64,000 nucleotides of DNA from Sisyra terminalis (Eukaryota; Arthropoda; Insecta; Neuroptera; Sisyridae): the NCBI GenBank assembly GCA_958496175.1, contig OY292274.1:58042630-58106629 (forward strand), given 5' to 3'. Shown piece by piece: positions 1-64,000 of the stretch (its first letter is position 1; each line of letters begins with the position of its first letter). The notes under the pieces are model-generated. The model did not search any database and was not told where the DNA came from. It saw nothing but the letters and a program-made list of their open reading frames with translations. A program made the translations under genes and the position numbers.

Positions 1-259
1 TACCTTAACCATGTGTTCAAGTGGTAAATGATAAAAAACAAACTAATATTATGCTTAGAAAAGTAGTAAAAAAAAAAAACAGAAACATCCCCAGAGGAGA
101 ATTGGCCGAAAGAACAATACAATTTCGAGGAATACAAATAATTAAAAATAAAAATGTGTTTAGAATTATCAATTTATGTCCAAACATTCATAAATAAGAT
201 AAATTTAATGAATTTTGTTAGGCACATAGGTTTTAATATGTTCAATGTTCTAATAGGTA

Positions 260-1600
260 GGTATGAATCTAAATATTTAAAATAAAATGTATGTTTAAAA
301 ACGCATTTAATTTGTTATAATCAAGCATAAGTTTATGAACTTAATTATATCCATATTAGTAATTAAAAATATGATATTATTACTATATCAATTAATTTTT
401 GCAATTCAATTTTAGGAGGTATGAAGTTCATCGGGTCCTCAAATTACTTATTAATAAATCATCTTTCTTTCTAACACTTTCAAAATTTCACTTCCAGAAT
501 CACAATGCATCTAATATTAGAAGAAAGAGAATATATAAAAAGGGTACGTAAGAGAAAGGAAAAAAAGCTGCCGAGATTTGTATAGTTTTCTTTGGTTTCA
601 TTATGGAAATACAAAGCTATATCATTGAACCCCTGGCCACTCTTGATAAAGTTCACTTTATTAAAGATTTTTTTTTCATTTAAATTTAGATCAGTAGGTA
701 CTTATGTAGAAAATAACAAATAACTATTAAAAAAGGTTTAGGACAATTAATTTGGTGAATTAGCCTCGGAAATTTGAAACAAATAAATCTTAACCATGAT
801 ACAATATTGATATCGATGTAAAAATATTTGTTTAAAATTTGTATAGCTTCTTCATAATGGGTGAATTTTTGCTAATTTTTTAAATTATTACTTTATAGTA
901 AAAAAAGAATAAAATCAAATCAAATCAAATTCCGTGCGTAATGCATTTGATCTTCGTTACGCATACTACGTACACTGTGTATTGTATATTGTATGTTATT
1001 ACCGTGGGAGTGAGAGGGGTTGTGTTAAATTTTCAAAATTTCAATAATCAAAACAAATGAACATCGTCAAATCTCGCGATCTCATTGGCTAATAGCCACT
1101 TGCATTTACGTAAATGCGCTGTCATCAGATTATGTTTAATTTATTCATTCTTTGTTTGTTCTTTAATCAATTTTGTTTTCTTCAAAGCAAAAAAGTGATG
1201 TAAGTGATACAAGTGATAATTTAAATAGTGTTCAATTAACCAAGACAAAAATTCTTTTAATCAAGTAAGTGAAATATTCTTTAACCTCGAAAATCGGAAA
1301 TCATAATTCCAATTACCAACAGTGTTGGTTCCGATTCAGTTATCAATTGCGATTTTGTAAAAAAATATTTTTCCTATCCAAATGAATAAAGGTCATACTT
1401 GCAACTAGTAGTAACTACTAAACATTGTACTCATAGTATCCAGCCGATTATCGCTAATATTTTACTTTACTAAACATATATTAAGCTTATTGATGGTACC
1501 ATTGATAAAATTCTTTTCTGATGGAAATATTAATGAGAAATTATAGGAAAAACAGAAATTCATATTCGTATGTTACATATTTCATTCGGATTCTTTATTT
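260..1600. repeat. Dispersed repeat, copy 1 (pairs with 42062-42900)
   Basis: The stretch aligns by eye with 42062-42900 in the same orientation. Shared blocks include the run around 300-420 (AATTATATCCATATTA, then CAATTTTAGG) and the run around 1008-1110 (TTTCAATAAT, AACAAATGAACATC, ATTGGCTAA). No coding potential is visible. The family is unknown to me. The blocks are separated by unmatched sequence, so both copies are old or have suffered indels. Its 3' part is duplicated in tandem at 1391-3473. Confidence 0.55.
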
Positions 1601-1818
1601 ATCTAATTTGTCAATTAGGCATTTAATTTTTTCTATTATATTAGGTCAATTGAAAAGTCCCCGGTCTGACACACAAATGGCGGTGCTAGTATAAAATCCA
1701 TATAATTTTTAGTAAGTACCAGTCTTTAAACGATACGTGCCAAAATTTGACAGCAGTTCGATCACTAGTTTGTGAGATATTGCGTTGTGAGTGTGGCTAC
1801 TTTTGTTATTTGAAAAAG

Positions 1819-2907
1819 ATGGAAAAAAAAGAATTTCGTGTGCTGATGAAATATTGCTTTTTGAAGAGAAAAAATACAGTTGAAGCAAAATCTTGGCTTG
1901 ATGAAGAGTTTCCGGAGTCTGCACCAGAAAAAGCAACCATCATTGATTGGTATGCTAAGTTTAAACGTGGTGAAATGAGCACCGAAGACGGCAAACGCAG
2001 TGGATACCCAAAAGAGGCTGTCACCGACGAAAACATCAAAAAAGTTCACAAAATAATTTTGAATGACCGTAAAGTGAAGTTGATCGAGATAGCAGATATT
2101 GCGAAGATCTCATCTGAACGTGTACATCATATCATTCACGAACTTGTACATTTTTTGTACATTTTTGTACATTATTTGTACATTATTGTACATGAGAAAG
2201 CTGCTTGGAAAATGGGTGCCGCGCGAGCTCACAATCGATCAAAAGCAACTACGTGTTAATAGTTCTGAGCAGTGTTTAAAGCTGTTTAAGCGCAATAAAC
2301 CTGAATTTTTGCATCGATATGTGGCAATGGATGAAACATGGCTCCACCATTTCACTCCGGAGTCCAATAGACAGTCAGCTGAGTGGACTGCACAAGATGA
2401 ACCGAATCCAAAGTGAGGAAAAACACAACAGTCAGCTGGCAAGGTTATGGCATCAGTATTCTGGGATGCGGAAGGTATAATATTCATTGATTACCTCCAA
2501 AAGGGCCAGACCATCAACAGCGATTATTATACAGCGTTATTGGATCGTTTAAAGGATGAAATCGTTAAAAAACGGTCCCATTTGAAGAAGAAAAAAGTGC
2601 TGTTTCATCAAGACAATACACCGTGCCACAAATCAATGAAAACAATGGCAAAATTGCATGAATTGGACTTCAAAAATTGCTTCCGCATCCACCATATTCG
2701 CCAGATCTGTCCCCCAGCGACTTTTTTCTGGTCTAAGACCTTAAAAGAATGCTCGCTGGAAAGAAAATTAACGCCAAAGAAGAAGTAATCGCCGAAACTG
2801 AGGCCTATTTTGAAGCAAAAGACAAATCGTACTACAAAAATGGTATCGAAAAGTTGGAAGATCGCTATAATCGCTGTATTGCCCTCGAAGGCAACTATGT
2901 TGAATAA
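1819..2907 (+). pseudogene. Mariner transposase pseudogene (irritans subfamily)
   Basis: A DD34D mariner transposase cuts and pastes its element at TA sites. The start MEKKEFRVL and the N-terminal helix-turn-helix region (WYAKFKRGEMSTEDG) are clear. Next come the WVPRELT linker and the catalytic blocks MDETWLHH (first Asp), HQDNTPCH (second Asp) and YSPDLSPSDFF (third Asp). The C-terminus RYNRCIALEGNYVE and a TAA at 2905-2907 are intact. Breaks: five GTACAT copies at 2146-2193 insert extra codons and shift the frame; an in-frame TGA lies at 2414-2416 where the family has Arg; a frameshift sits near 2677, just before the PHPPYSPDL block; and a TAA at 2734-2736 follows FFLV. All family landmarks are in order, so the subfamily call is strong. 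The gene is dead. Confidence 0.93.
2144..2193. repeat. GTACAT-rich short tandem expansion inside the transposase
   Basis: Five GTACAT hexamers occur at 9-11 base intervals, separated by T/A-rich spacers. In intact irritans-type mariners a single such hexamer would be expected where the HIIHE segment runs into MRKL. The expansion is therefore a local slippage event in this copy. Confidence 0.8.
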
Positions 2908-3698
2908 TAAAATCGAATTTTGCCAAAAAAATGTGTTTTACTATGGTAGACCGGGGACTTTTTAATTGGTCTGTTATGGTATTTACACATGCCACTACGT
3001 TAAAAATTAATTCTATACGTAAAAAAATTAAAGATATGCTCAAATAATGTCTTAAACACGAAATAATAAATATACAGGTCCTACTTACAACTAGTAGTAA
3101 CTACTAAACATTGACCTTATAGTATCCAGCCGATTATCGCTAATATTTTACTTTACTAAACATATACTACGCTTATTGATAGTACCCATGAAAAAATTCT
3201 TTCCTGATGGAAATATTTATAAGAAATTGTAGGATAAACAGTTAGAAAAGCATATTCGTATATCACATATTTCATTCGGATTCTTTATTTGATCGGAATC
3301 AAACCCTTTGAATTTAGGCTACATTATCCCATCTAATTTATCAATTAAGCATTCAATTTTTTTCTATTATATGGTATTTACACATCCTACTCGGTTTTGC
3401 ACAACTACGTTAAAAATTCTGTACGTAAAACATAGCTCAAATAATGTCTTAACCACGAAATAATAAATATACTTGATTTATTGGAACACATTCATAGACT
3501 AACTAACGATTTAATTTATAAGAAATAAATAAAAATTAGAACTGTTTTTTGCTGCAAAAGCCACAATAAATATAGGATTAAGCTGTCATTCTTTCAATCC
3601 CCAATTTATTTATTTATAACCTCAGATAAGTTTGCAGTCCCCAATTCATCTTGATTTAAACATCCCCAAAGTGTGAAAAACGATATCAATCAAAATTA

Positions 3699-4095
3699 AT
3701 CTTCACTAATAAATAATTTGTAATTGGTAAGAACTTCTAATCAATATATAACACCTGTTAAATATTGATAACCCATTAGAAGTTTAATTTATCAAATATT
3801 TATGTTTCTTGTTGAAATAAACAGTAGGAAATTATAATATTTCATGTAAAAGTACTGTATTTTTTATTTTTTTTTTAATTTATGTAAGAAAGAACGGTAA
3901 TCTTCACTAATAAATAATTTGTAATTGGTAAGAACTTCTAATAAATATAACACCTGTTATATATTGATAACTCATTAGAAGTTTAATTTATAAAATTTTT
4001 AGATTTATTGTTTCTAATAAACAATAGAAAATTATAATATTTCATTTAAAAGTAATGTTATTTTCTTTTAAATTTATGCAAGAAAAAACGGTATA
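3699..4095. repeat. Tandem duplication of a ~200-bp unit
   Basis: Two adjacent units, 3699-3899 and 3900-4095, share TCTTCACTAATAAATAATTT, GTAATTGGTAAGAACTTCTA, ATAACACCTGTTA, CATTAGAAGTTTAATTTAT and AAATTATAATATTTCAT in the same order. Each ends in a T-rich tract and ACGGTA. They differ by scattered substitutions and short indels, so the duplication is not recent. There is no coding potential. Confidence 0.88.
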
Positions 4096-5440
4096 ATTGA
4101 AGTAAGATGTTTTATCTCCGCAATGACTTAAAAATCAGGTCTTGCCAGGAGTTTTAGATTGATTAATTTTTTAAATGTACATTTTTTAATTAAATTTAAA
4201 CGTTAATTACTGTACTAGAAATTAAATTTTACACCCACTTTAATTGGCACACCTATCATAAATTCCATTTTTTTTTCTTTATTAAAATTTTAATTATTTT
4301 TTGTATTTTATATTTTTTTTTTCAACCCTTGATTAAAAGAAAGAAAAAAAAGGTGAAAAATTTAACAGCCGGTTGTTGTTTACGGTCGCTACAGTAATAT
4401 CAAATTAACAAATTACAGGTTTATAATTATGTGATTTTTACGATATTGTTTTGATAGGGTTTCAATTATTGCATAAAATAATTAACAGATGTGGAAAGGA
4501 AATGGGTATTTTCCAAAGTTTGCCTCGACTGATAATTTTAGCTGAATAGCTAAAAAGTTTTACTTTACTGGTTGCGCTAGTACAAATCTTGATGCTGAAA
4601 TATGTGAATGGTTTTCCTAATGTCTGGAACAACACAAGAAAAGAGTCAACATTTTCTTAGATATACAAATAAAATGAATTGTGAGGAAAACACGGTGCAG
4701 TTTCCACCACAAACGAGGCAGATCAATATCTGGTGTACGGACATCAATGCTCTATTCGTCCGCTTATACGAACATTACTTTACAGCTAACTTTCCTTCTC
4801 CCAAAAGCACTCACATTTATCTCGTAAATCAGATCAAAATTTCCACACATACGCCGGGAAAAAAATGTTAAAAATTTCCAATATCATAGCTCATACTCGA
4901 ATCACATTCACCACAACCAATGGATTTCGTGTGGACAAGTTTTTATCCACCAAGTTTAATCATTTGGAAACATTTCATTCGTTTTTGTCCACCCAGTCCT
5001 TTTTCACTATTTTAATATCCATTATTTTTGTGGTGCTTGTTCTCTTGTGTTCGTGCTGCGAAAACTTTCGTATTGTATTTATTACAGCGATTTCCACACA
5101 GAGCAGTCGTTGAATTTAAAAATTTCAAAATGAATTGGCTCCCGGTTTTTGTTTTCAGCCAACAAACACATTTAACAGTTTGAAAAACTCGTGTTTTTCC
5201 TCGTTATCAAAATACATTTTAACAGGGATGCAAATGTAAAATTTAAATTATTTTTTTGCTCAATAAAAAAGAGCATTAGCTTAAACGAAAATTAACGATT
5301 TAAAAATTAAACTTAAACAAGAGTTTTTCATCTTTCGTATTTCCTTACAATATGATATTATCGCAACAAACAATTAAAAAAACCGAGTTTGCACTTTTAT
5401 ACTTTTATTATCAATCTACTGCCGTAGCCTCTTCGGGGCC
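4096..5440. other. Unassigned stretch with two unrecognised small ORFs
   Basis: The part 4590-5230 is visibly less AT-rich than its surroundings. It holds two plus-strand ORFs, 4608-4871 (87 codons) and 4865-5113 (82 codons), overlapping by seven bases in different frames. I recognise neither. The second has one hydrophobic run (FFTILISIIFVVLVLLCSCC) that could be membrane-spanning. No splice pattern or domain supports a gene, so I do not call one. It could be an old transposon interior or a host untranslated region. Confidence 0.3.
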
Positions 5441-5685
5441 GTCAATACTGATCGTTACGGTATTACGGTATTGACGGTACCGAGGAGTAGTAGAAATATT
5501 TCTGCTATAGCATTTCTACATTTCTACTTAAATGTATCTAAGATACTGTATTATTTAGTTCTCCTTAGTTCCTTTATTTTTGCCATAAAGTGACTAGTAT
5601 CTTAAATACTTTTTAAAAGGAAGTTTATCTTGTAATTTATAAAGTGTCTAAGATATTGATATACCGCGAGGTTATTAGTACACAC

Positions 5686-6111
5686 GGTATAAGCTTGGAT
5701 CAGGAACGTCGAAATTTGAGAATTGTTTTTGAATGGGTTCGATATTATTCCTGTACGTATTGTTCACTCGAATGCAATTTGTACGTAAATTTTGACATGT
5801 CAGAAATAAAGTAGTGATTGTTATTTTCAAATATGTATTTATATTGTATTATGTAAAATTAAATTTTCTAAATAAAGTCTACTTTGGGCAAGTCCACTTC
5901 AGCACACCCACAATTTGGCAACGTTGCATTTTCGATTTTGTTTTAATTTAATTCGCGATTAAATCAGTCCATAAAAAAATAACTGTCGCTTCTTCATTTC
6001 TGGCTTGTCAAAGTTTACGTACAAATTGCGTTCGAGGGAACAATACGTACCCATTCGAAATAGTTATCTACAGTTCGGAATATCTCGACGTTCCTGATCC
6101 AAGCTTATACC
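5686..6111. mobile_element. MITE family A, copy 1 (8-bp TSD GTACACAC)
   Basis: The ends read GGTATAAGCTTGGATCAGGA and its reverse complement, with inverted similarity continuing inward for over 100 bp (GTACGTATTGTTC, CAATTTGTACGTAAA). An exact 8-bp duplication GTACACAC lies at 5678-5685 and 6112-6119. There is no coding capacity. An 8-bp duplication fits hAT, P or Merlin elements; the GGTATA end does not decide between them. A partial family B MITE (about 5890-5980) lies inside. The site AAATTTTC at 5861-5868 is the empty counterpart of the family B insertion at 35622. Confidence 0.9.
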
Positions 6112-6399
6112 GTACACACAAAAATTGTATTTATGTAAAATTGTATTTTATTTTGTTCTTTAAGTTTCAATTGCTACGTCTAATATTAATTCACTATCGT
6201 TTTTTAGTGGGTTGTATGGAAATTATACAAACATATTTTTCTTTTCTCTTAACTAATACAGATAAAAAATATATTAAATAAACGATAGAAGATTACTATA
6301 AGAAGTAAAAGTTAAAGAGATTTTATGTCTAGAGTGAATTTCTTCATAAATCTGTCAAAATTATAATCAAGGTCATCGAGCCCCCATTTTTTTTCTTTT

Positions 6400-6900
6400 T
6401 TTTTAAGCTCAGCGCTCTCTCGTGGTCGTCATTAGAACTGTTACCACTGTAACAATTTCCTTCACTCCTTAAATAATATAATTACAATCAAGAAAATGAA
6501 TATTATATACATATATTCAATGCATTGTTTAATATTTCATTTTGATAAATTAGTTTCCTTAGGAATATACTCAAACTTATTAAATATTTAAAAATTAAAC
6601 GAAATTGATTATAATATATTGACCTAACCTATTAAATTTGAACTGTCATAAATGTCCACATGTTTTAACTGCATGTCAACCGCCAAAATTCTAACCCTAC
6701 TTTTATGTCGACGAGAGGAGAGAATATATATTTTGTGCAAATAAGCTGTGGAAGGGGTTCGAGCACTCGGCAAATTGAGGGGAAATGAAAGTTTGAATTT
6801 AACATTGGTTTATAGGCAACATTCACTCTTGTTATACAATCTCTTTGGAAAAAATTCAATCTAATAGAACAAAAGAAAAGTCTGCACCTAATCTGACCTA
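6400..6900. other. Interior of the fold-back element, nothing recognised
   Basis: This stretch separates the MITE from the right arm. A 64-codon minus-strand ORF at 6665-6859 has no recognisable domain. I see no repeat copy elsewhere in the window. Confidence 0.3.
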
Positions 6901-7450
6901 ATCTCTCAATATCTCGGTATCTAAGTTACTTTTCGGTAGGTACCTAAGAAACTTTTTAAGTTACAAGATAAATTTTCTTTTAAAAAGTAGATATCTAAGA
7001 TAGTTACTTTTTATTAAAAATAAAGGAACTTAGACACAGTATCTTAAATATTCTAAAGTAACTAAGATACTTTTTTCTGACAGCTCTGGTTCTGGTTATA
7101 ATATTGGGAACAAAATTTCATTTCATGAAAAGAGTAGACGTTAATATATTCCATTATATTATTTTCAGGATAATTTTTTTTTCGTTATAGCAAATATTCT
7201 CAACACTTTGGCTCAAAAACCTTCTATAATTAACTACAATATTTTTTGTTTTTCTTGATCTTTTTTAATCGTGAGTATTTGCCTAGTAAAGTAGTAAAGT
7301 GCCTACAAAAATTTCATGGAAGAGGGGATTTAAAGTTTAAGAGAAATATTTTTTTTGAAATTTTTTATTTTCTTTTAAGTACAAAATCTTGGTTTGAATT
7401 ATAGGTATTACCGTATCGATACGGTATTGCCGTAACGATACGGTATTGAC

Positions 7451-9231
7451 AGTAATACCGTATCGGTTGGAGGAGCTCATTTTAACAACCGCCTTAAGTC
7501 GAATTATCAACGATTTACATTTATTAGAACTAATAAAAATATAAATATCATGTATTTCAAAGAATTATTGCCTAAAAATATAATTTTTAACAACAATTTT
7601 TTAATATTCTAAATAGTTTTATGAATTGTACCTATATAAATTTTGAATTGAAAAATAATCATCTTCATATTACTTTATCAAAAAAGCGATCCCCTAAATT
7701 TGAATCGAAAAATCCGCGGGAGTACTTTTCCCATACAAAGCTGGCTATATCCTTTATGGAAATAAAAACAACCTCAATTTGGTATGAATAATTTGCAGAA
7801 ATTTTAATTTGAAAAATCATTAAAATCAATCTATTTCAAAAGTGCAAAACAACTATTCATTATCGAAACATTATTGCAATGGATTGAAATAATATCATAT
7901 GGACTTCAATTAATAATAATAATAAATAACGCCATATAGTTGCATTTTCATTCAATTGAAATTCACGAAATGTAAATATTGACTTACGGTATTTAAACAA
8001 AATATATTTTTAATTTGAAACAAATGATATTCAATTTATCATGTTAAATAATCACTTTTTAATTAGTCAAAACAGGCAGTGATCATTACAAAAATTATTG
8101 GAATAATACATTGAAAAGCCTTTCAATACCCAAACTTATACCTACTGTAAGCGGTAGGCATATTTAACTATTATATTTGATTTTTTGAAAGAAATTTTCT
8201 GACTGGTAGATTTAATCAATTTATGCCCCCTATCCCCAAATCCATACACAAAAAGGCAATATAGCGTTTGTGCTAGAAAATTCAAAACATTTGACTTTAA
8301 ATCTATCCTTTTATAACCATGATTAGTATAAAGATAATTTTTATTTACAATTTATATAAATTTCCATATCTCTATTCATTTAAAGCTTCATCAATTAAAA
8401 TCTAACGGTTCAATTTGGGTCATGACTTTTTGAATTGTAAAATAATTGTTCATATTGATTTTAATATACTTTTGGTTTCAATAGCAATGATTAAATATTC
8501 GCAACTAAAATTTTTATCAAAAAAAGTCCAGAATTTTTGATTCAACCCTATAGGATGAAACAGTTATTGAAGGTTTTTTTTTCCAACTCATATGCCAAGT
8601 TCACGATCTTAGAAATTGTTAATTGGGCAATTGTCACGTGGGATATTTTTTCGACTATCTAAAATTTACGATTTTAACAATTAATTGTGCATATGAATTA
8701 AAAATTGATTTGCATACTTTGTATTTAGGTATGCTTGAATTATTATTCTGCTTTCTTAATTTTGTACTGAAAAGTTTATCATTAAAATTATGATAAAGTA
8801 TTTTAAAGAAAATTACTTAACAAAGAAAATTAATTTTAATAATTCTTTGTCTTACTCAATAAATTATTAGGTGTGTTAGTTAATAAAGACTATTTTCTCA
8901 ATTATTGTTCTTTTTAGGGCGTTAAAAAATATATTGAAGTTTGAACAACATTTTTATCAAATTAAAGGACAGTATTTTTACTCGTAGGTATATCGAATAT
9001 ATCCTTATAATAGATAAATCCTACATATTTCGCTATTCTCATGTGAAAATGCGCATGTTTTCTTAATCTTCCAGATAAAAATAAATATCTGAAAGATAAA
9101 GACTTACAATCTATATTTTTATGAAAATTAGGTATTTATTTCTCGACGGCTAAAAAAATTAAATTCAATGATATTGATATTGATAACGTATTATTTTGTT
9201 ACTGAGACAAAGTTACGTGGATCGGTTTGTC
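7451..9231. other. AT-rich stretch without recognised genes
   Basis: No ORF of interest is present. The one recognisable piece is 9032-9080. Read in reverse, it matches the subterminal region of the PIF/Harbinger element at about 31508-31555 (AGAAAACATGCG, then TCACAT). That suggests a solo end fragment of the same family. Confidence 0.4.
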
Positions 9232-9232
9232 A

Positions 9233-9606
9233 GGGGCCATCCATAAATTATATCACACAATTTTTACGATTTTACCTCCTTGTTCCTCCTGCGTCCTAGT
9301 CACAGGTCACATTTTTGAAACTTTTCCTCCTTGGTGACTCGACATATATTATTCAATTACATAATTAGAAATAATTGATATAAAACTGCATTTTCAAATT
9401 CATTTTATTTTCATTATATAATAAACTATTAAATAAACTCAACATAAAGCCAAATATTTTAAAAAAAGCACATAACAAGACTAATTAAAATTGCGAAATG
9501 TGACGTCACAAAGCTTTTGACCCCCCTTTTCCTTATTATACGATGTCACAATTCATTAACTTCCCCCTTCCCTTCATGTACGTGTAATGTAATTTATAGA
9601 TGGCCC
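9233..9606. mobile_element. Short MITE with GGGGCCATCCATAAATTA-type ends
   Basis: The left end GGGCCATCCATAAATTA is mirrored by TAATTTATAGATGGCCC on the right, about 374 bp apart. Inside the right end lie TGACGTCAC and a run of C-rich pyrimidines (GACCCCCC, CTTCCCCCTTCCC). This arrangement is familiar from a common insect MITE type whose ends read GGCC-ATCCATAAATTACGTCA. The target duplication is short and unclear; TCA flanks both sides approximately. There is no coding capacity. Confidence 0.75.
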
Positions 9607-9607
9607 T

Positions 9608-10206
9608 TCATGTATAAAGAAAAAACTTGTAAAATTAGTTAACAATTTTCTTTATGCAACTTTCTTTAGAAAGTTATTAGATTTATTTTTTTATTTTTTC
9701 ACCGGTTTATAGCGATGTACTACTTAAATATTGCGTCCTTCTAACTACAATTCTGTATATACAGATAAGTAATAATTTCGAGATGTTTTGATGTTTTTAT
9801 CGATTTTTTTTTTAAACATTTAGAAAGAGCTTTTGCGTCATTAATTGGTGTATTTTATTATTCACGAGCTTTGAAAGAAAAATATTTGTCGATAGCTTAT
9901 TTTCAAAGAAACCCTGTTTAAAGAAAAACCCTGTATTCCGGGAAATATTCGAATAACATTTTTTTTCTTTTCAAATTTCTGAACGACAACAAGCATCAAT
10001 TAATGAAGCAAAAATACTTTCGAATTTTCAATCATTACAGAAAAGCTCTAAAAATAAATTTAGCATTATATAGAGTTTTCGAGGCAATATGCTAGCGACA
10101 ATTATTAATTTCTCGAAAATTCTTAAAAGAAAAAAAAAATATTTGTTTGTTTTTTTAGCGGTTCTAAAAATGTATTGCTTTTTAGATGGGCGTTAAATAA
10201 CTAGAA
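9608..10206. other. AT-rich spacer, nothing recognised
   Basis: No ORF, repeat copy or motif that I can identify, apart from homopolymer A and T runs. Confidence 0.3.
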
Positions 10207-10278
10207 ATAATTTTATTTATTTTTAGTAGGATAGTGGACATGAAAGGATGTAGATCCATTTACTAATTATTAATTTTG

Positions 10279-10315
10279 CGATACGTGTCGGTCTTTTATT
10301 AGACCTTCATCAGGC
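10279..10315 (-). ncRNA. Hammerhead-like module 1 (left arm)
   Basis: On the minus strand it reads GC, CTGATGA, A, then a 5-bp stem GGTCT/AGACC, then GACACGTAT. The GAAA core box is mutated to GACA, so this copy is probably inactive even if the family is a ribozyme. The stem is perfect here, which shows the ancestral pairing that its partner in the right arm has partly lost. Confidence 0.4.
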
Positions 10316-10815
10316 TTCTAAAATCATACAAACACATGTTTTACAGAATCCTTCAAACATTAGGTACTAATTGTTAAATTACCTTAATATGAACTACACA
10401 ATATACATCACAATAACATCGAAATTTTTTTCTTTATCGCACACATACATTGCAATTTTTTATTTATTTATTTATTTTTTATATTTTAAAATTTATTTAC
10501 ATTAAAATTATTTATAAAATTAGTTAAAATTGTGGTAACTAAACATTTTTAAAAAAGTAACGATACTAAGTGACTTGTTTTTTAAAAAGGTTTAATTACC
10601 ACGATTTTAACTAATTTTATAAATAATTTTAATTTGAATAAATTTTAATATATAAAAATTTTAATTTAAATAAAAAAAATTGTAATGTATGTGTGCGATA
10701 TAGAAAAAAAATTCGATGTTCTTGTGATGTATATTGTGTACTTCATATTAAGATAATTTAACAATTAGTAATGTTTGAAGGACTCTGTAATACATGTGTT
10801 TGTATGATTTTAGAA

Positions 10816-10853
10816 GCCTGATGAAGGTCTAATAAAACACCGAAACGTGTCGC
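10816..10853 (+). ncRNA. Hammerhead-like module 2 (right arm)
   Basis: It reads GC, CTGATGA, A, GGTCT, loop, ACACC, GAAACGTGTC, GC. The flanking GC/GC pair extends after a small bulge into TTTT/AAAA and further pairs, giving a helix I-like stem of about seven additional pairs. The hairpin is imperfect compared with module 1. The core boxes CTGATGA and GAAA are intact. Confidence 0.45.
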
Positions 10854-10924
10854 AAAATTAATAATTAGTACATGGAACTACATCCTTTCATGTCCGCTAT
10901 CCTACTAAAAATAAATAAAATTAT

Positions 10925-13900
10925 GTAAAATATGGACACAACCAATTTATCGATAAATTCACTAGAATTAATTTTATATACAAAAAATTCTCTAAAATTT
11001 ATATATTTAATAAGTTTCAACCGCTTTTTTATCTTTTTATTAATTCACAACATAAAATTTCTTATTTCCTTTTGTTAGAACTTTCTTAATTATTTTAATT
11101 GCTATTTAATTCTGTCGTCATTTTTTCAGTTTTAATAATTACTATAAGAGCTTTTAACGTTTTCATTTCCCTCACTAATTACCACACCTACCAATTGCAC
11201 AGCTTGGTTCTACAACAAACCCATATTTGTTTTTCTTTAATATAAAAATCGAATATGCTTGGTTTTTATATAAAAGAAGGATTAAAATTGTTTCTACTCC
11301 AATATATAGTTTCTTTCAACAAAAGCAGGAAACCCTTACAGAAATATTTTGTACACTTTTCATTCCCTCAAAAATCTACATCTCTGGTTTCGTTAAATAT
11401 GATTTAAAAATTGTAGGTTTTACAGGGTAATTTTTTTATTTGTCTGTTATTTTAAAAATGCTTCTTCACAACAAAATCTTGAAATTATTGACTAAAAGTT
11501 AAAGAGAAGGAAAGTGCTGATGTTAACCGGAGTATTAGAGCTTTTCATCGTGAAAACTAATTGAAACTTACTTCATTTATTCATTTCCTGAAGATAAACA
11601 CCTACAAGACACGCAAATCTCCTTTTATAACTTGAAACACTTGCCACGCTTTTTTTTTATCTTGTTTATTTTTTGCTTATTTAAATCATTCAGCATTTAG
11701 TTAGTTTGATAAAATTTACTATGGAGATTTAATATTTTATGGCTTAACTACTATCATACGAAAAATATGTTGTTTTTCGACAATAAACTAAAAAGGTCAT
11801 AAAATATAAAATCATCTGATTTTGTAGATAATAGAATAATAGGCAAAAAATGATACATATTTGTCTAGTAAAACATATTATTCATGACTTTTGTAATTTG
11901 AAAAGTGTATAAAATAAATTGTTTATGTTCCATCATTCTTGTATAACATATACTTCATACGATTCTAACTTTGGTACTCTCGTTTTCATCATCCAAATCT
12001 ACGAATTAACCTTAAAAATATCAGTTTCCATGTACGATTTCGAATAAAATCGATTTTTGTGTCCGAATAGTAAAACTCGAACAATAAAAATGAAATTTCG
12101 TAATCGCTAAAAATTCAACTCAACATATAAAGTTCTATTTGATATGCTAGATTAGTTCAATGTTGTTTTCAAGTTTTCCTATTGCGCTATTCATTGATGA
12201 TTTATGATGTGTTTTTTTTCCTCGTAAGAATTAACATTTTTGGTTCTCAGTTTTTTATTTGTTGGCCAGATTATTCAATTTTAATTCTTATGTATTTTCT
12301 ACCATTTCTCTGGAAAACATTAATTCTTTGATCATTGCATCAAATTGATTGTATTATTTGTGATTCCAATACAAATAAATACAACCTAATTTATTTTTAG
12401 TGATTGAACTTTAGTATTTTATTTCAAGTAAGCACGAATCTTAACAATTTTTAAGTAGATATTACAAACATTGAATTATATAACATAGATCTTCCAAATT
12501 AAGAAATATCTTTTCAATGTAACAAGAAAATGGATATTTATAAACGTTTTCTTAAAGTACATGTAAGTTTGTTAATATTTCTCAATATTTTTAAAGCTCT
12601 GCTGTAAAATAATTTATCACAATTTTATGTTAATCACCTTTTTTAATTTTATTCACAACAATATACTAAAAATTAAAACTTAGACTACCTCAAATAAACT
12701 TTAGTATATTCTACGTCAAAAAAAAAAATATACTTATAAGTTTATAGTTCATCGATTCTTAAGGGTTTTAAAAGTTATTGAAATAAAAAAGAAGTATTTT
12801 CTTACCTTCTAAAATAGTGACTTTAGAAGAAACAGCATTTTCCATCGATTTCTTGTTTTAACGAATACGCCTTTATCTGCAAAGGAAAATTTACATGAAA
12901 AACACGTTACAAAGATTTTGCTTCATATTTTCAATCAATTGTATCATTTTATGGTTCTAAAATATTTTAGACATTTTGTTATTTTTGATAAACTTGCATT
13001 TGAATTTTTAATTTTCAAACATGAACATTATTTAATATAGACAACTTTTTAAGCCCATAAAAACTTTCTGAATATATATGAGCAATAACTTTCATAAAAC
13101 TTTTGTTTTCAAATTTACTTTAACGTATATTTCCTGTATACTCAAAAATGTGGTCAACGATAATAAAAGATAATATATGTGAATAATTTCATACACATAA
13201 GCTCTTGAAATAATTCTTAGCTTCTAATCGATTTTTGAACCACTAAACTTTTTTACAAATTAATCTTTGGTAGAAAATACTACAAAAATAAAATTTCCAT
13301 TTTTTTAATGAAAAAATAACGAATTCGCTTCTAATGGTTTATAGGTTTATAGGATTCTATAAGACAAAAGTCTTTGCAACCAAAAATTCTATACTTCGGA
13401 GTAAAGATGTGACATTGCTCAAAAAAGCATCAATAGTTTTAAAAAAGAAATATCAATGGTTAAAAAATCGACGTTTATGAACGATATATCGATTTCTTTC
13501 GATGGTTTTTGCCACCATTCAAATATATTTATAAAAAAAAAATCTTTATTTATAACATTATATATATTATCTAAAAATTGTTAAAATTCTGTCAGTTTAT
13601 AATCTAACGTCGTTTGATTAAAATCTAAGCTAACCAAACCTACCACTAGTTGATAATCTAACGCGTTATTTTATAAACTAACGGAATTTATAAATCTACG
13701 CTTGTGACAGAGAAATGTATCTATTAATGTGTGTAGCAGTAATCATAAACGAGGCAAATGGTGGCGCTATAATCAAATATTAAACATAATGAAACGCTAT
13801 ATAATAGTGTGAGTATATGAATAATGAATGAAAGAGGAAGAAGGCAATGCTAAAAATATAAGTTTAACCACACGTAAAACTGAATCAGTCGTTAAATAAA

Positions 13901-14100
13901 AAAACAACATAAAAAAAAGAAACACGGAAAACCAAAGTTTATATAAAGTTGGAACCACAAAGCAGATCTAATAAAAATATGCACAGCAAATATTTTGCTT
14001 TTGCTTTTTTATTGATAACAATTCTTGGTAAAATATGATTCATTTTTACTTTTCGATGCTGTATATTCATTCTTATACGTATAAAAAAATTTTTTTAAAT
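10925..14100. other. 3-kb AT-rich stretch without recognised features
   Basis: Only short ORFs occur, the longest at 11227-11430 (67 codons, plus strand), rich in Phe and Ile and without a recognisable domain. No copy of the window's repeat families is evident. Long A/T homopolymers are frequent. Confidence 0.35.
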
Positions 14101-14105
14101 CAAAT

Positions 14106-15150
14106 TTGATATTAATCAAATATACGATTGGAAGTTCAAACCACAACAATAAGAAACCTACTCTTCCTTAGGATAATTGGGTACCTAGAATCAACCTATC
14201 CCAGGGAAAGGGCTCAGTAGATAATACACAACCACTACTATTTCAAAATACTTTCTTAGAATTGTGAAAGAACTACCTAAAGCACATAATTTATTACACA
14301 GAGGGGTCAGTAATAGATGGGAGATTAGATATGGCAATAGTGAGTAAAAATATGGCAATCAGAAAAAGATTGCCAGAGAGTACCTCCATATTTTCCGCTA
14401 AAATTGAGACTATTCGAATATGTTTGGAAATATTTGAAAAAAGACCAAAAGAACATCCGTCAATCAATTGTACAGATTCATGAGCCTGCCTGAAAGCTCT
14501 TCTTAAGAAAAAGAAAAAAAACACTGCCATTTTAGAACTGCAAAATAAATTCAGAAAACTTTGGACAAATAAGTCTCATGTGGATTCCCGGACATCAAGG
14601 AAAATGAGGCAACGAAAGAGCTGATAAAGAAGCTAGGGAATCTGAGCCAGGAACACACCATTAAAATGACCCAAAATTTATCACAACTTCATTGGAATAA
14701 TACTTGGCGGATAAGACTTCAAGTGTTAAAGATTTAAGGAAAACAATAGTGGAAAGCTCAAAGATTGGCGAAATCACCTGAAAAGAGGAGATAGTTTTGA
14801 ATAGAGTGCAAATCGATCATACGAATCTGACACTTTTCCATAAAATACCTGGAATAACTGAAGGGTGTGATCGATGTGGAACTGAAAAACCAGTGGACCA
14901 TATCTCACTGGAATGCAAAGAAACTGAAGCGGAAAGAACAAGTGGTGTCCCCCGGAAAATAGAAGACTTTTTGTCCATAGAAGGAAGTGTGAAGGCAACC
15001 TTAATGTTTCTTAGGGAAACTAAAAATTTTAAAGATTTATAATCCAGGTACGAGGTGTGATATTACATGGGAAAGTTTAGTTAAGTTTAGACTAAAACAT
15101 GATACGCTAATGACCCTGACAGTTGAAGCAACCGCGACTGTAAATAACTA
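14106..15150 (+). pseudogene. Non-LTR retrotransposon 3' fragment with RNase H domain
   Basis: This is a 5'-truncated ORF2 end. Translating with several stops and shifts gives, in order, a pre-RNase H segment (IIGYLESTYPREGA, about 14170) and an RNase H core. The core shows TEGSVIDGRL (first acidic site, Asp changed to Glu), FSAKIETI, the TDS box and IPGHQGK-GNERADKEA (final Asp kept). After it comes the usual tail LNRVQIDHTNLTLFHKI, then CDRCGTEKPVDHISLEC, a Cys/His cluster typical of I, R1 and jockey-like elements. The open part is 14797-15042. A short 3' untranslated region ends in an A-run near 15150-15161. It is a dead-on-arrival insertion; the clade is not resolved. Confidence 0.8.
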
Positions 15151-15161
15151 AGGAAAAAAAA

Positions 15162-16490
15162 ATATGTCGACCAAATTTTCAATATCATTAGTTTACATTA
15201 CATACGTGCAATATTCGTTAAAGTTTAAAACTTGTTTAACATTCTACTTGTATTTCAAACTATTATTGTTATTATTGAAAACACAATCAACAAGTAATAT
15301 TTGTCTTAATAAATTTCAAGACAACTCGTTACATAACAAATTAAGTGAATACCTACATTAAACCTAATCAAAATTATAATTGGTTTCCTTATGATCCAAT
15401 TAAGATACATAAGATTCTAAAGTAATGATATTTCGAAATCAACAAGTATTGGACAAGTTATATAATTTTAATTGTGTTTGTATTTGTAAGGGAAATTTTG
15501 GCGCACAATGAGTAGGCAGTTGTATTTACTTCATTAAGTAAAATAACAATGTTGAACAAATTTCATTTAAACTTCAACAAATTCGATATTTTCCTATTTA
15601 AAATTAATTCGAAAATCTTCTTTTGTTAGTGTAGGTGTATGTTCCATGAAATTTACGAAGAGTAAATAAAAGCAAAAAAATATTTTAAGGGTTTAAAGCA
15701 GAAGTTCTTATAGGTAATACTCCTAGAATTTATATATTTTGTATTACATACAATATACATTTACATTAAATTTAAAAAAATAACTTTCCACTTAAATTAA
15801 TTCAACTTTCAATATTTAAAACACAAATACAACATCTTCTTTAAAACAACACTGTTTTATAATTACTTCTTAGAAATACAAACTGATATTAATTAACATA
15901 AACTATTGTTGAATTTCTACTACTTTATTAAAATCATAAAATAGTTCACTTTTTTCTACACAAAGTTGTCTTATAAAATTTTATCTGTGAGTTGAAAGTG
16001 AAACTGGTTTCATTATATTATTTGTCCTTTATTCGCTGTAAGTAATTAAATGGTATTTATTTTAAAACACATTTTAAAATAAACATGTAAATCATCAGCG
16101 AAAAACAATCAAATTTTGAACAAGATAAGAAACGTTTTAATTTTATTACCATGAAAGCATATTTATTTAAATTGGACTATTAAAAATTATGATAATTATA
16201 TTTGATACACAGTAATACAAATATTTATTCAAGGCGGATCGGTAAATTTTTGAGTATATTAGAAGTACATGGTAATTACCCAGAAGCATTCTTAATAAAA
16301 AAAATGCTTACAAACACCTGTATTTAATTTTTAATGACCTGTTAATTAACAACTTTTGAATTCTTTTCTATATAAAAAGGTAATTTTCTTATTAAAGGAA
16401 AAATCGCTCGAATTGGAACAGTTTAACAGTTCCCTCAAACAATTTCAAAGTTTGCTGTCTTTTTTAATTTTTCTGATAAGACATCCAGGA
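15162..16490. other. AT-rich stretch, nothing recognised
   Basis: One 65-codon ORF at 15164-15361 has no domain signature. No repeats are shared with the rest of the window as far as I can see. Confidence 0.3.
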
Positions 16491-16598
16491 TAGTGATATC
16501 AATGATTTTTATATAACCATTTCATCAGCCCAATGTCCGCTATAGTATTTTTTCTTATAGAAACTTCATTGCTCATAGGGACTATGCGTTGTTTACAG

Positions 16599-16817
16599 TT
16601 ACTTGAGGATATTTTTTTCGTGATAGTAAATATTATTTGGACACTCTTCCCAGCTTTGACTTCCTTCTTTCATTTCAGTAATCATTTCTCCAAGAGCTTT
16701 ACGTTGGTTTGCAGCAAGGTTTATAAAATACACAGGTGGCCTCATGGTGGCTACGTGATGGATACGTGACGTATCCAGAAGAAATTCGTACATATCTTCA
16801 GACTGATTCAATTTCAA
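16599..16817 (-). other. Unrecognised 72-codon ORF next to a reverse transcriptase relic
   Basis: The peptide begins MKLNQSEDMYEFLL and contains MRPPVYFINLAANQRKALGE; its composition is unusually non-repetitive for this AT-rich region. It follows the reverse transcriptase relic on the same strand but does not resemble the usual jockey sequence after motif C. It may be a rearranged internal part of the element or an unrelated insertion. I cannot assign it. Confidence 0.25.
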
Positions 16818-16869
16818 AATTCTTCGTATGACGTCATTTTTTTTTTCTAATGAAGCAACCTGTGTAGTT

Positions 16870-17365
16870 TACAAACCTTGGGTTTGCAGTTTCTGTGATA
16901 CCCTATTCGGTATTTCGTCTATAGCGAATATCGCTGTATAGTCAGCGAAAGAAGGTTATGGCTATGGAGGTTTTCTTTCTTTCTGGTACTTGGGATGTAT
17001 ATATAAGATGAAGGTATGGCCCAAGAGAAACCCCCCTGAGAAACCTGGAACTCCCCACGTGACAGCCATTTTTTTAATCGCCATACATCGGCAGTGATGT
17101 TGGATTAAGAAGAGATGGCCCAAGTATGTTTCTTTGTGAAATATCAGCTTCTGAAGCTTCTGATACCAGCTTCTTTTGAAATTCGGATTGAAATGGGTCT
17201 CTCGAAGGCAACCTATAAATATCGGTCCTACAGCTATGACTTAATGATGTAGAAATTTTGTTCAAGAAATATTTTTTTAATTTTATATAGAAGTCTCTCG
17301 TGTCATACTTCTACATGTTATACTCTATCGAATACCTGTTTAACGTCTATAAACACCCCAAAACT
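16870..17365 (-). pseudogene. Jockey-type reverse transcriptase relic (palm motifs A to C)
   Basis: Read on the minus strand with frame changes, the palm motifs of a non-LTR reverse transcriptase appear in order. FIDVKQVFDRV is motif A (about 17355-17320). LLYKIKKIFLEQ follows. A decayed motif B reads GVP-G-LRGVSLGPYLHLIYTSQVPE (about 17060-16985). Motif C is FADYTAIFA (about 16940), where the family has FADDTA. The second catalytic Asp is therefore changed to Tyr. Several stops and frame shifts break it. An open segment at 17074-17265 between motifs A and B is not typical of the family. It is 5'-truncated and inactive. Confidence 0.7.
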
Positions 17366-17990
17366 TAGATTTTTTTATTTTTTAGGCTAAATCTGATTAG
17401 ATTTATTATCCTGTGACACTATTGAATTATTAATATTAATCTAAAATATAAATGTTAATTTAAAGTCTTCTGTGGGTCGCTTCTTTGATTCGCTTTTCAG
17501 AGCTTTTCAAATATTTTAGATATCACTATCACTGGTAGGTTAACTAATGGCCGCTTTGCCAGGTATGGGAACTGTGCTAATTAAAATTATTAAATATTTC
17601 GGTTCTATCTACAGCACAATACAATAAGCCTATAAAGTTCATAAAGAAATCAAAAACGCCCGGAAAAACAAGCAATTTTGTGAAATCGTAATGGTCTTTT
17701 CTCCAAAATTTACTCCTTTTTATGCCCCAAATATCCTCAAATCCTAACAAAATACCTATGCGATAAATAATTTTGCGTTTAATTCGGTAACAAAATTAGT
17801 TCCGGATGACGAATGGTAGCAGAAGTCCCATTGTATCACATATTGTAGTGAAATGGTACTCAGTAAAATATTACTTACGGTTTTAAACTTTAAAAATATT
17901 TGAATCTTTAAGCTGCAACGAAAATTAAAGTGAAACTTTTTTTTTATTATAATAAAATATAAGTCAGGATGTAGTAGACCCAAGTTAATC
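17366..17990. other. AT-rich spacer, nothing recognised
   Basis: A minus-strand ORF at 17756-17992 (78 codons) has no recognised domain. No other repeat seen. Confidence 0.3.
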
Positions 17991-18022
17991 AATGTTTTTT
18001 TATTATTTATTTATTCCAATGT

Positions 18023-18059
18023 GCAACGTTTCGTCGGTGTAATTCCGACTTCATCAGGC
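18023..18059 (-). ncRNA. Hammerhead-like module 3
   Basis: On the minus strand: GC, CTGATGA, A, perfect stem GTCGG/CCGAC with a 7-base loop, GAAACGTT, GC. Both core boxes and the GC/GC closing pair are intact, so this is one of the best-preserved copies. It is followed outward by GGAATAAATAAATAAT and an A-run, as expected for the 3' end of a retroelement. Confidence 0.5.
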
Positions 18060-18129
18060 AACCTTGAAATATTCATGGTTTATTAAAATAATCATTCTTA
18101 TGATATACTAATTTAGACCTGAAACAATG

Positions 18130-18655
18130 AAGATTTTTTTTATTTACAATATTATTACCTTCCATACAAAATTTCAATACTATATGAAATATGCGCACAA
18201 AATAAAATAAAAGAAATCCTTTCCTGTAGTGAAGAGTAATCATTCACCTAATGGCAGTGGGATTTCGGAATTGTTGAGTGAAACCAACAATTGTTGGAAC
18301 TCTTTATTAATCATTTAGTAGATCTCGTGGCCATTGGCGTTGTAATTGACGTGGAGGGTTATTTGGATGGGATGTAAAAGATAGGATTTAAGCTTCTAGG
18401 TTTGGGTGATTATGCAGCTTGTTATGAAATTTTTAGAAAGGGTCTTCGATGAAATTATTGACAAAGGGAATTTTAAAATCGTTATGTATGACCTAATTTT
18501 TTAACGTAGTAGGGAGTATTTAGGATATGACGGGGGAGTTTTGATTGGAAGGATTGGGTTTGTTGGATGTTTGAGTACTTGGCAGAACCCCACATCTCTA
18601 CTCCGTATGTTCACATGGGTTGAATTATGGTTGTATATATAAAGTATTAATTTAT
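18130..18655 (-). pseudogene. Non-LTR retrotransposon C-terminal fragment (jockey-type)
   Basis: On the minus strand the thumb and C-terminal part of a jockey-like ORF2 can be read with frame changes: TYG-EMWGSAKYSN (about 18610-18570), then QSFQSKL, LNTPYYVKN, VIHNDFKIPFV, a PHRL-like stretch HNKLHNHPN and the final PRDL near 18315. These blocks match the usual end of the jockey reverse transcriptase in order. A 3' untranslated stretch follows and an AATAAAAAAAA-like tail is present near 18150-18130. The 5' end is truncated. The hammerhead-like module at 18023-18059 lies about 70 bp beyond this tail and may belong to a separate insertion. Confidence 0.65.
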
Positions 18656-20365
18656 TTATAGTGTTAAATATAGATTTAGGTTCTAAGAACCTGCGTTACA
18701 GTTCGTAACGTCTATTTGGGAAGACAAACAATAAAGTAACTTTTTTCAATTTTCCCAAACCATGTCGAAATCAGTATTCTCTATTGATTTTATTCGTGAA
18801 TAGTACAAATATAAAAAAGCAAACAATATCAATAAACATAAGTGTACAATACATTTACGTCAAGAAAATAATTTTCCATATAAATATGAAAAATAATAAG
18901 CGTATCATAAGACAGACGTAATCAAAATGCATGCATTTCCGATCAACATAAAACTTTGTGTTGTGTGAAGGAATAGTGCTGAAACATCTTGAATAAAATT
19001 ATAATCTTGTAAAATAACTGAACAACAACGATGACAAAATTCTATTGAATTTATTCCATTCGACGTAGAACTCTGAATTCTTGAGAATAACGTCCTCAAC
19101 TTTAATTTCTACTTCACAAATTTTCCAAATGTAAGATTGCAAACCTAACGAACCATAAATGAAATAAAACAAACTTGAAAATATTTTGTGTGTAAGTTCA
19201 ACTAAATCAGCATCAATGGAAACATTTTGAAACATAAACCATGAATGCTTATTTTGTTAGAACGTATTTGAAAAGTTTCAATTTAAATACAAAAGTATTG
19301 GCTTGAAACGTATTTTTACCTTATTTTTTTCTTCTTCAAAATATCGTTTGAATATTTTCATTTTATTATTTTAAAACTATAAAAAATCACGGAATGGAAT
19401 ATTTTTTAAATTAAATTGAAAATTAATTGTTTCAATTTTACAAAAAAAAAAAAAAAAAACGATATAAAGAGGCAAACGTAACTACAGCCAAGCACTTATA
19501 GTAAAGTTATTAAGAATATAAGTAGCACTTAAAATTTTTAATTCCTTTCCAAGTACCTTTTTTGCAGATTCAAACAACGCTTTAAAGTATATTTAAATGA
19601 ACAAGAGCATTGCAAATTTGCTTAATAGCTTCACTGTTCTTTACAGCGAGAAAATCACGCACTTTTAAGGAAAATTACATTCTTGTAAAATTCTAATATA
19701 ATTTTAATCAATGAAAAAATCGATTTTTTTCATCCCTTTTGTCATTTTCTATAAATAAAATGTTTTATACTTATAAGTTTTTTTTTTTAATTTTTGTCTG
19801 AAATTTCATTTCCATTTTGACAGAATAATCTTTTTAGCTGAATAAAAAATAATATAACACCTTCCCTTTATTCGAAACGTTATGATATTCAATTTTTCAT
19901 AAGCTATAAAAAAAATTCTAATATGATAAGTATGTTTTATAAATAAGAAAAATATGTTTTCTTGTACTTTATTATACATTTCTTTAAAAAGTATTGACTT
20001 AGTTTTCGTATTTTTAATATAATTTATAATAAAAAAATATTGTTTTTTTTTTCCAAAGAGATAAAATGTTGATAATATTTTCTATATTAATAAAAAAATT
20101 TTTTTTTCTATCACAGAAGAATCATATAATACAAAAAGTGATTTATAGATATAAATTATACTTAAACTGTTTACGTTTAAATCTCCTACTGGGAAGTAAG
20201 CAATAAATTTCTAATTTTCACTCGATGTAGTAACAAATGGTGAAAAAGATTTTCTATTTTTTTCTGTTAACTTCTTAACCATTTTGGAGCCTTAGAAATT
20301 AAGATTAAATATAATATCTTTTATGATTTTAAAAATCAAGAAACAATTTTTTAGAGCTATACAGC
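18656..20365. other. AT-rich stretch with a long A-run, no recognised gene
   Basis: Two overlapping minus-strand ORFs (18905-19099 and 18999-19235) have no domain signature. A homopolymer of about 19 A lies near 19441-19459. Small perfect palindromes AGGTTCTAAGAACCT and CGTTACAGTTCGTAACG sit together near 18676-18710, without clear meaning. Confidence 0.3.
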
Positions 20366-20371
20366 TGGGTC

Positions 20372-21706
20372 AGTTTTAGGTAGGATCTTTGAGTGGGGCT
20401 AAAAGGTCCGCGTGTATAAAGGTCCACCATGAGTATCTAAAATACTAGTGGCATATTGTTCTATTTAACTATAATGGTAGGGATGAGGAAGTGTAAGAAA
20501 AATTTCGAAGCCACCCTGGTAGTTAAGCTACATCACAGATAAGAGATTTACGACGGAACTTCGATATTTTTACGAATGTAAAGTTTTTAATTATTATTCT
20601 TTTCGGTTTCCAGCAGTAATATTGCTTGGACTACACTAAAACATAATTTAATAGTATATGAGATTTAGTGGTATTTCAGGATTTATTATTAGTTTTTAGC
20701 TAATTTAAACAGTAAACTAGTTATAGCCTATTAAAAACACTGGAATGTAACTGGGGTAAAAAGGTCCACGTGGATCTTTTTCTTACCTAGACACGTGAAG
20801 GTTGGATACAGCGCAATATTTGTAAGCAATGAGCCCATGAAAACTGTTTTTCTAACCGAGAGATCTTTACTTCATTTGTTATGATTGTGGTTTAGGAAAA
20901 GATTAGTCTGATTAAGTTAAGATAAAGGTATAAAAAATATTACTTATGTTACAATTAATGTCAATATTATTATAAATAAAGAAGAGTTTTATGTTATGTT
21001 TAAAATGACTGTAATAAAATTTTCCAAATGAAACTCCAGAAATATTTCATTGATTCAAATACTTTTATAAACTCATAACACCTGTTAAATACTTGAAATA
21101 AATACAGAATCTTTTTGCCCCTTAGCCGTCCCTTTTTGCCCCTACTAAGGGACAAAAAGAGACAGACGACAAGGTCTAGAAAAAATGTAAAATGACAAAC
21201 TTCTATATCAGCCCTGGCCAACCCAAATTGCACCCCGGGCCGCATTGACGACCTAAAATTTTCTAAGGGCCGCACATACAGACATCATACAAAAATAATT
21301 TCATTTTTTTATCATTATAAATTTTATACTTAATTCTTTTTTTTAAGTATTATAAATTTTACGAATGCAGAGGTAATTTGAAAATACAAACAGATAAATG
21401 TAAAAAAACAATACTATAGCCAGATGTATAAAGAAAACACACATTGAACAAACAAAAAATGTATTTATATATTAATCAACATTCTGAAGTACCCAATTTT
21501 ATAAAAAAAATATTTCTTCATACATGACCGCGGGTTGGTCAGGGCTGTTCTATATGGATGATTCCATTAAAAATTAGACTAAACATGGCCAGATATTTGT
21601 TTGTTTGGTTAGCATTATACGTTTCAAATTAATAGGGTTAGTTTTCACAATATAACACGAAATATTAAAATTGGACCTTTAAACCCCATCCGACCCTACC
21701 TCAATA
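20372..21706. repeat. Possible inverted-repeat element with GGTCC-rich ends
   Basis: The left block TAGGTAGGATCTTT...TGGGGCTAAAAGGTCC (20378-20410) resembles the reverse of the block at 21674-21706 (GAGGTAGGGTC, TGGGGTTTAAAGGTCC). The interior repeats AAGGTCCACGTGGA-like motifs near 20765 and has CCTTTTTGCCCC repeats near 21115-21160. A complete hAT MITE lies inside at 21209-21547. The match is imperfect and no target duplication was found. Confidence 0.35.
21209..21547. mobile_element. hAT-type MITE with exact 8-bp TSD TTCTATAT
   Basis: The ends read CAGCCCTGGCCAACCC and, reversed, CAGCCCTGACCAACCC, a typical hAT terminal repeat. The subterminal GGGCCGCA motif is also typical of hAT families. 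An exact duplication TTCTATAT flanks it at 21201-21208 and 21548-21555. At 339 bp it cannot encode a transposase and depends on one elsewhere. The perfect duplication suggests a relatively young insertion. Confidence 0.92.
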
Positions 21707-21715
21707 TAGTACCTC

Positions 21716-22180
21716 GATTGATATTTGAGAATCATGAGTATCTAAGAGTAAGATTATAAGTAATGATTTCAAAAATATAACAAAATGTTTACCAAATTTT
21801 AAAACGAACTAATTAATCAACCCCAAAATAAATAAATCAATCAACCCCAGACTACATTGTTTTCTTTCGCACATCGCCTAACCCTAACAGAAGCACCAAA
21901 TCAAAAGTAGAGCTATGAAATACAAAGCTAAACCATCGAACTTAAAAATGAATTAAATTTTCAGTAGTATTTTATGAAATTGGAGGTATTACAACAAAAA
22001 CGACGAATGGAAATTTTTTACTTACATGCGTTATTTATCGAAACGAAAGCTCAGCTTTTTTACCATGTGTGCTAGGAATGGCTCGGTTTTTGTAATTAAA
22101 GGTTGCATCACGACTTACATTAACATTTAAACCTTAAATTAGTTATTAAGGGTTGTCATTCTACTTCTATAGCCAATAAT
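21716..22180. other. Spacer, nothing recognised
   Basis: No ORF or repeat copy recognised between the inverted-repeat element and the 3' end of the retrotransposon relic. Confidence 0.3.
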
Positions 22181-23425
22181 AAAATAAAATTTATTGCTCT
22201 TATAATGTATAATATATAAATATTTTTGTTTACAATTCGTTTTTAATTTTAAGTGTGATGTACCTTGCATAAACCATCCAAGCAGCGTCTGTAGATCCTG
22301 ATCTAGGATAGAGATTAGTTTACGATATTGTAGTTGTTTATAGTAGTTGAGGAAAAATAGATGGCAATTTTTAAAAGAGACCCCGAATTGTTTCTGCTTT
22401 CAATTTGTTATAAAACCATATGTCTTATTCTTTTACATTTGTATTTTCTGTATTTGTGGAGTAGGTCATCGAGAATGTAGTCACTGATGCTTCTAATTAT
22501 TTGGCTAGGCCCACTTCTACAATTTGTGTAGAATTTCCGCGACAAAGCGAGAATATATAAATTTAGCGGTAATATATTTAATTCCTCATGAAGGTCGAGT
22601 ACCTTGTATTTGGCTGCCGGCTGGGTAGTTTCCCAGTATTCTTAGTAATTTATTTTGGACTCTTTGTATTGTCAGATACTTGATTTCGCTTACTGAACCC
22701 CAGACTGGACATGCATATGTAAACACTGGTCTGAGCACTGTTTTATAAATTATTAATTTATTGCTGATAAACAGCCTTGATTGTCTATTTAGCAATGGAT
22801 ATAAGATGATAGTTCGGGCCATTAATTTATTTTTAGATAGTTTGATATGTTCAACAAAATTGAGTCTGGAATTCAGTTGCATCCCCAAGTATCTAACTGT
22901 TTTTGCCCATTCTATATTTTTCCCATTTATAAGTACCTTTTTATGCTTGTTGGGTCTACTTCTAGTGAATAGGATAGCTTCAGTTTTGTTATTATTGGCC
23001 ATTATTTTTCATTTTTAAAAAAAATCATTATTCTTTTTAAGGCCTTGGTTAGTTTATTGGCCACTATATCAGCTCTCCAGGAGGATGCAAAAATTGCTGT
23101 ATCGTCAGCATATAGGGAAAAGAAAATTTCGGGTGTCCGCGGGATATCATTTATATATAGTATAAATAGAATAGGTCCCATAATAGACCCTTGAGGGACT
23201 CCAGCCTTAATTATTCTGCTATTTGACATTTCATTTTTGATTTGCAAACAAAATTGGCGCTCTTGGAGATAACTCCATATTATTATTATTATTATAATGT
23301 ATCTTAGAAATTTCATTTTAATTAGTTTGTATATTAGCCCTTCATGCCATAGAGTATCAAAAGCCTTTTCTATGTCAAGTAGAGCCATTCCCGTGTCTAT
23401 AGCCAATCAGCCCCTAGTTTTTTAA
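22180..23425 (-). pseudogene. Jockey-type non-LTR reverse transcriptase relic
   Basis: This is the second half of a non-LTR ORF2, truncated just before motif A. On the minus strand: LLDIEKAFDTLWHEGL is motif A (about 23390); AGVPQGSIMGP-LFILYINDIP is motif B (about 23200); SLYADDTAIFA is motif C with both catalytic Asp kept (about 23110). A shift near 23005 leads into NKTEAILFTRSRP, then RYLGMQLNSRLNF, TYACPVWGS and QRVQNKLLRILGNYPAG. Another shift near 22620 leads to LHEELNILPLNLYILALS-KFY, the family's C-terminus, down to about 22420. A 3' untranslated region runs to roughly 22180. A run of Ile codons (ATT repeat near 23278-23298) interrupts the segment before motif B. Two frame shifts make it inactive. 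Confidence 0.85.
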
Positions 23426-24553
23426 ACTAAATTGTATTTAAAAGAACTAATGATAAAGCACGGCCAAGCTTATCAAAAAGCAGCATGAAAAATATCATAA
23501 TTCACCAACTTTAAAACTAGAATTTAGAGAAAAACGAGATATAAATGTACACTGACTATAAGTCATCATTTATTTAAAAATAAATTCAATTTAAAATTTT
23601 CTGGTAACAAATGAGTACCGTAATTTTTTAAAATTTATGATTATTTTTTAATTTCAAAAAAATGTTGGACTAAAAGGCTTGCAAATTGGTCATGAAATAT
23701 TAACACCAAACATTGTTTCCCTTATGACGTATGCGCATTTCTTCAAAATTTAAATGAATGCCAATTTATAAAAAGATACATCCTTATTATGTTTTCAATT
23801 AAAATTTGCATTGAAAATCCTCGAAGGACTAAAAATATTATGTTTGTGTTTCCAATAAAGGCGTCTATTCCATTAACAAAAGTTATCCCTTTATTTTAAA
23901 TGAGTGATTTTACGGATTATGCTTTAACATTTGCTCCAGAAATTCCAAGTTTATGTTATACACCCGGCTTTACAAAACTTCAGTTTTAAATGTATGCATG
24001 TTACCTGTTCTATAACATTTTGTTCATTTTAGAAACAAGATTCTCATTAAATATTTAAATCAAATGACATGACAAGGATAATTTTGAAAATTTGACTACA
24101 GAAAATTAGGTAAACTAAAATTTTAATATTGTACCGTGGCTCAATATTTGTACAACAATATTTCACTTGTATTTACATACAGAAGAAAATTAGTTATTAA
24201 AACTTTTTAATTAATCGTTTTTGTCTCTGATAAGAAAAATAATCAAAATTTAGCATAACGTTGAGCGTTATTATATAATATATTAAAATTATATAAGTAA
24301 TTCTACTGTTGCAAACCTTTTTAAACGTCGTTCTGATATATAAACAGCATAAAATGTCACAAATTTTAAATTTTAAATAATTTCTTTGCATAAGTAATCT
24401 AAACAGAGTGCTTTGAGATTCAAAGATGTTGGGAATAAAATATTTTTCCTTGATTAAAGATTTAAATTTAGTTACTGCTCTCGCAAAAGTTCGTGTTTTA
24501 AAAGCGTTTTGAAAATAAATAGCAATTAATATCTGTTGAATGCTTTACATATA
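23426..24553. other. AT-rich spacer, nothing recognised
   Basis: Only short ORFs (for example 24197-24391, minus) without domains. No repeat family of the window found here. Confidence 0.3.
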
Positions 24554-24555
24554 TA

Positions 24556-25534
24556 TGGGGGACCGGAAAGTAATGTCGTTTTTTGAATAAACAAATAAAC
24601 TATATAATCAGCCTCAACAGTATCACTGTTTTGACATCTAACGTACAAAATTTTAATGCCAAATTAGTTAAAAATCAATTGATTATTAAGGAAAATATCA
24701 AAAAATTGCACTTTGAACATCACTTAAGTTTTCAATTTTTTTACCACTTAGTAAAGGTTTTAACAATTGAAATAACCAAAAATCCGGTGGAATAACTTTG
24801 GACAATTATAGTGGGTACGGCAATATTATCCTGACCTCTTTAATTTATTAGTCTTTTCCAGGTCTTTTCTTCTGCAGAGAAGTCTTGCATTACCGTTTTG
24901 CAGCATAGAATTTTCTCTGTTAACAGTTCTTGGGCACTTTTGGGTATTTGGTTGACCAAAATTGATTGACTTTTTGGTATACATTTGGCACCATTTCCTT
25001 CCTTAGTTTCTTGTTTGTTAAATTTTTTACCATTCTTCATTAATTCCAGTTGGATAACTGAAAATTATCTAATTTGAACTTAAACAAATTCACATGGCGT
25101 TAATGAAAATCTAAAACACTTCGATAAATATTGAAAATGTTTTTATTAACACCTAAACGTTGCTACCCTATGAAAAGCATACAATGCCGAATTTGTATTC
25201 CTTCGGGTTTTTGTTCTTACTATTTCAATATAGATTTCGGAACAAAAAATATTTTGTAATTTTTTATAACTCAATAAATCATCCTAATCATTAAATGTCT
25301 TTAGTACAATTTGAAATAACTTAAAAGCAGGTAAATGGCAATTGAATGACTATAGAGTTAAAAACGAATATTAATGGATAGTAATGTATGTCTTAAGAGA
25401 CTCAATTTCTTCTTTATTAAGAAATTGAGTCTCATAAGACATATATTATTATCCGTTAATTTATTGTGAATCGGAAATAAATAAAATACTTATCAATGTT
25501 AAAAACGAAATTACTTTCCGGTATCTACACCTAA
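24556..25534. mobile_element. Mariner-type MITE family C, copy 1
   Basis: The ends contain ACCGGAAAGTAATGTCGTTT on the left and, reversed, ACCGGAAAGTAATTTCGTTT on the right, with TA on both sides. It aligns with the copy at 55286-56697 along most of its length (shared blocks ATCACTGTTTTGACATCTA, TGGACAATTATAG, TTCTTCTGCAGA, GCAGCATAGAA). No mariner transposase domain can be read, although short ORFs exist on both strands. TA target and such ends fit the Tc1/mariner superfamily. It carries a separate 141-bp hairpin insertion at 25369-25509. Confidence 0.82.
25357..25509. repeat. Hairpin insertion flanked by 12-bp direct repeats
   Basis: GTTAAAAACGAA occurs at 25357-25368 and again at 25498-25509; the related copy at 56665-56680 has only one. 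The extra DNA is mostly a hairpin: ATGTCTTAAGAGACTCAATT faces its near-perfect complement, and the similarity continues outward to arms of about 45 bp. So a hairpin-shaped sequence entered the MITE and either duplicated 12 bp of target or arose by local duplication. Confidence 0.75.
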
Positions 25535-25536
25535 TA

Positions 25537-26990
25537 TATTCAAATTAATCTATAATTGTTAACAATTAATTCAAAAGAATGACGTAAAAAGGTAGCAAAA
25601 GTTTTAACTCCTAATTTATTCAAATATTCATAGAAAAACTACCTGAAATATTTATCAAGAATGTCACCACTTAAATTAATAAAACTTCAAGACTTCTTTC
25701 TTCTACCTCTTTTCTTATGATAAACTTTAAACAGAGTATTGTTCTTTGACATGAATAGTTAGGTAATCAAATTTGAATTATCTGTAATGATATTTTCAAT
25801 ATACATTTTTATGGAAAAAATGAATTGCAAATATTATTTCTGACAAAAAGAAAACTTTTACAAACATATTGTTGTCGGCAATTTATTATGACATGCAGGC
25901 GAAGTTCCAGGTTAATGCAAATATAATTATAATATGTGTGCAACAAAATTTATGGTGAACGTACTTTTTATATTCATGAGAAATTGATTTTCATTTGAAG
26001 CAACAATTTAAATACGATAAAAGCATATTTCTTATAAATAATTAATGCTTATACACAAGGGAAATATAAATTATAATTTTAAGTAACAATTTAAAATTTA
26101 CAATACCTATAGTTTCCTTACTTAAAAACCTTTTTAAAGCTTTGTTTATTTTTTTAAGTTTTATATTATTTCTTTGTTACATAATATATAAACTTTTGAT
26201 ATATCAACAAAATTATGTCAAAATTGTTTCATTGTTTGCACTAATTTATTGCACCGTTTTACGTATAACAAGAATAAGTACCTAAGTTGTATAAGTTGTA
26301 CCTAAGTACCTAAGTATTTAAAACTGACAATAAAAAGTATTGATTGTTTAAAGTAGTGTTGCAACATTATGTAACTCTGTAAATGTAAATGCATTTGTAC
26401 TGAGTAAATAGCCTAAATGTTATGCCTATATTTTCAGAATGTAAATACTTCAATACACTGATACTTTACAGGTGAATTTCGAATAACAAACAGTACTCCA
26501 GAACTCATCAAATATATTCAAATTCTCAGGGCAAATAGTTTAAAACTTTGGACTTTAGTAGTAAAGTTGTACGAAATTCTTTAAATACAAATTTTAAATA
26601 TAATTGAAAATCTACTTGTCTATCTAAACTATTCACCATCGTGGAGCCATTCTAAATGAAGGCTTGTGTAATTTACTGGTAACATTTAGATTATTCAAAC
26701 ATTTGAAATAATTTTTATTTCTATTAACATTTTATATTATTTTCAATTTGGATTCTTAATCGGTAAAGTTATAAGATAGTGTATTATATCAATTTTTAAA
26801 TATGTTGGTGGCCTACATTTAATTAAAAGTTACATTTTTAATTAAAGTATTTCTTACTTAAATTTAATACTAGTGTGAGAAATTTGATGAAAGTTCACAG
26901 TGGTTATGAGTTTAAAACGTTACATATAATTTACATAAGTCAACTTTAAATGTGAGCTTCGAGGCAAAGTTTAATAAAACTTATTTATGG
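25537..26990. other. AT-rich spacer with a GTACCTAAG microsatellite
   Basis: A short cluster of TACCTAAG units lies at about 26278-26322. Otherwise no ORF, repeat or domain is recognised. The last 100 bases before 27000 (TTTAATAAAACTTATTTATGG) are probably the 3' tail of the minus-strand Penelope-like relic. Confidence 0.35.
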
Positions 26991-27001
26991 TGGATTATCC
27001 A

Positions 27002-27038
27002 GATACGTATTCCGACTACCGAGCAACCATCTTCGGTG
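27002..27038 (-). ncRNA. Hammerhead-like module 4, at the 3' end of a Penelope-like relic
   Basis: On the minus strand: ACCGAAGA, T, a stem GGTTG/TAGTC containing wobble pairs, then GGAATACGTATC. It is a diverged version of the CTGAAGA...GAAACGT module: the first box reads CCGAAGA and the second GGAA. Position and order match the other copies. It lies downstream of a GIY-YIG-like coding relic on the same strand and just before an AATAAG/A-rich tail. Confidence 0.35.
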
Positions 27039-27169
27039 GTCATCAAATAATATTGAATCTCTTCCTAACTGTTATGTGATGAATCACAAAATAATCATAG
27101 ATCGATCTTAATTTGTATGTCGAATCTTTCTTTTTTTGCAATGGAGTTTTAGATAGTCGTATTTCCAAT

Positions 27170-27480
27170 TCTATGTTATTTCATCAAATCCTTGGCCTAT
27201 TTTTGAAGAAGAATTTGAATTTGAAGAATTGGCCCATTTTCCCAGTTGAGTAACTTTCTCTTTTTCTCTTGAAAATTTCTATACTCTCGAGTACATTTAC
27301 TCTATTTATGCGATGAAAAATTTACAGAAGCTTTGCTTCTACAAGTATACGCCCCGTTTATATTGGTATGTTTTGCCACATAAGATTTTTCCACTAGCAC
27401 ATATTTTATATTTGCCAGATGTTCTTTATATCCTATCTCTATTTGTCCTTTAGTCTTACTGAAGAACTTTTGTCATTGCT
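27170..27480 (-). pseudogene. Probable Penelope-like element relic, GIY-YIG endonuclease part
   Basis: GIY-YIG endonucleases of Penelope-like retroelements nick target DNA. In one minus-strand frame I read KTKGQIEIGYKEHLANIKY (27470-27414), then EKSYVAKHTNING, and after a stop REYRNFQEKKRKLLNWE. This resembles the conserved core in which the YIG box is followed by a basic R-x-KEH helix, S-VA-H and an acidic EAIEI-like segment before a final NW block. The upstream GIY and YIG boxes are too degraded to show. At least two stop codons occur. No reverse transcriptase part is visible upstream. An alternative is chance similarity; the order of three blocks argues against that. Confidence 0.45.
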
Positions 27481-29487
27481 AGTACAGGAAATTTAATAAA
27501 TTCCTAACTTTTGTAGATTCCACCTTTTGAAAAACTTACCGTAATTTTTCTTGTATATCCAACTCTTATATTAAAGTACTTCCAAACCATAGCATTTTAT
27601 GGGAAATCCATGGATAGTCAGTTGGACAGTACTAACGATCTTTTTACTTAGTTTACTTTTTTAAATAATATTTGATTATTATTGGAAAACAATATATTTT
27701 ATATATTCTTTATGAAGTATAAATTGTTCAAAGCCAGCGAATAAATTTAATCAAATATAGTAAGATTAATGATCAAATAATGTTCTTTAAAAACAAAATG
27801 TAAAAATTATCACAAAATAATTACGAAGAGATGCACTACTGCTGAATGACCATTGATAAAACTTGGTAAACAATTAAGATAATTATCTGTAGAATGTTAA
27901 ATAATATCAAATATATATCAAAAATATCAAATAATATCATATTTGTTATATTATTGTTTATTTTTCGTTTTATAATTTTTTTTTGGTTTTGCCCATTCTT
28001 TATAACATTAAAAACTGCATTAAAATTCTCCTCAAAATTTGCATTATTGAGCTGTGCCTTTATAATAAACATCGTAATTAAATTTGAATTTATTTCGAAT
28101 CTAAATTACGAAATAATAATTTACTGAAATTTAAAAATATTTTTGATACTAAGCAAACCTTTAATGGACTGTTTTAACAAAACCTTTTGTTATTTTTGGG
28201 ATCTAATCAAATTTAAAACAACATTGAATCATTTTCAAATTATATACCAAATTATGTAAATTAAACAAAACATTTTCATTTTTTTTTTATTTCAAAGGTA
28301 CCGTTTAATATTTAAATAACTTTCAAACAACGATTTGTTTTTATCATAAACGATATTCGCTGGATTTTTTGTCAAAAATATGACCAAAAAGTTTTAAAAC
28401 ATATTTCAATATCAGGTAAATTTGATACATTTGAAAGATAATCATGATATAAAAGCAATTTTTCGCTAAAAGTCAACGTAAAATAGCATCATCAATGTGT
28501 ATAATAGCTGCATATAGCGAGACAGTATTAAATTCTGAAAGAAAATAAACGAGAATGTAAATACAGCTTGAATAAAAATATGTGTACTATAAAAGCTGTA
28601 ATTTTCCATTATATTTTTTCACGTCACAAGCTTACCTCTATTTATTGTATAAACATATTTCAGTAATTTGTTATTTTTTCATCTTTCAATATATTATTAT
28701 AATTTTCAGTCTGTAAAAATATTGTTGCCGATTTTTTATTCCATAGTTCAAAGGATTTAATTTATAAATAAACTCTGAAATTCTTTATGTTAATTTATGA
28801 AATAGTTTCCATTTACAAAAACAAAAAAAAAAAAAAAAATATTAAAAATATTAAAAATAATTAGATAAAAAAGAACTTTATTAAAAAAATTTTTAAATCA
28901 TTTTCCAATTTATGATTTAATATGTGTAGAGTTGAAATACTTGAAAAAAAATGAAATAAAAAATCTTCTTATATAACGTTTAAAATCATTTTTGAGGCAA
29001 TTTATGTTGTCAGTTGAAAATACAGTACATAAAATACCAATAAAAGAATATTTTGTAGTCTATTTAACTCTCATTTATTCTTTTTAAATTTCCTTCAATT
29101 CAATTTCAAGATGATAAGTTCAAAAGAACTTTCAAAACTTGACTTTTTTACATTGAGAACGCTTCTGCAAAATCAATAAAGGTTTTCTTTTCCTTCAAAA
29201 TTAGAGACACAACAAAAGAAAATTCGAAACCTTGGTTTTTACAAGCGGCATTTCCGCATTTGAGTGTAACAAAAAAAAAAAGGGAAACTGTTTTAATAAA
29301 AACTTTTTCCTCGTAATAAATTCATAACAATAAACATATTTTGTACATTGACAGTATACAAATAGATTTTACATACTAACATTGCTGTAACACAAAACTT
29401 TCATAACACAATTTTCGGTTGTCTCAAAGAAAATAAATCGAAAATGGATTTACATACCAACATGTAACACATATCTACTAAATAATT

Positions 29488-29488
<1 letters not shown>
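27481..29488. other. AT-rich spacer with poly-A run, nothing recognised
   Basis: A homopolymer-rich segment near 28820-28865 (long A-run followed by ATATTAAAA repeats) is the only structure. Overlapping ORFs on both strands at 27836-28127 are low-complexity. Confidence 0.3.

Positions 29489-29536
<48 letters not shown>
29489..29536. repeat. (TA)n microsatellite, left of a MITE
   Basis: About 24 TA units. Together with the tract at 30344-30419 it appears to be one original microsatellite split by insertion of the palindromic MITE. Confidence 0.95.
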
Positions 29537-29540
<4 letters not shown>

Positions 29541-30338
29541 GGTGATTTTTTTTTGCTCCCATGCCGAAATTTTGTTGGAAATACTTCAAAAAAAATCCCT
29601 GAAAGTTTGAGGTCTTAATATTAATATTAAATACTCGCTCACAGCGTGTGAATATTTTCCATTTAAAATACACGTAAACTTTGATTTTTTTTTAAATTTT
29701 TATAGCTTTGCAGCATTTTATGGTATCGCCTCGCTCAAAGTCGGGATTTTTTTTACAATTGTATGCTCTACAAAAGTGCCTATTTTTAATAATTTTTAAT
29801 AAGGAATAAAAAATCAATATTTTCTTAAATTTTACTCAATAATCCGTAAAAATTTTATAGTAAGAGAAATTCAAGGCTCAATATCTCGAGAAATATCGAT
29901 CTTAGCAATTTGGTTTTCTGGAACTTTTTTGTAGGAAATTAAATTTCCTATAAATTTGCTATTTACATTTTGTCTGTAGGTCTTGTAATTCATGAGTTAC
30001 TGAGAGAAAAACGAGAAATCTATGAAAAATCTAGGTTTAGTGACCCGTACTACCTCGCCCGTGTAAATTTCGATTTTTCCGCAATAGGCACTTTTGTAGA
30101 GCATACAATTGTAAAAAAATCCCGACTTTGAGCGAAGCAATACCATAAAATGCCGCAAAGCTATAAAAATTTAAAAAAAAAGTCAAAGTTTACGTGTATT
30201 TTAAATGGAAAATATTCACACGCTGTGAGTGAGTTCTTAATATTAAGAGCTCAAACTTTCAGGGAATTTTTTTTGAAGTATTTCCAACAAAATTTCGGCA
30301 TGAGAGCAAAAAAAAAATAGTCCCAAAAAAAAAATCAC

Positions 30339-30343
<5 letters not shown>
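29537..30343. mobile_element. Palindromic MITE family D, copy 1, inside a (TA)n tract
   Basis: The arms of about 260 bp are inverted copies: GCTCCCATGCCGAAATTTTG faces its complement near 30295, and GCATACAATTGTAAAAAAAT near 30102 faces the segment near 29750-29772. Ends read TTAGGGTGAT with TA flanks, a Tc1/mariner-like target. Copy 2 lies at 43654-44482. The left end here lacks the GGGACTATTTTTT block seen in copy 2, a small deletion. There is no coding capacity. Its transcript would form a very long hairpin. Confidence 0.9.

Positions 30344-30419
<76 letters not shown>
30344..30419. repeat. (TA)n microsatellite, right of a MITE
   Basis: About 38 TA units directly abut the right end of the palindromic MITE. 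Confidence 0.95.
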
Positions 30420-30421
<2 letters not shown>

Positions 30422-31460
30422 CATTCTTAGATATAGTCAAAATGAACATTTATTCGATTAAAATAATTTACAGTTAAAAATCAATTAAAATATGAATTTA
30501 TTGTGTCCTCCCTAAATCGAAAGCGAAAAAAATGGGAATCGTTTAGATATCTATATAATAAAACCATTAAAAAGTAAATCGATACGAACGTGTAAAACAC
30601 GTTCCAAAAGCTTTGTATTAAGTTAATTTAAAGCTCAGAGTAAAAAAACTATAAAAAATCCAATTAGATGTAATTGCCTGTCTTTAAAAGAGTATTATAA
30701 ATTTTCAGACCGTTTACATTTTTTTTCTTTAATCGAGTAGAATATAATAGGATTACATGAAAAAAATATATTTCCAATAGTAAAAAGTTTTCTATATGTC
30801 AATTAAAAGCAAACCAATAAGCCAAATGCACATGTTCAATAAATATTCTGATTGTAAAAGTTTTTAATTAATATTAAAAATGTAATGAAGCTGTTAATTT
30901 TTAACTTTTTAACTTTTAGTTGATAAGATCTAATAAATATTCATTTACAAATGCAAAAAATTCGCTAAATTCAAAACGCCTAAAACGAGCTCCTATTGGC
31001 CCGAAATTAAAATAACATTCCAGAACACAAACCTCAAAAGTCCTCAGCCGTTTTTCTGCAACAAATTTCAAATTTTAAAGTATTTAAACCAAAAGAGTAA
31101 GGATATTTAAATCGTTCAAACTAAATTTCAACGATAGAAACCATTTACAATATTTAAAATTTTATATGGTCAGGAATATTTTAATATACTTCGTGATTAT
31201 TTTAAAGAACAAATATGATAATTTACCCTTTTGAAATTACTTTACAATTAATCATCTGAGTAGTAAAGTAGAGAAATAATGTGCCTTAAATAGATATAAT
31301 AAGAGTAAAGGTTGTTATATAACTATAGTACGGTATTTATATACTCTCGTAATAATTCAATTGGATTTAAGTCAAATTGGATTACTCCTTTTTCAGAAAA
31401 AAATATTTTTTAATTTAAGTTTTTTTCCGATTTATTCACAAACAAATAGAAAGCTAAAAC
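30420..31460. other. AT-rich spacer, nothing recognised
   Basis: No ORF over 60 codons and no repeat copy identified. Confidence 0.3.
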
Positions 31461-31908
31461 TTAGGCCCGGTGTTTTCACATCTAGATAGTGACATTTATC
31501 TTCCAGATAAAATTTTAAACGGAAGATAGAGAAAACATGCGTACTGTCACATAAAAATAGTCATATCTTCAGGATAAAATTAAACTATCTCCTATATTGC
31601 TTATTCAGTACTCAGACTTCCAAATAGTCTTTTTATTTAATAGATAGAGCATACATCGTCTTATTGTCTTATTGTTTCTGCACATTGTTAGTGCTATAAA
31701 ACTTTAGTGAAGCGAAAAATTATATTACGAAATTGCAAGAATTTTCTGCCTATTTGAAGATTTAAGAATTTATTAGGTAAATATATTAATGTATATTATC
31801 TATGTGTAAATTAAAAAAGCATCAATTTCATGTAATGATACATAAGCAATATTAATCAGTTACTTTGTTGATATATTACCGTTATAAATAAAAGTGGAAA
31901 TAATTACT

Positions 31909-32289
31909 ATGGATGATTTGGAATTGCTCAATGACCCTGAGGAAGAGTTGATTCAACTTATAGAAATTTTAAATCCAGAACAACAATATAATGTAAGACC
32001 AAGAATTGATCATTTTAAGAAATGGACAGACCAATAATTTTTCCAAAGATTTCGTTTTTCAAAACTTTCGGTCGAATTTATATTCTTACAAATTGAAGAA
32101 AAATGTGCAGTACTACACAATATAGCGATAGACTGAATGGAAGAAAATTTTGACACCGATGAGAATTCGGACATGGGAGACAATATTCTTCCAGAAGAAC
32201 AAGAAAGAAATGTTGAAATTTATAATGACTTTTTCTGCAGACCTTTTATTGATTATTTAAGGAATTTATTGCATCAACAAAACGTTTAA
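31909..32289 (+). pseudogene. HARBI1-like transposase, catalytic core deleted
   Basis: A single frame of 127 codons starts MDDLELLNDPEEEL, continues RPRIDHFKKWTDQ, stop, FFQRFRFSKLSVEFI (the N-terminal FxxRFRxSK block of Harbinger nucleases), then jumps at QIEEK directly to CAVLHNIAID, the C-terminal block, and ends FIDYLRNLLHQQNV. The DDE nuclease core, normally around 200 residues, is missing. The deletion kept the frame. Two in-frame stops (TAA about 32035, TGA about 32133) have arisen since, each one substitution from a sense codon (GAA and TGG). It cannot catalyse transposition. Confidence 0.85.
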
Positions 32290-32400
32290 CAAGAAATAAT
32301 AGAATAAATATATATTTGTATTATGAAAATAATAATGTGTTATTTAATAAAAGTTGTATAAAATTATACATTTTTTAGTTGTTTTTTCTTAATAGAAATT

Positions 32401-32597
32401 TCAATATCCATAAGTGTCATTTTTTACGATGCATTCCTTCTGCCCTTTTCTCTTCTTGGTTAATATTATGAATTTGATTCATTAAAAGTTCGGTTCTAAG
32501 GTCTAAAATTTGATCTAATTTTATAATTCAACAAATGAATTTCTTCATTATTGAAATTTGGAGTTCGGGTTCGTTTTTTCTTAACTTCGTTCGACAT
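32401..32597 (-). pseudogene. Harbinger second ORF relic (MYB/SANT-like)
   Basis: On the minus strand a start at 32597 gives MSNEVKKKRTRTPNFNNEEIHLLNYKI. The KRTPNF-x(2)-EE-x(2)-LL pattern is typical of the MYB/SANT-like partner protein that helps the Harbinger nuclease enter the nucleus and bind ends. It stops after about 33 codons. After a shift a C-terminal coiled segment LRTELLMNQIHNINQEEKRA can be read. The middle of the domain is missing, so the gene is internally deleted. Confidence 0.6.
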
Positions 32598-32963
32598 TCT
32601 AAATTATATGTTATTAATTTGCAAAACGACTATTTTTATATTTCAAATTCAGTATAAGAGACAACTACAAAACTTGTATTTTTTACACAAGAATGGTATT
32701 TCTCTCTAACGCCTTAGATATCGCTATCAACTTGTCTTTGTTTATTCATATATTGTTTCCTACACTGGTCTACACTGGCTTATCCATAAATTGTCATTAC
32801 TGTTCTATTTTTTTTTTTATAAGATATCATGCAAATAACTAACCGGAGGTTTGTTTTGGTTGAAAATACAGTTTTGGTTAATCTTACAGATAAAATTTTA
32901 TCTAATAGATAATTATCATGGAGATAAAGCCTACCTATACTGAAGTGAAAATACCGGGCCTTA

Positions 32964-35270
32964 GAGTATTATTTAAGTACCAACATTTGCTGCAAACATG
33001 GTTCAAATACCGATTTCTGGAGCCGATTTTTCATTGTTATCATCCAATTGCTTTTTTTACACGTTTTACTTTCATCAACTATTTTGAATTGTTGGAAAAT
33101 TATTTCCAATACTTTTCTCTGAATTTCAGGTATAATTTGGTTTATAGCGAATATAAAAATTTTCATAAACCTTTTTATAGGTCTATACCCAATGACATAT
33201 ATTTTTTAAAGAAATTAAAATAATTTTCCTCGTTTTCCAGCCTGCAGTTATTATTCACTGGCTCTTGTTTCAAATTGCAATCATAGTTTAATCGTTTGGA
33301 AAAAAAATTTAACTTGTATTTAGATATTCAGTATTGAAATGATTAAAGAAAACTTAGATTTTACATATACAAAACACAATTACAACTGTGTTCCACAGAA
33401 CAAAAATAGGATGTAAAATTTTAGCATAAAAAAATGTTTCCCATGGAAGAAATTATTAAAAGTTGTGGAAATTATTATTGTTTTAATGATAACCACCTAA
33501 TAATCTGTTTATATTTCGGTTTTAATAAATGGACTGTGACGTCACAGAAGACTCATAAGCTCACGAATCATTTTCAAACTCTCATTTGTTCATTAGTGTT
33601 AAAACTATTTCTGTCGGTCAAAATATAAATTTTTTAGACCTAAAAATTGGTTTCTTCTACTTTTAATAATATCCTTTATCCGTGTGCTATATGTGCGTTA
33701 TATATGCATAAGATAAATTGTGTTTTAATTCTAAATTATTATCAATGTTAATTTAAAGTTAACTAAAATTAATTAAATTAAATTAAATTAAATATTAATT
33801 TCATATTTATCTTTTACAGGTTATTTTCATCCCAAATCAATTGGCAGTGATGAAAAGTCACAAAACTGTGGAAGCTCCTGAGCATCACGAGAAAATGTTA
33901 AAATAACTCCATTGGAAAGGATTAATGTACCAGTTAGTCATATCTTTTTTATATATTTATTTTGATTTTTAATTAAGATCGTGACGACTGATTTTAAAGA
34001 CCATTTAACTATCACTACCCTACTGCTGTACCTCTACTTTCATCCATACAAACTGTAAATATTTTAGAGTAATAGTTCTGGTTTTATTGTACTTTATTTC
34101 AATTATATGAAAGCACAGACGTATAATATCGCTAACCAAAATAAATTTCCCTCGTATAAAGTCTGAAGTTGTATCTAATAAGAAATTTAGCATTCGGTAA
34201 TAATTCAAGTACGACTTAGAAAATACAGCAATAAATTTAGCTTAAGTAGATAAGTATACGAGTAAGTGAATGAAACCGGATAGTAAAACAAAAGTAAATT
34301 GAAGATAATAGAAAAAAATCTCAATGAATCAACCACAAATAGGACTAAAATAAAATTTATGTGATCAATGTGACAAAAGGCAAAACATTCGATTAAACTG
34401 TAACTTTTAACATTTTAAAGGAAAAAACATTTTAAAGTAAGAATATATATAATTTATCAAGCAAACTCATTTTTCCGGCGGTAAAAAATCAAGAAAACTT
34501 TTTTAAATTTCCACTTCAATGATTTGATTTTTTTTTAAATCGTTAATTAAAAATAAATAATTAACACTTCCAGAACACTCCAATCTATATGTGTTCTGGA
34601 ATGTGAAAAAATCTCGTAATTATGCAATTAAAAGTTTCGTAATTAATTTACTTAGTTTCGCTTTTTTTCACCCTTCAATCAATGGCAAAAAGTTTGAACA
34701 TTTGCAAAAAATAAAAGTTGAACTTTTTTTCCCCCAAAACCAAAAATTAGATTTATATATCACACAATAAAAAAAATAACGTATCTACCTATCGGAGAAA
34801 TTTTCCGATAACATTTGCAAGCCCCACGCGTTAATTAATTTTCTTTTTTCTAAAAAGGCATTAGCTACTTGTATAAAGCTTAATCAATTTCGCTGTTATA
34901 ATTCTAGAGAAATCATCACTCATTTACTAAAGATATATTTATTTTCAAGACATTTTGATTGGTTTATGTGATTAATAGTACATCTTTAATGTGAAAGAAA
35001 CATAAATGTATTTCACATGGTTTTATAAAAAAAAAAACGCCAATCTTTCTAATTCTACACATTAATGGGTAGATGAATTTCTATTTCACCAAATCAAATA
35101 ACAATTTTTGCAACAATGATTCTACAAATTATTAATTGTAGCAATAAATAAAATAGATAACTATTTTAATAATTCAATAAACAATACTACTTTTAATTAG
35201 TAATACAACCATCAACAAAACATAGAGAAGAGATGTCATAAAATCCAAATTCATTATTGGAAGGTGATTG
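32964..35270. other. AT-rich stretch with minor motifs and one weak exon-like signal
   Basis: An (AAATT)n microsatellite lies at 33776-33797. At 33805-33819 TATCTTTTACAG resembles a 3' splice site, followed by an open frame VIFIPNQLAVMKSHKTVEAP that stops after 28 codons; there is no matching gene context. A perfect-stem hairpin with arms CACTTCCAGAACAC/GTGTTCTGGAATGTG sits at 34566-34608. ORFs at 32918-33223 and 33434-33628 are unrecognised. Confidence 0.3.
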
Positions 35271-35277
35271 AAATTTT

Positions 35278-36043
35278 GGTATAAGCTTGGATCAGAAACG
35301 TCGAAATTTTCAGAACTGAAGAGAACTATTTCGAATGGTTTCGATATTATTCCTGTACGTACTGTTCACTCGAATGCAATTTGTACGTAAATTTTGACAT
35401 ATACCAGAAATAAAGAAGCGACGGTTATTTTCAACTATGTATTATCAAATATCAATAACAGAACATAAAAATTAAACAGTTCAATAATTCGACAATAAAT
35501 ATAACCTAAGTATATTGTTCATTTCGCAAATGTTTTGGAGTTTCCTTTCATTAATAATAATACATCACAGTTTTTCACAAGTGTTTTTCCCATAAAAAAG
35601 TAAACTTTATTTAGAAAATTTGGTTCAAGTCCATTTTACCACACCCACAATCTGGCAACGTTACATTTTCGACTATGTTTTCAATTTAAATCGTGGTTAA
35701 ATCGGTCCATAATAAAAATTTAGCCACAAAAGAAATAATTATACCATATTAGAATTAAATTAACAAAAATATCGCGAATTGAATTGAAAACAAAGTCGAA
35801 AATGCAACGTTGCCTGATTGTGAGGGTGCTTAAATTGACTTGAGCCGAAAATTTAATTTTACATATTACAATATAAATATATATATTTGAAAATAACCGT
35901 CGCTTCTTCATTTCCGGCATATGTCAAAGTTTATGTACAAATTGCATTCGAGTGAACAATACGTACAGGAATAATTACGAAACCATTCGAAATAGTTCTC
36001 TTCAGTTCTGAAAATCTCGACGTTCCTGATTCAAGCTTATACC
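35278..36043. mobile_element. MITE family A, copy 2, hosting MITE family B
   Basis: Ends GGTATAAGCTTGGATCAGAA and its diverged complement. It is 766 bp, longer than copies 1 and 3, because it keeps an internal segment they lack and carries a complete family B MITE at 35622-35846. Relative to copies 1 and 3 the interior is in reverse orientation. Flanks share AATTTT but not a clean 8-bp duplication, so this copy is older or was altered at one end. Confidence 0.85.
35622..35846. mobile_element. MITE family B, copy 1 (8-bp TSD GAAAATTT), nested
   Basis: Ends GGTTCAAGTCC and, reversed, GGCTCAAGTCAA; the arms mirror each other through CACACCCACAATCTGGCAAC. An exact duplication GAAAATTT is present at 35614-35621 and 35847-35854. 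The uninterrupted counterpart AAATTTTC survives in copies 1 and 3 of the host MITE (5861-5868 and 62952-62959), which proves the insertion. It is a nearly perfect fold-back of 225 bp. Confidence 0.92.
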
Positions 36044-36555
36044 AATTTTTTTAATAAACAATGATGAACCCTTTATTAGATGACATATTTTACAATGTGA
36101 AGGATGTATGAGGATGTGGTAGGCCAAATCAAATTTTATTTGGTCTATATATTTTATTTGGATATATTCTTCACATTATACATCGATTTAGGTCTGAAAG
36201 AATGGAAATATCTCTCAATGGTTTGAATTTTCATTTAAAAATATTTAGTACGAAGTTCAAATGCATGATAAGTAGATAATCTGTGTTTTAAAAAACGCAT
36301 GAAAATTCATTGAAAATACGTATGTTATGCTCAGCACGAGATAAGATTTAATCTCGAGGATAAATGTCTAAATATCGATAACTAGGAAATTGCAACATTT
36401 CTTAAAGATTAATCCCAAAAATCCTCAAAATCGCTATCATAAAGATCGGTGAAAGAAAGAGTACGCAATGATCTTAAAGGAACTCATTAAATAAGAAGAC
36501 AATTCAGGTTGTTTAAGATCGGTTTTTTATTTAATATTTTTTAATATTCAAATTA

Positions 36556-36590
36556 GATACGTTTCGTTACGTAACGTAACTTCATTAGGC
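36556..36590 (-). ncRNA. Hammerhead-like module 5
   Basis: On the minus strand: GC, CTAATGA (G changed to A in the box), A, perfect stem GTTAC/GTAAC with a 5-base loop, GAAACGTA, TC. The stem sequence differs from other families but still pairs fully. Confidence 0.45.
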
Positions 36591-36761
36591 TTCTTGAACC
36601 ACAAAAATATAATAGTTAATATAATAATTAAAAATATAATAATTTAAATTCAATAAATAAAAATGTTTTTTGTGACAAAGTCCTATGAAACAATACTTCG
36701 CAAATAAATTAAGACAACTGATATATTTTTAGAAATCTTTTATCTCATAATATAAATAAAA

Positions 36762-36796
36762 GCCTGATGAAATTATGATACGTAACGAAACGTACC
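36762..36796 (+). ncRNA. Hammerhead-like module 6
   Basis: GC, CTGATGA, A, ATTAT, loop, GTAAC, GAAACGTA, CC. The boxes are intact but the hairpin arm on the 5' side is decayed compared with its partner at 36556-36590. Confidence 0.4.
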
Positions 36797-36866
36797 TAAT
36801 TTGAATATTAAAAAATATTTAGTAAAAAAAACCGATCTTAAACAACATGAATTGTCAGCTTATTTA

Positions 36867-37966
36867 ATAGAAGCTGAGATCTGAATTTTATCATCTATTA
36901 TGGAACTTATTAATTTAAAATTCGATGTAGATTGGTGTTTTTTATTTGTCTGATTTAATTTGATAAATTCAGTATGATATAATTTCCGGGAATATATTCT
37001 TAGATTAAAAGTTATACATATATTTCAATTTAACACTATTGTCATTTTCTATTTTAACAGTTATGGAAATTTATTTTTAGAAAAACAAAGTTTGTTTTGA
37101 GAACTTTTTACTTCAAGAGATGGCAATGTATTGGAATAAAACGTTACGATAAATTTTCAAGTATTATTCATGTGGCTTTTTTGAAATATAAAACAGCGCT
37201 TTAATACGACAGAAATCTAAAATAACAATAAATCAAGGATCCATTTTAAGACACTCGTAAATAGAATTTTATAAATATGCTATTTTGCATTTATAAAATA
37301 CGTATCTCTTGAAATGATTTGTGGCGACAAAAAACGAAAGCTCTTTTTCAAACATGAAGAATAGAGTCTGCATACTGTAGATAGACAGTATACAAACAAA
37401 CTGTTTCTAATAAAATCTAAATAAATCAAGCTACTTCAGTAAGACTATTATGTTACATAGTAATAGTATGATTTCAAAATTAAAATGTAGACACATAAAA
37501 AAGAAGATACAAGCAATGAATTTCTACGAGTCTGGAATATAAAAATGTTATTATTCCAATGTCATTTCCTTTATATAAAATTTATACACATTTGTGTATT
37601 GGTCTAACATCTCTCATCAACTTTTACCAGAGTTCATATCCGAGTCACTTGTAGCATGAGACAGTTGCATTATGTAAGAGTTGAATATAATGGAGATATG
37701 AAAAATAGCAGTGAAAAAGTTTAGATTCATGTCATCGTCAATGTTTCAACAGCATAAAAGGTTATTCAATAGAAATGTCCTGTACACTTCTAAGTTGAAT
37801 TGATGAACTTATTGAAGATAAACTCCATTTGTGATACAATAAATTTTAACGATACAATTCAATGCACTTTAAACTTTCAATTCACAAAAATATGATGGAT
37901 AGACGAAATTTGCACTTTTCTATTGAAAAGTGCAATAAAAACCTTTCAACAAAACTCTTTATTAAG
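36867..37966. other. AT-rich spacer, nothing recognised
   Basis: No ORF over 60 codons, repeat copy or motif identified. Confidence 0.3.
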
Positions 37967-37968
37967 TA

Positions 37969-38929
37969 CTAGCTGATCCCCGCAACTTCGTCTGCGTAGC
38001 GTAGGTATAGATTATGTTTTCTTTTCAAATTTGCCATTTGAAGTGGTATATGAAAATTTTTATTTTTCTCATTTCTTTTACGAAAAACATAATCATACTT
38101 AAAAACACTATTTCATCAACTTTAAAAAGACACATTTAATAAACTGTTGCAAAGAATAAAATTGTTCTATGTAATAATCAATTAATTTTCAAAAAATATT
38201 TATAAATATCTAAAAAGAGTATGTCTATTGCGTAAAGCATATATACCTACCGTAGACCAAATAATCTGTAAATCAATCAGCATCTATACATAAATAAAAA
38301 ATATCGCCAAGTTCAATAAAGTTGGTCTTAATTATAAGTAAAGAGCGGTGATCATGCGACATTTTTCAAATAACTTACATTTTTAAACTTGTGATATCTT
38401 TCGAATGGAATGTTCAAACTGAATAACTCAAAAAGTTATATAATGGTATTGAAGCAAACTTAAATATGAAGTCAATTATTTTGATAAGGATTAATCCCAA
38501 AGTATAAATAAAAGAGCTTTTATAACGGTGGCATTTATATATATATATATATATATTTTAAAATGAAAAATCACTTATTGTGACATAACTATAATAGTTA
38601 GATATATGCTGTCGTTCTATTTTTTGTAGATAATGATATGTTCTTCAAAATTGTACTACATTATTTTGTTCTATAACCAATAGTTTTCGCAGTGCACGCG
38701 ATAAAAGAATTTTTTTTTGGTAATTTTTTCAGACCTTGGGTTACATTATTGGAATTTTAGTATGGATCCCTAACTTTTTTGAAAATTTAATATAGCCCAT
38801 GTTCACCGGAAATAGTGTAGCTTCCCAACAGTGAAAAATTTTTTCAAAAGGGTCAAGTAGTTTCGGAGCCTATTTAAAGCAAACAAACAATCAAATCTTT
38901 CCTCTTTATAATAATAGATAGAAGATAGA
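37969..38929 (-). mobile_element. Non-autonomous Helitron (minus strand)
   Basis: Read on the minus strand, the element begins near 38929 with TCTATC...TATTATTATAAAGAGGAAAG, a common 5' terminus of insect Helitrons. It ends at 37969 with a small hairpin CGCA-GACGAAGT-TGCG followed by GGGGATCAGCTAG and a host T. The CTAG 3' end preceded by a GC-rich hairpin and insertion next to T are Helitron hallmarks. Inside the 5' end are GTTTGTTTG-like and CCGAAACTACTTGACC-like motifs. No Rep/helicase coding is present, so replication would depend on another copy. A (TA)n tract lies at 38537-38559. The exact 5' base is uncertain by about 10 bp. Confidence 0.72.
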
Positions 38930-41900
38930 TAATAAATAATTAAATGGGCTATCGCTATACATATTAAGCGTTTAAATTAATACATACACCAATTTAATAC
39001 ATATTAAATTAGTGATTCCACAAGTAAACTATAAATATATAAAAATAACTCAATACTTTCTTGGAAATTTAGTCATTACCATTGTAACTTCAAATGCATT
39101 AATACGATTACAATTAATACAATACCAAATGATAATCACTGCTCCTTCTGTGACACATTGATAAGTTGACAATAATTTTTCCTTTTAAAAACTAACCATA
39201 TCTCGAAAACTCATTTCTAACGCTTTAAAAATAAAATTTAGGTAACTACAATTAATATCAAATTTAAATAAAACCTATTCAATAACATTTTCATAGACAT
39301 TTTCCTCTATTTTTTCCCGAAACTGCATGTAGCCTTTTATAATACATACCTAAAACCGTAGTTTATATTTAACCTATTTAACTATCAAATTTCATGGCAA
39401 TTATATTAGCCGTTTTAGTATACAAAAAGAAAGCAAAATAATAAAAAATAAAATTGTAATATTCAAAATATAAACCGAACACTTGTACCGATAGAAACTA
39501 AATCGAAAATCAAAATGTACATGACAGACAATATAACATTTGTTGATAAGCACATGTTTATAAATTAACTATTATATCCATGATTTTAATACCTAGATTG
39601 GCCTAGATATCCCATGGGATAAATGGATTTTAATTTCCCCTTCCAAGAGTACAGGCTGTCAATCAAATAGAGAATTTAAACATGTTTTTCCAACGACTAA
39701 CAATAGCTACCTTAAATTATATTTACGTAAAACGACAACGAATTTTGGAAAGACTTTGGAAGATTAGGACCAAAAAGATTGGGAAATTCCGGCTTATAAA
39801 GATTTTTATTCAACGTTACTATGAACTATGGAATCAATATTATTCTATTATACAATATGATAATGATAAAACCAATGTAATTTAAATTCAAGCAATTTGA
39901 GATCAAATTTACTAAGGAACACTATAAAAATTCGTCAATATATTAGTTTGGTTTACTTTATAATAGAAATTATATTTCCTAACTTAATTTCATTGATTTC
40001 TTTTTTAATTGGTTTCTAATATAATTTAATTATTTTTTTGAATAATAAAAATGTGATTTCGTCGCACTGGACATCGTTAGAAGTTAAACGAACATTGACT
40101 TTACTAATTTATATTTTAAAAAAGGGTCGCTTGAAAAAATATTTTAAGTTTATCGTCATTAAAGACCTCATCTATTATGAGATAAAAGATCTCTAAAAAT
40201 ATATCAGTTGTCTTAGTTTCTTCTCACAAAAAACACTGTCGTTTAAGTAGTCCCTAAATTACAGATACCTTAAAGTTTAATTGTTATTTTGTAACAACAA
40301 TAATAAGGACATACAAGTTTCATCGATTTTCTTAAACTCAATATAATTAACAAATAATTGAACTATTTTTTTAGAACATCTAAATTCACAATTCTTAAAT
40401 TATGTTGTTTTTTTTTTTGGAAAAATACTAATAAAACTATATGGAAATAATTTATATTTCTATTTTGGAATATAGGTCGCGCAGAATTTTAGTAAAGTTT
40501 TTTCACTTTGATTGACTTTCACAGCCAAAGGCACGACGAAATAAATTTAGACAATCATATCAAGCTAAAATAGGCTAACGAAAACTTTTTGTGTGGAAAG
40601 CACTGATGTGATAAAAGCTTTACTGTTATATCAACTAGAATAATACCATATGTTCAATATAAAGCGTCAAAACTTGAGTTTAAAAAAAATATAACGAGAT
40701 ATCGAATATCTATTTTTTTCTTTATCTTTCTAAAATAGTTTAATTTGTTTGGTAAGCCTAGATAATCGAACTTGGCTACAATTTTTCTATTTATTTTTTT
40801 TTAAATTCAGGTTATATCGGTGGCCAAAGTGATCCCTTCGAATTTGGTAAATAAGTTTTAAGTCGTCTTAGATTACCCTAACATTAATCAATAATCTTAG
40901 AACCGCTAATGATTCTAGTTATTATAAAATAACGATGAATAACGATTAAAATTGAAACGATTTGAAGCACTTTTCCTTCTCGTTTAATTTTATATATAGA
41001 ATTAAAATATATATATTGAATATTCAATATTAAAATACTGATATTTGGAAATTTTACAGTAAAAAATAAATAAAAAATTAACTCATATACCTAGTAGAAA
41101 ATCGTTGAAACTATTCCTGGAATTTAGTATATTTTTTAAAATGAATTAGGCAACATTAATCTGGAATCAAAATATTGATGTTTTTTTCATTTCCGTTTAA
41201 AAGAATTTGGCTTTTAGGTAGTATTCTGCAAAATTGTTGCAATATTTTTGTTTAACATCATTAAAGTCGATTTCAATATAAAAGCTGAAAAGAATTTAAC
41301 AAAACTAAAGTTGAAATACATTTCTTTGAGACGATAAAAATTCGCATGAAAATTCTTATTATAAAATGGGTCGAGATGTTACTAGTTCAGTGCATTCACT
41401 TTGAGAATCTAAACGGAAGCCGGAAATGAAGAGAATCTGGACTTGAAATGAGTTTGACTTAGTTGGTACAAAGAGAGCCATGCAGAAAACCTAAGATCAT
41501 GCACATATTTAGATACATGTTATAGAGACAACAATTAAAATCTTTGAGTTTTTCCTTTGAAAAATATTAACATTTAAATTTTTATCTTTCGAGATAATTT
41601 CTTTCATTTTTCCTCTGCGATTTAAAATTCATCCACTAGATGAAAACAAACTATTCACAAACAATATCACTGGTTTAGTTGTCAAATTTTATGTTTTGAA
41701 GGAAATTAGACATCGTAAAATATCATATTTATAGGACAACCATATTTACGAGGAGGCCAGTTTTCCATTGTTTTCTTTCTAGCGATAGTGCTCAAAATAG
41801 TATGAAAGTATAGTATCAAGTAGTAATGAAAGGAAAGAAAATGTGTCAACAAAGGGCCTAAAGGTATTAATATAATGAATCGGCCTCATAAAAATATTCG

Positions 41901-42060
41901 AATAATATCTACTATCAAGTTGGGTAATTACTAATTACAAAGCTTCAAAGGTTAAAAACAAATTTTTTCTTTAGAATAAATAAAACTTCAATAAAAATAT
42001 ACTTAAAAACATCTATATTTATTATATATCTAAAAACTCATGAATAAGTGGGATTTTAAG
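38930..42060. other. 3-kb AT-rich stretch, one repeat fragment
   Basis: A 67-codon plus-strand ORF at 39682-39885 is rich in Arg, Lys and Tyr and unrecognised. The segment 40180-40240 (GAGATAAAAGATCTCTAAAA, ATATATCAGTTGTCTTAG) is a reversed copy of the interior of the inverted pair at 36690-36757. Nothing else is recognised. Confidence 0.35.
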
Positions 42061-42061
42061 A

Positions 42062-42900
42062 GTATGAGTCTAAATAAATCAAATAAAATATATTTTAAAA
42101 AATCGCACTTTATTTGTAACAATCAAGCCTAATTTTGTGTATTTAATTATATCCATATTAAACAATGTGGCATATTACTGATATCAACTAATTTTCGCAA
42201 CTCAATTTTAGGTGGTGCGATGTTCACCAGGTTCTCCAGGTAGCTTTATAAAATCGATAAAAATTTTACTATTTGGGAAAAAAATTCACTTTATCTTAAA
42301 AAAAATAATTAAGACAGTATTTTTTTTCATTTGATTCATTTAAAACTCATAATTGCACTTTTTACAATGTTCATTATACTATAACATTTAGTTCGTATAT
42401 TCTTTATTGTTAATTATTTCATTTACCTATAAATTTATAAAAATATTTTTTTTAGGTAATCAAGCGTAATCTTAAGCTTTTTTTATTTATTTCAAAAGTA
42501 TTTTTAATTATAACACCATTTAATTAATGTTCATATACCTATTGATAGGCCCCAAATGACGTCACAGCATAAAGCGTTTTACAATAGTCGTATATGTGTT
42601 AATTAGGTATGTATAGGCATTAGCTTGGCAGTGGGAGTGGTTTTGATAAAATTTAAAAATTTCAATAATGAAAACAAATGAACATCCTCAAATCTCGCAA
42701 TACTATTGGCTAACAGCCTCTTGCATTGAACATTGAGTAAGTGTTGTATTAAGATATCAGTGCATCGCTCAAATCATTCTACTTGTAGTAACTAAGCGCT
42801 TATGGCTTATTACAGTGAACATATATTAAGTTATGGGAATATAATTATGGGAAAATACTTTCCTGAAATGTTTTTAATATTATTTTATACCTAATTCGGT
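42062..42900. repeat. Dispersed repeat, copy 2 (pairs with 260-1560)
   Basis: Same order of blocks as in copy 1: GTATGAGTCTAAATA, AATTATATCCATATTA, CAATTTTAGGTGGT, GTGGGAGTGG, TTTCAATAATGAAAAC, ATTGGCTAACAGCC, AACATATATTAAG. There is no mariner and no tandem duplication here. A TGACGTCAC motif lies at 42557. Confidence 0.55.
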
Positions 42901-43650
42901 GGTGGTTATAAATTGACAATGGCAATAAATAAATTTATTGACTTGATATGGAAAAAATTAATATTATGAAGAAGACGAATGAATCTACCAGAATAGCAAA
43001 ACTATATCTACTTAAATGATATTACATGAAATGGAATTCCAATATTTGGAAGGATTATTACTCCAGCAAATGAATGTGATGTTAAATTATTAGTTATTAT
43101 TTATACAATATAAATATTTACATCATTTACACAATGTTAAAAATTTTACAAATGCAATTATAACAAGAAAAGAGCATTAACACCAATGTGTAAATAAGTC
43201 TCAACTGATATAGGGATGAACTTATAATGCGACGAATACACATCACATATATAAACCCTACATCCAAAAATAACAAGTACTTAGTACAAGTACTCTTAGT
43301 ACTTCTTACCTCTAATCTTCCCCCTTTTTCAGAACTACGGGAAACTCCAAGGTACGGAATTAACGACGTAACAAAAATTTTAAATCAAACGATTCAATAA
43401 ATCTTAAGACAATAATGTTTTCTTCTAATCACAATTTTTTTTTTCGTTAAAATTAATTAAAATAAATATCTGAAACTTTTAGAATCTTACTATTTGATTA
43501 GTATCTGAATATTTCTTAAGTATCATTGATATATCTTTTCGGGATCGACTCCCTTTGCTTGTAACTCCGGACCCTTTAAGGAAAATAATGAATAGATTTC
43601 AATTACGTTTTAGTAACGAAAAAAGCTACAAAAATAAGCCCATATGATAA
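42901..43650. other. Spacer, nothing recognised
   Basis: A pyrimidine tract ending CCCCCTTTTTCAG near 43331 resembles a 3' splice site, but no open frame of useful length follows. Confidence 0.3.
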
Positions 43651-43653
43651 GTA

Positions 43654-44482
43654 TTAGGGTGATTTTTTTTGGGACTATTTTTTTTTGCTCCCATGTCGAA
43701 ATTTTGTTGGAAATACTTCAAAAAAAAATTCCCTGAAAGTTTGAGCTCTTAATATTAATATTAAGTACTCGTTCACAGCGTGTGAATATTTTCCATTTAA
43801 AATACACGTAGACTTTGATTTTTTTTTTAAATTTTTATAGTTCAGCGGCATTTTATGGTATCGCCTCGCTCAAAGTCGGGATTTTTTTACAATTGTATGC
43901 TCTACAAAAGTGCCTATTTTTAATAATTTTTAATAAGGAATAAAAAATCAATATTTTCTTAAATTTTACTCAATAATGCGTAAAAATTTTATAGTAAGAG
44001 AAATTCAAGGCTCAATATCTCGAGAAATATCGATCTTAGCAATTTGGTTTTCTGGAACTTTTTTGTAGGAAATTAAATTTCCTATAAATTTGCTATTTAC
44101 ATTTTTTCTGTAGGTCTTGTAATTCATGAGTTACTGAGAGAAAAACGAGAAATCTATGAAAAATCTAGGTTTAGTGACCCGTACTACCTCGCCCGTGTAA
44201 ATAACGATTTTGCCGCAATAGGCACTTTTGTAGAGCATACAATTGTTAAAAAAATCCGACTTTGAGCGAGGTGGTACCATAAAATGCCGCTGAACTATAA
44301 AAATTTAAAAAAAAAAGTCAAACTTTACGTGTATTTTAAATGGAAAATATTCACACGCTGTGAACGAGTACTTAATATTAATATTAAGAGCTCAAACTTT
44401 CAGGGAATTTTTTTTGAAGTATTTCCAACAAAATTTCGGCATGGGAGCAAAAAAAAATAGTCCCAAAAAAAAATCGCCCTAA
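43654..44482. mobile_element. Palindromic MITE family D, copy 2
   Basis: It is nearly identical to the element at 29537-30343, in the same orientation. Ends TTAGGGTGATTTTTTTTGGG and its complement, flanked by TA (43652-43653 and 44483-44484). Arms of about 270 bp pair almost perfectly; the unique centre is about 280 bp. High similarity between the two copies, including the centre, points to recent spread. There is no coding capacity. Confidence 0.9.
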
Positions 44483-44484
44483 TA

Positions 44485-46500
44485 AGTATAGTTCATCAAA
44501 ATAAAAGATCTCATAATATTTGCTTTAAGATAGTGATATGATAGTTTCTTAGTTTTATGATCTTTAAGTATTGGATTTACGTATTTTTTCTTCAGAATTA
44601 AAAAAGTATATATTTCAATGATGTAAAATAATAAACTGGATGGTCTTTGGAAAGGTTCTTCATTCCATTAAACATTATTGAAATAATCCTTAATCCATTT
44701 TTTAATTGGCTGTCTAATTGTTGGATTACATTTACAAGTATAATTGATGAAATTGATAGCATAAAACTCGTTCGCTATATTTATAAGTGTTCTTCATTTT
44801 ACTTTTACTTACAAAATAACAATTATAATTGTTGAAGGATAGAAAACTTTGGCAAATATTTACTCTTCAAAATTTAATTTAAAATATGTTTGAATTATTT
44901 AATAAACACTAATGAAATTATATCTAAGTGTAAGTATTAAATTTTGAATTGACTTTTAATTTTTAATTTAATGTAATGTTAAAACTTTTAAGAAAACTTC
45001 TATACATATTTAAAGGTTAAACAGAAAGTACGGAAAAAAGAATAAATTATTGTTTATTTGAGCCTTATTTTGATTCATTTAAAAGTATGTAAACCAAATT
45101 TGTAGTCAATCTGTATAACAAATTTTCCCAACTAAAAGCTAAAACAGCAGAAATTTATTTTGTTCATTCTCTTGCTCCAACCGTTTACTGCTTAATCGTT
45201 TAATGATTCTTTGTATATATTTAAAATGAGTTCGTTTCATAGAAAATTAAACTTAATATTTTTTCCTCGAGGATAATTTGTTTTATGTTGTTTTTTTTTA
45301 GGGAAATTAAGTTTAATGATCAAAGTGAAATTTAATTTGTTTCTACAATAGTTTACTTTATTTTTAAATTCTTTATTAAACCAAAACACTTAAAAATTAA
45401 TATCAATTTCTCTAAAAAAAATTATATAACTGATTTTTTTTTGCGAAAAACGACTGTGGTTTCACATTCGGCTATTGCCTGTAACAATAAAAAATCGAGA
45501 CAAATGAATCTAATTTGATATTCTTATAACGTAAATGAACGATATATTTGGTTAAAAGATAGATTATCCGAAGCTTTGGAGTATTTGAAAGTTTTATAAG
45601 AAAGAATGAATTGACTCTAAAAATTGAACTTTAAAACTCATAAAGTCGATTATCTTTCGTTTTGTTTAGAGACAAGTTTCATGATTGATGAAAGAAAAAT
45701 CTATCTGCATTTTAATGAGATTTATATTTTATTAAAAAGTTTAGCAAGTGGAGATAATTAGTTTTATTTTTATTACTGCCCGTAGAGATATTGCTTTTTC
45801 CATCTAGCAGACACTTTACGTTGCTCGATAAAATAAAGACAGCGAATAAAATATCAAGTCGAATAAGAGAAAAAGTTTACTAATGTCTATACCATTTCAA
45901 TTACTAACAAGAAACAACCGGGGTAAAAGGTGAATATGGCCGAAAAAAAGGGTCCTAAAATAATTACTTACGTGGTGGAAGTTTGGTATGTATGTATAGG
46001 GAAAGTAAGTTAACGAGTTACGACCATATGTTGGTTAACGGAAATTTGACGAAAATTAATGATTGATGTTTACGTAAAAACGTAGATGGATAAAAAAAGG
46101 GTTACATTTTACCAAGGGGACGTTCCAACACTTTGCACAAGCTAATTTTAATTTACAAAATTAAATCAAAAGTTGTTTGTTACCAAGTATAATCTAGACA
46201 ACGGTTTTCATAATTTTCCATCGAATAAAATTTTTCTGGACTTTAAATTTAAAAAAAAAGCAGTTGCCTTAAAACTGTTTTAGATTTTTGTATACACAAA
46301 CATGTTTAGAGTTTAATGTGGAATACTAAATATTTAATCATATTTGTAAAATTAGAGTATTGATTTAAATTGTACCAATTTTGAACTCAAACAAATAAAC
46401 AAATATAAACTGTATGGAAAGTAAATATAGCTTTTTAGTATTATTTGCACGGACAATTCACTATGAAAGTTACTGAAAAGCGCAAAAAGTCATTTTAAGC
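44485..46500. other. AT-rich stretch, weak MITE-like block near its end
   Basis: An unrecognised 62-codon ORF lies at 44647-44835. The block 45917-46131 begins CCGGGGTAAAAGGTG and ends ATTTTACCAAGGGGACG, a possible short inverted end pair, too weak to call. Confidence 0.3.
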
Positions 46501-47454
46501 CAACTCGCCTATTCGTGATCCAGCGGGTTGGCATAATTCCAATCATAAAAAGGCGGAAGCTTTTCCCACACATTTGGAGATCTTTACACCAAACGATGCT
46601 ACGGATTTGACCCTTGTTCCAATCACTCAAACACAAAACAGGAATATGTGTTCGTGCATTAAATTCAAATTGTCATCACTGATCAAATAGATTAATGACT
46701 TACAAATTAGTAAGGCCCCGGGATACAATTTACTGACGGGCAATCATAATGAATCCCAATTGGCTTACGGGTGATCCTTTTTATTTTTAACGCCATCCTA
46801 AGACGAGGCCACTACTCTGTAATTTGGAAGGAAGCAAAAATGATTATGGTACCAAAACTCGGAAAGAATATCACGGACATTAAATCCTATTGGCCGATCT
46901 GCTGCCTGTTCTTTCTAAGCTCTTGGAGCGACTCATATTGGGCCTCATTGATCCAATTTTAAAAGCGAAAAATATAATACCGAGTCACCAGTTCGGATTT
47001 AGAGCGCGGCACAGTACTAATTAGCAAGTGCATCGCATTACCAATTAGTGCACTGGAAAAAAAAAATGTACGGGATTGTTTTTAGAAGATTCGCAAGTAT
47101 TTGATCATGTCTGGCATCAAGACATTGCATAAGTTAGCCAACATTTTGCCCACCCAATTACTCAACCTTTTGGAAAGCTATCTAATTTTATGTTCAATGG
47201 AAGGATAAGCCGAATTCTAAACATAAAATAATTGCAGGAGTTCCGCCAGGGCAGTATTCTTGGACTAACGCTGTATATAGTTTATACGGCGGATATTCCA
47301 GTTGAGGAAAACATATTGACGGCAACATTAGCGGATGTCCTTGAAATCCTTTATGCAGGCCCAAGTCCTCAAATTACAAGGGAATTGTAGGCTTATATGG
47401 ATAAAATAAACGAGTGGACAACACGATGGAGAACCAGGCTAAACAATAAATTAT

Positions 47455-47880
47455 AAAGTGAAAAAATGTTTGTCCTGTATGCGTAAAAGGAAACCCGCAA
47501 TATTATTTCAAAGTTTCAAAAAGGACTATTTTTAAGTGCATAAAAAGGATATATGAGATGAATATTTTCACTGAAACTGAGCACAATATTTAAGATTGAA
47601 TCATCCTTAAAGTATTGCATAAAAACAATTTGCAAATATTCGCTAAATCCTTAAGAAATCGAAACGGGAAGTGAAGGAGGTGAAAAAGCATGGACCAAAT
47701 TTGGCCTAGAATTGATCGATTTTCGGGGGGTGACTCTTCCTTACGAAAGCTAATTTTAGAAACGGAGTATTGAACAATACCCTTACGTGAAATATAAAGT
47801 GAATTTTTTTTTGTCCTATGTGCAAAAGGACACCCACAATATTATTTCAAAGTTTCAAAAAGGAAACTTTTCAAGTTTTA
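47455..47880. repeat. Direct duplication of ~75 bp inside the relic
   Basis: GCGTAAAAGGAAACCCGCAA at 47480 and GTGCAAAAGGACACCCACAA at 47821 start a shared block that continues CAATATTATTTCAAAGTTTC AAAAAGGA in both. The 270 bp between the copies show no jockey similarity, so an insertion with partial duplication is possible. Confidence 0.7.
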
Positions 47881-48368
47881 AAGACTAAAACTAAGTTGGA
47901 TTTACTCTGAAAAAGAACTCTTGTGGACCCATTATAATAAACACTTTATCCCGAATGATATCTCCGTTAAATATCTAGGCTTTCACCTGGATTGACGCCT
48001 CAACTGGAAGATCCACATAAACAAGAAGGTTGCTCAGACCACAGCACTGCATCGCAGGATCGCCTGGATGACAAGCAAAAAGTCTCCGCTAAATCTGGCA
48101 TCCAAGGTGATGCTTTACAAGGCAGGGCTCAGACCAACATATGGAGTCCAAATTTGGAACGTAGCAAAATCCAGAAACATTGAAATGATCAGAAGATGCC
48201 AAAGTAAAATTCTTCGGTCATTTCTAGGAGCAGATCGGTATATAAAGAATGACATCATTCAACGGAATTTAACGTCAATGATGTTATCCAATTCTTAAGG
48301 ACCTTACATCTCGGTATGAAAAGGGTGGAAGAACACCCAAACAAGTTGGCTCTAGAAACACTTAATGA

Positions 48369-48379
48369 ACCCCCCCCCC
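48369..48379. repeat. Poly-C run
   Basis: An uninterrupted C homopolymer of 11 bases, striking in this AT-rich setting, at the junction between the coding relic and its 3' untranslated part. Confidence 0.9.
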
Positions 48380-48400
48380 ACAAGTGAGTAAAAAGAGGGC

Positions 48401-50250
48401 ACATAAATGCCTTATTTTAGTTCTTTTTGGTTTATTTAAGTTGTATTTTCATAATGTATAAATTAAAGTTTAAATGAAAGTATATGTTTTATAATCCACG
48501 ATTTGCAGACAATTTGACAAACTCAATTTAACATTTCATAATTTGAATCTTTTCGAAATTTTATTTAGAAAAAAACATTAACTTCTGACTATAAATTTTG
48601 ATGATAGGCGATTAAGTCGAAAGTTTGGTACAGGTCTGCCAATTTTATTGCACTTAAAGAAAAATCAATTTCATTCAACTATCAAGCTTTCATTTTATCC
48701 ATGTATATTGTGTATACAATATTCTTAAAATACACATTGCGTTAAAGTCACATTAAAATTTTATGAAACAAACATTACATTGTACTGTGCCAAAAAGAAA
48801 ACACTCGAATAAAAGTTTTACGAGAGGAAACTTTTGACATTTGTTTAATTAAAATCACATTCCGTGCATTTCCAATTAAAAAACATAACACTTACAAATC
48901 AAATTCCAATCGCCACCATCATATTTAAATCGGATAATTTATTAAACAAACACTGTAAAAAATTTATGTACTTTTGATGTTTTTTAATTGAAAATTCTTC
49001 CTTACAGTGTGTATAGCCCATATTTATTTTTCTGTAAGTGGAATGTATCGGAATAAAAGTTTGGTTCAGTGAAAATGCCATTGTTGAGGCAAGAAAATTT
49101 TAAAAATGTGTCGCTGTATTGGGTGTTATAAATTTTAAAACGATTTTGAAATTTATCAAATTGAAGTTGGGAAAATTTCAACAAGGGAAAATAAAAATGA
49201 AATGGTTCAAAGTTGGAAGCAACATTTTCCGTATATAGTGTAAACCCATTCCAATACATGTGTATTCAATGTAGTTTTGGAAAAGCGTTATATATGTCAG
49301 GAAAATCATTTCTCCCTTGACATCTGACAGTTTTGTCGCCTTCTCGTTAATTCATGTATATTCTTCTGACGCAACTTCATCGTTTCCCTTCATATGCCAC
49401 ATACAAACACCCTCGTTCCACACCCCGTTTTATTAAAATTTATGAAAAAAATATTCAAATTAAATGTGGGATTTCGAAAAATATCTACGGTTAGTATGTT
49501 AAGTATTAACAATTTTTTTTTTTTGGGATCTGCGATAAATGCATTACAGAAATAAACAAAGCCAAGGGAAGCATATACCTCAGATCTACAATCAAAACTC
49601 GGAAGTCCTGATTAGGTACATGTAACTTAAGCTTCCGTTTATTAGTTAATTTATTTGAGTCACAGCTCAAACAGCAGAGATAAGATAATCTTCATTTCCC
49701 TAACAGCAATTACATTTGTTTCATTGAATCTTCTAAAATGTAACGAACGTTTCTCCAATTTCTACAAAAGTCTTATTTATGTTACTCCGCGTATCTTGCA
49801 ACCAAATACGTTTCATCTTACTCCCTGATTGTTACAAGTAATCGAAAACACAATGGGAAATAATTCAATCAGGTATTGTCTTACAAAATTATTAGCCTTG
49901 TACAAAGATAATACCAAGCATTTTTGTCAAACGTTTAAATTTTATAAAATCATGTTATACAAATCAGACACCAAATTTCTTGTTAATTTCAGGGATGCAA
50001 TCAAAAATTTATTTTACAACAATAAACGTTAGATTGTTAGATTACACAACCACAGGGAAACGTAGAACTATTGGTAACGAATAAAAGTACCGAAGTATTG
50101 TTATCAACAAAAGACCTAATACCAATACATTTTATATTTTAAAAAAATGAAAATGGGATACTTGGGAAAAAAAAATGGATAAAAAACTCAGAAAACTATC
50201 ACCACTAAGAATCCTTATCTTGTTGAAATAAAATATTTTAATAATTTTTA
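48401..50250. other. AT-rich spacer, nothing recognised
   Basis: Short ORFs at 48899-49081, 49002-49259 (minus) and 49829-50032 (plus) have no domain signature or shared repeats. Confidence 0.3.
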
Positions 50251-50539
50251 AATAAGAAGAAAATTCAGGTTATTTAAGATCTTTGTGTTTTTTATTTTTT
50301 ATTTAATATTTTTATTATTCAATTAGCTACTATATTATTATAGTTTTGAAATTGGAATTTTGAAAAAAAAAATTATTGATTTTTTTCATGTATTTTAAAA
50401 CTTCATTATTAATAATATTGATATTTAATGCAAAAAAACTTAAAAAAAAAAATTTCAATTAATTATAAACGATTAAAAATTGATAAAATTTAAAAAAAAA
50501 TCACGTGGCTATAAACGCGCCATGAGTGCTCACTATAGT

Positions 50540-50963
50540 TGTGACGTCATAATGTTATAGCTATTTAATAACAGTACAGCATTTACAGCTATTACACGTG
50601 ACTAGACAATAATATTGAAAATTTATTGCTAAAAAACGATTCGTTAGTTGATTCCAATTAGCTATGTGTGATAAAGGATTTATAAAGGCAAAAATATAAA
50701 AATTTATAATGGGTTTCACTGCTTGAGACCATTTATTTCGACGTTTGCCATCTTGGGGAACATTTAAAAACATTTTGTTAGGAGTTGTTTTTGTAGTATT
50801 CGTACATAATCGTACAAAACAAGAACGATAACTTTTAAGAATCGACATTTTCTATATAAATTTCAATATTTAACTATCACAACATAATTAAATCAATCAA
50901 AACACTGTACTTATTATTTCTGTATCAACTGCAATGAGTGACAACTAACATTATGACGTCACA
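50540..50963. mobile_element. Possible P-like transposon fossil bounded by 18-bp inverted repeats
   Basis: TGTGACGTCATAATGTTA at 50540-50557 recurs exactly reversed at 50946-50963, enclosing the THAP ORF and its putative 5' leader. The repeats contain the palindrome TGACGTCA. No 8-bp target duplication is found directly outside, so they may be internal repeats or paired regulatory sites (CRE-like) instead of element ends. Confidence 0.35.
50561..50848 (-). pseudogene. THAP-domain N-terminal coding fragment
   Basis: The ORF begins with a THAP-like zinc-finger start: YRSCFVRLCTNTT (C-x4-C), PNKMFLNVPQDGKRRNKWSQAV (the hydrophobic block, basic residues and the invariant Trp of the domain). The THAP domain is a sequence-specific C2CH DNA-binding fold found in P-element transposases and many animal proteins. 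After about 45 residues the similarity ends at GCAGTGAAA, a plausible weak splice donor, and the rest of the ORF looks like untranslated DNA. The C-terminal Cys-x2-His half and AVPTIF-like box are absent. It could be exon 1 of a gene or of a P-like transposon. No further exon is recognised upstream of 50561. Confidence 0.5.
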
Positions 50964-51188
50964 CGCGCTCGAGTTTGTTCGGGAGTTGTCGGCGTGTCTT
51001 CGGTACTAGCTTCAAAAATTAATTTTTATTTTGAAATAACTTTTAAATTATTGCGAAAAAAGAACAAAAAATAGTTTTGCTATCAAACTTATATATGATC
51101 TTTCCATTTATCACAGAAATTTTTTTTTTCACAAACCCAATTTATGTATGATTGACATATTTTGTAATTATTTTAATTTGTTATAGAA

Positions 51189-51223
51189 GCCTGAGGAAGT
51201 TACGATTAGTAACGAAACGTAGC
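51189..51223 (+). ncRNA. Hammerhead-like module 7
   Basis: GC, CTGAGGA, A, perfect stem GTTAC/GTAAC with a 5-base loop, GAAACGTA, GC. Both boxes, the closing GC/GC pair and the hairpin are intact, and the base after ACGT is A, as allowed at a hammerhead cleavage site (not G). Confidence 0.5.
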
Positions 51224-51299
51224 TAATTAAATAAGAAAAATATTAAATTAAAAATAAAAAACAAAAAAATCTTAAATAACCTGAATTGTCTTCTTATTA

Positions 51300-52138
51300 A
51301 AAAAATATAAAAGCTGAGATCTGAATTTTATCATCTATATTTTAATAAGGTACCCAACCATCTTAAAACACTTAATTTTTAGCGAAAGCAATTGAGGAAA
51401 ATATTAATAAGCACAATGCGTAATTTGAGTGGCTAGTCATTTACATAATTTTCAATTAAATTGTTTTATTTACTTTATTGGTAAATTTGTTTTAACTTGG
51501 TAACTTTTAATTTTATTGCTCTGATTTAAGTATATGCAATTGTACAATGCACTAAATTACAATTGTAATATTCCAGTTCTATGTACATATGCTTTGCATC
51601 TCTATAGAATGTATACTGGAAGTAAAATAAATAAATAAATAAAAATCATGGATTAAATTCTACAAAAACAGTTAATTCAAAAATTTACAATGTAAAAACG
51701 TTTCTATATTAAGAAATGGTCAAAAACAAATGTAAAACAAAGCGATTTCTCTTAAACATTGTTTTCATCAATGTGTTACCTTTATATTAAGAAGATAATG
51801 GGAAAAGAAAAACAAAAAGTTTTTACTTAAATTGTTCAATGAAAATTTGAATTGGCTGTTTGTAAGCCATTGTTAGCTTTTAAATACTATTAGCAATTTG
51901 TTAATACATTCCTTGCAACCGGAAGACAAACGTTTATTGTATTCAAAACATCCCTTAAAGGAAAGAATGTAATTGTTTAAGGGGTGCGTCTTGTTTTACG
52001 TCTAATTAACTAACTTTAGGGTTCCATTTATCCTAATGTCAGAACTCTTATTAAATAACTCTTGTTCCTGTCTATTATACAAACTAATTATGAAAATTAT
52101 GAGTTCATTTTATAGATTGATACATGCTCCGAGGACTA
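51300..52138. other. AT-rich spacer with a (TAAA)n tract
   Basis: AATAAATAAATAAATAAAA lies at about 51627-51646, at the end of a stretch that may be a retroelement tail. Nothing else is recognised. Confidence 0.3.
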
Positions 52139-52176
52139 GAATCAAAAATAATCGGTTAAAACTTTATTTATTACAT

Positions 52177-52213
52177 GCGACGTTTCGGTTGCTTTATTGA
52201 GCCTTCCTCAGTA
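52177..52213 (-). ncRNA. Hammerhead-like module 8
   Basis: On the minus strand: TA, CTGAGGA, A, GGCTC, loop, GCAACC, GAAACGTC, GC. The boxes are intact but the 3' stem strand no longer pairs well, unlike its partner at 52369. Confidence 0.4.
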
Positions 52214-52368
52214 AATTTTTAACTGATTTTTTTTAATTATTATTTTTTATTGATTTTTTTTATATATCTTGGAAGTTTTATTATTTTTTTTACCAACTGT
52301 ACCGTGTCTACAAAAATGAATTATGACAACGATAATTATTAACAAAGTTAAAACGATATTTTACGAAC

Positions 52369-52405
52369 GCCTGAGGAAGGCTCAATAAAGGAGTCGAAAC
52401 GTTGC
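52369..52405 (+). ncRNA. Hammerhead-like module 9
   Basis: GC, CTGAGGA, A, stem GGCTC/GAGTC (one G-U pair), GAAACGTT, GC. Both boxes and the closing pair are intact; the stem sequence differs from all other families but pairs. Confidence 0.5.
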
Positions 52406-52442
52406 ATGTAATAAATAAAGTTTTAACCAATTATTTTTGATC

Positions 52443-52860
52443 CTAATCTTCTGAATATGTTATCAATCTATTATCATTGAGGATCTGAAGGTTTACAATA
52501 AGTTCATTTTTTATTGAAAATATAAGAAATATCCTTACTAATTTGACTGCCAAAAACCAAGTGCATTGGGTTGAATTGCGGGTCATGAAGGGCCATACTG
52601 GGGAACGAAAAGATAAATGTTTTTCCTCGTCGAGGAATGGTGACACTATTTGTTAGTCTAAAACTGTCAAAGAATGGCTTTTTACGATATTGTGCTCTTT
52701 TGGAGCAAAACCAAGGGGTAAAAACATAGCAAAAAATTGGTGAGAAATCCTTCTCAAAATTGAACTACTGATACACTAAATTTAAACCCAAATTGAAGAC
52801 ATGTCTCATAATTGATCACTAGAGTCTAAGAAAGCATAATTGGTTACTGAAATACGTATG
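52443..52860. other. Spacer, nothing recognised
   Basis: A 67-codon minus-strand ORF at 52443-52646 has weak resemblance to a mariner-type MDETWLHH region by composition only; no motif supports a call. Confidence 0.25.
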
Positions 52861-53344
52861 CACCTATCCCCCGATTTACACGATTTCGCTTTTACACGGT
52901 TCATAAACTAATGAAATTCGGAAAATTTCTAAAAATGTATTTTTGGTTACATTATCATATCCACAATACATATGTTGAAATTATTTTGGAATTTCTTTTG
53001 CAATAATAAGGGATTCCCCTTTCTGATAGTTCCTCAAAGTGATAGCGAATAAATTTGGAACATACCTGAATTTGTTATGTTTCAGCAGGTACTTTTTGAA
53101 AAAAATTTCGTTTCTATTTTTGTTTTTATTTTTAGAATAAGTTCACTACGACATCACGCCATTTTTTGGGCAAAGTATACCTAGTTTAAAGTTTCTGGAT
53201 ATGTTTTACTCTTGTTCTATTTGAATAAATGACTTAATTGCGCAGTTTTTTTCGTTTTACACGGTTTTATGTAGGAAAAACAAAGAGTTCATTTTACACG
53301 GATTTGTCTGGAACCTATCTTCAGTGTAAATCGGGGGATAGGTG
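52861..53344. mobile_element. Pogo/Tigger-like MITE
   Basis: CACCTATCCCCCGATTTACA at the left end is exactly mirrored at the right (TGTAAATCGGGGGATAGGTG). Subterminal TTTTACACGG repeats occur near both ends, a layout seen in pogo-like elements. TA lies next to the right end and two bases away on the left. At 484 bp it has no transposase. Superfamily assignment rests on the end style only. Confidence 0.78.
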
Positions 53345-55283
53345 TACTTGACTTCTCGGCTTACAGTAGATGAAATAGAAATCAAGGGAAAACAATAAGT
53401 CCAAGCCTTAAGTTTTAGTGTTGAGACTTGTCCTGGTGGTCGTATGGAAAAAAACAGGTTTCACTCATGATTTAAAGGAAAATCAACACCAAATTTTACA
53501 TGGTAAATTTTCCATCGAAATCGGAAAATAAATATTTATAAATAGGAGTAATATAATTATTAAGGGTACCAACCAACTAGGGGCCGAATAATTTAAGCCT
53601 AATGGTATCCAAATAGGCTAGGTGACCACTCCAAAACTAGTATGTTTCGGATTTCAACCATTGAGCAAATTTTCAATATTTCTCGATTCGGATTTTTATT
53701 GTTTCTAGAATCGCTAAAGACCGCAGTAGTTATAAAGCGATGATAAATTAACAAAATAAAATTCAAAATCATTTTTTAACTTCTTCCTTTATTCAAGATT
53801 ATTTTTTACCAAAAGAACAGGAAGGAAAATATTGAAAATCTTTCACGGAAGTAGAATATATCGACTAGATTATTTGTAGTTAACTGTTAAAAAGGTGATA
53901 TTTTTGAAAACATTTTTAACAGCTTCTAAACAAGAAAAAAATATTGTATAAAAGAATAATGAAATAACACCTTTTATATATTTGTTAAATTCATAAATAC
54001 AAACCTAAACATTTCTAGCATTAAACTAATTATCTAGGTGCGAATAGTGAAAATAATTATAGCATTCGTCGTCGCTTCCCTATCCTCCTGATTAACACGC
54101 AAAACTAAAATGAACATAATTACCTAATTGTGTAGGTCTATGAATTCCCAACTAACATCACTGTTTACAAGTCAAGTTAATTTTAATACACAAATACCTA
54201 CGATAAAATTATGATAATGAATTCATATAACATAACTTCAAAAATGTTAAATCAAATAACACAATATTCGTTTATTAATATATGTATTATATTTAATTAT
54301 TTTTTCCCTTATTAATTACGTTAATTGAAGTAAAATAAGAAATAAATGTTTTTATTACAACTAATGTCCAAAAGCCCTGTTTATTTTCGAATGTTTTATT
54401 CATAAGGTGCCAAACTATATTAAAATGAAGGCGTAAGAAACAAGAATAAAAACCTTGGCGAATAGAATAATGAGACAATCCCAAGATCTACCTTTTTACA
54501 TAATAGTATAGACGTCCTAATGTTTGTCTAAGTTTTGGCTTTATTATTTACCATCTCATTCCCTGTTAGCGTATTTAAAATTTATGAAATGCTATCCTCG
54601 TTTATCCTCTCAAGAAAAACAAAACTTTTATATCGCTTCGTTATGAAAAATTTTCTTGGAAAAAAGTTTTACACCAATTCAATCGCAGAAAAAATAAACC
54701 AAAGTTTTTCGAATATTAATGATAATGCCAATCAATATACAATACGTTAGCCATTATTATTTAATAGGTTTGCTTAACTTTAATTGAAAATACACTGAAA
54801 TTTCACATTCTAATAAATGTTTATGTTTTCTGGAAACTAAAAAAAAAACACTTAACATTGTAAATAAATTTAAACAACGTTGAATATAGTAAAGGAGAAT
54901 TAAGCAACCGCGTAACTCTAAAATAGCTATTTGCTGTGGAGTCTAATTAGAACTTATTTAATTCAATTTGCACTAAAACAATGTTAGGAAATCTCATTTA
55001 ATTTGGTTTTAGTTTTGAATAATTTGATTTTTGTGTCATACATTCACGACATCTATATATTAAACTATGCATTCATTATACCGTATGTAATATAATATCA
55101 AACAAATTCTTGGGAATAAGGAAAATCATTTGAAAAGTCAATTCAATATTTAGTCTTTCAAAAATAATAGAACTTTAGGTTGAAAAACATTTCAGTCTTC
55201 CCTTTAAATAAATTTATAGAAAATCGTGGGAAATTAAAATTTCGCCCTATTCTTTCTTCTAACTATGTTTTTCTTTGCCAAAT
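53345..55283. other. AT-rich spacer, nothing recognised
   Basis: ORFs at 54293-54484 (minus) and 54535-54750 (plus) are unrecognised and AT-biased. Confidence 0.3.
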
Positions 55284-55584
55284 TATTAGATGTTCCGGAA
55301 AGTCATTTCGTTTTTTGTAATATACAATTAAAGCACAAAACTTTATTACAACTTTGTAATTTAAATCAATAAAATAGTAATCTGCTTCAATAGTATCAAT
55401 GTTTTGACATCTAGCCTGCAAATTTTGAATACCAAATTAGTTAAAATCAATAGATAACTGAAGAAAAAATCAAAAAATTTCATTTTGAACATTACTAAAG
55501 CGTTCAATCTTTAACCATTTAGTAAATGTTGTAACGATTGATAAAAATAGAAATTCGATGGAATAATTTTGGACAATTATAGTA

Positions 55585-56480
55585 TAGGGTGGGTCATATA
55601 TTTTTTTTTATTTTCAAATGCTACAAAATTAAAACTAATGAATATTTTTTCGTTCTGATTTTTTTATTTGAAAGTTCCATCCTTGCGTCTAATTGTGAAA
55701 TACAACATCATTCATATGGCTGCCATGGCTAGCCATACAGTAGCTCATTCGTTCAGTCCAATTTTTCAATACATTTTCGATGGTATGCGGCAAAATTTCG
55801 CCAATGGCGACACGAATATTCTCCTTGAGGGCATCAATCGTGGCTGGCTTGTTGGCATAACACTTGTCTTTGACGGCACCCCAAAGATAAAAGTCTAATG
55901 GTGTCAAATCGCAGCTTCTTGGTGGCCAAACGACATCAGCATTTCGGCTGATAATGCGATTTTGGAACACAGTACGCAAAAGATCAATTGTAACGTTGCT
56001 TGTGTGGCATGTAGCGCCGTCCTGCTGAAACCAAATGTCGCCCAAGTCATATTTTTCGATTTCTGGAAACAAAAATTCGTAACGGCGGCTCCTGCCTCAT
56101 TTTCAAAGGAAAATGGGCCAATGATGCCGCCAGACCAAAATCCACAACAAACCGTCACTCTCCGAGGATGCATCGGCTTCTCTTCGATCACATGCGGGTT
56201 CTCCGTGCCCCAAAAACGACAATTTTGCCTTTTTACATACCCGCCAAGGTGGAAATGCGCTTCATCTGAAAAGATGATTTTTCGGCCAAAATCGACATCC
56301 TCTGGACCCATTTTCAAAGTATGTTTTCAATATTTCAAAGCGTTCTTTAAGCGTATACCCAACCATTTTCGTTCAGCGCAAACAATAAACTAATTTTCTG
56401 TCAAAAGCGAAATGACATTAGTGTTACCATTCACGAGATAAATGGTAGTTGAAAAAGAAAACGCTAGATAGCCCACCCTA
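55585..56480 (-). mobile_element. Rosa-like mariner (DD41D), internally deleted, nested in a MITE
   Basis: Terminal repeats TAGGGTGGG at both ends with a TA duplication (55583-55584 and 56481-56482). The family C copy near 24810 shows the uninterrupted flank (ACAATTATAGTGGGTACGGC), supporting the boundaries. It is 896 bp long, where full elements are about 1.3 kb. The missing part encodes most of the DNA-binding domain. Confidence 0.9.
55689..56366 (-). pseudogene. Rosa-like mariner transposase pseudogene (DD41D)
   Basis: The start MVGYTLKERFEILKTYFENG is followed after a deletion and frame change by DVDFGRKIIFSDEAHFHLGG (first catalytic Asp in SDEAHF), then a block ending VTVCCGFWSGGIIGPFSFEN. 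A second shift near 56070 leads to FPEIEKYDLGDIWFQQDGATC (second Asp) and WPPRSCDLTPLDFYLWG (third Asp), ending MASHGSHMNDVVFHN. There are 41 residues between the second and third Asp, the spacing of the rosa group. All three catalytic residues survive, but the helix-turn-helix DNA-binding region is deleted and two frame breaks exist, so no working enzyme is made. Confidence 0.9.
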
Positions 56481-56699
56481 TAGTTAGGCAATGTCATTCC
56501 CCTTTGTTAATTTATTAGGTTTTTTCCAGAGGTTTTCTTCTGCAGAAGAGTCTTACATTATCGTGTTGCAGCATAGAAGTTAATAAGTCACTCTAATCAT
56601 AAAATATTATAAGTACAACTTTAAAATAATAAATCAATAGAAAAATGGCAATTCAATGACTAGATTTAAAAACGAAATTACTTTCCGGTACACCTGGTA

Positions 56700-58590
56700 C
56701 ATAAATAATTTTTGAATTTTCTCTACTTAGATTAAAACGCGCGTATTTTTTACAAATTTTACCCACTTTACATTGCTTTTTGGCTTTTTTAACATGCATT
56801 TTTCTTAATAAATTAATGAAAAGATTCAATATTAATTATTACATAGTACACCTTAAAGTGCCATATCAAATAAATCTTTTAAGTCAGGCAAATAGGACAA
56901 ACATATTAGTACTTTTTGTTAAGCAAATATTATATTTGTTGTAAGCACTAACCAAACTTAAAACTATTAAATTTATATTAAAAAAAACCTTCCTTAAAAC
57001 TCAATTTTTGGGCTTTTTTTTCGATGTGCGTCATTAAATAATGAATATCTTAATGAAATAATCTAATTTCCAATTTGCCCAATCCCAAATTTAAAAATAT
57101 AATGACAAAAACTTTTTGGTGTATCAACGGAAGAATAAAATATCAATAACATAGTTTATTGAGATTTCATCCGCTAATTTTATATCCAAACAAAAATTGA
57201 AAAATATATGAATTAGGTACACTTGCATAAATTATTCAAATAAGAACTAAACGATGTAATAACGTTATAGTAAAACCAATATCCAAAAAGTGAGACACTA
57301 TTATTATTATGATGAAACTATTATGGGAAACAAGAAAAGAAAAGAATTTATAACTCTCAAAGTAAATTGTAAAGTAAAATAAATATCTTTCAGATGGTTT
57401 TCCCTGATTATTTCAATGGCAATTTTATTTATTATTACCTTAACTTACGGAAATCGTTGTTTACTTTTTTCTACAACTTCCCCAATATAAATAAATACAC
57501 ATACCCTTGTATCTGCAATGTTTCGCTTCCAGATCTATTCTAGTCAACGTATTGTGTTCTGTTATTATTTTACCTCTAAATAAAGTTAGTTCAATTTTAC
57601 TCAACAAATTCGATCATCTTTATTTTATTCTATTTCTAGCATTCACCTCGTTCACATTCTTTTTCGTTCTTTCGCATTATTTATTTTATTTTTCGCAACG
57701 TATGTACATATTTTTCACGAACAATAGCTGAAGGAAGTGATTAAATTGGATCATTTAATTTATAACTCAAATGTAATATCTTCAGAATCAATAAACAACC
57801 CACATCTGTACATAATTTCAGATGTAACGTTTTTCGAGCTGTAAATTGCAATTGTTCGCCAAATTGTATAGATTTAATAATAAAATCTGCAATTTTAATT
57901 TTATTAGTTCACACAAAAGCAATGTAATGATTTGAGATTATGTAAATGCAAACGTTAGGCTTTTACGATATTTATTACTTTCCTATAATTTAATGAAACC
58001 GTTGTTAAAATAACAATGATGAAGTCAACATTCTTGTGCTGTTTTATGTTTCAATAACATAACGGAGCTTAGATAAATAGTTTTGTTTGTTATTCAATGC
58101 GCTTCATTGCAAACTGCAGACTTGGGAGTTTTGAATCTAACACAGAATCGATAAAATCGTTTAAAAATTATCATTTTTACAACATCGCAGATTTCTTTGG
58201 CTTAGTAGTCGCGACAATCTGACACAAAAAAACCAAACCTTCGAGAAAATATGAAAAGTGAGTTGAGATAAAGTTTTTTGCATTTGGGTCGGAAAAATAA
58301 TTATAAAACAAGTTACCAAATTTTATTCTATCCAATCGGATTATTGAATTTGTGCCGCAAAAGTTTTTTTTTTTGGAATTCTTATGAAATAATAAATTAT
58401 ATCTCATTTTTAGGTCCTATTAGATCGTGAATATCAGGTTCATGGATTTTCAAGATATTCTTAAGGTCCCAGGAACCCCCATCATCTAAAATCTTTATCA
58501 AAATAAGCCCTTTAGAACGTTAGGAGTAAGGGTTAAAAATTCTTGTATAAACGTTCTTAAGTCTCCACATAGAACACGGAGCTTAAGAAT
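56700..58590. other. AT-rich spacer, nothing recognised
   Basis: A 74-codon hydrophobic ORF at 57507-57731 and a 76-codon ORF at 58177-58407 (minus) have no signature. A small inverted motif TATTCTTAAG occurs at 58458 and, reversed, near 58583. Confidence 0.3.
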
Positions 58591-58592
58591 AC

Positions 58593-58942
58593 TTTTTGTT
58601 ACGACTGCTTCTAAAGTTGAACTTTCGTGCGTTGTGTGGCGGGGGTAAAGAGCCGTTTTCTCATCGTGGTGGCAAGCGTACGCGAAAGTAGAGAAATCGT
58701 GCGCAAAAGTAAATAACAGTGCGCAAAAGTAAAATAAATTGATACCTAAATAAACTTTAATAAGAAATAATTCATATAGGTAATTATTTAGACTAAGATA
58801 GTTTAAACTAAAATGTTGTTTTTATTCATAATTTTTCGATAAATTATTCTTACTATAGAGTTGAAATTTTTCATATATAAATAACAATAATTAATTTCTC
58901 AATCTGTTTCTGTTGAACTTTAGAAGCAGTCGTTACAAAAAA
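58593..58942. mobile_element. MITE-like element with ~28-bp terminal inverted repeats
   Basis: TTTTTGTTACGACTGCTTCT on the left mirrors AGAAGCAGTCGTTACAAAAA on the right (one mismatch), the repeat continuing into AAAGTTGAAC. The left interior is GC-richer and contains repeated GCGCAAAAGTA units (58701, 58721). No target duplication resolved; no coding capacity. Confidence 0.72.
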
Positions 58943-58949
58943 TTTTATT

Positions 58950-59167
58950 CGATACTTATGCTTAAAGTGAGGTACCTAGTAGGACGAAATTGAGACACTT
59001 GCTAAAGCGCTGATCATACACAACGAGATCGAGTACGCCTACCCCCACTCGTCTGGCGGCCTCGTGGGGTTACACAGCGCACTCGATCTGGTTGTGTACG
59101 ATCAGTCCCTTCAGCTCGTGCATCAATTTCATCCTACTAGAAAACCTCACTTTACGCATATGTATCG
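58950..59167. repeat. GC-rich 218-bp hairpin
   Basis: CGATACTTATGCTTAAAGTG is mirrored at the right end (CACTTTACGCATATGTATCG), and the pairing continues through CTAGTAGGA-GAAATTGA, CTGATC-TACACAAC-AGATCGAGT to a loop near 59060 (CCCACTCGTCTGGCGG). The two arms of about 105 bp are about 85 percent complementary. Its base composition is much richer in G and C than the surrounding DNA. No ORF. Confidence 0.85.
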
Positions 59168-59412
59168 AAAATAACAATTCTTTCTTTTTAGTAATCAGCG
59201 ATCCGCAGCCCATTAATATGTGTTGTTAGCTAATTTTAGGAGAAATTTAACAAACATTCCAGGATATAAGTTTATGCCTCCCCTAAAACACAATGGGTGA
59301 ACTTCTCTTTCTTCTGAATTTCCACACTGAATTTGGGTATATCATCATTTATAATAATTAAATTGTGGCCAATAAGGACGAAGCTTCTTGTGGAATCTTA
59401 TTTATTTCATCG

Positions 59413-59448
59413 CCAACGTTTCGTCAGTTATTCCTGACTTCTTCAGGG
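59413..59448 (-). ncRNA. Hammerhead-like module 10
   Basis: On the minus strand: CC, CTGAAGA, A, perfect stem GTCAG/CTGAC with a 6-base loop, GAAACGTT, GG. The closing pair is CC/GG here and GC/GC elsewhere, a compensatory change. Confidence 0.5.
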
Positions 59449-59745
59449 TTCAAAATTTAAAAATTACTCCACAAATGTAATAAAAATAAGCTGTAAAATG
59501 GCCCAACTGGTAGAACAACAGGCCAAGAATACAATTTGGTATTGATAAATAAAAAATTGTTTAAAAAACATTATTGAAAAAACGCAAACAAAAATTAAAA
59601 TAAAAATAAAACAAAAATAAAACACATGTTTTTTAAACAATTTTTTATTTATCAATACCGAATTGTATTCTTGGTCTGTTCTACCAGTTGGGTCTCTTTA
59701 CAGCTTATTTTTTTGACATTTGTGGATTAATTTTTAAATTTTGAG

Positions 59746-59781
59746 CCCTGAAGAAGTCAGGAATAACTGACGAAAAGTTGG
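59746..59781 (+). ncRNA. Hammerhead-like module 11
   Basis: CC, CTGAAGA, A, perfect stem GTCAG/CTGAC, GAAAAGTT, GG. Only the C after GAAA is changed to A, which breaks the ACGT palindrome. Confidence 0.45.
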
Positions 59782-60252
59782 CGAGAAAATAAATAAGATT
59801 CCACAAGTAGCTTCGTCCTTATTGCCCACAATGTAATTATTATATTTAAGAAGACAAGGTCTTATACAACATGGATCATCATTTATGTTTCCCTATCATA
59901 AGCTATATAAGCGACTTTAGGCTATGATTGACCATTCAGCTTTTTACATGGTTAAATCATCTTGTGGGAAATATTTTTCTGCTATGTTTACCTTCCATTT
60001 TTCTTTAATTATAAGTATCTCCATTTCTCCAGTTCTTCTAACCATATGACCGAAGTGCCGCAAGTATGGCTTGTTTATTCTTCTTATGAGTTTATTACGC
60101 ATGCTCAGTTCTTGGAAAAAGGATTAATTAGTCCTTTTTATGTCCACGAAACTTTTAGTATGCGTAAGTGTGAACATCCGATAGTTCAATGGTTTCAATT
60201 TTTCGGTTGTCGGTTTTCTTAGTAATTTTTCTTTACCAGTTATTGAAATTAC

Positions 60253-60476
60253 GGTTCAAGTGTACTTTAGCACACCCACAATCTGGCAATGTTGCATTTT
60301 TAACTTTTTTTTAATTTAATTCGCGATATTTTTGTTTATTCAATTCTAATATGGTATAGTTCTCTCTTTTGTGGCTAAATTTTCATTATGGACCGATTTA
60401 ATCGCGAATTAAATTAAAAATAAAGTTGAAAATGCAACATTGCCATATTGTGGGTGTGCTAAAGTACACATGAGCC
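60253..60476. mobile_element. MITE family B, copy 2 (8-bp TSD GAAATTAC)
   Basis: Free-standing copy of the element nested at 35622-35846. Ends GGTTCAAGTGTACTTTAGCA and its diverged complement; arms mirror through CACACCCACAAT-TGGCAATG. Exact duplication GAAATTAC at 60245-60252 and 60477-60484. At 224 bp it is almost wholly palindromic, with a short unique centre near 60350. Confidence 0.92.
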
Positions 60477-60484
60477 GAAATTAC

Positions 60485-62768
60485 TTTAGTATTTATCTGG
60501 ATAGATGTTATTTTCAATATTTTTTAAGCACCACTGCTGTTCTAACTATCGCTATATACCGTTTAATTTCATCACTGCGTCCTCTTGTGTTAGTGACTAG
60601 AATTCTTAGGTACATGATCTTTGGGACTTCCAGGGAAAACCGGGGACCAGGGACCAGGGACTCCCAAATCCCCAGAACAGGTAGTTTCCAAAAAAAATCT
60701 ATAAGATAAATTTTTTGGGATTATAGGTACATCTTGTAACTTACCGAATCTTATATTTGTGATCCCTGATTTCCTAAACCTCAAACAGATTCCATATATC
60801 ACTTCAAAAGTATTCCCTAAAATTGCATTTGTTCACTGCGCATTCTGGTATAGTTCGTATAGAATAAAAAAGGAACTTTTTCTTTAAATGATTTTCTGAA
60901 CCAAATGCAAAAAAAAACCAACTCAATCCAACTAAACACTTTTTTCGAAGTTGAATGTTAGATTAATGTGACCTTATGAAAGAAAAAAAACTATAAACGA
61001 TTTCTATTTTCTGTTATTCATTAATAGAGTTTAACACAATTTTTTGACAAACTTTCCTTTATTATCATTCAAATTTCCTACCAAACATTGCTTTTAAACT
61101 TGCCTAAAGTTCAGAACATAATATAAACATTTCCTAGTTCTAAATTCCTTTCTTGCTAATCGAAAAACCTCTAAATTGTCAGAATAGGTATATACCTGGT
61201 AATCTAACCCAGTGTTTCTCAAACTTGAGACCCTTGCGTACCACTTTCAGAATTTCACGCAAACTGCGGACTACCAACATCAAAAAAGTGGTTAACTTTA
61301 TCCATTTAATATCGCTTATAGTAAATGTGCCCCGATAAGTCAAAAAAAGGGGTAGATGTGTAAAAATTAAAATAAATCGCAAAACACTCCAAATTCTATG
61401 TTATCAACGCAGTATGATTTCCCGAGTATGGCACAGTTTAAATAATAAGGCGCATTTTCTGTTTTCGTGAAAACCCCAATTATTAATACTGATTGGTACT
61501 AATGAAATTTTGGGGACACAGACCATCAAGAATTCACTCTCGGACATTATGACCGTTTATTATGAATTTGTACCGAAACGTACCATTCATTATGATGTAT
61601 TTGCACAACAAAATATATCGTATTTTGAATTATTGAAAATATTTTTTCAATTCACTATTATTAGTACCTTAAATAGCAAAATACGCAGGGGGTTGTGAAA
61701 ATAATACGTAATAATAACAATTATTTTTGTTCACATGCATGAATGCAATAAATCTTTTAGTTTTCTCTGAACAATATTTAAATTAAAGGAATAATTAATA
61801 TAATCGTTTGCATTTAGTCATCATAATACGAAATTATTAATTTGCAAACCACAAATTGTTTGAATCATAAAAACCATAATAAATAGACGTAAATTTGTTT
61901 TACAACTTTCCGCACATATTGTTTTTCCAAATTATAACGTTCCACGTTTTAATAAAACGTAACTCTCTGTTTGTATATTGTACAGGACGCATTTATTTTT
62001 TCATAAAATACGTCGACAAATGGAATAAATGTTTGTGTTCCATGTGGTTCATCTTTTTATTACTGGAAAAATAAATACGTAAAAGCATTTATTAAAGTTA
62101 CGTTTTGCTAAATGTCCCGTAAAAGAATCTAAAAGCTTTATAGGTCTTTGAACTTGAATTATTTTACTCATTCAATTGTGAAACAATTGTAAAATATGAT
62201 CAATATCATATTTTATACACACTGAATTGTTCCTTTTTTTTCCAAGACTCTGCAAATGAAATCTCTCATACTAAAAGTACGGTCTATTGGGGCCACGTAT
62301 GTGTTTGAAAAGGACGCATAGAAAGTATGTATAAATATTTCTAAAATTTAATGTTTAAAATATCGCTTTTCGATGCTAATAGGTTGAACGTTTTTGGCAT
62401 TGAAATGATTTATGCGTGGAAGACCATTTCTTATTGACTTTCAAATATTTGTACTTTTTTGCACTTTTCTTTAATATATGTACTTTATATTCCATTGATA
62501 TAACGTTCATAAAATTATTTTTATAAATATAATGTTTATTTTGCACAAAATGAGGCACTTATTTAAAATACATTGACTAGAAATTATAACTTTTTTTTAC
62601 GTTTTTATTTTCTTAAAGAATACCATAACTAAAATAGCTATTTTCAATCTAAAAAAATAACAGGAAAACACAAAATTATAGACTCTAATATAAAAGATTT
62701 CTTATTATTTCAAGTAATAATAATTGATGAAGCTGATACTAAGACCGTAAAGAATATATTTCAAATAT
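60485..62768. other. Mixed stretch with a hAT-like end and a small GC-rich tandem
   Basis: A short tandem GGGGACCAGGGACCAGGGAC lies at about 60642-60661. At 61210 CAGTGTTTCTCAAACTTGAG followed by ACCCTTGCGTACCACT resembles the left end of a hAT element; no right end or 8-bp duplication was found. ORFs at 60440-60709, 61153-61338 and others are unrecognised. Confidence 0.35.
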
Positions 62769-62776
62769 TTTTTTTC

Positions 62777-63203
62777 GGTATAAGCTTGGATCAGGAACGT
62801 TGAAATTTGAGAATTGTTTTTGAATGGTTTCGATATTATTCCTGTACGTATTGTTCACTCGAATGCAATTTGTACGTAAATTTTGACATGTCAGAAATAA
62901 AGAAGTGATTGTTATTTTCAAATATGTATTTATATTGTATTATGTTAAATTAAATTTTCTAAATAAAGTCTACTTTGGGCAAGTCCACTTCAGCACAACC
63001 ACAATTTGCCAACATTGCATTTTCCACTTTGTTTTAATTTAATTCGCGATTAAATCGGTCCATAATAAAAATAATCGTCGCTTCTTCATTTCTGGCTTGT
63101 CAAATTTTACGTACAAATTGCATTCGAGAGATCAATACGTACCCATTCGGAATAGTTATCTACAGTTCGGAATATTTCGACGTTCCTGATCCAAACTTAT
63201 ACC
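62777..63203. mobile_element. MITE family A, copy 3 (8-bp TSD TTTTTTTC)
   Basis: Ends GGTATAAGCTTGGATCAGGA and a diverged complement; exact duplication TTTTTTTC at 62769-62776 and 63204-63211. At 427 bp it has the same internal structure as copy 1 (426 bp), including the same partial family B segment, so both descend from one deleted source element. The empty family B site AAATTTTC lies at 62952-62959. Confidence 0.9.
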
Positions 63204-63469
63204 TTTTTTTCAATTATTTTGGATTAAAAGAACATTGTTTGTAATAGGTAAAAGCTCAAATTTTAAAGGGTTGACCAAATGAGGCGCAGGAAAATTAAAG
63301 TCAAATTGATAGGGATGCGATATTTGTTGTCTGTTATCTATGGTTCCTTTGTTTGTTAAAGGTTTGCTTTTTATCAGTATGGAGTCGTATTGGTTGATGA
63401 CCGTATAAAAGGAATAAAAAAAAAAAACACTATAAAAATGGTGAAAAAATTTAGAAAAATACTTTCGCG

Positions 63470-64000
63470 TATTTCGTGATTATTTTAGTCAGTACAACTG
63501 TTTAAAGTAAAGAAACAGGGATCGTTTAGTTCTTAAATTCGAGGCTACAGGTTCTGTTGAAGATACAGCTAAGTCTTGCCAAAAATTGGGGAAGATAAAC
63601 CAAAGCATTTCTTAGACCAGTTTATTGTGGATAATGCACAAAGATTTGAATTTCCATGGACACAAGTTCCAATTAAAACCCAATTTTCCATAATTCACGA
63701 GATGTGTTTGCCGATTGGCTTTTAAAGCACCGGGCAATTTAAAACAAATTTTCATTAAAAATCATCTTCAGGGATGAGATGCATTTCATATTAAATGAGA
63801 TGGTTAACTAACAAAATTGCGCATTTGGGATCATTAAAATTCACGTGAAAGTCAAAAGCTTTTGACACATCCTCAAAAAGTGTCAGTTTGGAGTACTTTG
63901 TGGTCAAAAAACAATATGGGATCATATTTTTTTGAAAATGACAACAGAAACCCGGTTACCCTCAATTCTACACGTTACCATACGATGATAATCGATTATT
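63470..64000 (+). pseudogene. Mariner/Tc1-type transposase relic, cut by window end
   Basis: Decayed plus-strand coding blocks appear in order: LKFEATGSVEDTAKS (63530, helix-turn-helix region), FADWLLKHRA (63710), KIIFRDEMHFILNEMVN (63750, with the first catalytic Asp in RDEMHF), QNCAFGI, and a VSVWS-like block near 63880 reading into YFFENDNRNPVTLN (shifted). The order and the DEMHF box match the same broad group as the rosa-like copy at 55585. Stops are frequent and no terminal repeat was found on the left. The second and third catalytic residues would lie beyond 64000. Confidence 0.7.

Follow-up and report, generated by a model that had tools for sequence, protein, structure and literature searches.

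A 64,000-nt window of the Sisyra terminalis genome (the whole stretch of DNA that was analysed) contains ten copies of a small RNA motif that very probably are minimal type I hammerheads of the Penelope-like element (PLE) pLTR kind, mostly located in short PLE derivatives that lack a long ORF and would be mobilised in trans. This reading rests on the motif and its covariation, copy number, inverted arms, target duplications, one-sided tails and spliced copies. To judge from the sequence, the ribozyme type is already known from Penelope retrotransposons, and the carriers here are mostly small folded-back retrocopies, some of which lack the intron adjoining the ribozyme.

A preliminary description of this DNA listed eleven copies of the motif. 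It is present at ten of these sites, on the minus strand near 10279, 18023, 36556, 52177 and 59413 and on the plus strand at 10816, 36762, 51189, 52369 and 59746. The site at 27002 lacks CTGANGA, and a covariance model trained on the remaining ten copies missed it, its next-best match (E 1.2) lying elsewhere; it is not a copy. The matches of this model within the window are circular because it was trained on these ten copies. The CTGANGA and GAAA boxes, described as general, are both kept in eight of the ten copies, the exceptions being the left arms of the 10-kb and 36-kb elements (Table 1), and the GAAACGT attributed to all copies reads GAAAAGT at 59746, where GAAA itself is retained. Stem II is fully paired in seven of the ten copies (one with a G-U pair); in the copies at 10816 and 36762 and in the left arm of the 52-kb element it is broken, and a 5-bp hairpin therefore cannot be ascribed to every copy. 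The extra base before helix II is an A in all ten, and the reported change of the outer closing pair of helix I from GC/GC to CC/GG is real and occurs in the 59-kb family.

Table 1. Hammerhead modules, foldback elements and associated features of the window.
Feature	Positions	Strand	Basis
10-kb foldback element, inverted arms head-to-head, intron retained in both	10207..10924	.	inverted-repeat alignment
10-kb element, left target-site duplication (TSD), 15/16 match, overlaps arm end	10200..10215	+	sequence
10-kb element, right TSD; one-sided tail 10925-10960	10961..10976	+	sequence
Hammerhead, left arm of 10-kb element, GAAA decayed to GACA	10275..10317	-	covariance model, sequence
Retained GT-AG intron, 65 nt, left arm of 10-kb element; 3' splice site directly before AAGCCTGATG	10318..10382	-	sequence
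Same intron, right arm of 10-kb element, 61 nt; first base A, giving AT for GT at 5' splice site	10753..10813	+	sequence
Hammerhead, right arm of 10-kb element, core intact, stem II broken	10814..10856	+	covariance model, sequence
Hammerhead, solitary, intact core and stem II	18018..18061	-	strict descriptor, covariance model
36-kb foldback element, arm identity 71%, unpaired centre	36486..36868	.	TSD 36479-36490 / 36902-36913 (11/12), tail 36869-36901
Hammerhead, left arm of 36-kb element, mutated core (CTAATGA for CTGANGA)	36551..36592	-	covariance model, sequence
Hammerhead, right arm of 36-kb element, stem II partly broken	36760..36801	+	covariance model
51-kb element, 94-nt inverted end arms, hammerhead just in right arm	50237..51312	.	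TSD 50233-50244 / 51337-51348 (12/12), tail 51313-51336
Hammerhead of 51-kb element, intact; TTATAG resembling a 3' splice site ends at 51186	51187..51228	+	strict descriptor, covariance model
52-kb foldback element, arm identity 70%, unpaired centre, right arm spliced	52112..52471	.	TSD 52102-52111 / 52501-52510 (10/10), tail 52472-52500
Hammerhead, left arm of 52-kb element, stem II decayed	52172..52215	-	covariance model
Hammerhead, right arm of 52-kb element, intact core and stem II (one G-U), outer helix I GTTAAAAC/GTTTTAAC	52367..52410	+	strict descriptor, covariance model, fold
59-kb foldback element, both arms in spliced form	59350..59844	.	TSD 59341-59352 / 59875-59886 (12/12), tail 59845-59874
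Hammerhead, left arm of 59-kb element, intact core and stem II, helix I CC/GG	59408..59450	-	strict descriptor, covariance model
Hammerhead, right arm of 59-kb element, GAAAAGT for GAAACGT	59744..59786	+	strict descriptor, covariance model

The proposal that these are hammerhead-derived RNAs is supported by covariation of the stems and by a genome-wide excess, as well as by a PLE that contains the same architecture. Covariation was determined for the ten window copies plus one outside sequence against 500 shuffles. The claimed pairing was borne out, as 87.0% of the cells were paired compared with 60.3% in the shuffles, and 22 cells were changed on both sides compared with 8.1; no shuffle reached either value. 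Two other measures were less striking: five pairs changed on both sides (4.1 in the shuffles, 164/500 reaching this value) and 11 further pair types (8.4, 47/500). In this set, four of the five pairs of stem II are changed on both sides and 92.7% of its cells are paired; for the inner pairs of helix I, GC/GC or CC/GG, the value is 72.7%. A strict descriptor (CTGANGA, 0-1 extra base, a stem of at least 4 bp and GAAA) found five sites in the window, whereas 100 first-order Markov windows averaged 0.1 sites and never had more than one. Across the 377-Mb genome the looser pattern CTGANGAN{6,30}GAAACGT matched 4,940 + 4,960 times, a total of 9,900, versus 78 + 176 (254) for the reversed pattern.

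Minimal type I hammerheads of Penelope-like elements were reportedly described by Cervera and de la Pena in 2014 and by Lunse, Weinberg and Breaker in 2017. The window copies share with them the CUGANGA/GAAA core, one open helix I, a helix III that is absent or nearly so, the pLTR location and the proposed dimer cleavage; they differ in the head-to-head arm pair without a long ORF and in the intron that abuts the core in several families. In place of a closed helix III with a loop there is just ACGU, or ACGUGU in the GGTCT family, which places the motif among the minimal variants and not with the canonical form. Helix I around the core is open, and a long helix I appears in the folds of genomic copies L148, L171 and L188, of the right 52-kb copy and of the outside PLE; some copies, such as L193 and the minus-strand copy of L141, fold otherwise in the same run. 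Rfam scans of the window (E up to 1) and around the 59746 copy (E up to 10) returned no hammerhead family, and the outside PLE copy scores 16.7 bits against Hammerhead_HH9, for which the gathering score is 52. Three sub-threshold Rfam miRNA matches in the window lie at inverted repeats and one snoRNA match near 59746 is due to chance. The extra base and the ACGU-only helix III had been described as departures from the standard; both are present but already known. The available text of three papers (PMC7761336, PMC7229834, PMC6155905) places hammerheads without helix III in PLEs and considers that they may be cleaved in dimeric form. The plus-strand hammerhead of CChMVd likewise has an unpaired extra A right after A9, ahead of helix II (PMC3705267, available text), although it is the ribozyme of a viroid whereas the window copies are of the retroelement type. 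Its sequence features, with no closed helix III, assign the window motif to the minimal type I hammerheads, which are known from PLEs.

The outside loci were selected by pattern and comprised 15 viral stretches and at least 117 genome stretches. A stem of at least five pairs was found in four of the 132 outside matches listed, and two of the four are located on contig LJHE01000041. These two sites top the window-trained model at 31.8 bits, followed by 26.6, among the 95 scored of at least 132 pattern loci. The contig carries two tandem PLE units (RT and GIY-YIG) with the same hammerhead architecture, including the extra A and ACGU. Its hammerhead, CTGATGA-A-GACCC..GGGTC-GAAACGTT with a helix I of GCGC/GCGC, is followed downstream by two ORFs, one of 616 aa and one of 765 aa with matches to RVT_1 (29.2 bits against a cut-off of 29.6) and GIY-YIG (28.2 bits against 22.6). 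Relatives of the PLE proteins were not confirmed in the viral contigs scanned, and none was found in the window, where the best tblastn match had an E of 9.8. A search of 67 genome stretches (L133-L199) gave just a weak endonuclease-like remnant in L199 (E 0.017), and 18 further stretches gave no PLE-protein match better than E 1.6.

Most of the copies are arms of inverted retrocopies that have a tail and target duplications, a context missing from the preliminary description. Four of the five window elements align as inverted repeats along their full length, while the 51-kb element has short arms. Among the first 100 places listed of the ~9,900 in the genome, neighbours less than 700 bp apart are oriented -/+ in 19 cases, +/- in two and on the same strand in none; one same-strand pair, of different families, is 704 bp apart. 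Of the 19 -/+ pairs fetched, 18 align as inverted repeats from end to end at 72-98% identity, although the centre is unpaired in several. A target duplication together with a one-sided tail of ~30 nt flanks 19 of 24 elements, compared with 57 of 552 mismatched flank pairs, and five of the 24 fail this rule. Inversion is not universal, as 17 of the 39 solitary copies parsed (L191 was unparsed) have no inverted partner. Some copies (L164, L166, L179 and L182) have ATGGAY below the hammerhead, as would fit a tail that extends to the beginning of an ORF.

The combination of a duplication and a one-end tail around head-to-head arms is a published PLE signature. In the available text of PMC3846280, PLEs have inverted pLTRs, duplications of 8-10 bp and a tail of 31 bp that may be present on one of the inverted pLTRs, and in that of PMC11167929 the tail corresponds to the interval separating two RT start sites of PAc. 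The Penelope elements of Adineta vaga resemble the elements described here in their head-to-head inverted pLTRs, 8-10 bp duplications and ~31-bp tail on one pLTR, and also in that the pLTRs frame unrelated sequence and introns are kept (PMC3846280). Their copy number is very low, whereas thousands of hammerhead copies are found here, and the word hammerhead is absent from the available text of that paper. An antisense template is considered there to be highly compatible with intron retention and a sense template is left open; here the spliced copies point to sense.

In the copies studied, the hammerhead core begins 4-5 nt past the 3' splice site, and helix I takes its outer strand from the exon upstream. 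Spliced and intron-keeping copies occur side by side in the genome and the introns have been lost precisely in many copies; the intron of the 10-kb element, for example, is missing from its relatives L141, L145 and L172. The precisely spliced copies argue for an RNA intermediate, and the coexistence of the two forms points to sense RNA as the probable template of both arms. None of the 17 pairs with both arms classifiable is mixed in splice state. Fifteen of these pairs were classed by rule, and inspection by eye contributed to the classing of the 10-kb element and L181; two decayed window arms, L191 and copies of other families were left out, and L185 and L186 were removed from the GTTAC class. 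At 11 of 21 loci the two arms are one another's closest copies; at the other ten they are not, although L153 and L154 among these ten are not true pairs (L191 was again left out). The arms of L156 derive from two subfamilies. Private variants shared by both arms were seen by eye at some of those ten loci (L189, L198 and L199). Two template RNAs per insertion, which the arms of L156 would favour, were considered as a rule and rejected, being countered by the arm similarity, the shared private variants and the lack of mixed pairs. The arm similarity at 11 loci and the uniform splice states suggest that a single RNA or a single source locus is more often involved, and snap-back synthesis is as good a model.

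In the proposed mechanism, each short derivative is a head-to-head pair of pLTR-like arms with the hammerheads reading outward and no long ORF. A sense RNA that spans exon 1, the hammerhead and the beginning of the ORF region, with or without the intron, would be acted on in trans by a PLE reverse transcriptase/GIY-YIG endonuclease. The cDNA would start about 100 nt past the ribozyme on its downstream side, which would leave the ~30-nt tail at one end; the inverted arm may come from a second cDNA or from snap-back of the first, and a target duplication would flank the product. The predicted cleavage site lies behind the H base next to ACGU. On its own, one copy can make no more than two base pairs of a zero-loop helix III, so that efficient cleavage would most probably require two RNAs, paired via the self-complementary ACGU.

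Short elements with inverted arms and target duplications but without a long ORF could also be DNA transposons or MITEs, in which the arms would be terminal inverted repeats moved by a transposase with the hammerhead as a passenger, and mariner-type transposase fragments are present in the window. The ends of the elements are asymmetric, however, with the ~30-nt tail on a single end; the central junction varies within a family (in 11 pairs of the GTTAC family the hammerheads are spaced between 76 and 472 bp apart); and the precise loss of introns in many copies requires RNA. This reading is very improbable. Metazoan non-LTR retrozymes, which are small circular RNAs from tandem type I hammerheads, are very unlikely. 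They have the type I hammerhead, low GC and small non-coding unit in common with the window elements, and the available text of PMC7761336 proposes that PLEs mobilise them. Yet the published retrozymes are short repeats of 150-450 bp in direct tandem order (PMC7229834, available text), whereas the first 100 places listed of ~9,900 include no same-strand neighbours within 700 bp, and a transcript of inverted arms would contain one ribozyme and one antisense copy, from which no monomer would be excised.

An unlikely reading, if one that deserves serious weight, is that the motif is kept because it serves the PLE enzyme as a signal for RNA recognition or dimerisation, self-cleavage being weak or irrelevant. 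The self-complementary ACGU of most copies would suit such a role, whereas the presence of both core boxes beside varying stems in thousands of copies speaks against it; this retention does not prove selection for cleavage, because the searched pattern requires the core.

To return to minimal hammerheads in PLE derivatives, a ribozyme located at a splice junction, with exon 1 giving a helix strand, opens ribozyme control to a concrete and cheap experiment. Thousands of short copies, spliced and unspliced, in one genome also allow tests from the sequence itself. One doubtful proposal is that the ribozyme is assembled by the spliceosome: the intron splits the 5' strand of helix I, the full hammerhead would be present just in spliced RNA, cutting would occur only after splicing, and ACGU pairing between two spliced RNAs could also join the templates whose cDNAs form the arms. 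In a first set, the probability of helix I was 0.58 with the copy's own exon 1 (43 copies, L191 left out of the folds and the comparison), compared with 0.21 when the exon came from another family and 0.22 when exons were shuffled, while 10 copies that keep the intron had 0.19; the small p-values of this comparison are inflated because the copies are related. In a fresh set, the script counted five spliced copies with values of 0.78-0.92, three of which had already been used (L212 twice and L215 minus), and the two truly fresh copies gave 0.92 (L202) and 0.82 (L204). L200, with an exon junction assigned by eye and a mutated helix I, gave 0.00. Among the fresh intron-keeping copies, the two recognised by rule had values of 0.72 and 0.19, and the three that the splice-site rule missed and that were recognised by eye (L205, L207 and L208) had 0.72, 0.33 and 0.96. 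Values of up to 0.96 in intron-keeping copies weaken the splicing switch, which receives no clean support from the fresh set.

The ends of truncated arms were also considered as a genomic trace of cleavage and no such claim is made: the left arm of the 51-kb element ends 3 nt from the predicted cleavage site, but the other two such arms (L176 and L182) end elsewhere.

The module in this window (CTGANGA, an extra A, a 5-bp stem II and GAAACGT) is a known kind of ribozyme within a known kind of retroelement, and it is unusual in the compact foldback form that is present in many copies and in the location of the ribozyme at a splice junction. Minimal type I hammerheads without helix III, whose role is unknown and which may cleave as dimers, are described in the cited portions of earlier reports for the terminal repeats (pLTRs) of Penelope-like elements (PLEs) (PMC7761336, PMC6155905, PMC7229834). 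A preliminary description counted eleven copies in the window. The motif was recovered at ten of these sites, five per strand, but not at 27002, which has no CTGANGA and was unmatched by a covariance model built from the other ten. Both core boxes are intact in 8 of the 10 copies and the extra base before stem II is an A in all of them; the 5-bp hairpin originally ascribed to every copy is complete in seven and not in the remaining three. The proposed covariation of the stem was borne out when the ten copies were analyzed together with one outside sequence, as four of the five stem II pairs carry two-sided changes and, over the whole structure, 22 cells changed on both sides versus 8.1 in shuffles; two of five covariation measures were less striking (matched by 164/500 and 47/500 shuffles). 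A strict descriptor found 5 sites in the window, whereas 100 simulated windows averaged 0.1. Genome-wide (a 377-Mb assembly of 11 contigs, animal-like and probably from an insect), there are 9,900 matches to CTGANGAN{6,30}GAAACGT versus 254 for the reversed pattern, and among the first 100 matches listed a few are plainly non-hammerhead sequences with no stem, one of them occurring three times.

The same architecture (extra A, 5-bp stem II, GAAACGTT, and GCGC/GCGC with an outer helix) was found by pattern in LJHE01000041, a record labelled as single-cell Epulopiscium, where two tandem units each start with a hammerhead. This is followed by a 616-aa ORF with no Pfam match and then by a 765-aa ORF that matches GIY-YIG (28.2, above the cut-off of 22.6) and RVT_1 (29.2 bits, slightly below the cut-off of 29.6), and these two domains identify the units as a PLE. 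The record is most likely animal DNA within a bacterial assembly. A model trained only on the window ranked both LJHE01000041 sites first at 31.8 bits, the next scoring 26.6, among the 95 loci supplied to it of the 132 pattern loci listed, a set that is biased by its selection with the pattern.

Five inverted-repeat elements with head-to-head arms hold nine of the ten window copies, and the 18-kb copy is solitary. Among the first 100 genome matches listed, neighbors less than 700 bp apart were arranged -/+ in 19 cases, +/- in two and on the same strand in none; one same-strand pair, of different families, was 704 bp apart. The 19 -/+ pairs were fetched and 18 gave an inverted-repeat alignment through the element (72-98% identity, spans of 279-685 bp), the exception being L154, where the repeat was called over 52 nt only. 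The center is unpaired in several elements (e.g. L151, L156, L157, L158 and the 36-kb and 52-kb elements). Of 24 elements (the 19 pairs plus the five in the window), 19 have a target duplication of 10-16 bp, in some cases with one mismatch, together with a 20-45-nt tail at one end that is absent from the other; this rule failed in L145, L149, L151, L154 and L159. The tail was on the left in five and on the right in 14. Left flanks paired with the right flanks of other elements gave 57/552 positives, with flank windows for both counts fixed after the first cases had been viewed. The published structure of Penelope elements, in the sections cited, combines inverted pLTRs with short duplications and, optionally, a 31-bp tail on one of these pLTRs (PMC3846280), and in PAc the tail corresponds to the segment that separates two RT start sites (PMC11167929). 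ATGGAY lies ~80-100 nt downstream of the ribozyme in a few copies (L164, L166, L179 and L182).

Forty solitary genome copies were fetched and 39 were parsed, of which 19 have an inverted partner missed by the pattern, 17 have none and three are arranged otherwise. The remaining copy, L191, was excluded by the position rule; its hammerhead arm, together with 40 nt of upstream and 115 nt of downstream flank, looks identical to the L152 plus arm ~15 kb away, as though an insertion had been duplicated together with its surroundings.

In three families, named by the 5' strand of stem II, one position is occupied by a GT...AG intron in some copies and by a clean exon junction in others: GGCTC (intron in L154 and L157; spliced in L193 and the right 52-kb arm), GGTCT (intron in the left 10-kb arm; spliced in L141, L145 and L172) and GTCAG (intron in L196; spliced in the 59-kb arms). 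The intron-keeping form of the GTTAC family has a TATAG end followed by AAGCC, and this intron is less certain because the one upstream junction viewed (L174) has AT instead of GT at the 5' site. A fixed rule applied to 63 copies of the four families classed 48 as spliced, 10 as intron-keeping and five as unclear. The occurrence of splicing in inverted copies points to a sense RNA template for both arms, a choice between sense and antisense that the cited part of a rotifer study left open (PMC3846280). At 11 of 21 loci each arm has its closest match in the partner arm, and none of 17 classifiable pairs has mixed splice states; both observations favor one source RNA. L156 is an exception and a possible two-template event, where arms of two different subfamilies are flanked by an exact 12-bp duplication.

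The 3' splice site is located 4-5 nt upstream of core C3, and predicted folds of several spliced copies contain a long interrupted helix I that uses the upstream exon (exon 1); those of other spliced copies do not. The predicted helix I probability was 0.58 in 43 spliced copies with their own exon 1, against 0.21 with another family's exon 1, 0.22 with shuffled exons and 0.19 for 10 copies that keep the intron, and in all four families the own exon gave the highest value. Results from a later set were mixed: spliced L202 and L204 gave 0.92 and 0.82, L200, which has a mutated helix I and was judged spliced by eye, gave 0.00, and intron-keeping copies gave 0.72 and 0.19, with 0.72, 0.33 and 0.96 for further copies judged intron-keeping by eye. 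Taken together, the two sets support fairly well that exon 1 would be the natural partner strand of helix I, and only weakly that splicing might switch the ribozyme on. Nothing on this arrangement was found in the portions of the literature searched, with two key hammerhead/PLE papers outside it. As the ACGU helix III closes within one molecule as two zero-loop pairs only, or as four pairs between two molecules, dimer action would be the likeliest mode of the predicted cleavage, in line with the reports on PLE hammerheads. A transcript of an inverted element contains a single sense and a single antisense copy, and the dimer would thus have to be intermolecular, with possible masking of the ribozyme by the antisense arm.

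Foldback elements and other features of the window
Feature	Position	Remarks
10-kb foldback element	10207..10924	
36-kb foldback element	36486..36868	
51-kb inverted-repeat element	50237..51312	~1.1 kb long; hammerhead in one arm only
52-kb foldback element	52112..52471	
59-kb foldback element	59350..59844	
AT-rich foldback family	5685-6111; 35271-36050; 60247-60485; 62776-63203	hammerhead-free
Foldback element, two copies	29530-30401; 43663-44473	300-nt stretch 99% alike; first copy adjoins long TA runs
Broken mariner-type transposase piece	1690-2785	HTH_48 + Transposase_1
Broken mariner-type transposase piece	55692-56326	no Pfam match; assignment read from peptide
Reverse transcriptase fragment	23005-23406 (-)	RVT_1
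ORF adjoining RVT_1 fragment	22589-23008	no Pfam match

The AT-rich foldback family gave sub-threshold Rfam miRNA matches (MIR7533, MIR6140 and MIR530) that look like an inverted-repeat artefact. Elsewhere in the genome, a weak remnant resembling the start of a Penelope endonuclease (NCIYYLLCKIC..., E 0.017) was observed at 2138-2263 of the fetched stretch L199.
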